From assembly GCF_048771995.1 (NCBI RefSeq), contig NC_133026.1, forward strand, positions 150,869,001 through 150,933,000: 64,000 nucleotides of DNA. Reading direction: 5' to 3'. The notes under the pieces were generated by a model. It had not been told where the DNA came from. It made no database searches and saw nothing but the letters and a program-made list of their open reading frames with translations. The DNA is from Taeniopygia guttata (lineage: Eukaryota > Chordata > Aves > Passeriformes > Estrildidae). A program made the translations under genes and the position numbers. Numbering within the stretch: position 1 is the stretch's first letter; each line of letters starts with the position of its first letter. Positions 1 through 64,000 of this stretch are shown in pieces.

Positions 1-4363
<4,363 letters not shown>

Positions 4364-4439
4364 CGCTCCCCACCGGCCACCGGCCACCGGCCACATGTCC
4401 TCTCCTAGAGCCACAGTCCACAGATGGTGGCACCGAGAT

Positions 4440-6650
4440 CCAGCAGGAACCACCAGGAGGTCCATGAGGTTCTTCACCGCGTGGTGGGATCCATCTCCAC
4501 CATGTTGAGATCTCCATCTCCACAAGGAACCAGGAGGTCCGTGAGGTTCTCCACCACGTGGTGAGCTCCATCTCCACCACACATGGTGAGCTCCATCTCG
4601 ACCATGAACCAGGAGGTCCATCTGAGCTCCATCTCCACCAGGAACTACCAGGAGGTCCGTGAGGTTCTCCACCACGTGGTGGGCTCCATCTCCACCACAC
4701 GTGGTGGGCTCCATCTCCACCAAGAACCAGGAGGTCCATGTGAGCTCCATCTCCACCAAGAACCAGGAGGTCCATGAGGTTCTCCATCTCCACCAGGAAC
4801 CAGGAGGTCCATGTGAGCTCCATCTCCACCAAGAACCAGGAGGTCCATGAGGTTCTTCTCCACCATATGATGAGGTCCATCTCCACAGAGAACCAGGTCC
4901 ATGAGGTTCTCCACCATGTCAGGAGCTCCATGTCCACCAAGAACCAGGAGGTCCATGAGTTTCTCCACCTCGTGGTGGGATCCATCTCCACCACACATGG
5001 TGGGCTCCATCTCAACCATGAACCAGGAGGTCCATCTGAGCTCCATCTCCACCAAGAACCAGGAGGTCCATGAGGTTCTTCACCATGTGGTGGGCTCCAT
5101 CTCCACCACACGTTGTGGGGTCTATCTCCACCACACGTGGTGGTCTCCATCTCCACCAGGAACCAGAAGGTCCATCAGGTTCTCCACCATGTCAGGAGCT
5201 CCATCTCCACCAAGAACCAGGAGGTCCATGAGGTTCTTCACCATGTGGTGGGATCCATCTCCACCATGTTGAGATCTTCATCTCCACAAGGAATCAGGAG
5301 GTCCATGAGGTTCTCCACCACGTGGTGGGCTCCATCTCCACCAGGAACCAGGAGGTCCATGTGAGCTCCATCTCCACCAGGAACCAGGAGGTCCATGAGA
5401 TTGTCCACCATGTCAGGAGCTCCATCTTCACAAGAACCAGGAGGTCCATGAGGTTCTTCACCATGTCAGGAGCTCCATCCCCACCAGGAACCAGGAGGTC
5501 CATGAGGTTCTTCACCACGTGGTGGGATCCATCTTCACAAGAACCAGGAGGTCCATGAGGTTCTCCATCGCGTGGTGGGCTCCATCTCCACCAAGAACCA
5601 GGAGGTCCATGTGAGCTCCATCCCCACCAGGAACCAGGAGGTCCATGAGGTTCTCCACCATGTCAGGAGCTCCATCTCCACCAAGAACCAGGAGGTCCAT
5701 GAGGTTCCTCACCACGTGGTGGGCTCCATCTCCACCATGTTGAGATCTCCATCTCCACCAGGAACCAGGAGGTGCATGAGGTTCTCCACCGTGTGGTGGG
5801 CTCCATCTCCACCACACGTGGTGGGCTCCATCTCCACCAAGAACCAGGAGGTCCATGATGTTCTCCACCACACGTGGTGGGCTCCATCTTCACAAGAACC
5901 AGGAGGTCCATGTGAGCTCCATCTCCACCAGGAACAAGGAGGTCCATGAGGTTCTCCACCACACGTGGTGAGCTCCATCTCCACCAAGAACCAGGAGGTC
6001 CATGAGGTTCTTCTCCATGTGGTGAGCTCCATGTCCACAAGAACCAGGAGGTCCATGAGGTTCTTCACCATGTCAGGAGCTCCATGTCCACCAGGAACCA
6101 GGAGGTCCATGTGATCTCCATCTCCACCACATGTGGTCGGCTCTATCTCCACCAGGAACCAGGAGGTCCATGAGGTTCTTCACCACGTGGTGGGATCCAT
6201 CTCCACCAAGAACCAAACCAGGAGGTCCATGAGGTTCCTCACCATGTGGTGGGCTCCATCTCCACCACTCGTGGTGGGCTTCATCTTCACAAGAACCAGG
6301 AGGTCCATGTGAGCTCCATCTCCACCAAGAACCAAACCAGGAGGTCCATGAGGTTCTCCACCACGTGGTGGGCTCCATCCCCACCATGTTGAGATCTCCA
6401 TCTCCATGAAGAACCAGGAGGTCCATGAGGTTCTTCACCATTTTGGGATCTCCATCTGCACCATGTCGGGAGCTCCATCTCCAGCACACGTGGTGGGCTC
6501 CATCTCCACCCAGAACCAGGAGGTCCATGAGGTTCTCCACCGCGTGGTGGCCTCCATCTTCACCACACAGTGGTGAGCTCCATCTCCACCAGGAACCAGA
6601 TGGTCCATGAGGTTCTCCACCACGTGGTGGTCTCCATCTCCATCAAGACC
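4440..6650 (+). repeat. E-box-rich minisatellite (CTCCATCTCCACCA / CCAGGAGGTCCATGAGG)
   Basis: This tandem array has variable units of about 45-75 bp built from CTCCATCTCCACCAAGAACC, AGGAGGTCCATGAGGTTC and ACCACGTGGTGGG. It starts about 80 bases after the ARHGAP39 stop, so it probably lies in that gene's 3' UTR. Exact CACGTG hexamers occur at 4555, 4673, 4698, 5134, 5319, 5516, 5713, 5815, 5871, 5962, 6184, 6362, 6487 and 6621. The protein-like frames on both strands are repeats of the unit. Confidence 0.92.
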
Positions 6651-6912
6651 TGGATTGTCTCCGTCCCTTCCCACCTGGCCGAGGAGAAGTCCCTGAGGTC
6701 CATCCCGACCTTCTGTCGGGTTCCTCGCTGGGGACACCACGAGGAACATCTCGGCTCTGGTGGGGCCTCCATGGACTTGGGGAGGTTGGAGAAGTTCAGG
6801 TGGACACCAGAGGACCACAGTGACCATTGTCACCAGAAAAGGGACCTGGAGGTCGCCATGGAGGTCCCCATGGAGTGGTGGCCCAGGTGGGGGGGGTGGT
6901 GGCTGATTGTCC
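6651..6912 (+). other. Non-repetitive spacer, probable ARHGAP39 3' UTR remnant
   Basis: About 260 bases of ordinary complexity lie between two arrays. No conserved coding frame, splice site or polyadenylation signal was recognised. The content is moderately GC-rich with GGACACCA and CATGGAGGTC words that hint at relationship to the flanking arrays. It is most simply unexpanded 3' UTR or flank of ARHGAP39. Confidence 0.5.
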
Positions 6913-8262
6913 ATCCTCATGGATCTCCATGAGGTCCATCATGGGGTCCACCATCAACTCCTGGGTCCATCATGGGGTCCATCATCTCCTCCTGGATCTC
7001 CATGAGGTCCATCATGGGGTCCACCATCTCCTCGTGGTCCATTTTGGGGTCCACCATCTCCTCCTGGTTCTCCTGGGTCCATCTTGGTGTCCACCATGAA
7101 GTCCCAGAGATATTTTGGGGTCCATCATCTCCTCCTGGATCTCCATGAGGTCCATCTTGGTGTCCACCATCAACTCCTGGGTCCATCTTGAGGTCCACCA
7201 TGAAGTCCCAGAGATATTTTGGGGTCCATCATCTCCTCCTGGATCTCCATGAGGTCCATCATGGGGTCCACCATCTCCTCCTGGATCTCCATGGGGTCCA
7301 TCATGGTGTCCACCATCAACTCCTGGGTCCATCTTGAGGTCCACCATGAAGTTCCAGAGATATTTTGGGGTCCACCATCTTCTCCTGGTCCTCCTGGGTC
7401 CATCTTGGTGTCCACCATGAAGTCCCAGGGATATTTTGGGGTCCACCATCTCCTCCTCGGTCCATCTTGGTGTCCATCATCTCCTCCTGGTTCTTCTGGG
7501 TCCATTTTGGGGTCCACCATCAAGTTCTGGAGCCATTTTGGGGTCCACCATCTCCTCCTGGATCTCCATGAGGTCCATTTTGGGGTCCATCATCTCCTCC
7601 TGGTCTTCCTGGGGTCCATCATGGGGTCCACCATCAACTCCTGGGTCCATCATGGGGTCCACCATCTTCTCCTGGTCCTCCTTGGTCCATCATGGGGTCC
7701 ACCATCAACTCCTGGTTCTCCATGGGGTCCATCTTGGTGTGCACCATGAAGTTCTGGAGCCATTTTGGTGTCCACCATCTCCTCCTGGATGTCCATGAGG
7801 TCCATCATGGGGTCCACCATGAAGTTCTGGGTCCATTTTGGGGTCCACCATCTCCTCCTGGTTCTTCTGGGTCCATCATGAGGTCCACCATCTTCTCCTG
7901 GATCTCCATGAGGTCCATCTTGGCGTCCACCATCTTCTCCTGGTTCTCCTGGGGTCCACCATCAACTCCTGGGTCCATCTTGGGGTCCACCATCAACTCC
8001 TGGAGCCATTTTGGGGTCCACCATCTCCTCCTGGTCCTCCTGGGTCCATCTTGGTGTCCACCATCTCCTCCTGGTTCTCCATGAGGTCCCTCATGGGGTC
8101 CACCATCTCCTCCTGGTCCTACAGGACCTGTCTTGGGGTCCATCATCTTCTCCTGGTCCTCCTGGGTCCATTTTGGGGTCCATCATCTTCTCCTGGTCCT
8201 CCTGGGTCCATTTTGGGGTCCATCATCTCCTCCTGGATCTCCAGGTCCCACCTCGGTGACCC
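6913..8262 (+). repeat. ~45-bp minisatellite (GGGGTCCACCATCTCCTCCTGG)n
   Basis: The unit is GGGGTCCACCATCTCCTC followed by CTGGATCTCCATGAGGTCC or CTGGTCCTCCTGGGTCC, with common variants CATCAACTCCTGGGTCC and CATGAAGTCCCAGAGATATT. The period is about 42-50 bp. It differs from the E-box array before it but shares the CTCCATGAGGTCC word, so the two may have a common origin. Confidence 0.9.
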
Positions 8263-8645
8263 CAAATCTCCTCCAGGTCCCACCTCGGTGACCCCAAAAC
8301 TCCCCAAAATTGGGGTCCCCAAATTGGGGTGGGCGTGGCCAAATCGGAGTGGGCGTGGCCAAAATTTGGGTGGGGATCCCCAAAATGGGGTCACCAAGGT
8401 GGGGATCGTCCCCAAAATTTGGGGTCCCCAAAATTAGGGTGGGGGTCCCCAAAATTTGGGGTCCCCAAAATGGCGTCCCCAAGGTGGGCGTGGCCAAATT
8501 GGGGGTGGAGCCCCAACTTCGGTGGGCGTGGCCAAATCCGAGTGGGCGTGGCCAACTTGAGGTGGGCGTGGCCAATTTGCGTGTGGGCGTGGCCAACTTG
8601 GGGGCGTGGCCCCAACTCGGGGTGGGCGTGGCCACGTTGGCCCCG
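8263..8645 (+). repeat. GTGGGCGTGGCC / GGGGTCCCCAAAATT tandem array
   Basis: This is a GC-rich array of two alternating motifs, GGGGTCCCCAAAATTTGG and GTGGGCGTGGCCAA. The exact 12-mer GTGGGCGTGGCC occurs eight times, at 8329, 8349, 8484, 8522, 8542, 8562, 8583 and 8622, with spacing near 20 bp in the last block, plus a GGGGCGTGGCCCC variant at 8601. GGGCGTGGC is a KLF/SP-type (CACCC/GC box) site, so the array is a dense potential zinc-finger binding cluster. Whether it acts is unknown. Confidence 0.85.
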
Positions 8646-8855
8646 CCCCCCTCATAGCGCCGCTCACTGCCGGGGAAACCCCCTCATTAATTGTTAATTA
8701 GCCCTTAATTAATTAATGGATTAATTAATTGCCGCCCTCTTTCCTCTGTTTTTAATTGGTTTTTTGGGGTTAATTTTATTTTTTTGGGGGGTTTAAGTTT
8801 AATTTTTGGTTTTTGTTAAAAACCTCGCGGGTTTTATTTATTGTTGTTGAAAGGA
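8646..8855 (+). other. Short unique AT-rich spacer with TTAATTAATTAAT tract
   Basis: Non-repetitive sequence with a GC-rich start and a run of TTAATT/ATTAATTAATT words at about 8684-8730, then T-rich and G-rich stretches. There is no gene or splice signal. It may be the end of the ARHGAP39 3' UTR, because the first + strand AATAAA cluster follows immediately. Confidence 0.4.
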
Positions 8856-9104
8856 AATGGAAATAAAAATAAAAATGGAAATGGAAATAAAATGGAAATA
8901 AATAATAAAAATGGAAATGAAAATAAAATAAAAATGGAAATGGAAATGGAAATAAAAATAAAATAAAAATGAAAATAAAATGAAATGAAAATAGAAATAA
9001 AAATAAAAATAAAATGAAAATGAAAATAAAAACAAAAATAAAAATAAAAATAAAATAAAAATGCAAATAAAAATAAAAATTAAAAATAAAATACAAATAC
9101 AAAT

Positions 9105-9135
<31 letters not shown>

Positions 9136-9262
9136 TAAAAAATAAAATTAAAAAATAAAAATTAATAAAAATAAATTAAAAAATAAAAATTAAAAATTAA
9201 AAAAATAAAAATAAAAAAAGAAAATAAATAAAAATTAAAAGAATAAAAATGAAAATATAAAG
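8856..9262 (+). repeat. A-rich array of AAATAAAAATGG units packed with AATAAA
   Basis: This low-complexity array of AAATAAAAATGGAAATGG drifts to AAATAAAAATTAAAAAATAA. AATAAA hexamers recur every few bases over about 400 bp, the first near 8866. It is the first place downstream of the ARHGAP39 stop where canonical polyadenylation hexamers occur on the + strand. The T-rich frames on the minus strand are not genes. Confidence 0.88.
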
Positions 9263-9409
9263 GAACGGGATTTTTCCCGGGAATTTTCGGGAATTTTCCC
9301 GATTTTTGGGCTGTTTCCCCCCAAAATGGAATTTTGGATTTTTTTGGGCTGCGGCCGCCCCGACCCGTGTGAATAAAAACCCGACGGAAAATCCCAGGAG
9401 CCCAAATTT
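9263..9409 (+). other. Unique spacer with a lone AATAAA at 9372
   Basis: A short non-repetitive stretch contains TTTTCCCGGGAATTTTCGGG, GCGGCCGC and an isolated AATAAA at 9372-9377. It could hold an alternative distal polyadenylation site of ARHGAP39. No coding frame was recognised. Confidence 0.35.
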
Positions 9410-10080
9410 ATGGGATGGGAATTTTGGGGAATTTTGGGAATTTGGGGAATTTTGGGAATTTTTGGGATGGGAAATGGGAATTTTGGGGATTTTTTGGGGA
9501 GGTTTTGGGGAATTTTTGGGAATTTTTGGGATGGCAGCAGGGAATTTTTGGGAATTTTTGGGAATTTTTTGAAATTTTTAGGATGGGAATTTTGGGGGGA
9601 ATTTTTGGGATGGGAAGAGGGAATTTTTGGGAATTTTGGGGTATTTTGGGGAATTTTTGGAATATTTGGGAGTGGGAATTGTTGGGAATTTTTGGGATCA
9701 GAGGAGGAGATTTTTGGGATGGGATACGGGAATTTTTGGGTATTTTTGGGAATTTCTGGGAATTTTTGGGATGGGAAATGGGAATTTTGGGGAATTTTGG
9801 GGAATTTTTGGGATGGAAATTTTGGGGAGGTTTGGGGAATTTTGGGGAATTTTTGGGATGGGAGGAGAAAATTTGGGATGGGAGGTGGGAACTTTTGGGA
9901 ATTTCTGGGAATTTTTGGGATGGGAATTTTGGGGAATTTTTGGGAGGTTTTGGGAATTTTTGGGACGGGAATTTTTAGGATGGGAGGAAGAAATGTTGGG
10001 ATGGGATCTGAGAATTTTTGAGATTTTTTGGGAATTTTTGGGATGGGAAATGGGAATTTTTGGGATTTGGGAATTTGGAT
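9410..10080 (+). repeat. GGGAATTTTTGGGATGGG minisatellite
   Basis: Tandem GGGAATTTTTGGGAATTTTT and GGGATGGGAATTTTGGGG phrases form a G/T-rich array with irregular 20-60 bp units. G runs of three or four separated by five or six bases are almost continuous, so the + strand has strong G-quadruplex potential. The open frames with GNFWEFLG phrases are repeat artefacts. Confidence 0.9.
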
Positions 10081-10527
10081 TTGAGATTTAGGGTTTGGAA
10101 TTTGGGATATGGGGTTTGGGATCGGGATTTGGGATTTGGGGGATTTGGGGTTTGGGATTTGGGATTTGGGATTTGGTATTTGGGATTTGGGATCGGAATT
10201 TGGGATTTGGGATTGGAATTTAGAATTTGGGATCGGGATTTGGGATTTGGGATTTGGGATTTGGAATTTGGAATTTGGGATTTGTGATTTGGGGTTTGGG
10301 GTTTAGGATTCGTGATTTGGGATTTGGGATCGGAATTTGGGATTTGGGATTTGGGAATTTGGATTTGGGATCGGGATTTAGGATTTGGGATCGGAATTTG
10401 GGATTTGGGATCGGGGTTCGGGATTTGGGATTTGGGATCGGAATTTGGGATTTGGGTTTTGGGATTTGGGATCGGGATTTGGGATCGGTATTTGGGATTT
10501 GGGATCGGAATTTGGGATTTGGGATCG
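10081..10527 (+). repeat. GGGATTTGGGATCGGAATTT minisatellite
   Basis: A tandem array of GGGATTTGGGATTT with regular GATCGG insertions (7-bp subunit GGGATTT, larger units about 14-35 bp). It ends abruptly at about 10527, where the CpG-rich LRRC14 promoter begins. It is again G-rich on the + strand. Confidence 0.9.
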
Positions 10528-10815
10528 CCAATCCACACAAACTCCCCTCAAACGCGAACCTCCCGCTCCATCCTCGCACCAACCAATAGAAACGCAGGAA
10601 TCCCTGATCGACAGCAAAACCCACCAATGACCATCACCTCCCCGCCAAAACCCCGCCCACACCCCTCAACCAATCACCGGCCGCGATGCGCTTTGACTGA
10701 CACCTGTCAGAACCAATCACGCACCGAGGCCCCGCCCACGGAGCGCTTCCCGCACGCTGATTGGCTGAGGCGCGCCGCCGTACGGACAGGGGCGGGCGGG
10801 GGCCTCAGGAGGGAG
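10528..10815 (+). promoter_or_regulatory. LRRC14: LRRC14 promoter and 5' untranslated exon
   Basis: This is a TATA-less CpG-rich promoter. Five CCAAT boxes occur at 10583, 10624, 10670, 10713 and (reverse, ATTGG) 10760, spaced 41-47 bp, the typical arrangement for NF-Y. GC boxes lie at about 10650, 10730 and 10788. A near-palindromic TGACACCTGTCA at 10698-10709 resembles a TGIF/MEIS-type site. A consensus donor GAG|GTGAGT ends a probable 5' UTR exon at 10815; the transcription start is likely between about 10765 and 10800. The exon would splice to the acceptor at 14401-14402. The start site itself is inferred, not observed. Confidence 0.75.
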
Positions 10816-11225
10816 GTGAGTGGGGGGCGCCATGTTGGGGGGAGCCCCGCGGCGATTTTGGGGGTTCGGGGGGTCCCGGGGAGGGGTCCCGGGATTTGGG
10901 GGGACCCCTGAGGGTTTTAGGGGATCCGGGGGCGCTGCTTGAGGGGGTTTTGGGGGTTCCGGAGGGGTCCCGGGGGGTTTGGGGAGGATGGGACGGAGCC
11001 TGAGGGAGGAACGGGCGGGATTTGAGGGGTCCTGAGGGGGATTTGAGGGTCCTGAGGGGAATTTTGGGGGTCCCTGTGGGGGGATTTGAGTTTTGGGGTT
11101 CTTGGGGTCGGTTTAGGGACGTCCCTGAGGGGGTTTTGGGGGCGGGGGACGCTGGGATGGGTTTAGGGGGGATTTTGGGGAGTTCCGTGAAAGGTTTGGG
11201 GGTCCCGGGGGGGGTTTGGGGGAAG
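10816..11225 (+). other. G-rich first part of LRRC14 intron 1 (CpG-island shore)
   Basis: About 400 bases of GGGG-rich, weakly repetitive sequence (GGGTCCCGGGG, GGGGATTTGAGGGTCCTGAG) lie between the donor and the first regular array. It looks like the degenerate edge or precursor of the downstream GGGGTCCCTGGACTGG array and has high quadruplex potential. No gene was seen. Confidence 0.55.
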
Positions 11226-12110
11226 TTGGGGCGTCCTTGGGGTGGTTTGGGGGTTCCTGGAGTGGATTTGGGGTCCTTAGACTGGATTTGGGGACTTTGG
11301 AGTGGATTTGGGGTCCTTGGACTGGATTTGGGGGCTCTGGAGTGGATTTGGGGTCTCTGGACTGGATTTGGGGTCCTTGGACTGGTTTGGGGTCCTTGGA
11401 CTGGTTTAGGGGATCCCTGGACTGGTTTAGGGGATGCTGGAGTGGATTTGGGGTCTCTAGACTGGATTTGGGGTCCCTGGACTGGTTTGGGGTCTCTGAA
11501 CTGGTTTTGGGGGTCTCTGAACTGGTTTGGGGGTCCCTGGAGTGGATTTGGGGTCCCTGGACTGGATTTGGGGTCCCTGGCACAGGTTTGGGGTCCCTGG
11601 ACTGGATTTGGGGTCCCTGGACTGGATTTGGGGTCCCTGGACTGGATTTGGGGTCCCTGAACAGGTTTGTGGGTCCCTGGACTGGTTTTGGGGTCTCTGG
11701 AGTGGATTTGGGGTCCCTGGACTGGTTTTGGGGTCCCTGGACTGGTTTTGGGGTCCCTGGATTTGTTTTGGGGTCCCTGGACTGGATTTGGGGTCCGTGG
11801 ACTGGATTTGGGGTCGCTGGAGTGGATTTGGGGACCCTGGACTGAATTTGGGGTCCCTGGACTGGTTTTGGGGTCTCTGGACTGGATTTGGGGTCTCTGG
11901 AGTGGATTTGGGGTCTCTGGACTGGTTTTGGGGTCTCTGGACTGGTTTAGGGGACGCTGGAGTGGATTTGGGGTTCCTGGACTGGTTTTGGGGTCCCTGA
12001 ACTGGATTTGGGGACTCTGGAGTGGATTTGGGGTTCCTGGCACAGATTTGGGGTCCCTGGACTGGTTTAGGGGATCCCTGGACTGGTTTAGGGGACCCCT
12101 GAACTGGTTT
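11226..12110 (+). repeat. 20-bp minisatellite GGGGTCCCTGGACTGGATTT in LRRC14 intron 1
   Basis: This array of about 43 units has a clear 20-bp period: GGGGTCCCTGGACTGGATTT with variants TGGAGTGG, TGGACTGGTTTAGGGGAT and GTCTCTGG. Many adjacent units are identical, which suggests recent expansion. All frames on both strands are open over long stretches because few repeat variants create stops; this is not coding evidence. Confidence 0.93.
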
Positions 12111-14375
12111 TGGGATTTTTGGACTGTTTTGGTTTCCCTGAACTGATTTTGGGGTTTTTGGGCTGGTTTAGGATTGCCCAAAGTTCTTATGGGGTTCCTG
12201 GGCTGGTTTTGGTTTCCCTGAACTGATTTTGGGGTTCTTGGGCTGGTTTTGGTTTCCCTGAACTGATTTTGGGGTTTTTGGACTGGTTTGGGAATCCCTG
12301 AACTGATTTTGGGGTTTTTGGACAGATTTTGGTTTCCCTGAACTGATTTTGGGGTTTTTGGACTGGTTTGGGGATCCCTGAACTGATTTTGGGGTTTTTG
12401 GACAGATTTTGGGGTTGCCCAAACTGCTTATAGGGTTCCAGGGCTGGTTTTGGTTTCCCTGAACTGATTTTGGGGTTTTTGGGCTGGTTTGGGGATCCCT
12501 GAACTGATTTTGGGGTTTTTGGACTGGTTTGGGGATCCCTGAACTGGTTTTGGGGTTTTTGTACTTGTTTGGGATCCTGGGGCTGGTTTTGGGGTTCCTG
12601 GACAGGTTTTAGGTTCCCTTGACCGCTTTTGGGGTTTTTGGAGTGATTTTGGTTTCTCTGAACTGATTTTGGGATTTTTGGACTGGTTTGGGGATCCCTG
12701 AACTGGTTTTGGGATTTTTGGACTGGTTTGGGGATCCCTGAACTGGTTTTGGGGTTTCTGGACAGATTTTGGTTCCCCTGAACTGATTTTGGGGTTTTTG
12801 GACTGGTTTAGGGTTGCTCAAACTTCTTATGGGGTTCCTGGGCTGGTTTTGGTTTCCCTGAACTGATTTTGGGGTTTTTGGACTTGTTTGGGGATCCCTG
12901 AACTGATTTTGGGATTTTTGGACTGGTTTGGAGTCCTGGGGCTGGTTTTGGGGTTCCTGGACAGGTTTTAGGTTCCCTTGACCGCTTTTGGGGTTTTTGG
13001 AGTGATTTTGGTTTCTCTGCACTGATTTTGGGGTTTTTGGACTGGTTTGGGGATCCCTGAAGTGTTTTTGGGATTTCTGGACTGAATTTTGGGTTCCCTG
13101 AACTGATTTTGGGGTTTTTGGACTGGTTTGGGAATCCCTGAACTGGTTTTGGGATTTTTGGACTGGTTTGGGTTCCCTGAACTGGTTTTGGGATTTTTGG
13201 ACTGGTTTTGGTTTCCCTGAACTGATTTTGGGGTTTTTGGGCTGGTTTAAGGTTGCCCAAACTTCTTATGGGATTCCCGGGCTGGTTTTGGTTTCCATGA
13301 ACCGATTTTTGGGGTTTTTGGACTGGTTTGGGTTCCCTGAACTGATTTTGGGGTTTTTGGACTGGTTTGGGGATCCCTGAACTGGTTTTGGGTTTTTTGT
13401 ACTGGTTTGGGGTCCTGGGGCTGGTTTTGGGGTTCCTGGACAGGTTTTAGGTTCCCTTGACCGCTTTTGGGGTTTTTGGAGTGATTTTGGTTTCCCTGCA
13501 CTGATTTTGGGGTTTTTGGGCTGGTTTAGGGTTGCCCAAAGTTCTTATGGGGTTCCCGGGCTGGTTTTGGTTTCCCTGAACTGATTTTGGGGTTTTTGGA
13601 CTGGTTTGGGGATCCCTGAACTGGTTTTGGGGTTTTTGGGCTGGTTTGGGGATCCCTGAACTGGTTTTGGGGTTTTTGGACAGATTTTGGGGTTGCACAA
13701 ACTGCTTATGGGGTTCCAGGGCTGGTTTTGGTTTCCCTGAACTGATTTTGGGTTTTTTGTACTGGTTTGGGTTCCCTGAAGTGTTTTTGGGGTTTTTGGA
13801 CTGGTTTGGGGATCCCTGAACTGGTTTTGGGATTTTTGTACTGGTTTGGGATCCTGGGGCTGGTTTTGGGGTTTTTAGACAGGTTTTAGGTTCCCTTGAC
13901 CGCTTTTGGGGTTTTTGGAGTGATTTTGGTTTCCCTGAACTGATTTTGGGGTTTTTGGGCTGGTTTGGGGGTGCCCAAAGTTCTTATGGGGTTCCTGGGC
14001 TGGTTTTGGTTTCCCTGAACTGATTTTGGGGTTTTGGGACTGGTTTAGGGGTTCCCAAAGTTCTTATGGGGTTCCCGGGCTGGTTTTGGTTTCCCTGAAC
14101 TGATTTTGGGGTTTTTGGACAGATTTTGGTTTCCCTGAACTGATTTTGGGGTTTTTGGGCTGGTTTAGGATTGCCCAAAGTTCTTATGGGGTTTTTGGGC
14201 AGATTTTGGTTTCTCTGAACTGATTTTGGGGTTTTTGGACTGGTTTGGGGATCCCTGAACTGATTTTGGGGTTTTTGGACTGGTTTGGGGATCCCTGAAC
14301 TGATTTTGGGGTTTTTGGGCTGGTTTTGGTTTCCCTGAACTGATTTTGGGGTTTTTGGAGAGATTTTGGGGTTCA
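12111..14375 (+). repeat. 40-bp minisatellite derived from the 20-bp array, LRRC14 intron 1
   Basis: The unit is about 40 bp: GGGGTTTTTGGACTGGTTTG followed by GGGATCCCTGAACTGATTTT. Its halves align with the 20-bp unit upstream, so it is a dimeric derivative. Longer-range variants recur, such as CCCAAAGTTCTTATGGGGTT (about 12178, 13535, 13977, 14055, 14175) and CCCTTGACCGCTTTTGGGG (about 12617, 12974, 13452, 13892), showing a higher-order repeat of several hundred bases. Confidence 0.92.
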
Positions 14376-14402
14376 CCTCTCATCTCCCCGTTTCTCTTCC
14401 AG

Positions 14403-14512
14403 CTCCCCTCAACGCCACCACCGAAAAATCACCGAAAAATCGCCAAAATTCCCGAAAACTCGCCGGAATCGCCGAAAAACCACCGAAATTCCCGACTCCC
14501 GCCGACGCCGCC
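14403..14512 (+). other. LRRC14: LRRC14 5' UTR portion of the first coding exon
   Basis: A pyrimidine tract with CCCCGTTTCTCTTCCAG gives an acceptor at 14401-14402. The 110 bases that follow have no upstream ATG before the chosen start. The start at 14513 has the strong context GCCGCCATGG. Confidence 0.7.
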
Positions 14513-14886
14513 ATGGCCCCGGCGCGCGGCCGCTCCACCCAAATCCCACCGTGCGTCCCCAAGCGCCAATTCCCGCCGGGATATTCCGACTCCCTCCTCT
14601 TCCTCTGCGCCCGCCGCATCGTCGCCCGTCACCCTCTGCCGGCGTTACCGGCGCCGCCCGCCCACCTCTACCCCGTCCTCTTCCAAGCCGCCTTCTTGGA
14701 CGGGCGGCCGTTGGTGCTGCGGGAGCTGGTGAGCGCGTGGCCCTTCCCGGTGCTGCACCTGCAGCGCCTGCTGGGCCGGCAGGAGCTGCTGCGGGACCAC
14801 CCCTGCAAGCTCTGCCTCCAGGCCGTCATCCTGGCCGTGGTGGCGCAGCTGCGCCGGCAGCTGGAGGAGCCCGGACGCCGCTCCAG
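14513..14886 (+). CDS. LRRC14: LRRC14, coding exon 1 of 3 (N-terminal region)
   Basis: The joined coding sequence 14513-14886, 19497-20129 and 25138-25711 is 1,581 bases (526 residues), close to the about 493 residues of mammalian LRRC14. I recognise it from SLLFLCARRIVARHPLPALP, VLRELVSAWPFPVLHLQRLL and the later repeats. LRRC14 is a PRAME-type leucine-rich repeat protein, reported as a CUL2 ubiquitin-ligase substrate receptor and as a negative regulator of the IKK complex in NF-kB signalling; it acts in the cytoplasm. This exon encodes residues 1-124 plus two bases of codon 125. The start sits in GCCGCCATGG and gives about 24 residues before the region that aligns with mammals. The exon ends CTCCAG|GTGGGT (phase 2). 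Its last about 100 bases recur three times in the next intron. Confidence 0.93.
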
Positions 14887-15966
14887 GTGGGTTCCGGCAC
14901 GGGCGAGGTTTTGGGGGGAACTTCTTGGCTTGGATGGGTTCTTCTTGGTTTTGATGGGTTCCTCCAGGTTTTGATGGTTACTTCTTGGTTTTGTTGAGTT
15001 CTTCCCATTTTTGGTGGCTTCTTCCAATTTTTAATGGTTTCTTCTTGGTTTTGATGGTTCCTTCCCATTTTTGATGGTTTCATAGATGCCATTTTCATGG
15101 TTCCTTCCCATTTTTGATGGTTCCTTCTCGTTTTCGATGGTTTCCTCCCATTTTTGATGGTTCCTTCCCATTTTTCATAGTTTCCTCCTGTCTCTGATGG
15201 TTCCTTCCCATTTTTGATGGTTTCTTCCCATTTTTGATGGTTCCTTCTCGTTATTGGTGGTATCTTCTCAGTTTCGTATAGTTCCTTCTTGGTTTGGATG
15301 GTTTCTTCCCATTTTTGATTGTTTCTACTTAGTTTTGATGGTTTCTTCCCGTTTCCAATGGTTCCTTCCCATTTTTGATGGTTCCTTCTCGTTTCCGATG
15401 GTTTCCTCCTGTCTTTGATGGTTCCTTCCCATTTTTGATGGTTTCTTCCCATTTTTGATGGTTCCTTCTCGTTTTTGGTGATGTTACCTCAGTTTCGGAT
15501 GGCTCCTTCATGGTTTTGATGGTTTCTTCCCATTTTTGATTGTTTCTTCTTAGTTTTGTTGGTTTCTTCCCATTTCCGATGATTCCTTCCCATTTTTGAT
15601 GGTTCTTTCTCGTTTCCGATGGTTTCCTCCCGTCTTTGATGGTTCCTTCCCATTTTTCATGGTTTCCTCCCATTTCTGATGGTGCCTTCCCATTTTTGAA
15701 GGTTTCTTTTCATTTTTGATGGTTCCTTCTCATTCTGGGTGGTTCCTTCTTGGCTTTGATGGTTCCTTCTCGTTTCCAATGGTTTCCTCCTGTCTTTGAT
15801 GGTTTCCTCCCATTTTTGATGGTTTCATCAATGCCATTTTCATGGTTCCTTCCCATTTTGATGGTTTCTTCCAATTTTTGATGGCTCCTTCTTGGTTTGG
15901 ATGGTTCCTTCCCATCTTTGATGGTTCCTTCCCATTCTTGGTGGTTTCCTCTTGGTTTTGATGGTT

Positions 15967-16086
15967 GGGGCTGCTGCGGGACCACCCCTGCAAGCTCTGC
16001 CTCCAGGCCGTCATCCTGGCCGTGGTGGCGCAGCTGCGCCGGCAGCTGGAGGAGCCCGGACGCCGCTCCAGGTGGGTTCCGGCACA
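15967..16086 (+). pseudogene. LRRC14: Copy 1 of the 3' edge of LRRC14 coding exon 1 with GT donor
   Basis: From CTGCTGCGGGACCACC at 15971 to CTCCAG at 16071 the sequence matches the end of the parent exon (14787-14886) and still encodes LLRDHPCKLCLQAVILAVV and what follows. It is followed by the same donor GTGGGT at 16072 and GGCAC, then diverges. No acceptor AG lies at its 5' junction, so it cannot be a normal internal exon. Confidence 0.92.
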
Positions 16087-17018
16087 GTTGTCGGCGTTCT
16101 TCCGACTTGTTCGGTGATCTCCAGGGTTTCTTCTTCTCAGTTTTGGTGGTTCCTTCTTGGTTTTGATGGTTTCCTCCCATTTTTGGTTGTTCCTTCTTGG
16201 CTTTGATGCTTTCTTCCAACTTTTGATGGTCCTTCTCGTTTCCGATGGTTTCCTCTTGTCTTTGATGGTTCCTTCTCATTTTTGATGGTTCCTTCATGTT
16301 TTTCATGGTTTCTTCCCATTTTTGCTGGTTCCCTCTTTGTTTTGATGGTTTCTTCCCATTTTTGGTGGTTCCTTCTCATTCTGGGTGGTTCCTTCTTGGC
16401 TTTCATGGTTTCTTCTCGTTTCTGATGGTTTCCTCCTGTCTTTGATGGTTCCTTCCCATTTTTGATGGTTTCATCAATGCCATTTTTCATGGCTCATTCC
16501 CAGTTTAATGGTTTCTTCTCATTTTTGATGGTTTCATCTCGTTTCCGATGGTTTCCTCCCATTTTTGATGGTTCCTTCCCATTTTTGATGGTTCCTTCTC
16601 GTTTTTGGTGGTGTCTTCTCAGTTTCGGAGGGTTCCTTCTTGGTTTTGATGGTTTCTTCCCATTTTTGATTGTTTCTACTTAGTTTTGATGGTTTCTTCC
16701 CGTTTCTGATGGTTCCTTCCCATTTTTGATGGTTCCTTCTTGTTTCCGATGGTTTCCTCTGGTCTTTGATGTTTTCCTCCCATTTTTGATGGGTCCTTCT
16801 CATTTTCGATGGTTCCTTCTCATTTTTGATGGTTTCATCAATGCCATTTTTCATGGTTCCTTCCCATTTTGATGGTTTCTTCCAATTTTTGATGGCTCCC
16901 TCTTAGTTTTGATGGTTTCTTCCCATCTTTGATGGTTCCTTCTCATTCTTGGTGGTTTCCTCTTGGTTTTGATGGTTTCCTCCCATTTTTGATGGTTTTT
17001 CCTTCTGGTTTTGATGGT

Positions 17019-17133
17019 TGGGGCTGCTGCGGGACCACCCCTGCAAGCTCTGCCTCCAGGCCGTCATCCTGGCCGTGGTGGCGCAGCTGCGCCGGCAGCT
17101 GGAGGAGCCCGGACGCCGCTCCAGGTGGGTTCC
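17019..17133 (+). pseudogene. LRRC14: Copy 2 of the 3' edge of LRRC14 coding exon 1 with GT donor
   Basis: The same fragment as the first copy, exon part ending at 17124 with donor GTGGGT at 17125. After GTGGGTTCCC it passes directly into the 20-bp array. Its 5' junction (TTTTGATGGTTGGGG) is the same as in the other two copies, showing that all three descend from a single junction event. Confidence 0.92.
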
Positions 17134-18336
17134 CATTTTTGGTGCTTTCTTCCCATTTTTCATGGTTTCTTCTAATTTTTGATGGTTTCTTCTTGGTTTT
17201 GATGGTTCCTTGCCATTTTTGATAGTTTCATCGATGCCGTTTTCATGGTTCCTTCCCATTTTCATGGTTTCTTCCCATTTTTGATGGTTCCTTCCGGTTT
17301 CCGATGGCTTCCTCCCGTTTTTGATGGTTCCTTCCCATTTTTGATGGTTTCTTCCCATTTTTCATGGTTCCTTCTCAATCTTGGTGGTTTCTTGCCATTT
17401 TTGGTGGTTCCTTCTTCGCTTTGATGCTTTCTTCCAACTTTTGATGGTTTCTTCTCGTTTACGATGGTTTTCGTCCATCTTTGATGGTTCCTTCCCATTT
17501 TTGAAAGTTCCTTCCCGTTTTTGGTGGTGTCTTCTCAGTTTTGGTGGTTCCTTCTCGTTTCTGATGGTTTCCTCCTGTCTTTCATGGTTTCCTCCAATTT
17601 TTGATGGTTCCTTCCCATTTTTCATGGTTCCTTCCCATTTTTGATGGTTTCCTCTCATCTCCGATGGTTTCCTCCCATTTTTGATGGCTACTTCCCATTT
17701 TTCATGGTTTCCTCCCATTTCTGATGGTTCCTTCCCATTTTTTATGGTTTCTTCCCATTCTTGGTGGTTTCTTGCCATTTTTGATGGTTTCTTCTTGTTT
17801 CCGATGGTTTCCTCTTGTCTTTGATGGTTTCCTCCCATTTTTGATGGTCCTTCCCATTTTTGATGGTTCCTTCTCGTTATTGGTGGTATCTTCTCAGTTT
17901 CGTATAGTTCCTTCTTGGTTTGGATGGTTTCTTCCCATTTTTGATTGTTTCTACTTAGTTTTGATGGTTTCTTCCCATTTCCGATGGTTCCTTCCCATTT
18001 TTGATGGTTCCTTCTCATTTTCGATGGTTTCCTTCCCATTTTTGATGGTTCCTTCTCATTTCCGATGGTTTCCTTCTGTTGTTGATGGTTCCTTCCCTTT
18101 TTTGATGGTTCCTTCCCATTTTCGATGGTTTCCTCCCATTTTTGATGGTTTCATCAATGCCATTTTTCATGGTTCCTTCCCATTTTGATGGTTTCTTCCA
18201 ATTTTTTATGGTTCCTTCTTGGTTTTGATGGTTCCTTCCCATCTTTGATGGTTCCTTCTCATTCTGGGTGGTTTCCTCTTGGTTTTGATGGTTTCCTCCC
18301 ATTTTTGATGGTTTTTCCTTCTGGTTTTGATGGTTG

Positions 18337-18515
18337 GGGCTGCTGCGGGACCACCCCTGCAAGCTCTGCCTCCAGGCCGTCATCCTGGCCGTGGTGGCGC
18401 AGCTGCGCCGGCAGCTGGAGGAGCCCGGACGCCGCTCCAGGTGGGTTCCGGCACGGACGAGGTTTTGGGGGGAACTTCTTGGCTTGGATGGGTTCTTCTT
18501 GGTTTTGATGGTTTC
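18337..18515 (+). pseudogene. LRRC14: Copy 3 of the 3' edge of LRRC14 coding exon 1 with donor and ~70 bp of intron
   Basis: The exon part ends at 18440 and the donor GTGGGT starts at 18441. This copy also keeps the parental intron start, including GAGGTTTTGGGGGGAAC and TTCTTGGCTTGGATGGG. It is therefore the longest and probably the closest to the original duplicate. Confidence 0.93.
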
Positions 18516-19496
18516 CTCCCGTCTTTGATGGTTTCTTCCAATTTTTGATGGTTCCTTCCAGTTTGTGATGGTTTCTTCCCATTTTTGATGGTTTCCTCCC
18601 ATCTTTGATGGTTTCTCCCCATCTTTCATGGTTTCCTCCCATTTTTGATGGTACCTTCTTAGTTTTGATGGTTCCTTCATGTTTTTGATGGTTGCTTCTC
18701 ATTTTTCATGGTTTTCTCCTTTCTTTGATGGTTCCTTCTCGTTTCCGATGGTTTCCTCCTGTCCTTGATGGCTTCTTCCCATTTTTGATGGTTCCTTCCC
18801 ATTTTTGATGGTTTCTTCCCCTTTTTTATTGTTTTTCTTCCTGTTTTTGATGGTTCCTTCCCAGTTTTGATGGTTTCTTCCCATTTTTGATGGTTTCCTT
18901 CTGTTGCTGATGGTTCCTTCTCCTTTTTGATACTTTCCTCTCATTTTTTGTGGTTTCCTCCTCTTTTTGACAGTTCCTTCTCATTTCCGATGGTTTCCTC
19001 CTGTCTTTGATGGTTCCTTCCTGATTTTGAAGGTTCCTTCCAGTTTTTGATGGTTTCTTCTCGCTTTTTATGGTTTTCTTCTGGTTTTGATGGTTTCTTC
19101 CCATTTTTCATCATTTCCTCCTCTTTTTAATGATTCCTTCCCTATTTTGATGGTTCCTTCCTGTTTTTTGATGGTTCCTTCCCATTTTTGATCATTTTCT
19201 TCTGGTTTTTGAAGCTTTCATCCCGTTCTTGATTGTTCCTTCCATTTCTTGATGGTTTCACCTCATTTTTGATGATTTCCTCTTATCTTTGAGGGTTTCT
19301 TCCCGTTTTTGATGGTTCCTTCCCGTTTTTGATGGTTCTTTCCCATTTTTGACGGTTCCTTCAGTTCTGTGATTGTTCACTCCAGTTTTTGATGACTCCT
19401 TCCTTCTTTTGATACTTTCTTCCCATTTTTTCCCCTTTTTTTCCCCGTTTTTGACCATTTCTTCTCATTTCCGACGCTTTCTCCCCATTTTCCCAG

Positions 19497-20129
19497 CTCC
19501 TGCCGCCTCCGCGTGCTGGACGTGACGGGAGTCCCGGATGATCCCTCGGGCCGCACTCCGGACGGGATGAACGCGCCCTGGTCCGGCACGGTGGCTTTGG
19601 CCAAGGCTTGCGTGGAGGTGTCCAAGCACCAACGGGAATTCCAACGCCGCGGATCCAAGCGGCACAAAGGCCGTTCCGGCACCGCCGCCGCGCCGCAACC
19701 GCCGGGCGTTGACGTCCACGCCGACCTCTTCGTCAACGGGACGTCCTACGGGATCCTGCGCGACGCCCTCCAGAGCGGCGCCGCCGGCCCGCTGCGCCTC
19801 AAGTGCCGCGAGTTCCAAGCGGAGAAACTCTCCTTGGCCGGAATCGTCAGCCTGCTGGAAACGCTGGATCCCTCCTGCGTGCGGAGGGTGGATCTGCGCT
19901 TCCGGAATTTGGGATTGACCGGGCTGTCGGTGATCCTGCCGCATCTCTCGCGCTTCCCGCAGCTGCGCAGCCTCAAGCTGCAGTACAGCAACGTGGACGT
20001 GCGGCGCCCGACGCCGGAATCGGCCATCGGGATCCGGTGCCTGGCCGGGCAGTTGGGAATGCTGCCCAGCCTCCGCGAGCTCAACCTGGGATCCTCCCGG
20101 CTCTCCGGGAACCTGCGCCAGATCCTCTG
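19497..20129 (+). CDS. LRRC14: LRRC14, coding exon 2 of 3 (linker and first leucine-rich repeats)
   Basis: An acceptor CCCCATTTTCCCAG ends at 19496. Joining AG|C restores a serine codon and reads SSCRLRVLDVTGVPDD, matching mammalian LRVLDMTG. The exon encodes residues 125-335 plus two bases. It includes a basic insertion (HQREFQRRGSKRHKGRSG) that looks longer than in mammals, then VDVHADLFVNGTSYGILRDA, PLRLKCREFQAEKLSL and leucine-rich repeats from about residue 250: VRRVDLRFRNLGLTGLSVIL, LRSLKLQYSNVDVRR and LRELNLGSSRLSGNLRQIL. The donor is CTCTG|GTGAGT at 20129/20130 (phase 2). It is GC-rich and free of repeat insertions. Confidence 0.94.
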
Positions 20130-20139
20130 GTGAGTTCCC

Positions 20140-23100
20140 GTTATCCCAATAATTTATGACTCGATGATTCCATCATCCCAGAATTCCATGATCACAAATT
20201 CCAAGATCCCAGGATTCTCCAAGACTGGACTTGATGATCTTGGAAGTCTTCTCCATTCTAGGTGACCCCATCATTCCAAGATGTTCTTATCCCAACATTC
20301 CGTTATCCCAATAATTTGACTCGATGATTCCATCATCCCATAATTCCATGATCCCATAATTCCACCATCCCATAATTCCACCATCCCATACTTCCACCAT
20401 CCCATAATTTCAGGGGTCTCAAAGGTTTGGCTCAATGGTCTTGGATGTCTTTCCCAAGCCGAGCGATCCCATGACTCCAGGATTTCCTTATCCCGGTGTT
20501 CCCGTGATTCCGTTATCCCGGCAGTTCGTGACTCGGTGGTTCCATTGTCCCAGAATTCCATGATCACCAATTCCAAGATCCCAGGATTCTCCAAGGCTGG
20601 ACTTGATGATCTTGGAAGTCTTCTCCATTCTAAGTGACCCCATAATTCCAAAATGTTCTTATCCCAATATTCCCATGATCCCAACATTCTGTTATCCCGA
20701 TCATTTATGACTCAACGATTCCATGATCCCATAATCCAAGATCCCAGCATTCTCTAAGGCTGGATTTGACAATCTTGGAAGTCTTCTCCATTCTAAGTGA
20801 CCCCACAATTCCAAAATGTTCTTATCCCAATATTCCCATGATCCCAACATTCTGTTATCCCGATCATTTATGACTCAACGATTCCACGATCCCATAATTC
20901 CACCATCCCATAATTCCACCGTCCCATAATTCCACCATCCCATAATTCCACCATCCCATAATTCCAGGGGTCTCAAAGGTTTGGCTCAATGGTCTTGGAT
21001 GTCTTTCCCAAGCCGAGTGATCCCATGACTCCAGGATTTCCTTATCCCGGTGTTCCCGTGATTCCGTTATCCCGGCAGTTCGTGACTCGGTGATTCCATG
21101 ATCCCACAATTCCGTGATCCCAGAATTCTGCCATTCCAAGATTCTCCAAGGATGAACTTGACCATCCTGGAGGTGTTTCCAACCTCAGCGATCCCAGAAT
21201 TCCAGGATTTCGTTATCCCAACATTCCCACGATCCCATCATCCCATAAATTCCAGTTCCCGTAATTCCTTAATTTCAACATTCCCAAAGGTTGGGCTTGA
21301 TGATCTTGGAGTCTTTTCCACCTTCAGTGGCTCCATGACCTCGTAACTCCATGATCCCGTAATTTCATCACTCCCTGATCCCAGAATCCCAATATCCCGA
21401 GATTCCACAATTCCATAACTCCACAATTCCACAATTCCCCGGCTCCGTGACCCCAAAATTCCCCGATTCTCAAAGGTACAACTTGACCTTCTTGGAGATC
21501 TTTCCCAACCTCACCCATCCCGTAATTCCATGATTCCATGACCACGTAACTCCACGACTCCGTAATCTCATGGATCCCTCATTCCATAACTCCATGAGCC
21601 CCAAATGCCAAACCTGATGGGCTTGGAGACCTTTCCCAACCTGAGTCATCCCAGAATTCCAAAATCCCAGGATCTTCAGAGGTCGAACTCGATGTTCTTG
21701 GAGCTCTTTGCCAACCTCAGCTATTCCACAATTCCATCATCCCATCATTCCATGATTCTCAAACCTTGAACTTGATGATCTTGGAGACCTTTCCAACCTG
21801 ACTCATTCCATAATTCCATGATCCCGTCATCCCAAAATCCCAGGATTTTCAGAGGTCGAACTCGATGTTCTTGGAGATTTTTCCCAACCTCAGCCATTCC
21901 ACCATTCCATGGCTCCAGGATTCCATCATTCCATGACTTTCAATATTGGAATCCACAATTCCATGATCCCATCATTCCATAAGTGTCAAACCTTGACCTT
22001 GATGGTCTTGGAGACCTTTCCCAACCCCAGCAGCCATTTTGTAATTCCATGATCCCATCACTCCAAAATCCCAGGATTTTCAGAGGTTGAACTCGGTGTT
22101 CTTGGAGATGTTCGCCAACTTCAGCCATCCCACAATTCCATGATCCCATCATTCCATGATTCTCAAACCTTGACCTTGATGATCTTGGAGACCTTTCCCA
22201 ACCTGACTCATTCCATAATTCCATGACCGCGTAACTCCAAAATCCCAGGATTTTCAGAGGTCAAACTCGATGTTCTTGGAGCTCTTTCCCAACCTGAGTA
22301 ATTCCATAACTCCATGACCCCCTCAATCCAAAACTCCAGGATTTTAAGGATTTGAACGCGATGTTCTTCCAGTTCCTTCCCAACCTCAGCCATCCCACAA
22401 TCCCATGGCTCCATCATTCCATGATTTTCAAACCTTAATCTTGATGTTCTTGAAGACCTTTCCCAACCTCAGCCGCCATTTTGTAACTCCATGAACCCAT
22501 AACTCCAAAACTCCAGGATTTTCAGAGGTCAAACTCGATGTTCTTGGAGCTCTTCCCCAACTTCAGCCATCCAACAATTCCATGGCTCCATCATTCCATT
22601 ATTCCATGATTTTCTAACCTTGAACTTGATTTTCTTGGAGACCTTCCCAACCCCAGCTGCCATTTTGTAACTGCATGATCCCATCATTCCAAAACTCCAG
22701 GATTTTAAGGATTTGAAGTCGATGTTCTTCCAGTTCTTTCCCAACCTCATCCATCCCACAATCCCATGATTCCAGGCTCTGATTATCCTCTCTCTTTTCC
22801 CTCCCGCCAGCGACCTCCGGGCGCCGTTGGAAAGTTTGGAATTGTCCTTCTGCTCGCTGCTCCCCGCCGACCTCGCCTTCCTCTCCCAAAGAGTCTCTCC
22901 ATGGCTCCGGAGCTCTGGGATCCGCCATTCCACGGTGCCAGGGCTCCGTGATCCATCATCCCATCATTCCATGAGTCTCAAACCTTGACCTTGATGTTCT
23001 TGAAGACTTTCCCAACCCCAGCCGCCATTTTGTAACTGCATGATCCCATCATCCCAAAATCTCAGGATTTTCAGAGGTCGAACTCGATGTCCTTGGAGCT

Positions 23101-25080
23101 CTTCCCCAACTTCAGCCATCCAACAATTCCATGGCTCCATCATCCCATCATTCCATGAGTTTCAAACCTTGAATTTGATGATCTTGGAGACCTTTCCAAC
23201 CTGACTCATTCCATAATTCCATGACCATGTAACTCCAAAATCCCAGGATTTTCAGAGGTCGAACTCAATGTTCTTGGAGCTCTTTCCCAACCTGAGTAAT
23301 TCCATAACTCCATGACCCCCTCATTCCAAAACCCCAGGATTTTAAGGATTTGAACTCGACGTTCTTCCAGTTCTTTCCCAACCTCATCCATCCCACAATT
23401 TCATGATCCCATCATTCCATGATTCTCAAATCTTGACCTTGATGGTCTTGAAGACCTTTCCCAGCCTCAGCAGCCATTTTGTAACTCCATGACCCCATCA
23501 TCCCAAAATCCCAGGATTTTCAGAGGTCACACGTGAAGTTCTTTCTTGACGCTCTTTCCCAAACTCAGCCATTCCACAATTCCATGATCCCATCATTCCA
23601 TGAGTCTCAAACCTTGACCTTGATGTTCTTGGAGACCTTTCCAACCCCAGCCATTCCATAATTCCGTGACCGCGTAACTCCAAAATCACAGAATTTTCAG
23701 AGGTCGAACTCGATGTTCTTGCAGCTCTTTCTTAACCTGAGTAATTCCATAACTCCATGACCCCCTCATTCCAAAACCCCAGGATTTTAAGGATTTGAAC
23801 TCGATGTTCTTCCAGTTCCTTCCCAACCTCATCCATCCCACAATCCCATGGCTCCATCATTCCATGAGTCTCAAACCTTGACCTTGATGTTCTTGAAGAC
23901 CTTCCCAACTCCAGCCGCCATTTTGTAACTCCATGAACCCATAACTCCAAAATCCCAGGATTTTCAGAGATCAAACTTGATCCTCTTGGAGCTCTTTCCC
24001 AACCTCATCCATTCCACAATTCCATGGCTCCATCATTCCATGAGTCTCAAACCTTGACCTTGATGTTGGTGGAGACCTTCCCAACTCCAGCCGCCATTTT
24101 GTAACTCCATGATCCCATCATTCCAAAATCCCAGGATTTTCAGAGGTTGAACTCGATGTTCTTGGAGCTCTTCCCCAACTTCAACCATCCCACAATTCCA
24201 TCATCCCATCATTCCATGAGTCTCAAACCTTGACCTTGATGGTCTTGAAGACCTTTCCCAACCTCAGCTGCCATTTTGTAACTGCATGATCCCATCCTTC
24301 CAAAATCCCAGGATTTTCAGAGGTCAAACTCGATGTTCTTGGAGATGATTCCCAACCTCAGCCATTCCATGATTGCAATGTTGGATTCCAAAATTTCACA
24401 ATTCCATGATCCCATCATTCCATGAGTCTCAAACCTTGACCTTGATGGTCTTGAAGACCTTCCCAACCCCAGCAGCCATTTTATAACTCATGACCCCATC
24501 ATTCCAAAATCCCAGGATTTTCAGAGGTCGAACTCGATGTTCTTGGAGCTCTTTCCCAACCTCATCCATTCCACAATTCCATGATCCCATCATTCCATGA
24601 TTCTCAAACCTTGACCTTGATGGTCTTGAAGACCTTTCCCAACTCCAGCCGCCATTTTGCAACTCCATGAACCCATCATTCCAAAATCCCAGGATTTTCA
24701 GAGGTCGAACTCGATGTTCTTGGAGATGTTTCCCTACCTCAGCCATTCCATGATTGCAATGTTGGATTCCACAATTCCATGATCCCATCATCCCATGATT
24801 TTCAATCCTTGACCTTGATGTTCATGGAGACCTTCCCAACTCCAGCCGCCATTTTGTAACTCCATGAACCCATAACTCCAAAATTCCAAGATTTTAAGGA
24901 TTTGAACGCGATGTTCTTGGAGCTCTTTCCCAACCTCAGCCATCCCACAATTCCATCATCCCATCATTCCATGAGTCTCAAACCTTGACCTTGATGGTCT
25001 TGAAGACTTTCCCAACCCCAGCCGCCATTTTGTAACTCCACCATCCCACCATCCCACGACTCCCAAACCTCTCCCGCCTT
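20140..25080 (+). repeat. Satellite-like array of CR1 LINE 3' ends in LRRC14 intron 3
   Basis: Early units read GGACTTGATGATCTTGGAAG then TCTTCTCCATTC and ATTCCATGATCCC words. This is the well-known CR1 3' terminus (GGACTTGATGATCTTGGAGG, TCTTTTCCAACC, then an 8-bp ATTCTATG-type tail) with CCATG in place of CTATG. The block recurs about every 75-100 bp for 4.9 kb. In the second half it is organised as dimers of about 180-190 bp, marked by GCCGCCATTTTGTAACTCC at about 22470, 23021, 23914, 24093, 24845 and 25021. No CR1 coding sequence is present; only the tail has been amplified, in + orientation. One LRRC14 exon-edge copy is embedded at 22811. Confidence 0.83.
22811..22893 (+). pseudogene. LRRC14: Copy of the 5' edge of LRRC14 last exon with splice acceptor
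   Basis: TTTTCCCTCCCGCCAG at 22795-22810 followed by CGACCTCCGGGCGCCGTTGG duplicates the real acceptor and exon start at 25138. Identity runs for about 80 bases to CTCTCCCA at about 22888, then the sequence falls back into the CR1-tail array. The acceptor looks usable. If spliced from the exon ending at 20129, it would encode CDLRAPLESLELSFCSLLPA, leave the LRRC14 sequence after about 27 residues and stop in the array, giving a truncated protein. Confidence 0.92.
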
Positions 25081-25137
25081 TCCCCGGCCGATCCCAACCT
25101 TCCCGTGGCCTCACCTCTCCCTTTTCCCTCCCTCCAG

Positions 25138-25711
25138 CGACCTCCGGGCGCCGTTGGAAAGTTTGGAATTGTCCTTCTGCTCGCTGCTCCCCGCTGACCT
25201 CGCCTTCCTCTCCCAGAGCTCCCACGCCGCGTCCCTCAAACGCTTGGACCTGAGCGGCCACGACTTCTCCCAGGGGCTGCTGGAGCCGCTGCGGCTGCTC
25301 CTGGAGGAGACCTCGGCCTCGCTGCTGCACCTGGATCTCATGGAATGCCGCATGGCCGACGCCCAACTGGCCGCGCTGCTGCCGACGCTGCGCCGCTGCC
25401 GCCGCCTGCGCTTCCTGGGCCTCTACGGCAACTCCCTGTCCACCGCCGCGCTCAAGGATCTGCTGCGCCAAACCGTGGAGCTGCCGGATCTCCGATTGGT
25501 CGTTTATCCCTTCCCGGCCGATTGTTACAAACCGGAACCGCCGCGCCGCGTGCCGGGATCCCGGCGGATTTACGAGGAACCCATGGACGGCGAACGTTTG
25601 GCGGCGTCCACCGCCGAGATCCACCAAATGTTGGCCGATTCCGGCAGAACCGACCTGGTGTGGACTTACAACCCCTACGGCCACGGAACCATGGACTACT
25701 TCTCCTTGTGA
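25138..25711 (+). CDS. LRRC14: LRRC14, coding exon 3 of 3 (C-terminal leucine-rich repeats)
   Basis: The acceptor is TTTTCCCTCCCTCCAG, ending at 25137; TG|C restores a cysteine. The exon encodes residues 336-526. Leucine-rich repeats are visible as LESLELSFCSLLPADLAFL, LKRLDLSGHDFSQGLLEPL, LLHLDLMECRMADAQLAALL and LRFLGLYGNSLSTAALKDLL. They are followed by LRLVVYPFPADCYKPEPP, IYEEPMDGERLAASTAEIHQ and the family C terminus ending DYFSL, with TGA at 25709-25711. Mammalian LRRC14 also ends DYFSL. The whole exon is GC-rich, in sharp contrast to the flanking repeats. Confidence 0.95.
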
Positions 25712-25789
25712 GCCGGGAAAAGCTCGGAGCCGCCGAAAACGCCGGCGCCGAAATCCGGGCATTCCTTGCCGCGTTCCAGTCGTTTTATT

Positions 25790-26530
25790 TTCCCTTTATT
25801 TCGGTGCTTTTCCACCGTTTTTCTGTATTTTTCCATATTTTTCCCCTCCCCATCCCAAGTTTTTCCCAATTTCGTAGCTTTTCTGCCACGTTTTGATATT
25901 TTCCTTCCCCATCCCAATAGTTTTTCCCTCATCCCAATATTTTCTCCATCATCCCATTATTTTTTTCTTCCATTTTGTTATTTTTCCTCCCATTTCGTTA
26001 TTTTTCCTCCCATTTCGTTCTTTTTCCTCCCATTTTGTTCTTTTTTTTTCATTTCATTTTTTTTCCACTTCATCCCATTATTTTTCCTTCCATTTCATTC
26101 TTTCTCCACCGCATCCCATTTTTTTTCCTTCCATTTTGTTATTTTTCCTCCCATTTAATTATTTTTCCTCCCATTTTGTTCTTTTTTTTCCATTTCATTC
26201 TTTTTCCACCTCATCCCATTATTTTTCCTTCCATTTCATTTTTTTTCCTCCCATTTTGTTCTTTTTCCTTCCATTTTGTTCTTTTTCCTCCCATTTCGTT
26301 ATTTTTCCTCCCATTTTGTTCTTTTTTTTTCCATTTCATTTTTCTTCCGCCTCATCCCATTATTTTTCCTTCCATTTCGGTGCTTTTCCTCCCATTTCGT
26401 TATTTTTCCTCCCATTTTGTTATTTTTCCTCCCATTTCGTTATTTTTCCTTTTTTTTTTATTTTTCCACCTCATCCCGTTATTTTTCCTCCCATTTCATT
26501 TTTTTCTCCGTCCCATCCCGTTATTTTCCC
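25790..26530 (+). repeat. ~20-bp minisatellite TTTTTCCTCCCATTTTGTTA in LRRC14 3' UTR region
   Basis: A C/T-rich array with unit TTTTTCCTCCCATTTTGTTA and variants CCTTCCATTTCATT and CCACCTCATCCCATTA. It begins about 80 bases after the LRRC14 stop. It is a long polypyrimidine stretch ending in ATTTTCCCATCAG at about 26537, which looks like a splice acceptor. Confidence 0.9.
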
Positions 26531-26532
26531 AT

Positions 26533-26785
26533 CAGAATTGCCTTTTCGTGGCCAAATTCGGGAACGACTCCGGAGACGATTCCGAGCTGCTGGACTGGAA
26601 ATTCCCAAAATTCCTTGGCAAGGAGCTGTGGATCCATGGAAAAAGGAGCAGGTTCCTGGCAGGAATCCCACGGAGCAGGAAATTCCCAAAGGATCGACCC
26701 CGTCGGAAAAATCCGCGCGGAAGCGTCTTCCACGGGAACGACGTCTCGGAGAAATCCGCGGAAAAATCCTTCACATAAATGAGAA
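26533..26785 (+). other. Unique island in the LRRC14 3' UTR region with an acceptor-like 5' end
   Basis: About 240 bases of non-repetitive, CpG-containing sequence follow TTTTCCCATCAG. One + strand frame stays open for about 80 codons (containing GNDSGDDSELLDWKFPKF), ending at 26778. I do not recognise the peptide. Because the LRRC14 stop lies upstream, the simplest reading is unexpanded 3' UTR; an alternative 3' exon is possible but unsupported. Confidence 0.4.
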
Positions 26786-29700
26786 ATTCATGGAAAACTC
26801 TTTCCCATCGCCGAGAAATCCATGGAAAACTCGCGGTGGAATTGAGAAATCCATGGAAAACTCCCAAAAACGAGAAATCCATGGAAAACTCTTCCCATAA
26901 ATGATAAATCCATGGAAAACTCCCAAAAATGAGAAATCCATGGAAAAATCTTTCCCATAAATGAGAAATCCATGGAAAACTCCCAAAAATGAGAAATCCA
27001 CGGAAAAATCTTTCCCATAAATGAGAAATCCATGGAAAACTCCCAAAAATGAGAAATCCATGGAAAACTCAACGTGAGATGGAGAAATCCGTGGAAAACT
27101 CAAAGTGGGATGGAGAAATCCATGGAAAACTCTTTCCCATCGCAGAGAAATCCATGGAAAACTCCCAAAAATGAGAAATCCATGGAAAACTTCCTGTGGG
27201 ATGGATTCACAGAGAAATCCATGGAAAAATCTTTTCAATAAATGAGAAATCCATGGAAAACTCCCAAAAATGAGAAATCCATGGAAAACTCTTTCCCATA
27301 AATGAGAAATCCATGGAAAACTCAAAGTGGGATGGAGAAATCCATGGAAAATGCCCAAAAATGAGAAATCCATGGAAAAATCTTTCCCATAAATGAGAAA
27401 TCCATGGAAAACTCGCGGTGGGATGGAGAAATCCATGGAAAACTCTTTCCCATAAATGAGAAATCCATGGAAAACTCCCAAAAATGAGAAATCCACGGAA
27501 AAATCACAGTGGGATGGAGAAATCCATGGAAAACTCTTTCCCATCGCCGAGAAATCCACGGAAAACTCCCAAAAATGAGAAATCCATGGAAAACTCACGG
27601 TGGGATGGAGAAATCCATGGAAAATGCCCCAAAATGAGAAATCCATGGAAAAATCTTTCCCATAAATGAGAAATCCATGGAAAACTCTTTCCCATCACCG
27701 AGAAATCCATGGAAAATTCCCAAAAATGAGAAATCCATGGAAAACTCGCGGTGGGATGGAGAAATCCATGGAAAAATCTTTCCCATAAATGAGAAATCCA
27801 TGGAAAACTCGTTCCCATAAATAAGAAATCCATGGAAAACTCTTTCCCATCGCTGAGAAATCAATGGAAAACTCCCAAAAATGAGAAATCCATGGAAAAC
27901 TCGCGGTGGGATGGAGAAATCCATGGAAAACTCTTTCCCAAAAATGAGAAATCCATGGAAAACTCCCAAAAATGAGAAATCCGTGGAAAATTCGTGGTGG
28001 GATGGAGAAATCCACGGAAAACTCTTTCCCAAAAATGAGAAATCCATGGAAAACTCGCAGTGGGATGGAGAAATCCATGGAAAACTCTTTCCCAAAAATG
28101 AGAAATCCATGGAAAACTCCCAAAAATGAGAAATCCATGGAAAAATCTTTCCCATAAATGAGAAATCCATGGAAAACTCGCGGTGGGATGGAGAAATCCA
28201 TGGAAAACTCTTTCCCATCGCTGAGAAATCCATGGAAAACTCCCAAAAACGAAAAATCCATGGAAAACTCCCAAAAATGAGAAACCCATGGAAAACTCTT
28301 TCCCATAAATAAGAAATCCATGGAAAACTCCCAAAAATGAGAAATCCATGGAAAACTCACGGTGGGATGGAGAAATCCATGGAAAACTCCCAAAAATGAG
28401 AAATCCACGGAAAACTCGTGGTGGGATGGAGAAATCCACGGAAAACTCCCAAAAATGAGAAATCCACGGAAAAATCTTTCCCATAATGATAAATCCATGG
28501 AAAACTCATGGTGGGATAGAGAAATCCATGGAAAATGCCCAAAAAATGAGAAATCCATGGAAAACTCCCAAAAAATGAGAAATCCATGGAAAACTCAAAG
28601 TGGGATGGAGAAATCCATGGAAAACTCTTTCCCAAAAATGAGAAATCCATGGAAAACTCTTTCCCATAAATGAGAAATCCATGGAAAATGCCCAAAAATG
28701 AGAAATCCATGGAAAACTCCCAAAAATGAGAAATCCATGGAAAAATCATGGTGGGATGGAGAAATCCATGGAAAACTCTTTCCCAAAAATGAGAAATCCA
28801 TGGAAAACTCTTTCCCATAATGAGAAATCCATGGAAAACTCATGGTGGGATGGAGAAATCCATGGAAAAATCTTTCCCATAATGAGAAATCCATGGAAAA
28901 ATCATGGTGGGATGGAGAAATCCATGGAAAACTCACGGTGGGATGGAGAAATCCATGGAAAATGCCCAAAAATGAGAAATCCATGGAAAACTCTTTCCCA
29001 TTGCCGAGAAATCCATGGAAAACTCCCAAAAATGAGAAATCCATGGAAAAATCACGGTGAGATGGAGAAATCCATGGAAAACTCCCAAATATGAGAAATC
29101 CATGGAAAACTCTTCCCATAAATGAGAAATCCATGGAAAACTCTTTCCCATAAATGAGAAATCCATGGAAAACTCCCAAAAATGAGAAACCCATGGAAAA
29201 ATTTTTTCCCATAATGAGAAATCCATGGAAAACTCTTTCCCATCGCTGATAAATCCATGGAGAAATCATGGTGGGATGGAGAAATCCATGGAAAACTCCC
29301 AAAAATGAGAAATCCATGGAAAACTCTTTCCCAAAAATGAGAAATCCATGGAAAAATCATGGTGGGATGGAGGAATTCATGGAAAATGCCCAAAAATGAG
29401 AAATCCATGGAAAACTCTTCCCATAAATGAGAAATCCATGGAAAACTCTTTCCCATCACCAAAAAATCCATGGAAAACTCAACGATAGATGGAGAAATCC
29501 ATGGAAAATGCCCAAAAATGAGAAATCCATGGAAAACTCTTTCCCCAAAATGAGAAATCCATGGAAAACTCTTTCCCATCGCTGAGAAATCCATGGAAAA
29601 CTCCCAAAAATAAGAAATCCACGGAAAAATCTTTCCCATAAATGAGAAATCCATGGAAAACTCAACGTGAGATCGAGAAATCCATGGAAAAATCAAAGTG

Positions 29701-29790
29701 GGATGGAGAAATCCATGGAAAACTCCCAAAAATGAGAAATCCACGGAAAACTCGCGGTGGGATGGAGAAATCCATGGAAAACTCCCCTGG
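26786..29790 (+). repeat. ~28-bp minisatellite GAGAAATCCATGGAAAACTC
   Basis: This 3-kb array has a basic unit of about 28 bp, ATGAGAAATCCATGGAAAAC plus TCCCAAAA. Alternative linkers are TCTTTCCCATAA, TCGCGGTGGGATGG and TGCCCAAA. Each unit carries a CCATGG palindrome. Very long minus-strand open frames (up to about 290 codons of SMDFSFLGVFHGFL phrases) are produced by the near absence of stop triplets in the unit and are not a gene. The array probably lies in the LRRC14 3' UTR. Confidence 0.93.
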
Positions 29791-29870
29791 AAAAACCGGG
29801 AACGAGGGAATTTGGGGGAGGGAAAAGTTGGATTTGGGTTTTTTTTTTATCCTGCTCTGATTCCATTGGA

Positions 29871-29876
29871 AATAAA
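29871..29876 (+). terminator. LRRC14: Candidate LRRC14 polyadenylation signal AATAAA
   Basis: A canonical AATAAA lies in a unique 130-base stretch between two arrays. A GT-rich TTTGTCGTGTC element follows about 25-35 bases downstream, as expected for a cleavage region. It is the best + strand polyadenylation site between the LRRC14 stop and the C8orf82 promoter, and would give a 3' UTR of about 4.2 kb, mostly repeats. Confidence 0.6.
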
Positions 29877-29929
29877 CTCATCCCACCCCAAATCCCGAAT
29901 TTGTCGTGTCCGGCCGGGAATTCCCCCGA

Positions 29930-31415
29930 TCCCGTTATTTTTCCCCTCATTCCAATTATTTTCCACCTAATTTTGGAATTTTTCCACTTAATTTTGGTAT
30001 TTTTCTGCCTAATTTTGGTAGTTTTCCACCTAATTTTGGTATTTTCCCACCTAATTTTGGTGTTTTCCCACCTAATTTTGATATTTTTCCACCTCATTTT
30101 CCTCCTCATTTCCCAATTTCCCCCTCATTTGTCAAATTTCCTCCTAATTTTCCAATTTTCTTCCTAATTTTCCAATTTTCTGCCTAATTTTCCAATTCCC
30201 GCCCCCCATTTTCCAATTTTCCCCCTCATTTTTCAATCCCCCCCCATTTTCCCACTTTTTTTTAGATTTTCCCCCTCATTTTCCATATTTTTTTCCCCTC
30301 AATTCCAATTTTTCCCTCATTTTTCCAATTTTTTGACATTTCCCCCTCATTTTTCATCATTTTCCCCAATTTCCCATCTTTTTTCCCAATTTCCCCCCTT
30401 ATTTTCCCAATTTTTTGAGATTTTTCCCTCTCATTTTCCAATTTTCCCCCATTTTCCCCCTAATTTCATAATTTCCCCCCAAATTTTCCAATTTTCTGCC
30501 TAATTTCCCAATTTCCCCCTCATTTTCCATCTTTTTTTCCCAATTTCGCCCCATTTTCCAACTGTTTTGAGATTTTCCCCCTCATTTCCCAATTTTACCC
30601 CCCATTTTTCCAAATTTTCCCCTCATTCCCAATTTCCCCCCTCATTTTCCCACTTTTTCCCAATTTTCCCCCAATTTTCCATCTTTTTTCCCAATTTCCT
30701 CCCCAAATTCCCAATTTCCCCCCCAATTTTCAAATTTTCTGCCTCATTTTCCAATTTTCCTCCTTCATTTCCCAATTTTAGCCCCCATTTCATAATTTCC
30801 CCCCAATTTTCCAATTTTCTGCCTAATTTTCCAATTTCCCCCCTCATTTTCCATCTTTTTTCCCAATTTCCCCCTCATTTTCCAACTTTTTTTATATTTT
30901 CCCCCTCATTTCCCAATTTCCCCCCTCATTTCATAATTTTCCCCCCTAATTTTCCTATTTCCCCCTCATTTTCCCAATTTTTTGAGATTTTCCCCCTCAT
31001 TTTCCCAATTTTTTGCGATGTTCCCCCTCATTTCCCAATTTCCCCCTCATTTTCCCAATTTTTTGAAATTTCCCCCTCATTTTCCATCTTTTTTCTCAAT
31101 TTCCCCCTCAATTCCCAATTTTCCCCCTCATTTTCCCACTTTTTCGAGATTTTTCCTCTCATTTTCCATCTTTTTTCCCATTTTTTCCTCTCATTTTCCC
31201 CATTTTTTTCAGATTTTCCCCCTCATTTCCCCACTTTTTTTCCCCAATTTTCCCACTTTTTTCCAATTTTCCCCCTCATTTTCCCCGTTTTTTTCCAATT
31301 TTCCCCCTCATTTTCCATCTATTTTCCCAATTTCCACCTCATTTTCCCCCTTTTTTCCCAATTTTTAACCATTTTCCCACTTTTTTCCCAATTTTTTGCC
31401 TTTTTTTTTTTTTTT
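29930..31415 (+). repeat. ~22-bp C/T minisatellite TTTTCCCCCTCATTTTCCCA
   Basis: A polypyrimidine-rich array with unit TTTTCCCCCTCATTTTCCCA plus ATTT; early units read TTTTCCACCTAATTTTGGTA. It occupies the spacer between LRRC14 and C8orf82. The + strand is almost pure C/T/A with very few G. The F/P/S-rich open frames are repeat artefacts. Confidence 0.9.
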
Positions 31416-31806
31416 CCCCTGAGGGCAAAAAGGGCAAAATGGCGGCGGGGGGGCGGAACCAATAGCGGATCTATTGTGGGGGGGGAAGTTTATGAAGTCG
31501 CTTTTTTTAAATCTCCCCTATGAAAAACACTTGGTGAATCCTATATGCTCTATAATTCTATATAATCCATAATTCTATAGAATCCATAATTTTATAAAAT
31601 GTGGAAATTTTATAAAATTCTATAAAATCCCCCCCCTCCCCGGGCCTTTTCTCCTCCCACTTCCGCTCCCTCCCCGGAACCTTTTCGCCGCCGCACACGC
31701 GCGGTGCCCGCGGATCGCGGTCCCCCAGGGGGTCACTTCCGGCGGGGCTGTCGCTGTCGCCTGTCGCGACAGGAGGAGGCGGCGGGGCCGAATCGCGACA
31801 GTCGCG
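31416..31806 (+). promoter_or_regulatory. C8orf82: C8orf82 promoter and 5' leader
   Basis: A CCAAT box lies at 31459-31463 in a G-rich block. A short A/T repeat of TATAATCCATAATTCTATAG type spans about 31550-31630. Two ETS-type motifs follow, ACTTCCG at 31659 and ACTTCCGG at 31735-31742, typical of promoters of nuclear genes for mitochondrial proteins. The leader just before the ATG is dense in TCGCGA, including the perfect palindrome CTGTCGCGACAG at 31761-31772. The transcription start was not located; it is probably near the ETS sites. Confidence 0.7.
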
Positions 31807-31923
31807 ATGAGGGCGGGACCGGTGCTGCGGCTCTGCGCCCTCCCCGGGCTGAGCTACCGGCAGGGCCAGCGGCCCGAGCCCGGCATCCGCGAGTATTTCT
31901 ATTACCTGGATCTGCACGGGCAG
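31807..31923 (+). CDS. C8orf82: C8orf82 (UPF0598), coding exon 1 of 3
   Basis: The joined exons 31807-31923, 33403-33451 and 36785-37236 give 618 bases, 205 residues, close to the about 216 residues of the human protein. This exon encodes residues 1-39: a short basic, hydrophobic N terminus (MRAGPVLRLCALPGLSYRQG), then EPGIREYFYYLDLHGQ, the family signature (human IREYFYWIDLHGQ). The N terminus could be a mitochondrial targeting sequence; that is inference. The molecular function of UPF0598 proteins is not known to me. The start is the only ATG in frame upstream of the signature, with G at -3. The donor is CAG|GTGAGG (phase 0). Confidence 0.9.
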
Positions 31924-31929
31924 GTGAGG

Positions 31930-32262
31930 GCGGCGAGCGGGGATCGATAACCATCGATAACCATCGATAAGGATCGATAACCATCGATAGGGGATCGATA
32001 ACCATCGATAAGGGAGGGATAAGGATCGATAACGGTCGATAAAGGGTCGAGAAGGGGTTGATAAGGGATCGATAGGGAGAGAGAACGATCGATAAGGGAT
32101 TGATAAGAGGTCGATAAGGGAGGGATAAGGATCGATAACGGTGGATAAAGGGTCGAGAAGGGGTTGATAAGGGTCCGATAGGGAGCGAGAACAATCGATA
32201 AGGGATTGATAGGACGTCGATAATGGAGGGATAAGGATCGATAACGATCGATAACGGACCCA
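31930..32262 (+). repeat. ATCGATAA-rich repeat at the start of C8orf82 intron 1
   Basis: A short-period array of ATCGATAACC, ATCGATAAGG and GGTCGATAAAGGGTCGAG words begins a few bases after the splice donor. Larger copies of about 120 bp (GGGAGGGATAAGGATCGATA) recur two or three times. TATCGATA-like palindromes are abundant. The base composition differs completely from the A/C-rich array that follows. Confidence 0.88.
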
Positions 32263-33320
32263 AATTAAACCCACATTAAAACCAAATTAAAACCCAAAAA
32301 AATCCCCCCAAAAAGCCAAAAAAAAAAAAACCAACCCAAAAAGATCCAAAAAAGATCCCAAAAAAACCCCAAAAAGAGCCCAAAAAAACCCCCAAAAATC
32401 CCCAAAAAAGATCCCAAATAAACCCCAAAAAACCCAAAAAGATCCTGAAAAAAAACCCCAAAAAAACCCCAAAAAAAACCCCCAAAAATATCCCACAAAA
32501 ACCCAAAATATCCCAAAAAAATCCCAAAAAATCCCCAAAGAAGATCCCAAATAAACCCCAAAAAACCCAAAAAGATCCTGAAAAAAACCCCCAAAAAACC
32601 CCAAAAAACCCCAAAAATATCCCACAAAAACCCAAAATATCCCAAAAAAAGCCCAAAAAGATCAAACCCCCCCAAAACACCCCAATAATATCCAAAAAAC
32701 CCCAAAAAATATCCCAAAAAACCCCAAAAAATATCCCAAAAAAATCCCAAAAAAACCCCAAAAAGATCCCAAAAAAATCCCAAAAGATCCCAAAATATCC
32801 CCAAAAAACCCCCAAATTATAAAAAAACCCCAAAAAGATCCCCAAAAATACCCCCAAACCCCCCCCAAAAACTCTCCAAAAAACCCCCCAAAACCCCCCA
32901 AAAAAACCTGAAAAAGTCCCAGAAAAATCAAAAAAAAACCCCCAAAAAATAAAAAAAATTCCAAAAAATCCCCGAAAAACCCCCAAAATGTCGCAAAAAA
33001 CCATAAAAAATCTCCCAAAAAAACCCACAAAAAAACAACAACAAAAAAAACCCACAAAAACCCCCAAAAAACCTTCAAGAAATAAAAAAAAAAAACCCAA
33101 AAAGCCCCCAAAATCCCCCGAAAATCCCCCCAAAAAAACCCAAAAAACAAAACAAAAAAACCCAACCAAAAATCCCACAAAAAATCCCCCCCCAAAAAAA
33201 AGAACCAAAAAAACCCCAAAAACATCCCCAAAAAATCCCAAAAACCCCCAAACCCCCCCCAAAAAACCCCAAAAAGATCCCCAAAAAAACCCCAAAAACC
33301 CCAAACCCAAAATTTTGATT
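32263..33320 (+). repeat. A/C-rich low-complexity array, C8orf82 intron 1
   Basis: Runs of CCC or CCCC separated by four to seven A (CCCCAAAAAACCCC, ATCCCAAAAAAATCCC) continue for 1 kb with almost no G on the + strand. Embedded larger duplicates (CCCAAAAAGATCCTGAAAAA at about 32442 and 32565) show tandem units of about 120 bp. The minus strand has continuous G-quadruplex potential. The minus-strand GFFGIFWGFF frames are artefacts. Confidence 0.9.
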
Positions 33321-33402
33321 TTTCTGGGGGTAAAATCCCCAAATTTTGATTTTTTTGGGGTAAAATCCCCCAAATTTTTAATTTTTTCCCATTTTTTTGC
33401 AG

Positions 33403-33451
33403 CTGTTCCTGGACGACGCCAAAGTGAAAAACTTCACCACGTGTTTCCGAG
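33403..33451 (+). CDS. C8orf82: C8orf82 (UPF0598), coding exon 2 of 3
   Basis: This 49-base exon has acceptor ATTTTTTTGCAG ending at 33402 and donor CGAG|GTACCC at 33451/33452. It encodes LFLDDAKVKNFTTCFR (residues 40-55) plus the first base of an aspartate codon completed by exon 3. Human has the closely similar LFLDDSKMKNFITCFKD. Confidence 0.92.
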
Positions 33452-33455
33452 GTAC

Positions 33456-33840
33456 CCAATTAATTAGGCACCTCCCTAATTAGTCACCTCGTTAATTATT
33501 CACCTCCTCGATTATTCACCTCGTTAACTATTGACATTGTTAATTATTCACCTCCTTAATTAGTCAACTCCTTAATTATTCACCTTCTTATTTATTCACC
33601 TTATTAATTATTCACCTCATTAATTATTCAATTTTGTAATTACTCACCTTGGTAATTATTAACCTCGTTAATTAGTCATCTTAATTATTCACCTTGTTAA
33701 TTATTTGCCTCATTAATTATTCAGCTCTTTAGTTATTCACATCATTAATTATTAATTATTCACCTCCTTTATTTTTTCCCTTGTTAATTATTAACGTTGT
33801 TAATTATTCGCCTCCTTATTTATTCACCTCCTTAATTATT
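33456..33840 (+). repeat. ~16-bp A/T minisatellite TTAATTATTCACCTCC at the start of C8orf82 intron 2
   Basis: Tandem TTAATTATTCACCTCC units, with variants GTTAATTATTCACCTT and TTAATTAGTCA, start within five bases of the donor at 33452. Like the ATCGATAA array in intron 1, it is replaced abruptly by an A/C-rich array. Confidence 0.9.
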
Positions 33841-34979
33841 CACTGCAAAAAATGTAAAAAACCTCCAAAAAAAACCCCAAAAAAATCCCAAAAAAAGTCA
33901 AGAAAATCACCAAAAAATCCTAAAAAAAAACCCAAAAAAATCCCAAATACCCCAAAATCACCTCCAAAAAACCAAAAAAATCCCTCAGAAAACACACAGA
34001 AAATGCTACAAAAACCACCTGAAAACACCCCAAAAAAATCCCAAACAAACTACAAAAATCCACCAAAAAAATCACCAAAAAATCTCAAAAACCCCCCAAA
34101 AACCCCAAAAACATCCCCAAAAAACTGCAAAAAAAACCCCAAAAACAAAAAAAAAAAAAACCCAAAAAACTGCCATAAAATCCCAAAAAACCCCCAAAAA
34201 TTTAAAAAATCAAAAAAATTTTAAAAACCAAAAAAACCCTGAAAACATCCCGAAAAAATCCCCAAAAAATCAAATAAATTTTAAAAAACCCCCAAAAAAC
34301 CCAAAAACCCCCCAAAAAATCCCCTCCCAAAAAAACCCTAAAATTCCCAAAAAAACCCCAAAAAATCCCCAAAAAAAGAAAATTTAAAAAAACCCCAAAA
34401 AATCCAAAAAACCCCAAAAAACCCATAAAATCAAAAAAACCAAAAAAAACCAAAAAAACCTGAAAAACCACAAAAAAAAACCCCAAGAAACAAAAAAAAT
34501 CCCAAAAAAATCCCAAATATCACCAAAAATCCCCAAAAAAACCCCAAAAAATCAAAATAAAAACAAAAAAATTTTTAAAAAATCCCAGAAAACCCCCAAA
34601 AAAACCCAAAAATCACAAAAAAATTAAAAAATAGAAAAAAATTCAAAAAACCCAAAAAATCAAAAAAAATCACAAAAAATCCCAAAGAAACCCAAAAAAA
34701 TCCAAATAAAAACCGAAAAATTGAAAAAAATCCCAAAAATCCCAAGAATCCCAAAAAAAACCCAAAAAATCACAAAAAAATCAAAAAAATTGAAAAAAAA
34801 ATCCAAAACCCAAAAAAAATCCCAAAAAAATCCCAAAAATCCCCCCAAAAAAATCCCAAAAAAATCCAAAAAATCACCAAAAATCCCCAGAAACCCCCAA
34901 AAAATCCCAAAAAAACCCAAAATCCCCCCAAAACACCCCCAAAAACCCCAAAACCCCAACTCTCCCCCCTCTCCCGCAG

Positions 34980-35030
34980 TCGCCGCCTTCCTGTCGTCCT
35001 TCTTCTCCCGCCTGCAGCGGAACCAGGGCC
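34980..35030 (+). pseudogene. C8orf82: Copy 1 of the 5' edge of C8orf82 exon 3 with splice acceptor
   Basis: CTCCCCCCTCTCCCGCAG ends at 34979 and is followed by about 50 bases matching the start of exon 3. In the parental phase it encodes VAAFLSSFFSRLQRN where the gene has DAAFLSQFFSRLQRN. It then dissolves into the A/C array. It has a plausible acceptor and would open a frame of more than 90 codons into the repeat. Confidence 0.92.
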
Positions 35031-35841
35031 AACAAAAAAACCCAAAATCACCTCCAAGAAATCCCAAACCACCTCCAAAAAACCCCCAAAACCATTGTAA
35101 AACCCCTGAAAACTCCACAAAAATCACTCCAAAAATCCCAAGAAATCCCAAAAAACCCCAAAAAATCCCCAAAGAAATCCCAAAAACCCCCATTAAAAAA
35201 CCAAAAAATCCCAAAAATCCTCCAAAAAAACCCAAAAAAATCCGCAAAAAACCCCATAAAAAATCCACCAAAAATCCCAAAAAAATCAAAAAAATCCCCC
35301 AAAAAATTAAAAAAAAAAACCCATAAAAATCTGCAAAAAATCCCATAAAAAACCCGAAAAAAACCCCAAAAACCCCTAAAAATAAAAAAAATGTAAAGAA
35401 ATCAAAAAGATCCCAGAAAATCTAAAAAATAAAAAAAAAATCAAAAAAAATCAAAAAAATAAAAAAAATTTTGAAAACCCCAAAAATACCAAAAAACAAC
35501 AAAAAAATTTTAAAAAACCCCAAATATCCCAAAAAACCCCAAAAAATCAAAATAAAACCCAAAAAATTAAAAAAAATATCCCAGAAATCCCAAAAAACCC
35601 CAAGAAAAATCAGAAAAAAAACCCTCATAAAAATATCAAAAAAAATCAAAAACCCCCATAAAAATCCCCCAAAAAATCCCCAAAAAACGCCAAAAAAATC
35701 CAAAAAAAAATAGAAAAAAAATCCAAAAAAACCCCCAAAAAATCCCAAAAAATCCCAAAAAATCCCAAAAAAAACCCAAAATCCACCCAAAACACCCCCA
35801 AAAACCCCCAAAACCCCAACTCTCCCCCCTCTCTCCCGCAG

Positions 35842-35894
35842 TCGCCGCCTTCCTGTCGTCGTTCTTCGGCCGCCTGAAGCGGAACCGGCGCCAC
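35842..35894 (+). pseudogene. C8orf82: Copy 2 of the 5' edge of C8orf82 exon 3 with splice acceptor
   Basis: CCCCTCTCTCCCGCAG ends at 35841; the following bases encode VAAFLSSFFGRLKRNRR. It is slightly more diverged than copy 1 but shares its GTC (valine) junction codon and flanking CCCAACTCTCCCCC, so copies 1 and 2 are closer to each other than to exon 3. Confidence 0.92.
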
Positions 35895-36784
35895 CAAAAA
35901 CCCAAAAAAAACCCGAAAAAACCCCCAAAATCGCCTCCAAAAAACCCAAAAAAATCCCTCACAAAACACCCAGATAATGCTACAAAAACCACCTGAAAAT
36001 GCCCAAAAAAATCCCAAAAAACTACAAAAATCCACCAAAAAATAACCACCAAAAAACCCAAAAAATTCCCCAAAAAAAAACCCAACCCAAAAAAACCCCA
36101 AAGATCCCCAAAAAAGCCAAAAAATTAAAAAAAAAAACAGAAAAAAACCCCAAAATCCCATTATAAACCCCAAAAAACCCCAAAAAATCACCAAAAAATC
36201 CCAAAAAACCCCAACAATTCCAAAAAAAACCCAAAAAACCACCAAGAAATCCCAAAAAAACCCAAAAAAATCACAAAAAAACCCCCAAAAATCCCAAAGA
36301 ACACAAAAATAAAAAAAAATCCCAAAAAACCAAAAAAATCCCCCAAAACCCCAAAAAACACCAAAAAAATCAGAAAAAAAGAAAAAAAAAAAAAAACAAA
36401 AAAAAAACCCCAAAAAAATCCCCTCAAAAACCCATAAAAATCCCAAAAAATCCCTAATAACCACAAAAAAATCCCAAAAAACCCGAATAAAATCCAGACA
36501 GAATCCCCAAAAAATAAAAAAAAAACCCTAAAAAAATCCTAAAAAATAAAAAAAATTCCCAAAACCATCCCCAAAAAAATTCCAAAATATCTCAAAAAAA
36601 TCCCAAAAAACACCATAAAAACCCCAAAAAAATCACAAAAAAACCCCAAAAAAACCCCAAAAAATCCCAAAAAAATCCCAAAAAAATCCCAAAAAAACCC
36701 CAAAAAATCCCAAAAAATCCCAAAAAAATCCCCAAAAAATCCCAAAAATCCCAAACCTCTAAAACCTCTCCCCTCTCTCCGCAG

Positions 36785-37236
36785 ACGCCGCCTTCCTGTC
36801 CCAGTTCTTCTCCCGGCTCCAGCGGAACGTCTCGGGCCGTTTCCGTTCGCGGTTCCCGTTCGTGTCGCGCTGCGGCCGCGAGCGGAATTTCCTTCGCTGC
36901 GCCGACCTGCCCGTGGTCTTCACCCACCTCCTGCCCGGCGGCGCCGAAATCGCCTTCGGCGGTGCCGGCGCGGCGCTGACGGTGCCGTTCCGACCCGAGG
37001 CGCTGGCGGCGCTGCCGGAGAACGGGCGGTTCTACCACCCGGCGCCGGCGCGGCTCGGCGGCGCGGGATTGGTGCGCTCAACGTTGGCCCAAGAGTTGAG
37101 TTGGGCCTTGGTCTTCGGCCACGGCCCCGCGGAGCCGCCGACGCATTTTCGGTGGCGCGGGAAGGAGGTTCGGCTCAGCCCAGAGGTTTTGGTGGCCGTG
37201 AGGGAGGAGAGGGCGCGGAGGGAGGAGGGGCGGTGA
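36785..37236 (+). CDS. C8orf82: C8orf82 (UPF0598), coding exon 3 of 3
   Basis: The acceptor is CCCCTCTCTCCGCAG, ending at 36784; G|AC restores aspartate 56. The exon encodes residues 56-205: DAAFLSQFFSRLQRN, FPFVSRCGRERNFLRC, ADLPVVFTHLLPGG, FYHPAPARLGGAGLVRSTLA and QELSWALVFGHGPAEPP, ending in a basic tail REERARREEGR before TGA at 37234-37236. The CGRERNFLRC (from residue 85) and YHPAP..GG.GLVRS (from residue 139) blocks are family hallmarks. From about 37052 (residue 146) to the polyadenylation signal this exon has been copied 17 times downstream. It is very GC- and CpG-rich. Confidence 0.93.
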
Positions 37237-37285
37237 CGCCGAAAAAATTGGAGTGGGAATGGTCAAGAAAGGCAAAAAATCTACA

Positions 37286-37291
37286 AATAAA
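37286..37291 (+). terminator. C8orf82: C8orf82 polyadenylation signal AATAAA
   Basis: AATAAA lies 50 bases after the stop in CTACAAATAAATGAC. The same context is preserved in most downstream exon copies, consistent with it being part of the duplicated unit. No clear GT-rich downstream element follows; the sequence becomes A/C-rich. Confidence 0.65.
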
Positions 37292-37913
37292 TGACAAAAA
37301 TTGAAAAAAACCCAAAAAATCCCCTAAAAATCCCAAAAAACCCATAAAAATCCCCAAAAAATGCAAAAAAATCCCAAAAAAATCCCCATAAAAATCGCCA
37401 AAAAATCCCAAATATCAAAAAAATCCAAAAAATCCAAAAAACCCAAAAAACCCCATAAAAATCCCAAAAAAATCCCAAAAAACCCCAAAAAACCCATAAA
37501 AATACCCAAAAAAACCCATAAAAATCCAAATAAATCCCAAAAAAATCCCAAAAATCAAAAAAATCCAAAAAATAAAAAAAATCCCCAAAAAACCCATAAA
37601 AATCCCAAAAAATCCAAAAAAAACCAGAAAAATCCCAAAAAAATCCCAATAAAACTGCAAAACATCCCAAAAACTCCCCAAAAAAACCCCAAAAAATCCA
37701 AATAAAAAAATCCCAAAAAACCCCATAAAAATCCCAAAAAACCCCATAAAAATCCCAAAAAAACCCATAAAAACTCCCCAAAAAACCAAAAAAACCCCAA
37801 AAATCCCAAAAAAAACACCAAAAGATCCCCAAAAAGCCCATAAAATCCCAAAAAAAACCCACCAAAAGATCCCCAAAAACCCCAAAAAATCCCAAAACAC
37901 CCCCAAAAATCCC

Positions 37914-38142
37914 GTCTGGGCTGGGCGGCGCGGGATTGGTGCGCTCAACGTTGGCCCCAGAGTTGAGTTGGGGTTGGGCTCCGGCCACGGCCCCGCGGAG
38001 CCGCCGACGCATTTTCGGTGGCGCGGGAAGGAGGTTCGGCTCAGCCCAGAGGGTTTGGTGGCCGGGAGGGAGGAGAGGGCGCGCAGGGAGGAGGGGGGAG
38101 AGGGGGGAAATGGTCAAGAAAGTCAAAAAATCTAAAAATAAA
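37914..38142 (+). pseudogene. C8orf82 terminal-exon copy 1
   Basis: Starts at the shared junction CCCGTCTGGGCTGGG and runs to AATAAA at 38137. It carries the one-base loss relative to the gene in the GAGTTGGGGTTGGGC segment, so the ancestral frame is shifted. The tail is the GGGGGGAAATGGTCAAG type. Confidence 0.93.
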
Positions 38143-38803
38143 TGAAAAAAATCAAAAAAACCCAAAAAATCCACTAAAAACAAAAAAAAACCCATAAAAA
38201 TCCCAAAAAAATGCAAAAAAATCCCAAAAAAACCCCATAAAAATCCCAAAAAAATCCCAAAAATAAAAAAAACCATAAAAAATCAAAAAAACCCCAAAAA
38301 TCCCCTAAAAATCCCCAAAAACCCCAAAAAACCCATCAAAATATCCAAAAAAACCCATAAAAATCAAAAAAAATCCCCAAAAATCCAAAAAATCAAAAAA
38401 ATCCAAAAAATCCAAAAAACCCAAAAAATCCCCTAAAAATCCGAAAAAAACCCAAAAAAACCCCATAAAAATCCAAAAAAATCCCAAAAAATCGCAAAAA
38501 ATCCCCAAAAATCCAAAAAATCAAAAAAATCCCCAAAAAACCCATAAAAATCCAAAAAAAACCCCCAAAAAATCCAAAAAAAACCGAAAAAATCCCAAAA
38601 AAAACCCAAAAAACCCATAAATCCCCCCAAAAAACAAACAAAAACCTTAAAAAACAAAATAAAAAGAAACCCAAAAACCCTCCCAAAAAACCCAAAAATC
38701 AAAAGAAAAACAATCCCAAAAAAACCCCATAAAAATCCCCTAAAATCCCAAAAAACCCACCAAAAGATCCCCAAAAAAATCCCAAAACACCCCCAAAAAT
38801 CCC

Positions 38804-39031
38804 GTCTGGGCTGGGCGGCGCGGGATTGGTGCGCTCAACGTTGGCCCCAGAGTTGAGTTGGGGTTGGGCTCCGGCCACGGCCCCGCGGAGCCGCCGACGC
38901 ATTTTCGGTGGCGCGGGAAGGAGGTTCGGCTCAGCCCAGAGGGTTTGGTGCCGGGAGGGAGGAGAGGGCGCGGAGGGAGGAGGGGGGAGAGGGGGGAAAT
39001 GGTCAAGAAACTCAAAAAATCTAAAAATAAA
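38804..39031 (+). pseudogene. C8orf82 terminal-exon copy 2
   Basis: Same junction and same one-base difference as copy 1. The block has GGTTTGGTGCCGGG (two bases shorter than GGTGGCCGGG). AATAAA lies at 39026. The tail is the GGTCAAGAAACTC type. Confidence 0.93.
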
Positions 39032-39640
39032 TGAAAAAAATCCAAAACAACCAAAAAATCCCCGAAAAATCCCAAAAAAAACCCAAAAAAATCCAGAAAA
39101 AAACCCCATAAAAATCCCAAAAAAATGCAAAAAACCCAAAAAATCCCAAAACCCCCCAAAAAACCCCAAAAAAGCCAAAAAACCCCCCAAAAAACCCCAT
39201 AACAATCCAAAAAAATCAAAAAAATCACAAAAATCCCAAAAAACCCCCAAAAAACCCAAAAAACCCCCCAAAAACCCATAAAAATCCAAAAAAATCAAAA
39301 AACCAAAAAAAAATCCAAAAAAGCCCAAAAAACCCCATAAAAAACCCAAAAAACCACCAAAAAATCCCAAAACAATCCCAAAAAAACCCCCAAAAAATCC
39401 CCCAAAAAAACCCCATAAAAATAAAAAAAGCCCCAAAAAATCCCCAAAAAAATCTTCAGAAAATGCCACAAAAACTCCACATAAACCACAAAAAAACACC
39501 AAAAAAACCCCAAAAAAACCCCAAAACCCCCCCCAAAAAACCCACAAAAACCCAAAAAAACCCACAAAAAGAAAACCCCAAAATAAACCAAAAACACCAT
39601 TTAAAAAAACCCAAAAAGCCCCAAAAATGGCACAAAACCC

Positions 39641-39752
39641 ATGGGGAGGTTTTGGCGGCCGTGAGGGAGGAGAGCGCGCGGATGGAGGAGGGAGGGGAGG
39701 GTGGAAATTGGAGTGGGAATGGGCAAGAAAGGCAAAAAATCTACAAGTAAAT
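39641..39752 (+). pseudogene. Partial C8orf82 terminal-exon copy (3' end only)
   Basis: Only the last part is present, from GAGGTTTTGGCGGCCGTGAG onward. It keeps GCCGTGAGG and GGCAAGAAAGGCAAAAAATC as in the gene, where other copies read GCCGGGAGG, so it may be a separate and older duplicate. The signal is AGTAAA rather than AATAAA. Confidence 0.85.
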
Positions 39753-40440
39753 GAAAAAAATGCAAAAAACCAAAAAATCCCCTAAAAATCCAAAAAAATC
39801 CCATAAAAATCCCCAAAAAAACCACAAAAAACCCCCAAAAATCAAAAAAAAAACCCAAAAAAATCCCAAAAAAACCCGAAAAACCCCAAAAAAATCCGAA
39901 AAATTCCAAAAAAACCCCAAAATTGCCCAAAAGAATCAAAAAAACCCTAAAAGAATCCCAAAAAACCCAAAAAAATCCCCCAAAAAATCCCATAAAAATC
40001 CTCCAAAAAAACACCAAAAAATCAAAAAAAAAACCCAAAAAAACCCCAAAAAATCTCAAAAAACCGCCAAAAAATCCCGAAAAAACCCCATAAAAATCCC
40101 AAAAAATCCCAAAAATAAAAGAAATCAAAAAAAAACAAAAAAAAACCCCAAAAAAACCATAAAAACCCCCAAAAAATCCCAATAAAATCGCAAAACAACC
40201 CAAAAAGTCCCCAAATAAATTCCAAAAAAATCAAAAGAAAAAAATCCCAAAAAACCCCAACAAAATCCCAAAAAAACCAAAAAAACCCCCAAAAAAACCC
40301 AAAAAAACCCCAAAAATCCCAAAAAAACCCCAAAAATCAAAAGAAAAACAATCCCAAAAAAACCCCATAAAAATCCCATAAAATCCCAAAAAAAACACCA
40401 AAAGAACCCCAAAAAATCCCCAAAAAACCCCAAAAATCCC

Positions 40441-40696
40441 GTCTGGGCTCGGCGGCGCGGGATTGGTGCGCTCAACGTTGGCCCCAGAGTTGAGTTGGGG
40501 TTGGGCTCCGGCCACGGCCCCGCGGAGCCGCCGACGCATTTTCGGTGGCGCGGGAAGGAGGTTCGGCTCAGCCCAGAGGTTTTGGTGGCCGGGAGGGAGG
40601 AGAGGGCGCGGAGGGAGGAGGGGGGACAGGAGGGGCGGTGACGCCAAAAAAATTGGAGGGGGAATGGTGAACGAACTCAAAAAATCTACAAATAAA
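40441..40696 (+). pseudogene. C8orf82 terminal-exon copy 3
   Basis: Junction GTCTGGGCTCGGCGG (gene-like CTCGG), tail with GTGACGCC and GGTGAACGAACTC, AATAAA at 40691. It carries the shared one-base difference. Confidence 0.93.
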
Positions 40697-41553
40697 TGAA
40701 AAAAATCCAAAAAAACCAAAAAATCCCCGAAAAATACCAAAAAATCCCCTAAAAATACCAAAAAATGCAAAAAAATCCCAAAAAAACCCCCATAAAAATC
40801 AAAAAAAACCCAAAAAAATCCCAAAAAACCCCTAAAAAATCCCAAAAATCAAAAAAATCAAAAAAATCAAAAAAAAAACCCAAAAAACCCATAAAAATCA
40901 AAAAAAACCCCCAAAAACGCATAAAAATCCCCAAAAAAACCCACAAAAATCCCAAAAAATCCCAAAAAATCCCAAAAATCCAAAAAATCCAAAAAATAAA
41001 AAAAGAACCAAAAAACCCATAAAAGTCCCAAAAAACCCCAAAAAAATCCCAAAGAAACCCCAAAAAAACCATAAAAAAATCCCAAAAAATCAAAGAAAAA
41101 AATCCCAAAAAACCCCATAAAAATACCAAAAAAAACCCAACAAAATCCCCAAAAAAACCCAAAAAAACCCCAAAAGTATTAAAAAAACCACAAAAAAATT
41201 TTAAAAAATTAAAAAACCCAAAAAACCTTGAAAAAAACCCATAAAAATCAAAAAAAAAATCCCCCTCAAAAAAAAAATCAAAAAATCCAAAAAATCAAAA
41301 AGAAACCAAAAACACCCATAAAAATCCCAAAAAAACCAAAAAAATCCCCAAAAAAACCAAAAAACCCCCAAAAATCCCCCCAAAAAAACAAAAAAAACCT
41401 TAAAAAACAAAATAAAAAGAAACCCAAAAAACCCCCCAAAAAACCCAAAAATCAAAAGAAACACAATCCCAAAAAAACCCATAAAAATCCCAAAAAAAAC
41501 CCCAAAAAACCACCAAAAGATCCCCAAAAATCCCAAAACACCCCAAAAATCCC

Positions 41554-41781
41554 GTCTGGGCTGGGCGGCGCGGGATTGGTGCGCTCAACGTTGGCCCCAG
41601 AGTTGAGTTGGGGTTGGGCTCCGGCCACGGCCCCGCGGAGCCGCCGACGCATTTTCGGTGGCGCGGGAAGGAGGTTCGGCTCAGCCCAGAGGGTTTGGTG
41701 CCGGGAGGGAGGAGAGGGCGCGCAGGGAGGAGGGGGGAGAGGGGGGAAATGGTCAAGAAAGTCAAAAAATCTAAAAATAAA
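41554..41781 (+). pseudogene. C8orf82 terminal-exon copy 4
   Basis: CTGGG junction type with the GGTTTGGTGCCGGG variant, as in copies 2 and 11. The tail is GGAAATGGTCAAGAAAGTC, AATAAA at 41776. Confidence 0.93.
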
Positions 41782-42607
41782 TGAAAAAAATTCAAAAAAA
41801 CCTAAAAAATCCCCTAAAAATAAAAAAAAACCATAAAAATCCCCAAAAAAACCCAAAAAAATCCCAAAAAAACCCCATAAAAATCACCAAAAAATCCCAA
41901 ATATTTAAAAGATCAAAAAAATAAAAAAAAACCCCAAAAAATCCATAAAAATCCCAAAAAACCCAAAAAAAATACCGAAAAACACCCCATAAAAATCCGA
42001 AAAAACCCCAAAAAAATCCCGAAAAAACCCCCATAAAAATCCCACAAAATCCCAAAAATAAAAAAAATCAAAAAAATCCAAAAAACCCAAAAAACCCCAT
42101 AAAAATCCCAAAAAAACCAGAAAAAAGCCCCAAAAAACCCCCAAAAAACCCCAAAAATACCAAAAAATTCAAAAAAACCCTAAAAGTATTAAAAAAATCA
42201 CAAAGAAATCAAAAAATTTAAAAAACCCCAATAAACCCCAAAAAACCTTAAAAAAACCCCATAAAAATCCAAAAAAAAATCCCAAAAAACGCATAAAAAA
42301 CCCCCCAAAAAACCCCATAAAAATCCAAAAAAATACCAAAAATCCAAAAAATCCAAAAATTAAAAAAAGAACCAAAAAACCCATAGAAATCCCCAAAAAC
42401 CCAAAAAAATCCCAAAGAAACCCCAAAAAAATCCCAAAAAAATCCCAAAAAAACCCAAAAAATCCCCCCAAAAAACAAACAAAAACCTTAAAAAACAAAA
42501 TAAACGAAACACAAAAAAACCCCCAAAAAAAACCCAAAAAAACCCATAAAATCCCAAAAAACCCACCAAAAGATCCCCAAAAAATCCCAAAAAACCCCAA
42601 AAATCCC

Positions 42608-42836
42608 GTCTGGGCTGGGCGGCGCGGGATTGGTGCGCTCAACGTTGGCCCCAGAGTTGAGTTGGGGTTGGGCTCCGGCCACGGCCCCGCGGAGCCGCCG
42701 ACGCATTTTCGGTGGCGCGGGAAGGAGGTTCGGCTCAGCCCAGAGGGTTTGGTGGCCGGGAGGGAGGAGAGGGCGCGGGTGGGGGAGGGGGGAGAGGGGG
42801 GAAATGGTCAAGAAAGTCAAAAAGTCTAAAAATAAA
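42608..42836 (+). pseudogene. C8orf82 terminal-exon copy 5
   Basis: CTGGG junction type. GGGTGGGGGAGGGG replaces the GGAGGGAGGAGG segment. AATAAA at 42831. Confidence 0.93.
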
Positions 42837-43704
42837 TGAAAAAAATCAAAAAAACCCAGAAAAATCACAAAAAACCGCAAAAAAATCCCCAAAAAAACCC
42901 AGGAAAATCCAAAAAAATCCCAAATATTAAAAAGATCAAAAAAATAAAAAAAAACCAAAAAACCCCCTAAAAATCCCAAAAAAATCCCAAAAAATCCCAA
43001 AAATCCAAAAAACCCTAAAAGAATCCCAAAAAACCCAAAAAAATCCCCAAAATAAACCCATAAAAATCCCCCCCAAAAATAAAAAAAAACCAAAAAAACC
43101 CATAAAAATCCCAAAAAAACGCAAAAAAATCCGGAAAAAAACCCATAAAAATCCCATAAAAATCCCAAAAAAACACAAAAAAATCCCAAAAAATCAAAAA
43201 ACCCCAAAAAATCCCCTAAAAATCCAAAAAACCCCCCAAAAAAACCCATAACAATCCAAAAAAATAAAAAAAATCAGAAAAATCCCAAAAAAACACCCAA
43301 AAAACCCATAAAAATCCCCAAAAAACCCTATAAAAATCCGAAAAAATCCCAAAAATCAAAAAAATCAAAAAATCAAAAAAAAACCAAAAAACCCATAAAA
43401 ATCCCAAAAAAAACCCAAAAAACCCAAAAAAATCCCAAAAGTCCAAAAAATCCAAAAAATAAAAAAAGAACCAAAAAACCCATAAAAATCCCCAAAAAAC
43501 CCCAAAGAAACTCCAAAAAACCCCCAAAAAACCCCAAAAAACCCAAAAAACGCCCAAAAATCCCCCCAAAAAACAAACAAAAACCTTAAAAAACAAAATA
43601 AAAACAAACCCAAAAAAACCCCAAAAAACCCCAAAAAAACCCCATAAAATCCCAAAAAAACCACCAAAAGATCCCCAAAAATCCCAAAAACCCCCAAAAA
43701 TCCC

Positions 43705-43960
43705 GTCTGGGCTCGGCGGCGCGGGATTGGTGCGCTCAACGTTGGCCCCAGAGTTGAGTTGGGGTTGGGCTCCGGCCACGGCCCCGCGGAGCCGCCGACG
43801 CATTTTCGGTGGCGCGGGAAGGAGGTTCGGCTCAGCCCAGAGGTTTTGGTGGCCGGGAGGGAGGAGAGGGCGCGGGTGGGGGAGGGGGGACAGGAGGGGC
43901 GGTGACGCCGAAAAAATTGGAGAGGGAATGGTGAACGAACTCAAAAAATCTACAAATAAA
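43705..43960 (+). pseudogene. C8orf82 terminal-exon copy 6
   Basis: CTCGG junction type with GTGACGCCGAAAAAATTGG and the GGTGAACGAACTC tail shared only with copy 3. AATAAA at 43955. Confidence 0.93.
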
Positions 43961-44645
43961 TGAAAAAAATCGAAAAAACCTAAAAAATCCCCTAAAAATC
44001 AAAAAAAACCCATAAAAATCCAAAAAAACCCCAAAAAAATGAAAAAAATCCAAAAAAATCCGCAAAAAAACCCAAAAAACCCCCAAAAATCCAAAGAAAC
44101 CCCCAGAAAACCCATAACAATCCAAAAAAATAAAAAAAATCCAAAAAATCCAAAAAAAACCCAAAAAACCCATAAAAATCCCCAAAAAAACCCATAAAAA
44201 TCCGAAAAAATCCCAAAAATCAAAAAAATCCAAAAAATCAAAAAAAACAAAAAAAACCCATAAAAATCCCCAAAAAACCCATAAAAATCCCCAAAAATCC
44301 CAAAAATCCAAAAAACCCAAAAAATAAAAAAAGAACCAAAAAACCCATAAAAATCCCAAAAAATCCCAAAAATCCAAAAAATCCAAAAAATCAAAAAAGA
44401 ACCAAAAAACCCAAAAAATCCCCTAAAAATCCCAAAAAACCCCAAAAAATCCCAAAAATCCCCAAAAAAACCAAAAAAATCCCAAAAAACCCCAAAAAAT
44501 CCCCCCAAAAAACAAACAAAAACCTTAAAAAACAAAATAAAAAGAAACCCAAAAAAACCCCCCAAAAAACCCCCCAAAAATCCCAAAAAATCCCAAAAAC
44601 CCACCAAAAGATCCCCAAAAATCCCAAAACAACCCCAAAAATCCC

Positions 44646-44908
44646 GTCTGGGCTCGGCGGCGCGGGATTGGTGCGCTCAACGTTGGCCCCAGAGTTGAGT
44701 TGGGGTTGGGCTCCGGCCACGGCCCCGCGGAGCCGCCGACGCATTTTCGGTGGCGCGGGAAGGAGGTTCGGCTCAGCCCAGAGGTTTTGGTGGCCGGGAG
44801 GGAGGAGAGGGCGCGGGTGGAGGAGGGGGGAGAGGAGGGGAAGTGAGGAAGAAGAAAACGGAGTGGAAACGGTCAAGAAAGTCAAAAAATCCACAAGTAA
44901 TAAATAAA
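44646..44908 (+). pseudogene. C8orf82 terminal-exon copy 7
   Basis: CTCGG junction type. The 3' UTR part is altered to GGAAGTGAGGAAGAAGAAAA. AATAAA at 44903. Confidence 0.92.
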
Positions 44909-46050
44909 ATTGAAAAAAACGTAAAAAATCCCCAAAAAACCCATAAAAATCTCAAAAAAAACCCAAAAAAATGAGGAAAATCCAAAAAAATCCGCAAAAA
45001 AACCCAAAAACCCCCAAAAATCCCAAAAAAAACGCAAAAAAATCCCGAAAAAATGAAAAAAAACCCAACAAAATCCCAAAAAAACCCAAAAACCCCCAAA
45101 AATCCCAAAAAAGCGCAAAAAAATAGCGAAAAAATGCAAAAATCCCAAAAAATCCAAAAAAACCCCAAAAAACACCCAAAAAAACCAAAAAATCAAAAAA
45201 CCCCAGAAAAACCCCATAAAAATCCCAAAAAACCGCAAAAAAATCCCAAAAAAATGCAAAAAACCCAAAAAATCCCAAAAAAACCCAAAAAAAACCCAAA
45301 AAACCCAAAAAATCCCAAAAAATCCCTAAAAATCCCTAAAAATCCCAACAATAAAAAAAATCCAAAAAAACCCCATAAAAATCCCAAAAAAACGCAAAAA
45401 AATCCAAAAAAATGCAAAAAAACCCAAAAAAATCCCCAAAAAACCCAAAAAAATCCCAAAAAACCCAAAAAATCCCAAAAAATCCCTAAAAATCCCAACA
45501 ATAAAAAAAATCCAAAAAAACCCAAATACCCCATAAAAATCCCAAAAAAAACCCATAAAAATCCAAATAAATCCCAAAAAATCCCAAAAATCAAAAAATC
45601 AAAAAAAACCCCATAAAAATCCCAAAAAAAACCCCAAAAAACCGCAAAAAAATCCCAAAAAACCCCAAAAACCCCCAAATATCCCCCCAAAAAACAAACA
45701 AAAACCTTAAAAAACAAAATAAAAAGAAACCAAAAAAAACCCCAAAAAAACCCCAAAAAAATCCCTAAAATCCCAAAAAACCCACCAAAAGATCCCCAAA
45801 AAATCCCAAAAAAACCCAAAAACCCCAAAAATCCCAAAAAAAATCCAAAAAGCCCTAAAAAAACCCCAAAAGTATTAAAAAATCACCAAAAAATCCAAAA
45901 AAAATTTAAAAAAACCCCACAACTTTAAAAAAACCCCATAAAAATCCCAAAAAAATCCAAAAAATCCCAAAAAACCCATAAAAAACCCCTAAAATCCCAA
46001 AAGAAACACCAAAAGTTCCCCAAAAAATCCCAAAAAAACCCAAAAATCCC

Positions 46051-46330
46051 GTCTGGGCTCGGCGGCGCGGGATTGGTGCGCTCAACGTTGGCCCCAGAGT
46101 TGAGTTGGGCCTTGGTCTTCGGCCACGGCCCCGCGGAGCCGCCGACGCATTTTCGGTGGCGCGGGAAGGAGGTTCGGCTCAGCCCAGAGGGTTTGGTGGC
46201 CGGGAGGGAGGAGAGGGCGCGGGTGGGGGAGGGGGGACAGGAGGGGCGGTGACGCCGAAAAAATTGGAGTGGAAACGGCCGTTCGTTAAATTCTAGCGTT
46301 AACGAATTATTTTGTCGGTTTTGGTTGAAC
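46051..46330 (+). pseudogene. C8orf82 terminal-exon copy 8, the only one keeping the gene's frame
   Basis: This copy reads GAGTTGGGCCTTGGTCTTCG exactly as in the gene, where the other sixteen have a one-base-shorter GAGTTGGGGTTGGGCTC. From the junction it encodes GGAGLVRSTLAPELSWALVF and on through FRWRGKEVRLSPEG to a stop. The tail differs: GGCCGTTCGTTAAATTC and GTCGGTTTTGGTTGAAC replace the AATAAA-bearing tail. Confidence 0.93.
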
Positions 46331-47169
46331 ATCCAAAAATTGCCACCAAAAGATCCCGAAAAAACCCTAAAAAAAGGCCAAAAAATCCCCAAGAAACCAA
46401 AGAAAACCCAAAAAATCCCCCCCCAAAAAATCCAAAAAAATCCCAAAAAAATCCCCAAAAAACCCAAAAAACCCCCAAAAATCCCAAAAAACCACAAAAA
46501 AATCGTGAAAAAAGGCAAAAATCCCAAAAAATCCCCAAAAAACCCAAAAAACCCCCTAAAAATCCCAAAAAAACCCAAAAAATCCCAAAAAACCCCAAAA
46601 AAATCCCAAAAAAAGCCACCAAAAAATCCAAAAAAAACCCTAAAAAATTTCCCAAAAAACCGCAAAAAAATCCCAAAACCCCCCCCAAAAAATCCCGAAA
46701 AAAACCCCATAAAAATCCAAAAAAATCCCAAAAAACCGCCAAAAAATCCCAAAAAATCCCAAAAATAAAAAAAATCCAAAAAATCCAAAAAACCCAAAAT
46801 ATCTCCTAAAAATCCCAAAAAATCCCAAAAAAAACCCATAAAAATCCCAAAAAATCCCAAAAAACCCATAAAAATCCCCAAAAAAACCCATAAAAATCCC
46901 AAAAAATCCCAAAAATCCCAAAAATCCAAAAAATAAAAAAAGAACCAAAAAACCCATAAAAATCCCAAAAAAACCCAAAAAAATCCCAAAGAAACCCCAA
47001 AAAACCCCAAAAAACCCCCAAAAAACCCCAAAAATCCCCCCAAAAAAACAAACAAAAACCTTAAAAAACAAAATAAAAAGAAACCCCAAAAAACCCCAAA
47101 AAAACCCCTAAAATCCCAAAAAAACCACCAAAAGATCCCCAAAAATCCCAAAACAACCCCAAAAATCCC

Positions 47170-47435
47170 GTCTGGGCTCGGCGGCGCGGGATTGGTGCGC
47201 TCAACGTTGGCCCCAGAGTTGAGTTGGGGTTGGGCTCCGGCCACGGCCCCGCGGAGCCGCCGACGCATTTTCGGTGGCGCGGGAAGGAGGTTCGGCTCAG
47301 CCCAGAGGGTTTGGTGGCCGGGAGGGAGGAGAGGGCGCGCAGGGAGGAGGGGCGGTGACGCCGAAAAAATTGGAGTGGAAACGGCCGTTCGTTAAATTCT
47401 GGTGTTAATTAATTATTGAGTCGGTTTTGGTTGAA
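47170..47435 (+). pseudogene. C8orf82 terminal-exon copy 9
   Basis: CTCGG junction type with the one-base difference. The tail is the GGCCGTTCGTTAAATTC / GTTAATTAATTATTGAG / GGTTTTGGTTGAA form shared with copies 8 and 14, without AATAAA. Confidence 0.93.
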
Positions 47436-48079
47436 TTCCCAAAAATCGCCGCAAAAAGCACCAAAAAATCTAAGAAAAAACCTCGAAAAAGCAAAAAAAA
47501 CCAAAAAAAACCCCAAAGAAAACGCAAAAAAACCCGCCCAAAAAAAATTCCAAAAAAATCCCCAAAATATCCCTGAAAGCATCAAGAAACCCAAAAAAAT
47601 CCTCAAAAAATCCACAAAAATCCAAAAAACAAAAAAAAAATCCCCTAAAAAACCCATAAAAATCCAAATAAATCCCCAAAAATCCCAAAAATCAAAAAAA
47701 AACCACCCAAAAAACCATAAAATCCCCAAAAAACCTCATAAAAATCAAAAAAAGTCCCCAAAAATCCCAAAAAAACCCCAAAAAACCCAAAAAATCCCCA
47801 AAAAAACCCATAAAAATCCCCCCAAAAAATCCAAAAACTCCTAAAAATCATCCCAAAGAAATCCCAAAAAAACCCCATAAAAATCCCAAAAAAAACCCCC
47901 AAAAAAACCCAAAAAACCCCCAAAAAATCCAAAAAACCCCCAAAAAACCACAAAAAAATCCCTAAAAAACCCCAAAATCAAAAGAAAAACAATCCCAAAA
48001 AAACCCATAAAAATCCCATAAAATCCCAAAAAAACCACCAAAAGTTCCCAAAAAATCCCAAAACAAGCCCAAAAATCCC

Positions 48080-48330
48080 GTCTGGGCTGGGCGGCGCGGG
48101 ATTGGTGCGCTCAACGTTGGCCCCAGAGTTGAGTTGGGGTTGGGCTCCGGCCACGGCCCCGCGGAGCCGCCGACGCATTTTCGGTGGCGCGGGAAGGAGG
48201 TTCGGCTCAGCCCAGAGGTTTTGGTGGCCGGGAGGGAGGAGAGGGCGCGGGTGGGGGAGGGGCGGTGACGCCAAAAAAATTGGAGTGGGAATGGTCAAGA
48301 AAGTCAAAAAATCCACAATTAATTAATAAA
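48080..48330 (+). pseudogene. C8orf82 terminal-exon copy 10
   Basis: CTGGG junction type. GTGACGCCAAAAAAATTGG tail followed by TCCACAATTAATTAATAAA; AATAAA at 48325. Confidence 0.92.
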
Positions 48331-48932
48331 ATTTAAAAAACCCCATAAAAATCCCAAAAAATCGCAAAAAAACCCAAAAAAACTGTAAAAAACCCCAAAA
48401 AATCCGCAAAAAAACCCAAAAAACCCCCAAAAATCCCAAAAAAACGCAAAAAATTCGCGAAAAAATGCAAAAATCCCAAAAAATCCCAAAAAAACCCAAA
48501 AAACACCCAAAAATCCCAAAAAATCAAAAAAACCCCATAAAAATCCCAAAAACCAAAAAAAAACCCCAAAAAACCCCCAAAAATCCAGAAAAACCCCCAA
48601 AAAACCCCATAAAAATCCAAAAAAATGCCCAAAAATCCCAAAAATCAAAAAAAATCCAAAAAATCAAAAAAATCCCCAAAAAACCCATAAAAATCCCAAA
48701 AAAACCCCAAAAAAATCCCAAAGAAACCCCAAAAAATCCCAAAAAAACCAAAAAAACCCCAAAAATCAAAGAAAAACCTTTAAAAATAAAAGAAAAAGAA
48801 ACCCAGAAAAACCCACCAAAAAACCCAAAAATCAAAAGAGAAACAATCCCAAAAAAACCCCAAAAAAACCCCTAAAATCCCAAAAAACCACCAAAAGATC
48901 CCCAAAAAATCCCAAAAAACCCCAAAAATCCC

Positions 48933-49159
48933 GTCTGGGCTCGGCGGCGCGGGATTGGTGCGCTCAACGTTGGCCCCAGAGTTGAGTTGGGGTTGGGCTC
49001 CGGCCACGGCCCCGCGGAGCCGCCGACGCATTTTCGGTGGCGCGGGAAGGAGGTTCGGCTCAGCCCAGAGGGTTTGGTGCCGGGAGGGAGGAGAGGGCGC
49101 GGAGGGAGGAGGGGGAGAGGGTGGAAATGGTCAAGAAAGTCAAAAAATCTAAAAATAAA
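48933..49159 (+). pseudogene. C8orf82 terminal-exon copy 11
   Basis: CTCGG junction combined with the GGTTTGGTGCCGGG variant of copies 2 and 4, a mosaic of two subtypes. AATAAA at 49154. Confidence 0.92.
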
Positions 49160-49739
49160 TGAAAAAATATCCAAAAAACCTAAAAAATCCCTATAAAAAT
49201 CCAAAAAAACCCCCATAAAAATCACAAAAAAATGAAAAAAAACCCCCAAAAAACCCCATAAAAATCGCCAAAAAATCCCAAAAATAAAAAAAATTTTAAA
49301 AAATCCCAAAAAATCCCAAAAAAACCCAAAAAACCCCAAAAAAGCCAAAAAACCCCCCAAAAAAACCCATAACAATCCAAAAAAATAAAAAAAAATCAGA
49401 AAAATCTCAAAAAAACACCCAAAAAACCCCATAACTATCGAAAAAAATCCCCAAAAATCCCAAAAATAAAAAAAATCCAAAAAATAAAAAAAGAACCAAA
49501 AAACCCATAAAAATCCAAAAAAAACCCATCGAAATCCCAAAAAAACCCGAAAAAACCCAAAGAAAGCCCCAAAAAAACCACCAAAAAATCCCAAAACCCC
49601 CCCCAAAAAAATCCCGAAAAAAACCCTATAAAAATTCCAAAAAAATCCCAAAAAATCCCAAAAAGCACCAAGAAACCCAAAAAATCCCCAAAAATCCCAA
49701 AAAACACCCATAAAAAACCATTGGAAAACTCCCAAAAAA

Positions 49740-49985
49740 CATCACAAAAACGTCACAAAAACCCAAGGAAAAACCACAAAAAATGACTGGAAAACTCAAA
49801 GAAAACCATCAGAAATGCCAAAAAACCCCAAAAAATTACAGGAAAACCCAAAAAAAACCCCATAAGAAATGCCAGAAACAGCCCAAAGAAGGCCCCAAAA
49901 TCCCGAAATTGACACTGAAAAAAACCCAAAGAATCCCCCAAATAAAACCCAGAAAACACTACAAAAACTCTGCATAAACCACAAA
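49740..49985. repeat. Dispersed ~250-bp spacer element, copy A
   Basis: A less repetitive block carries CATCACAAAAACGTCACAAA, CCCAAGGAAAAACCAC, GAAATTGACACTGAAAAAAA and CTCTGCATAAACCACAAA. It recurs at 59440 and 60055, and fragments occur at about 39452 (CTCCACATAAACCAC) and in C8orf82 intron 2. I do not recognise it as a known transposon, and it has no coding potential. Confidence 0.7.
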
Positions 49986-50632
49986 AAAACCCCAAAAAAA
50001 CCCCAAAAAAATCCAAAAAAATCCCCAAAAATCCAAAAAATCAAAAAAATCCAAAAAACCCAAAAAACCCCATAAAAATCCCAAAAAAACCCAAAAAAGC
50101 CCCAAAAAACCACCAAAAAATCCCAAAAAACCCCTAAAAAATTTCCCAAAAAACCCAACCCCCCCCAAAAAAATCCCGAAAAAAACCCCATAAAAATCCC
50201 AAAAATCCCAAAAATCCAAAAAACCCAAAAAATAAAAAAAGAACCAAAAAACCCATAAAAATCCAAAAAAACCCCAAAAAAATCCCAAAGAAACCCCAAA
50301 AAACCCCAAAAAACCCCTAAAAATTTTCCCAAAAAACCCAAACCCCCCCCAAAAAAAATCTTGAAAAAAAACCCATAAAAATCCCAAAAAATCCCAAAAA
50401 ACACATGAAAATCCCAAAAAAATCCCAATAAAATTGCAAAACATCCCAAAAATTCCCGAAAAAATCCCAAAAACCCCCAAAAATCCCCCCAAAAAAACAA
50501 ACAAAAACCTTAAAAAACAAAATAAAAAGAAACCCAAAAAAACCCCCAAAAACCCCAAAAATCAAAAGAAAAACAATCCCAAAAAAACCCCCAAAAAATC
50601 CCCAAAAATCCCAAAACAACCCCAAAAATCCC

Positions 50633-50873
50633 GTCTGGGCTGGGCGGCGCGGGATTGGTGCGCTCAACGTTGGCCCCAGAGTTGAGTTGGGGTTGGGCTC
50701 CGGCCACGGCCCCGCGGAGCCGCCGACGCATTTTCGGTGGCGCGGGAAGGAGGTTCGGCTCAGCCCAGAGGGTTTGGTGGCCGGGAGGGAGGAGAGGGCG
50801 CGCAGGGAGGAGGGGAGAGAGGGGGAAAATTTGAGTGGAAATAGTTAAAAAACCCAAAAAATCCACAAATAAA
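50633..50873 (+). pseudogene. C8orf82 terminal-exon copy 12
   Basis: CTGGG junction type. The tail GAGTGGAAATAGTTAAAAA is shared with copies 15, 16 and 17. AATAAA at 50868. Confidence 0.92.
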
Positions 50874-51685
50874 TGAAAAAAAATTGAAAAAACCTAAAAA
50901 ATCTCAAAAAAAACCCATAAAAATCTCAAAAAAACCCATAAAAATCCCAAAAAAATGCCAAAAAACCCCAAAAAAACCCCATAAAAATCGCCAAAAAATC
51001 CCAAATATCAAAAAAATAAAAAAAATTTTAAAAACCCATAAAAATCCCATAAAAATCCCAAAAAAAATCCCAAAAAACCCATAAAAATATCCAAAAAAAC
51101 CCAAAAAACCCATAAAAATCCCAAAAAACAAAAAAAACCCATAGAAATCCCCAAAAAAACCCATTAAAATCCCAAAAAAATCCCAAAAAATCCCAAAAAT
51201 AAAAAAAATCAAAAAAAATCCAAAAAATCCCCAAAAACCCCCAAAAATCCAAAAAACCCCCCAAAAAACCCATAACAATCCAAAAAAATCAAAAAAATCA
51301 AAAATATCCCAAAAACACCCAAAAAACCCATAAAAATCCCCAAAAAAACCCATAAAAATCCAAATAAATCCCAAAAAATCCCAAAAATCAAAAAAATCCA
51401 AAAAATCCAAAAAACCCATAAAAACCCCAAAAAAATCCCAAAGAAACCCCAAAAAATCCCAAAATAACCCAAAAAATCCCAAAAAATCCCCAAAAAAACC
51501 AAAAAATCCCCCCCCAAAAAAACCAAAAAGCTTAAAAAACAAAATTAAAAGAAACCCAAAAAACCCACAAAAAAACCCAAAAATCAAAAGATAAACAATC
51601 CCCAAAAAAACCCCTAAAATCCCAAAAAACCCACCAAAAGATCCCAAAAAATCCAAAAAAATCCCAAAACACCCCCAAAAATCCC

Positions 51686-51914
51686 GTCTGGGCTGGGCGG
51701 CGCGGGATTGGTGCGCTCAACGTTGGCCCCAGAGTTGAGTTGGGGTTGGGCTCCGGCCACGGCCCCGCGGAGCCGCCGACGCATTTTCGGTGGCGCGGGA
51801 AGGAGGTTCGGCTCAGCCCAGAGGTTTTGGTGGCCGGGAGGGAGGAGAGGGCGCGGAGGGAGGAGGGGGGAGAGGGGGGAAATGGTCAAGAAAGTCAAAA
51901 AATCTAAAAATAAA
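51686..51914 (+). pseudogene. C8orf82 terminal-exon copy 13
   Basis: CTGGG junction, GAGGTTTTGGTGG form, GGTCAAGAAAGTC tail, AATAAA at 51909. Confidence 0.92.
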
Positions 51915-53346
51915 TGAAAAAAATTGAAAAAAACCTTAAAAAATCCAAAAAAAACCCAAAAAAAACCCATAAAAATCCCAAAAAACCACAAAAAAATCCC
52001 AAAAAAATGCAAAAAAATCCCAAAAACCCCCAAAAAACTCCAAAAAAATCAAAAAAATAAAAAAAACCCCCAAAAACCCCATAAAAATCCCAAAAAACCC
52101 CCAAAAAACCCCATAAAAATCCCAAAGAAACCCAAAAAAATCCAAAAAAATCCCAAAAATCCAAAAAATCCAAAAAATAAGAAAAGAACCAAAAAACCCA
52201 TAAAAATCCCAAAAAATCCCAAAAAAACCCATAAAAAAACCCAAAAATCCCAAAAAAATTCAAAAAAACCTAAAAGTATTTAAAAAATCACAAAGAAATA
52301 AAAAAATTTAAAAAAAAAACAAAAACCTTAAAAAAACCGCATAAAAATTCAAAAAAATCAAAAAAATCAAAAAAAAACCCCAAAAACCCATAAAAATCCC
52401 CAAAAAACCCCATAAAAATCCCAAAAAATCCCAAAAAACAAAAAAATCCAAAAAATCCAAAAAATCCAAAAAACCCAAAAAAACCCCAAAAATCCAAAAA
52501 ATAAAAAAAAACCAAAAAAACCCCATAAAAATCCTAAAAAAAATTCAAAAAATCCCAAAAAATCCCAAAAATCAAAAAAATCCAAAAAATAAAAAAAATC
52601 CCCAAAAAACCCATAAAAATCCTAAAAACCCCATAAAAATCCATAAAAATCCCAAAAAACCCCCAAAAATCCCAAAAAAATTCAAAAAAACCCCCAAAGT
52701 ATTAAAAAAATCACAAAGAAATCAAAAAAATTAAAAGAAAACCAAAAACTTTAAAAAACCCCCATAAAAATCAAAAAAAATCCAAAAAATCCCAAAAAAA
52801 CCCATAAAAATCCCCAAAAAAACCCATAAAAATCCAAAAAAATCCCAAAAAATCCCAAAAATCAAAAAAATCCAAAAATCAAAAAAATCCCCAATAAACC
52901 CATAAGAATCCCAAAAAAACCCATAAAAATCCCAAAAAAATGAAAAAAATCCCGAAAAAAACCCCAGAAAAATCCAAAAAAATCCCAAAAATAAAAAAAA
53001 TCCAAAAAATCAAAAAATCCCAAAAAAACCCATAAAAATCCCCAAAAACCCCAAAGAAACCCATAAAAATATCCCAAAAAACCCAAAAAAAGCCCACAAA
53101 AAACCGCCAAAAAATCCCAACCCCCCCCCAAAAAAATCCCGAAAAAAAACCCATAAAAATCCCAAAAAATCCCAAAAAAAATTCCAAAAAATCAAAAGAA
53201 AAAAATCCCAAAAAAAACCCATAAAAATCCCAAAAAACCCCATAAAAATCCCAAAAAACCCCAAAAAAACCCCAAAAAAACCCTAAAATCCCAAAAAAAA
53301 ACCACCAAAAAATCCCAAAAAATCCCAAAACAAGCCCAAAAATCCC

Positions 53347-53615
53347 GTCTGGGCTGGGCGGCGCGGGATTGGTGCGCTCAACGTTGGCCCCAGAGTTGAG
53401 TTGGGGTTGGGCTCCGGCCACGGCCCCGCGGAGCCGCCGACGCATTTTCGGTGGCGCGGGAAGGAGGTTCGGCTCAGCCCAGAGGGTTTGGTGGCCGGGA
53501 GGGAGGAGAGGGCGCGGAGGGAGGAGGGGCGGTGACGCCAAAAAAATTGGAGTGGAAACAGCCGTTCGTTAAATTCTGGTGTTAATTAATTATTGAGTCG
53601 GTTTTGGTTGAACTG
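53347..53615 (+). pseudogene. C8orf82 terminal-exon copy 14
   Basis: CTGGG junction with the CCGTTCGTTAAATTC / GGTTTTGGTTGAACTGCC tail of copies 8 and 9 and no AATAAA. Confidence 0.92.
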
Positions 53616-54906
53616 CCAAAAATCGCCACCAAAAGATCCCAAAAAACCCCCGAAAAAACCCTAAAAAAAGGCCAAAAAATCCCCAAGAAACCAAAGAAAA
53701 CCCCAAAAAATCCCCCCCCAAAAAATCCAAAAAAATCCCAAAAAAATCCCAAAAAAAATGCAAAAAACCCAAAAAAATCCCAAAAAACCCAAAAAAATCC
53801 CAAAAAAACGCAAAGAAATCCCAAAAAAAAACCCCAGAAAAATCCAAAAAAATCCCCAAAAATCCCAAAAATCAAAAAAATAAAAAAAATCAAAAAAATC
53901 CCCAAAAAACCCATAAAAATCCAAAAAAAAATCCCAAAAAACCCCAAAAAACCCATAAAAATATCCAAAAAAACCCAAAAAACCCATAAAAATCCCAAAA
54001 AACCAAAAAAAACCATAGAAATCCCCAAAAAAACCCATTAAAATCCCAAAAAAATCCCAAAAAATCCCAAAAATAAAAAAAATCAAAAAAAATCCAAAAA
54101 ATCCAAAAAATCCCCAAAAAAACCCCATAAAAATCCCAAAAAACCCCAAAAAAATCCCAAAGAAACTCCAAAAAACCCCAAAAAACCCACCAAAAAATCC
54201 CAAACCCCCCCCCAAAAAAATCCCGAAAAAAACCCCATAAAAATCCAAAAAAATCCAAAAAAACCGCCAAAAAATCCCAAAAAATCCCAAAAATCAAAAA
54301 AATCCAAAAAATCCAAAAAACCCAAAATATCTCCTAAAAATCCCCAAAAATCCCATAAAAATCAGAAAAAAATCCCAAAAAATCTCAAAAAACAAAAAAA
54401 TCAAAAAAATCAAAAAAAAACCCCAAAAAACACATAAAAATCCCAAAAAAACCCCATAAAAATCCCAAAAAAACCCCATAAAAATCAAAAAAAATCCCCA
54501 AAAATTCCAAAAATAAAAAAAATCCAAAATATCAAAAAAGCCCCCAGAAAACCCATAAAAATCCCAAAAAAACCCAAAAAATCCCAAAAAATCCCCAAAA
54601 ATCCCAAAAATCAAAAAAATCCAAAAAATCCAAAAAACCCATAAAAACCCCAAAAAAATCCCAAAGAAACCCCAAAAAATCCCAAAATAACCCAAAAAAT
54701 CCCAAAAAATCCCCAAAAAAACCAAAAAATCCCCCCCCCAAAAAACCAAAAAGCTTAAAAAACAAAATTAAAAGAAACCCAAAAAACCCACAAAAAAACC
54801 CAAAAATCAAAAGATAAACAATCCCCAAAAAAACCCCTAAAATCCCAAAAAACCCACCAAAAGATCCCAAAAAACCCAAAAAATCCCAAAAAACCCCAAA
54901 AATCCC

Positions 54907-55148
54907 GTCTGGGCTGGGCGGCGCGGGATTGGTGCGCTCAACGTTGGCCCCAGAGTTGAGTTGGGGTTGGGCTCCGGCCACGGCCCCGCGGAGCCGCCGA
55001 CGCATTTTCGGTGGCGCGGGAAGGAGGTTCGGCTCAGCCCAGAGGGTTTGGTGGCCGGGAGGGAGGAGAGGGCGCGGAGGGAGGAGGGAGGGGAGGGTGG
55101 AAAATTAGAGTGGAAATAGTTAAAAAACCCAAAAAATCCACAAATAAA
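54907..55148 (+). pseudogene. C8orf82 terminal-exon copy 15
   Basis: CTGGG junction, tail GTGGAAATAGTTAAAAAAC, AATAAA at 55143. The 400-bp spacer before it is nearly the same as that before copy 13 (AAAAGCTTAAAAAACAAAAT and AAAAGATAAACAATCC), indicating a duplication larger than one unit. Confidence 0.92.
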
Positions 55149-55996
55149 TGAAAAAAATTGGAAAAAACCAAAAAAATCTCAAAAAAACCCCATAAAAATC
55201 TCAAAAAACTGCCAAAAAATCCCAAAAAAACCCCATAAAAATCGCCAAAAAATCCCAAAAATAAATACAATCCAAAAAATCCAAAAAACCCCAAAAATCC
55301 CCTAAAAATAAAAAAAATCCCCATAAAAAACCCAAAAAATCCAAAAAAACCAAAAAAACCCATAAAAATATCCAAAAAAACCCATAAAAATCCAAAAAAT
55401 CCCAAAAAATCCCAAAAATAAAAAAATTCCAAAAACTCAAAAAAACCCCCATAAAACCCATAAAAATCAAAAAAAAACCCCAAAAACCCATAAAAATCCA
55501 AAAAAAAACCCCAAAAAAACCCAAAAGTATTAAAAAAATCACAAAGAAATCAAAAAAATTTAAAAAACCCAAAAACCTTAAAAAATCCCCATAAAAATTT
55601 TTAAAAATCCAAAAAATCCAAAAAAAACCCCCAAAAACCAAAAAAATCCCCAAAAAAACCCAAAAAACCCCCAAAAAATCCCAAAATCCCAAAAAATCCA
55701 AAAAATAAAAAAAGAACCAAAAAAACCCAAAAAATCCCAAAAAAACCCAAAAAAATCCCAAAGAAACCCCAAAAAAACCCGAAAAAATCCCAAAAAACCC
55801 CAAAAAACCCAAAAAATCCCCCCAAAAACCAAACAAAAACCTTAAAAAACAAAATAAAAAGAAACCCAAAATACGCCCAAAAAAACCCAAAAATCAAAAG
55901 AAAAACAATCCCAAAAAAACCCATAAAAATCCCCTAAAATCCCCAAAAAACCCACCAAAAGATCCCCAAAAATCCCAAAACAAGCCCAAAAATCCC

Positions 55997-56239
55997 GTCT
56001 GGGCTGGGCGGCGCGGGATTGGTGCGCTCAACGTTGGCCCCAGAGTTGAGTTGGGGTTGGGCTCCGGCCACGGCCCCGCGGAGCCGCCGACGCATTTTCG
56101 GTGGCGCGGGAAGGAGGTTCGGCTCAGCCCAGAGGTTTTGGTGGCCGGGAGGGAGGAGAGGGCGCGGAGGGAGGAGGGGGGAGAGGAGGGGGGAAATTGG
56201 AGTGGAAATAGTTAAAAACCCAAAAAATCCACAAATAAA
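55997..56239 (+). pseudogene. C8orf82 terminal-exon copy 16
   Basis: CTGGG junction, GAGGTTTTGGTGG form, tail GTGGAAATAGTTAAAAACC, AATAAA at 56234. Confidence 0.92.
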
Positions 56240-56990
56240 TGAAAAAAATTGAAAAAAACCTAAAAAATCTCAAAAAATCCATAAAAATCTCAAAAAACTG
56301 CCAAAAAATACCGGAAAAAAACCCCATAAAAATCCTAAAAAATCCCCAAAAAATTAAAAAAATCCAAAAACATTTTAAAAAGTCCAAAAAATCCCAAAAA
56401 ATCCCAAAAAACCCATAAAAATCCCCAAAAAAATCCATAAAAATCCAAAAAAATCCCAAAAATAAAAAGAAATCCAAAAAAATTTAAAAAATCCAAAAAC
56501 CCCAAAAAATCCCAAAAAAACCCATAAAAATCCAAATAAATCCCAAAAAATCCCAAAAAATCCCAAAAATCCAGAAAAATTTTAAAAATCAAAAAAACCC
56601 CAAAGAAATCCGTAAAAATCCCAAAAAAATCCCATAAAAATCCAAAAAAATCCCAAAAATCAAAAAAATCCAAAAACTCAAAAAAACCCGAAAAAAACCC
56701 AAAAAAATCCCAAAAAATCCCAAAAAATCCCCAAAAAATCCCCATAAAATCCCAAAATCAAAAAAATCCAAAAAATAAAAAAAACATCCCAAAAAACCCC
56801 AAAAATCCCAAAAAACCCAAAAAAATACCAAAAAATCCCAAAAAAACCCAAGAAATCCCCCCAAAACACAAACAAAAACCTTAAAAAACAAAATAAAAAG
56901 AAACCCAAAAAAACCCCCCAAAAAACCCCTAAAATCCCAAAAAAACCACCAAAAGTTCCCCAAAAAATCCCAAAAAACCCCAAAAATCCC

Positions 56991-57246
56991 GTCTGGGCTC
57001 GGCGGCGCGGGATTGGTGCGCTCAACGTTGGCCCCAGAGTTGAGTTGGGGTTGGGCTCCGGCCACGGCCCCGCGGAGCCGCCGACGCATTTTCGGTGGCG
57101 CGGGAAGGAGGTTCGGCTCAGCCCAGAGGTTTTGGTGGCCGGGAGGGAGGAGAGGGCGCGCAGGGAGGAGGGGGGACAGGAGGGACGGTGACGCCGAAAA
57201 AATTGGAGTGGAAATAGTTAAAAAACGCAAAAAATCCACAAATAAA
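56991..57246 (+). pseudogene. C8orf82 terminal-exon copy 17 (last)
   Basis: CTCGG junction, GTGACGCCGAAAAAATTGG followed by GTGGAAATAGTTAAAAAAC, AATAAA at 57241. No further exon copy occurs to the right, although A/C spacer words continue for 3 kb. Confidence 0.92.
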
Positions 57247-59439
57247 TGAAAAAAATTGAAAAAAAACTTTAAAAATCCCCAAAAAAACCAAAAAACCACA
57301 AAAAATCTCAAAAAACCCAAAAAATTGCAAAAAAACCCAAAAAAATCCCCAAAAAAACCCCAAAAAACCCCCAAAATCCCAAAAAATTAAAAAAAAACCC
57401 CAAAAGTATTAAAAAAAACAGAAAAAAATTTAAAAAAATTTTTAAAAACCCCAAAAACATTAAAAACCCCCATAAAAATCCCCCAAAAAGCCATAAAAAT
57501 CAAAGAAATCCAAGAAATCCCAAAAAATCCCAAGAAAACCCATAAAAATCCCTAAAAAACCCCATAAAAATCCAAAAACATCCCAAAAAATCCCAAAAAT
57601 CCAAAAAAAACCCCAAAAAACCATAAAAATCCAAATAAATCCCAAAAAATCCCAAAAATCAAAAAAATAAAAAAAATAAAAAAAACCCAAAAAACCCATA
57701 AAAATTCCAAAAAAACCCAAAAAAATCCCAAAAAAAACCCCAAAAACCCCAAAAGTATTAAAAAATCACAAAGAAATAAAAAAAAAAATTTAAAAACCCA
57801 AAAACCTTAAAAAAACCCATAAAAATGAAAAAAATCCAAAAAATCAAAAAAAACCCCCCCAAAAAACCCATAAAAATCCCCAAAAAAACCCATAAAAATC
57901 CCAAAATTCAAAAAAATTTCAAAAAATCAAAAAAAAAACCCCAAAAAAACCATAAAAATCCCAAAAAACCCAAAAAAAATCCCAAAGAAACCCCAAAAAA
58001 CCCCAAAAAAATCCCAAAAAAACCCATAAAAATCCCAAAAAAACCCAAAAAATCCCAAAAAAATAAAAAAAAAACCCAAAAAATCCCCCAAAAAAACAAA
58101 GAAAAACCTTTAAAAATAAAAGAAAAAGAAACCCAAAATACGCCCAAAAAAACCCAAAAATCAAAAGAAAAACAATCCCAAAAAAACTTATAAAAATCCC
58201 ATAAAATCCCAAAAAAAACACCAAAAGATCCCCAAAAAATCCAAAAAAACCCCAAAACCCCATAAAAATTTAAAAAAATCAAAAAAATCCAAAAAATCCA
58301 AAAAAACACCCAAAAAACCATAAAAATCCCCAAAAAACCCCATAAAAATCCAAAAAAACCCCAAAAAATCCCAAAAATCAAAAAAATCCAAAAAACCAAA
58401 AAAATCCCAAAAAAACCCATAAAAATCCCAAAAAAAACCCATAAAAATCAAAAAAAAATCCCAAAAATCAAAAAAATCAAAAAAACCCCAAAAAAACCCA
58501 AATGTATTTAAAAAATCACAAAGGAATCAAAAATATTTAAAAAACCCAACAACGTTAAAAAAAACCATAAAAATAAAAAAAAATCCAAAAAAACCCCAGA
58601 AAACCCATAAAAATCCCAAAAAAAATCCAAAAAATCCCAAAAAAACCCATAAAAATCCCAAAAAAATGCCAAAAACCAAAAAAAATCCCCAAAAAAACCA
58701 AAAAATCCCCAAAAATCCAAAAAAATTCCAAAAAAATCAAAAAAAACCCCAAAAAACCCAAAAAAATTAAAAAAAAATCAAAAAAATCCCAAAAAAAACC
58801 AAAAAACCCATAAAAATACCCAAAAAACCCCATAAAAATCCCAAAAAATCAAAAAAAAATCCCAAAGAAACCCCAAAAAAACCCCAAAAAAATCCCAAAA
58901 GAACCCTAAAATCCCAAAAAATCCCAAAAATCCAAAAAATCCAAAAAATAAAAAAAGAACCAAAAACCCCAAAAAAATCCCAAAAAAACCCAAAAAAATC
59001 CCAAAGAAACCCCAAAAAAACCCAAAAAAATCCCAAAAAATCAAAAAAAACCCCAAAAAATCCCCCCAAAAAACAAAGAAAAACCTTTAAAAATAAAAGA
59101 AAAAGAAACCCAAAAAAACCCCCAAAAAAACCCCCAAAAAAACGCAAAAAATCCCAAAAATCCAAAAAATCCAAAAAATCCAAAAACCCCATAAAAATCC
59201 CCAAAAAATCCCAATAAAATCGCAAAACATCCCAAAAAGCCCCCCAAAAAATCCCAAAAAATCAAAAGAAAAAAAACCAAAAAACAACCCATAAAAATCC
59301 AAAAAAACCCCAAGAAAAACCCCCAAAAATCACAACAAAAAATCAAAAACTCCTAAAAATCCCCCAAAAAAACAAAAAAAAATCCTCAAAAACCCCATAA
59401 AAATCAAAAAAAACCCACCAAAAAATCCCCCCAAAAAAC

Positions 59440-59650
59440 CCTGAAAACCAATGGAAAACTCCCAAAAAGCACCACAGAAACGTCACAAAATCCCAAGGAA
59501 AAATTCAAAAAACGACTGAAAAACCCACAAAACAATGTAAGAAATGCCAAAAAAACCCCAAAATTGACACTGAAAAAACCCCAAAGAAGCCCCAAAAAGC
59601 CCCCAGAAAACGCCACAGAACTCCGCATAAACCACAAAAAAACAGCAAAA
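59440..59650. repeat. Dispersed ~250-bp spacer element, copy B
   Basis: Matches copy A through GCACCACAGAAACGTCACAA, TCCCAAGGAAAAATTC, AAATTGACACTGAAAAAACC and CTCCGCATAAACCACAAA. Confidence 0.7.
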
Positions 59651-60054
59651 AAACACCCAAAAAAACCCCAAAAATCCCAAAAAAACCCCAAAATCAATAG
59701 AAAAACAATCCCAAAAAATCCCAAAAAATCCCAAAAAAACCCCAAAAATCAAAAAAAACCCCAAAAAACCCCCATAAATATCCCCCAAAAAAACCCAAAA
59801 AATCCCTAAAAAACCCCATAAAAATCCCAAAAAAACCCGCAAAGAAACCCCCCCAAAAAAACCCAAAAAAATCCCAAAAAAACCCCCATAAAAATCCCAA
59901 AAAACCTCCAAAAAATAAAAAACCCTAATAAATAAAATAAAAAAACCCAAAAAAACCTCCAAAAATCCACAAAAAAAACGAAAAAATCCAAAAAGCACCA
60001 AGAAACCCAAAAATTCCCCCCCCCAAAAAAATCCTAAAAAACGCAAAAAATCCC

Positions 60055-60230
60055 AAAAAACAATTGGAAAACTTCAAAAAAAACGCCACAAAAATGTCAC
60101 AAAAACCCAAGGAAAAACCCAAAAAAATGCCCGGAAAACCCACAAAAAGCCCATAAGAAATGCCCAAAAACACCCCAAAAAATCCCAAAAATCCCCAAAT
60201 AGACACTAAAAAAACCCCAAAAACCATCGG
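60055..60230. repeat. Dispersed spacer element, copy C, at the array end
   Basis: Contains AACGCCACAAAAATGTCACA, CCCAAGGAAAAACCC, AGCCCATAAGAAATGCCC and ATAGACACTAAAAAAACC. It is the last A/C-rich sequence before the composition flips at 60240. Confidence 0.65.
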
Positions 60231-60239
60231 AAATCCCAA

Positions 60240-62710
60240 ATTTGGGAATTTTGGGAGGAAGGGTTTGGGAATTTTGGGATTTGGGAATTTTGGGATGAAG
60301 AGTTTGGAATTTGGAAAATTGGGATTTTTGGGATGAAGATTTTGGGATTTGGGGATTTTGGGGATTTTGGGATGGAGATTTTGGGATTTGGGATGAAGGA
60401 TTTGGGAATTTTGGGACTTTTGGGATTAAGTATTTTGGAATTTTGGGATTTTTGGGATGAAGATTTGGGGATTTGGGGATTTGAGAATTTTCGGATTTGA
60501 GGATTTGGGAATTTTGGGATGAAGGTTTTGGAATTTGGGAATTTGGGATTTTTGGGATGAAGATTTTGGGATTTGGGGTGAAGGATTTGGGAATTTTGGG
60601 ATTTTTGGGATGAAGGATTTTGGGATTTGGGAAATTTGGGATTTGGGAATTTTGTGATGAAGGGTTTTGGAATTTGGGAATCTGGGATTTTTGGGATGAA
60701 GATATTGGGATTTGGGGTGAAGGATTTGGGATTTTTGGGAGGGAGGATTTGGGATTTTTGGGATGAAGGGTTTGGGAATTTTGGGATTTTTGGGATTAAG
60801 GATTTGGAAATTTTGGGATATGGAATTTTTGGGATGAAGGTTTTGGGAATTTTTGGGATTTTTGGGATGAAGATTTTGGGATTTGGGATGAAGATTTTGG
60901 GATTTGGGATTTTGACATGAAGTATTTGGGGATTTGGGGATTTTTGGGATGAAGGATTTGAGGATTTTGGGATTTGGGATTTTTGGGATGAATGGTTTGG
61001 GAATTTGGGATGGAGATTTTGGGATTTGGGGTGAAGGATTTGGGAATTTTGGGATTTTTGGGATGAAGATTTTGGGAATTTTGGGATTTGGGGATTAAGG
61101 ATTTGAGGATTTTGGGATCTGGGAATTTTGGGATTTTTGGGATGAAGATTTGGGATTTTTTGGATGACGATTTTGGGAATTTTGGGATGGAGGATTTGGG
61201 AATTTTGGGATTTGGGATGAGGAATTTGAGGATATGGGAATTTGGGATTTTTGGGATGAAGATTTTGGGAATTTTGGGATGAAGATTTTGGGATTTGGGA
61301 ATTTTGGGATGAAAGATTTGGGAATTTGGGGGTTTTGGGATGAAGGGTTTGGGAATTCGGGATTTTTGGGATGAAGATTTTGGGATTTGGGAATTTGGGA
61401 TTTTTGGGATGAAGATTTTGGGATTTGGGATGAAGATTTTGGGATTTGGGAATTTTGGGATTTGAGGATTTGGGAATTTTGGGATGAAGAATTTGGGAAT
61501 TTGGGATTTTTGGGATGAAGATTTGGGGATTTGGGATGAAGGATTTGGGAATTTGGGATTTTTGGGATGGAGGATTTGGGAATTTTGGGATGGAGGATTT
61601 GGGATGAGGGATTTGAGGATTTGGGATTTTTGAGATGAAGAGTTTGGGATTTTGGAAGGAAGGATTTTGGGATTTGGGATTTTTGGGATGAAGAGTTTGG
61701 GATTTGGGGTGATGGATTTGGGAATTTTGAGATTTCTGGCATGGAAATTTTGGGATTTGGGATTTTTGGGATGAAGTGTTTGGTAATTTGGGATTTTTGA
61801 GATGAAGATTTTGGAATTTGGGAATTTGGGATTTTTGGGATGAAGATTTTGGGATTTGGGATGAAGATTTTGGGATTTGGGAATTTTGAGATTTGAGGAT
61901 TTGGGAATTTTAGGATTAAGAATTTGGGAATTTGGGATTTTTGGGATGAAGATTTTGGGATTTGGGATGAAGATTTTGGGATTTGGGAATTTTGAGATTT
62001 GAGGATTTGGGAATTTTAGGATTAAGAATTTGGGAATTTGGGATTTTTGGGATGAAGAGTTTGGGATTTGGGGTGAAGGATTTGGGAATTTTTGGGATAG
62101 AGGATTTGGGAATTTGGGATTTTTGGGATTAAGGATTTTGGAATTTTTGGATTTTGGGGTGAAGGATTTGAGGATTTTGGGATTTGGGATTTTTGGGATG
62201 AAAGATTTGGGATTTGGGATAGAGATTTTGGGATTTGGGATTTGGGATTTTTGGGATGAAGGTTTGGGAATTTGGGATTTTTGGGATTAAGATTTTGGGA
62301 TTTGGGGTGAAGGATTTGGGATTTTTCGGATGGAGGATTAGGGATTTTTGGGATGAAGGGTTTGGGAATTACGGGATTTTTGGGATTAAGGATTTGGGAA
62401 TTTTGGGATTTTTGGGATGGAGATTTTGGGATTTGGGATATGGAATTTTTGGGATGAAGGGTTTGGGAATTTGGGATTTTTGGGATGGAGATTTTGGGAT
62501 TTGGGATTTTTGGGATGAAGGATTTGGGAATTTTGAGAATTTTGGGATGAAAGATTTGAGGATTTGGGGATTTTGGGGATTTTTGGGATTTTTGGGATGA
62601 AAGATTTGGGAATTTGGGGACTTTGGGATGAAGATTTGGGGATTTGGGATGAAGGATTTGGGAATTTTTGGAATTTTTGGGATGGAGATTTTGGGATTTG
62701 GAATTTGGGT
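60240..62710 (+). repeat. G/T-rich minisatellite GGGATTTTTGGGATGAAGATT
   Basis: Units of about 30-35 bp combine GGGATTTTTGGGATGAAG, ATTTTGGGATTTGGG and AATTTTGGGA. The + strand is G/T/A-rich with almost no C, the reverse of the preceding 23 kb. There are longer duplicates (for example around 61850-62040). It resembles the 9410-10527 arrays in composition. High quadruplex potential; no coding. Confidence 0.92.
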
Positions 62711-62865
62711 GGCGGCAGCTGATTAATTACCGACTCATTACCAATGCAGAATAATTAACATTTATTAAACAATTAATTTAACAAAGCAAATCCCGGGAAT
62801 TGTTTCCCTCTGAACGCGACAATAAAAATTCTGAGATAAAACTTCGGATTTGGGGTGGGAAAACA
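62711..62865 (-). other. Unique AT-rich island with minus-strand polyadenylation signals
   Basis: About 150 bases of non-repetitive sequence include GGCGGCAGCTGATTAATTAC, an AATAAA on the minus strand (62761-62766) and another at about 62821 on the + strand. This could be the 3' end of a minus-strand gene whose body lies to the right of the window, or a remnant of unexpanded spacer. No coding frame was recognised. Confidence 0.35.
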
Positions 62866-64000
62866 TCGGGATGAGGGGGAAAATCCCAAAATGGGACAAA
62901 AAAATTTGGGATAAAGGGGAAAAACATCGGGATGAGGGGGAGAAATCCTAAAATTATACAGAAAACTTTGGGATTAGGGAGAAAAATCCTAAAATTAGAC
63001 AGAAAATATTGGGATGAGGGGGGGAAATATTGGGATAAGGGGGAAAAATCCTAAAAGGAGACAAAAAACTTTGGGATGAGGTGGGAAAAATCCTAAAATT
63101 ATACAGAAAACTTTGGGATAAAGGGGGAAAAATATTGGGATGAGGGAGAAAAAATTGGGATAAATGGTAAAAATTGGGATAAGGGGAAAAAATCCCAAAA
63201 TGAGACAAAAAACTTTGGGATGAGGGGGAGAAATCTTAAAATTATACAGAAAACTTTGGGATAAAGGGAAAAAATTGGGATAAAGGAGAGAAATCCTAAA
63301 ATGAGACACAAAATTTTGGGATGAGGGGGAAAAAATCCTAAAATGGGATAGAAAATTTTGGGATGAGGTGGGAAAATACTGGGATGAGGGGGAAAAAATT
63401 GGGATAAAGGGGAAAAAAATTGGGATAAAGGGGAAAAATTTGGATAAGGGGGAAAAATCCCAAAATGAGACAAAAAACTTTCAGATGAGGTGGGGAAAAT
63501 CCTAAAATTATACAGAAAACTTTGGGATAAAGGGGAAAAAATTGGGATAAGGGGGAAAAATCCCAAAATGGGATAGAAAACTTCAGGATGAGGGGGAAAA
63601 TCCTAAAATGAGACAAAAAACTTTGGGATGAGAGGGAAAAATCCCAAAATGGGATAGAAAACTTCAGGGTGAGGGGGAAAAAATCCTAAAATGGGATAGA
63701 AAACATCGGGATGAGGTGGGAAAAAACTGGGATGAGGTGGGAAAAATTGGGATCAGATGGAGAAATCCTAAAATGGGATAGAAAACTTCGGAATGCGACG
63801 GAGAAATCCTAAAATTATACAGAAAATTTTGGGATAACGGGGAAAACATTGGGATAAGGGGGAAAAATCCCAAAATGAGACAAAAAATGTTGGGATGAGG
63901 TGGGAAAAATCCTAAAATTATACAGAAAACTTTGGGATAAGGGGAAAAATTGGGATAAGGGGGAAAAATCCCAAAAGGAGATAAAAAATATCGGGATGAG
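62866..64000 (+). repeat. ~40-bp minisatellite GGGATGAGGGGGAAAAATCC
   Basis: A purine-rich array of GGGATGAGGGGGAAAAATCC, TAAAATGAGACAAAAAACTT and TTGGGATAAAGGGG units, period about 40 bp with 60-80 bp higher-order units. It continues beyond the right edge. Minus-strand SHFRIFPPHPK frames are repeat artefacts. Confidence 0.9.

Follow-up and report, generated by a model that had tools for sequence, protein, structure and literature searches.

Edges of exons in this region of the Taeniopygia guttata genome have been copied into the tandem arrays that adjoin them. The observed pattern is the exon stuttering of Hron et al. 2026 and not a new process. Its best explanation, and probably the correct one, is DNA-level head-to-tail tandem duplication over the border between exon and array, followed by array turnover.

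Exon-edge copies in the window

The window is the whole 64,000-nucleotide stretch analysed, at 150.87 to 150.93 Mb of a 152.5-Mb contig (NC_133026.1), about 1.6 Mb from the contig end. TRF coverage is 0.77 to 0.90 per 10-kb bin over its whole length. Positions are counted from its first letter. LRRC14-A designates the window copy of the gene that we take to be LRRC14 from the preliminary description and synteny; LRRC14-B is a second gene of this kind, inverted and lying outside the window. The preliminary description, made from the letters alone, had listed four edge families with 3, 1, 2 and 17 copies, and blastn of the exons against the window recovered all of these, plus one partial copy. 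As it had also stated, the copies keep their orientation and sit on the repeat side: all four families lie on the plus strand, and the wider screens given below agree. Its extent of 14787 to 36850 was too short for the fourth family (the C8orf82 3′ edge), which runs to about 57.3 kb. Its four independent events stand as four founder edges, but both LRRC14 edges are common to LRRC14-B.

LRRC14-A features, all on the plus strand:
14782..14890, source edge, donor and final 105 bp of coding exon 1 (exon 14513-14886)
14887..19496, intron 1, array of 20-bp monomers with larger units bearing the exon edge
15967..16085, first copy of the exon 1 edge, intron 1 (99.2% over 119 bp)
17020..17133, second copy of the exon 1 edge, intron 1 (99.1% over 114 bp)
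18336..18514, third copy of the exon 1 edge, sharing most intron flank with the source (98.3% over 179 bp, flank test)
20130..25137, intron 2 array
22740..22960, exon 3 edge copy, intron 2, with flanks common to the LRRC14-B copy
25114..25218, source edge, acceptor and first 81 bp of exon 3 (exon 25138-25711)

The exon 1 edge with its donor (14782-14890) was matched at 15967, 17020 and 18336, each at 99.1% over 109 bp (E about 3e-51), and the three copies are identical to one another. The exon 3 edge (25138-25218) was matched at 22811 (97.5% over 81 bp). The longer copy at 22740..22960 is 97.7% identical to the LRRC14-B copy over 222 bp and 96.2% identical to the real A edge over 105 bp; its reading as a lone insertion was dropped once a matching copy and a tandem unit were found in LRRC14-B. 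The LRRC14-A reading frame is open to its stop.

C8orf82 features, all on the plus strand:
33452..36784, intron 2 array
34897..35023, exon 3 5′ edge copy, intron 2 (80.8% over 130 bp)
35745..35885, exon 3 5′ edge copy, intron 2 (77.3% over 141 bp)
36700..36828, source edge spanning array, acceptor and the initial 44 bp of exon 3 (PF14956 DUF4505)
37052..37330, source edge, 3′ terminal part of exon 3 including stop and AATAAA
37919..57286, intergenic array with 17 full 3′ edge copies
Starts of the 3′ edge copies: 37919, 38809, 40446, 41559, 42613, 43710, 44651, 46056, 47175
Starts, continued: 48085, 48938, 50638, 51691, 53352, 54912, 56002, 56996
39646..39788, partial 18th 3′ edge copy (source 37183-37330; 87.2% over 148 bp)

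C8orf82 exon 3 is open and matches PF14956 (DUF4505) at 2e-45. Its 5′ edge (36786-36828) was matched by blastn on the plus strand at 34981 (86%) and 35843 (81%), and both matches continue into acceptor and array. All 17 full copies of the 3′ edge start at exon base 37052 and are preceded by identical array-side letters. The poly(A) signal had been ascribed to all 17; 14 of them have AATAAA no more than 90 bp beyond the copied part (source end 37230), the rest having none within that distance. Note that splicing is unnecessary for copying, because this edge spreads through intergenic DNA.

Recurrence, screens and controls

Within 100 kb to the right of the window the pattern recurs in LRRC14-B, RECQL4 and GPT, so that the generality proposed in the preliminary description extends to these genes, with exon edges as what is copied. 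An exon-only search of 43 hand-set exons against 264 kb gave 74 copies from 14 exon edges, all in the orientation of their source and on the side that the edge faces. In this search RECQL4 exons R3 and R5 gave 117 and 28 matches, of which 24 each were listed. Exon borders should be read with some tolerance: those of RECQL4 R1, R3, R4, R11, R13 and R16 are hand-set and uncertain, those of LRRC14-B exons 1 and 2 as used are one base too long, and that of GPT G2 was set one base too far 5′, such that 47 of its 48 copied bases are exonic and the other is the last acceptor base.

The published screening criteria (Hron et al. 2026, PMC12954441) were rerun on this region with a cut-off of 42.1 bits. 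Adjacent introns hold 51 of the 53 matches above the cut-off, and the remaining two are distal. The adjacent-intron matches share the exon's orientation in 49 of 51 cases, and 45 of 51 (88%) are at most one base away from the exon border that they face, every one of these 45 in the exon's orientation; without the two antisense matches, the border-placed share is 45/49. The six off-border matches comprise two antisense array-motif matches of R3, one of R11 that begins at base 6, and three of R12 that fall 4-6 bases short. The top score of three shuffled controls was 34.2 bits, below the cut-off. With reversed exons, 40 of 43 gave no match; the exceptions (RECQL4 R3, R5 and R18) are all of repetitive composition.

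Among introns of 1.5 kb or more, 13 of 24 contain copies, against 0 of 15 shorter ones (Fisher p 0.0004). This association is partly circular, because the copies themselves make up part of intron length. The intron between RECQL4 R9 and R10, whose evidence is weak, was excluded from both groups in the main length test and counted as copy-free in the 1.5-kb table. Long introns without copies are also present in the region. The exon-only search found no copies for the six exons, with three introns above 1.5 kb, of a gene that is presumably ARHGAP39 and that gave a RhoGAP match just under its cut-off. Two other genes are presumably FOXH1 and ZFTRAF1. A further 40 kb of the contig, with four recognised exons, held no edge copy in an adjacent intron. 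All loci examined belong to one contig and an array-filled region.

The splice site travels with the copy in the families whose junctions were displayed, except for the RECQL4 R11 copy at 92929, which begins five bases inside the exon and has no splice site. The exon breakpoint is common within 2 bases in nine of ten multi-copy families. The GPT G2 edge has 17 copies spaced 76-116 bp apart, and the copies of GPT G4 end at several exon positions (65, 68, 84 and 96). Among independent strong splice edges, 5′ and 3′ edges number 8 and 3, a bias that is not significant (p 0.23). Array-like motifs also occur within RECQL4 exons, as in-frame runs in R11 and R16, that in R16 at a linker position.

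Origin of the copies

Under the preferred explanation, a stretch of DNA reaching from inside the exon into the adjacent tandem array would be duplicated head-to-tail. Of the resulting copies, the outermost would remain joined to the rest of the exon, leaving the mRNA unharmed, and the inner one would stay behind in the array together with its splice site or 3′ end. Normal turnover of the array, by unequal exchange or by slippage between larger units, could then multiply or scramble the inner copy. We infer both the breakage or replication step that would create the founder and the role of selection. Such duplications would survive because the outermost copy keeps the exon whole, and only edges would be seen because a tandem duplication that touches an exon spares the gene in this configuration alone. 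The preliminary description had invoked a special capture process; plain tandem duplication with breakpoints in exon and array yields the same properties, and the need for such a process is not supported. Slippage or template switching, as that description had suggested, may nevertheless have acted at the founder junction.

LRRC14-B displays head-to-tail duplication sparing the outer exon most directly, its intron 1 less clearly than its intron 2. In both introns the whole unit is repeated in register with adjoining ends. In intron 2, 68018-67241 and 67211-66417 are 89.2% identical over 796 bp, with 81-100% identity in 14 of 16 fifty-base windows, and both end at the same exon base; 29 unmatched bp (67240-67212) lie between them. 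In intron 1, units 70898-70048 and 70043-69194 adjoin. Their exon parts are 98% alike and their array parts are close to array background (58-80% in nine of 14 windows, 86-98% in five), a discrepancy that counts against the explanation and calls for rapid turnover of the array or for conversion within the exon part.

The flank test compared the intron flank of each family's best copy with random sites in the same intron. The best copy beat at least 99% of these sites in 10 of 15 families, a comparison that favours many-copy families because it sets the best copy against single random sites. The C8orf82 3′ family, having no intron, was skipped. Five families fell below 99%: LRRC14-A exon 3 (40% of random sites as good), RECQL4 R12 (26%), GPT G7 (14%), LRRC14-B exon 1 (borderline, 6.6%) and the weak RECQL4 R10 (100%, clearly against). 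For LRRC14-A exon 3 the missing flank is supplied by LRRC14-B. Within families, one of three LRRC14-A exon 1 copies and three of five GPT G4 copies exceeded the background maximum. The varied ends of GPT G4 and the different start of the partial C8orf82 copy likewise count against this explanation. Repeated capture from the exon was considered as the main route and is disfavoured, as in six of nine families (not R17, GPT G2 or GPT G4) the copies are closer to one another than to the real edge.

A replication or repair fork might instead have switched template and copied the exon edge into a distant array site without the intervening stretch (FoSTeS/MMBIR-like), with turnover spreading the piece. 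The RECQL4 R10, R12 and GPT G7 copies, without matching flanks at the 99% level, fit such an event, as do the 29 unmatched bp at the LRRC14-B exon 3 junction and the short unmatched letters that precede the C8orf82 3′ copies. The matching flanks of the 10 families and the head-to-tail units retained in LRRC14-B make it an unlikely general route. Somewhat less probable still is the idea that ectopic exchange with the inverted second gene, and not the adjacent exon, supplied the LRRC14 copies. It draws on the A-intron copy at 22740-22891, which is 96.7% identical over 152 bp to the real B exon 3 edge, a match reaching further upstream than that to the A edge (105 bp), and on the A and B exons being mosaics with blocks mostly of 92-100% and 60-82%, as expected after conversion. 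Yet each LRRC14 gene has a corresponding intron copy, and the two share their junction (the 222-bp match given above), and therefore one duplication, either before the A/B split or exchanged after it, is enough; moreover, C8orf82, RECQL4 and GPT have the same pattern, with no second gene copy found for C8orf82 exon 3 in a genome search or for the RECQL4 and GPT exons within the 264 kb searched.

Quadruplex (G4) or GC-rich replication stress is a similarly improbable driver. The three copy-bearing GPT introns have many G4 motifs (6.6-20.7 per kb), and Hron et al. (PMC12954441) count replication stress caused by GC content or by DNA structures among the routes that they propose; the GC content of copy-bearing introns nevertheless spans 0.32 to 0.64. 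LRRC14-A intron 1, LRRC14-B introns 1 and 2 and RECQL4 R12-13 bear copies without a single G4 motif, and because of these four introns we reject GC or G4 as a necessary cause. Such arrays are difficult to assemble, and collapsed or mis-joined repeats could mimic copying; this is very unlikely given that the copies differ from their source and, in eight of nine families compared, from each other (the LRRC14-A exon 1 copies being identical), and given that Hron et al. (PMC12954441) report a check of the tandem structure of one stuttering gene, PHF8, in raw nanopore reads. Retention of the copies as splice decoys or alternative ends is the least probable reading of all: they do bear acceptor AG, donor GT or AATAAA, but copy number ranges from 1 to 18 with no common layout, and the C8orf82 exon 3 5′ and RECQL4 R20 families have decayed to 81-91%.

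Relation to known systems and consequences

The process had been put forward as new, but exon stuttering (or sequence stuttering) was already published from chicken and avian dot chromosomes by Hron et al. (GBE evag038, PMC12954441), who leave the mechanism open. As in their description, a lateral part of a coding exon and its donor or acceptor form direct repeats through the adjacent simple-repeat-rich intron, with the source at the exon border (within one base in more than 90% of their cases and in 88% here, just below that share), one to tens of copies, and the exon left whole; direct same-strand repetition with an intact exon is likewise found here in LRRC14-A and C8orf82 exon 3. Of their 236 introns, 190 are on dot chromosomes and 36 on macrochromosomes; unlike that tendency, the block described here sits on a 152-Mb contig, some 1.6 Mb short of its end. 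Their screen covered introns, whereas a terminal 3′ edge spreads into intergenic DNA here, and it reports no repeat crossing into exons, in contrast to the motifs within RECQL4 exons. By their criteria 11 of 37 introns are positive in this hand-annotated region, which was not randomly chosen, against 3.4% of their dot-chromosome introns. Intron gain by tandem genomic duplication (PMC4974935) also alters exon-intron structure through intragenic tandem duplication; there a new intron arises, and here existing introns appear to grow.

Higher-order repeats in satellite arrays have units far longer than the monomer, with a common internal landmark and tandem spread. Here a fragment of the exon next to the array serves as that landmark. 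The anatomy is unusually readable, with two-unit duplications whose ends are both placed and mostly one founder breakpoint per family, and these loci favour tandem duplication at the DNA level in which selection spares the outer copy, with no need of splicing or G4 motifs. More speculatively, and with more doubt than confidence, exon edges and neighbouring arrays may form one exchanging system, in which edges enter arrays, monomers enter exons and copies co-evolve with the real edge. If so, intronic decoys could write changes back into coding sequence, and stuttering would be a source of protein change beyond intron length. Gene predictors could also be misled in such regions by the copied splice sites, which are natural material for cryptic splicing.

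Exon-edge copies in five of six genes

Blastn of the exons against the window recovered all four edge families that had been described from the sequence (an edge is the exon end facing an intron or array, copied together with its splice site or 3′ end; a family is all copies of one edge). These are the LRRC14 exon 1 edge (3 copies, 99% identity), the LRRC14 exon 3 edge (1 copy, 97.5%), the C8orf82 exon 3 5′ edge (2 copies, 86% and 81%) and the C8orf82 exon 3 3′ edge (17 full copies and 1 partial, out to 57.3 kb). When the junctions were viewed, all 3 LRRC14 exon 1 copies began at source base 14782, 17/17 full C8orf82 3′ copies began at source base 37052, and both C8orf82 5′ copies ended near source base 36828. 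For these three edges, the array-side letters beside the junctions are alike within families. Given these common breakpoints and alike letters, each window family looks as if a single founder junction had later been multiplied. The poly(A) signal said to accompany the C8orf82 3′ copies (AATAAA, at most 90 bp downstream) is present in 14 of 17 and missing from 3. Copies 46056, 47175 and 53352 have a common different tail, lacking AATAAA in the stretch checked, and are a second subtype within this array.

Exons of ARHGAP39, LRRC14-A (the window gene), LRRC14-B (an inverted second LRRC14 gene), C8orf82, RECQL4 and GPT (43 in total) were set by hand, and their letters only were searched against 264 kb on both strands. 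Copies were found at 14 edges, and all 74 have the orientation of the source and lie on the facing-edge side.

Copies per exon edge, exon-only search (R and G, hand-set RECQL4 and GPT exons)
LRRC14-A exon 1, 3′ edge: 3
LRRC14-A exon 3, 5′ edge: 1
C8orf82 exon 3, 5′ edge: 2
C8orf82 exon 3, 3′ edge: 18
LRRC14-B exon 1, 3′ edge: 1
LRRC14-B exon 3, 5′ edge: 1
RECQL4 R11, 5′ edge: 2
RECQL4 R12, 3′ edge: 5
RECQL4 R15, 5′ edge: 5
RECQL4 R17, 5′ edge: 9
RECQL4 R20, 5′ edge: 4
GPT G2, 5′ edge: 17
GPT G4, 5′ edge: 5
GPT G7, 3′ edge: 1

Two weaker edges (RECQL4 R10 and GPT G8) were detected once intron flank was added to the query. The remaining matches, among those listed, were the LRRC14 A/B pair, array-like motifs in RECQL4 R3, R5, R11 and R16 (both strands), and one weak distal match of LRRC14-B exon 1. 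None of the 6 ARHGAP39 exons had copies in the exon-only search of the 264 kb. A further 40 kb held 4 recognised exons and no edge copies in their adjacent introns; one of these 4, a ZFTRAF1-like exon, had three distant GC-rich matches.

The most striking case is GPT G2, in which the first 47 bases plus acceptor recur as 17 units in a row, 96-100% alike and spaced by variable counts of a ∼10-bp array monomer. The GPT units (flanking pieces L022:9115 to L023:775; 143115-144775 when window numbering is extended beyond both ends, here “window scale”) read TCG/GTGTCA after 45 coding bases. If this GT acted as a donor, each unit would be a candidate in-frame mini-exon.

Relation to exon stuttering

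The preliminary description had offered exon-edge capture as a newly proposed process. The pattern was already published by Hron et al. (PMC12954441) as sequence stuttering or exon stuttering, and was thus rediscovered here. For chicken, that paper's text gives 1,345 hits in 236 introns of 115 genes (190 stuttering introns on dot chromosomes, 36 on macrochromosomes), with 183/192 exon-stuttering introns length-variable. The copied part is lateral and includes the splice site, repeats crossing into exons were not seen, and replication-stress repair and meiotic conversion are offered as speculation on the mechanism. None of LRRC14, RECQL4, GPT and C8orf82 is mentioned in its main text, and the present region may or may not be listed among its cases. 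Set against what that text describes, the following features may be new: a terminal 3′ edge copied into intergenic DNA, a dense cluster close to where a very large contig ends, readable founder units, and an array-like motif within exons.

On the hand-set exons and introns, the central steps of the screen by Hron et al. (blastn-short, minimum 20 bp, >42.1 bits) were rerun, without its multi-source exclusion and manual review. Of 53 matches, 51 were proximal; 49/51 had the same orientation and 45/51 lay at most 1 base from the facing border. Border copies occurred in 11/37 introns, with a bit threshold that misses the C8orf82 exon 3 5′ and RECQL4 R20 families. Three shuffled controls gave 3 matches (maximum 34.2 bits). 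The concentration of copies that the preliminary description had proposed to look for, in genes with long intronic arrays, is seen locally: introns of at least 1.5 kb had copies in 13/24 cases and shorter ones in 0/15 (Fisher p 0.0004), and median length was 4610 bp with copies (n=13) versus 1445 bp without (n=25; Mann-Whitney p 0.004), an association that is partly circular because the copies themselves lengthen introns.

Layout and origin of the copies

The simplest case is LRRC14-B, at 65.9-71.1 kb on the minus strand. Within its intron 2, 68018-67241 and 67211-66417 are 89% identical over 796 bp, both end at the identical exon 3 base, and are 81-100% alike in 14/16 fifty-base windows. In intron 1, units 70898-70048 and 70043-69194 adjoin, their array part barely above background likeness.

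Flanks 12-132 bp beyond the splice site were compared with random sites of the same intron. The best copy beat at least 99% of sites in 10/15 families, a measure that, by taking the best copy, is biased toward large families. The exceptions (share of sites as good) were LRRC14-B exon 1 (6.6%), GPT G7 (14%), RECQL4 R12 (26%), LRRC14-A exon 3 (40%) and R10 (100%). For LRRC14-A exon 3, the missing flank is supplied by the B gene, since the A intron copy matches the real LRRC14-B edge over 152 bp.

We take tandem duplication spanning the exon/array border, with subsequent filtering by selection, as the leading and probable mechanism. A splicing-linked route would not account for the C8orf82 3′ edge, whose copies extend into intergenic DNA. 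Template switching may have made some of the founders, with lower probability. No G4 motifs were found in four introns with copies. Copies resemble one another more than the real edge in 6/9 families; this is not so in R17, GPT G2 and GPT G4, which leaves room for copies of recent origin or for conversion between copies and the real edge.

Gene identities, LRRC14 pair and setting

As read, the gene order is ARHGAP39, LRRC14-A, C8orf82, LRRC14-B (inverted), RECQL4, GPT. Domain matches were above cut-off for C8orf82 (DUF4505), RECQL4 (Helicase_C) and GPT (Aminotran_1_2), and slightly below it for ARHGAP39 (RhoGAP). Against PDB, RECQL4 matched 5lst (RECQL4, 2e-19), GPT matched alanine aminotransferase 2 (4e-32), and LRRC14 matched leucine-rich-repeat proteins only. 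The latter gene we take to be LRRC14 from the preliminary description and synteny.

Of the inverted LRRC14 pair, LRRC14-A occupies window 14513-25711, and LRRC14-B lies on the minus strand at L015:1893-7085 (65893-71085 in window scale). Their exons are mosaics, with 40-base windows mostly 92-100% or 60-82% identical and abrupt changes between them, as would be expected after gene conversion. A genome search placed exon 2 in LRRC14-A and LRRC14-B only. Window 10772-10883 matches 73824 (minus strand, 78%), near the RECQL4 start, and is perhaps a relic of a shared LRRC14/RECQL4 promoter region beside the A copy.

In the coding exons RECQL4 R16 (L019:7373-7542) and R11 (L018:76-250), an array-like motif resembling GGGAATTTC is repeated in frame, with the R11 run similar to that of R16. 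Aligned to human RECQL4, a linker position in R16 is read from GGGAATTTC repeats; that the motif encodes this linker is a tentative reading because the alignment is weak (E 0.03).

The window spans 150,869,001-150,933,000 of a 152.5-Mb contig (assembly 1.14 Gb, 41 contigs). Tandem-repeat coverage per 10 kb, over the 264 kb examined, rises from 0.01-0.60 on the left to values of 0.76-0.95 that begin near -20 kb and continue as far as the right end. The array-poor flank (L005-L012, window scale -99999 to -26000) carries a dispersed family, probably an interspersed repeat, in pieces up to ∼470 bp, mostly 70-79% alike and on both strands. In L013-L014 (-11041 to -7087), islands picked up as non-TRF sequence form a local, single-strand family with 21-24 matches per island and best identities of 87-96%. 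Where the C8orf82 array gives way to the following block, near window ∼60000, strand composition reverses: GC skew is -0.78 at 59-60 kb and +0.97 at 61-62 kb.
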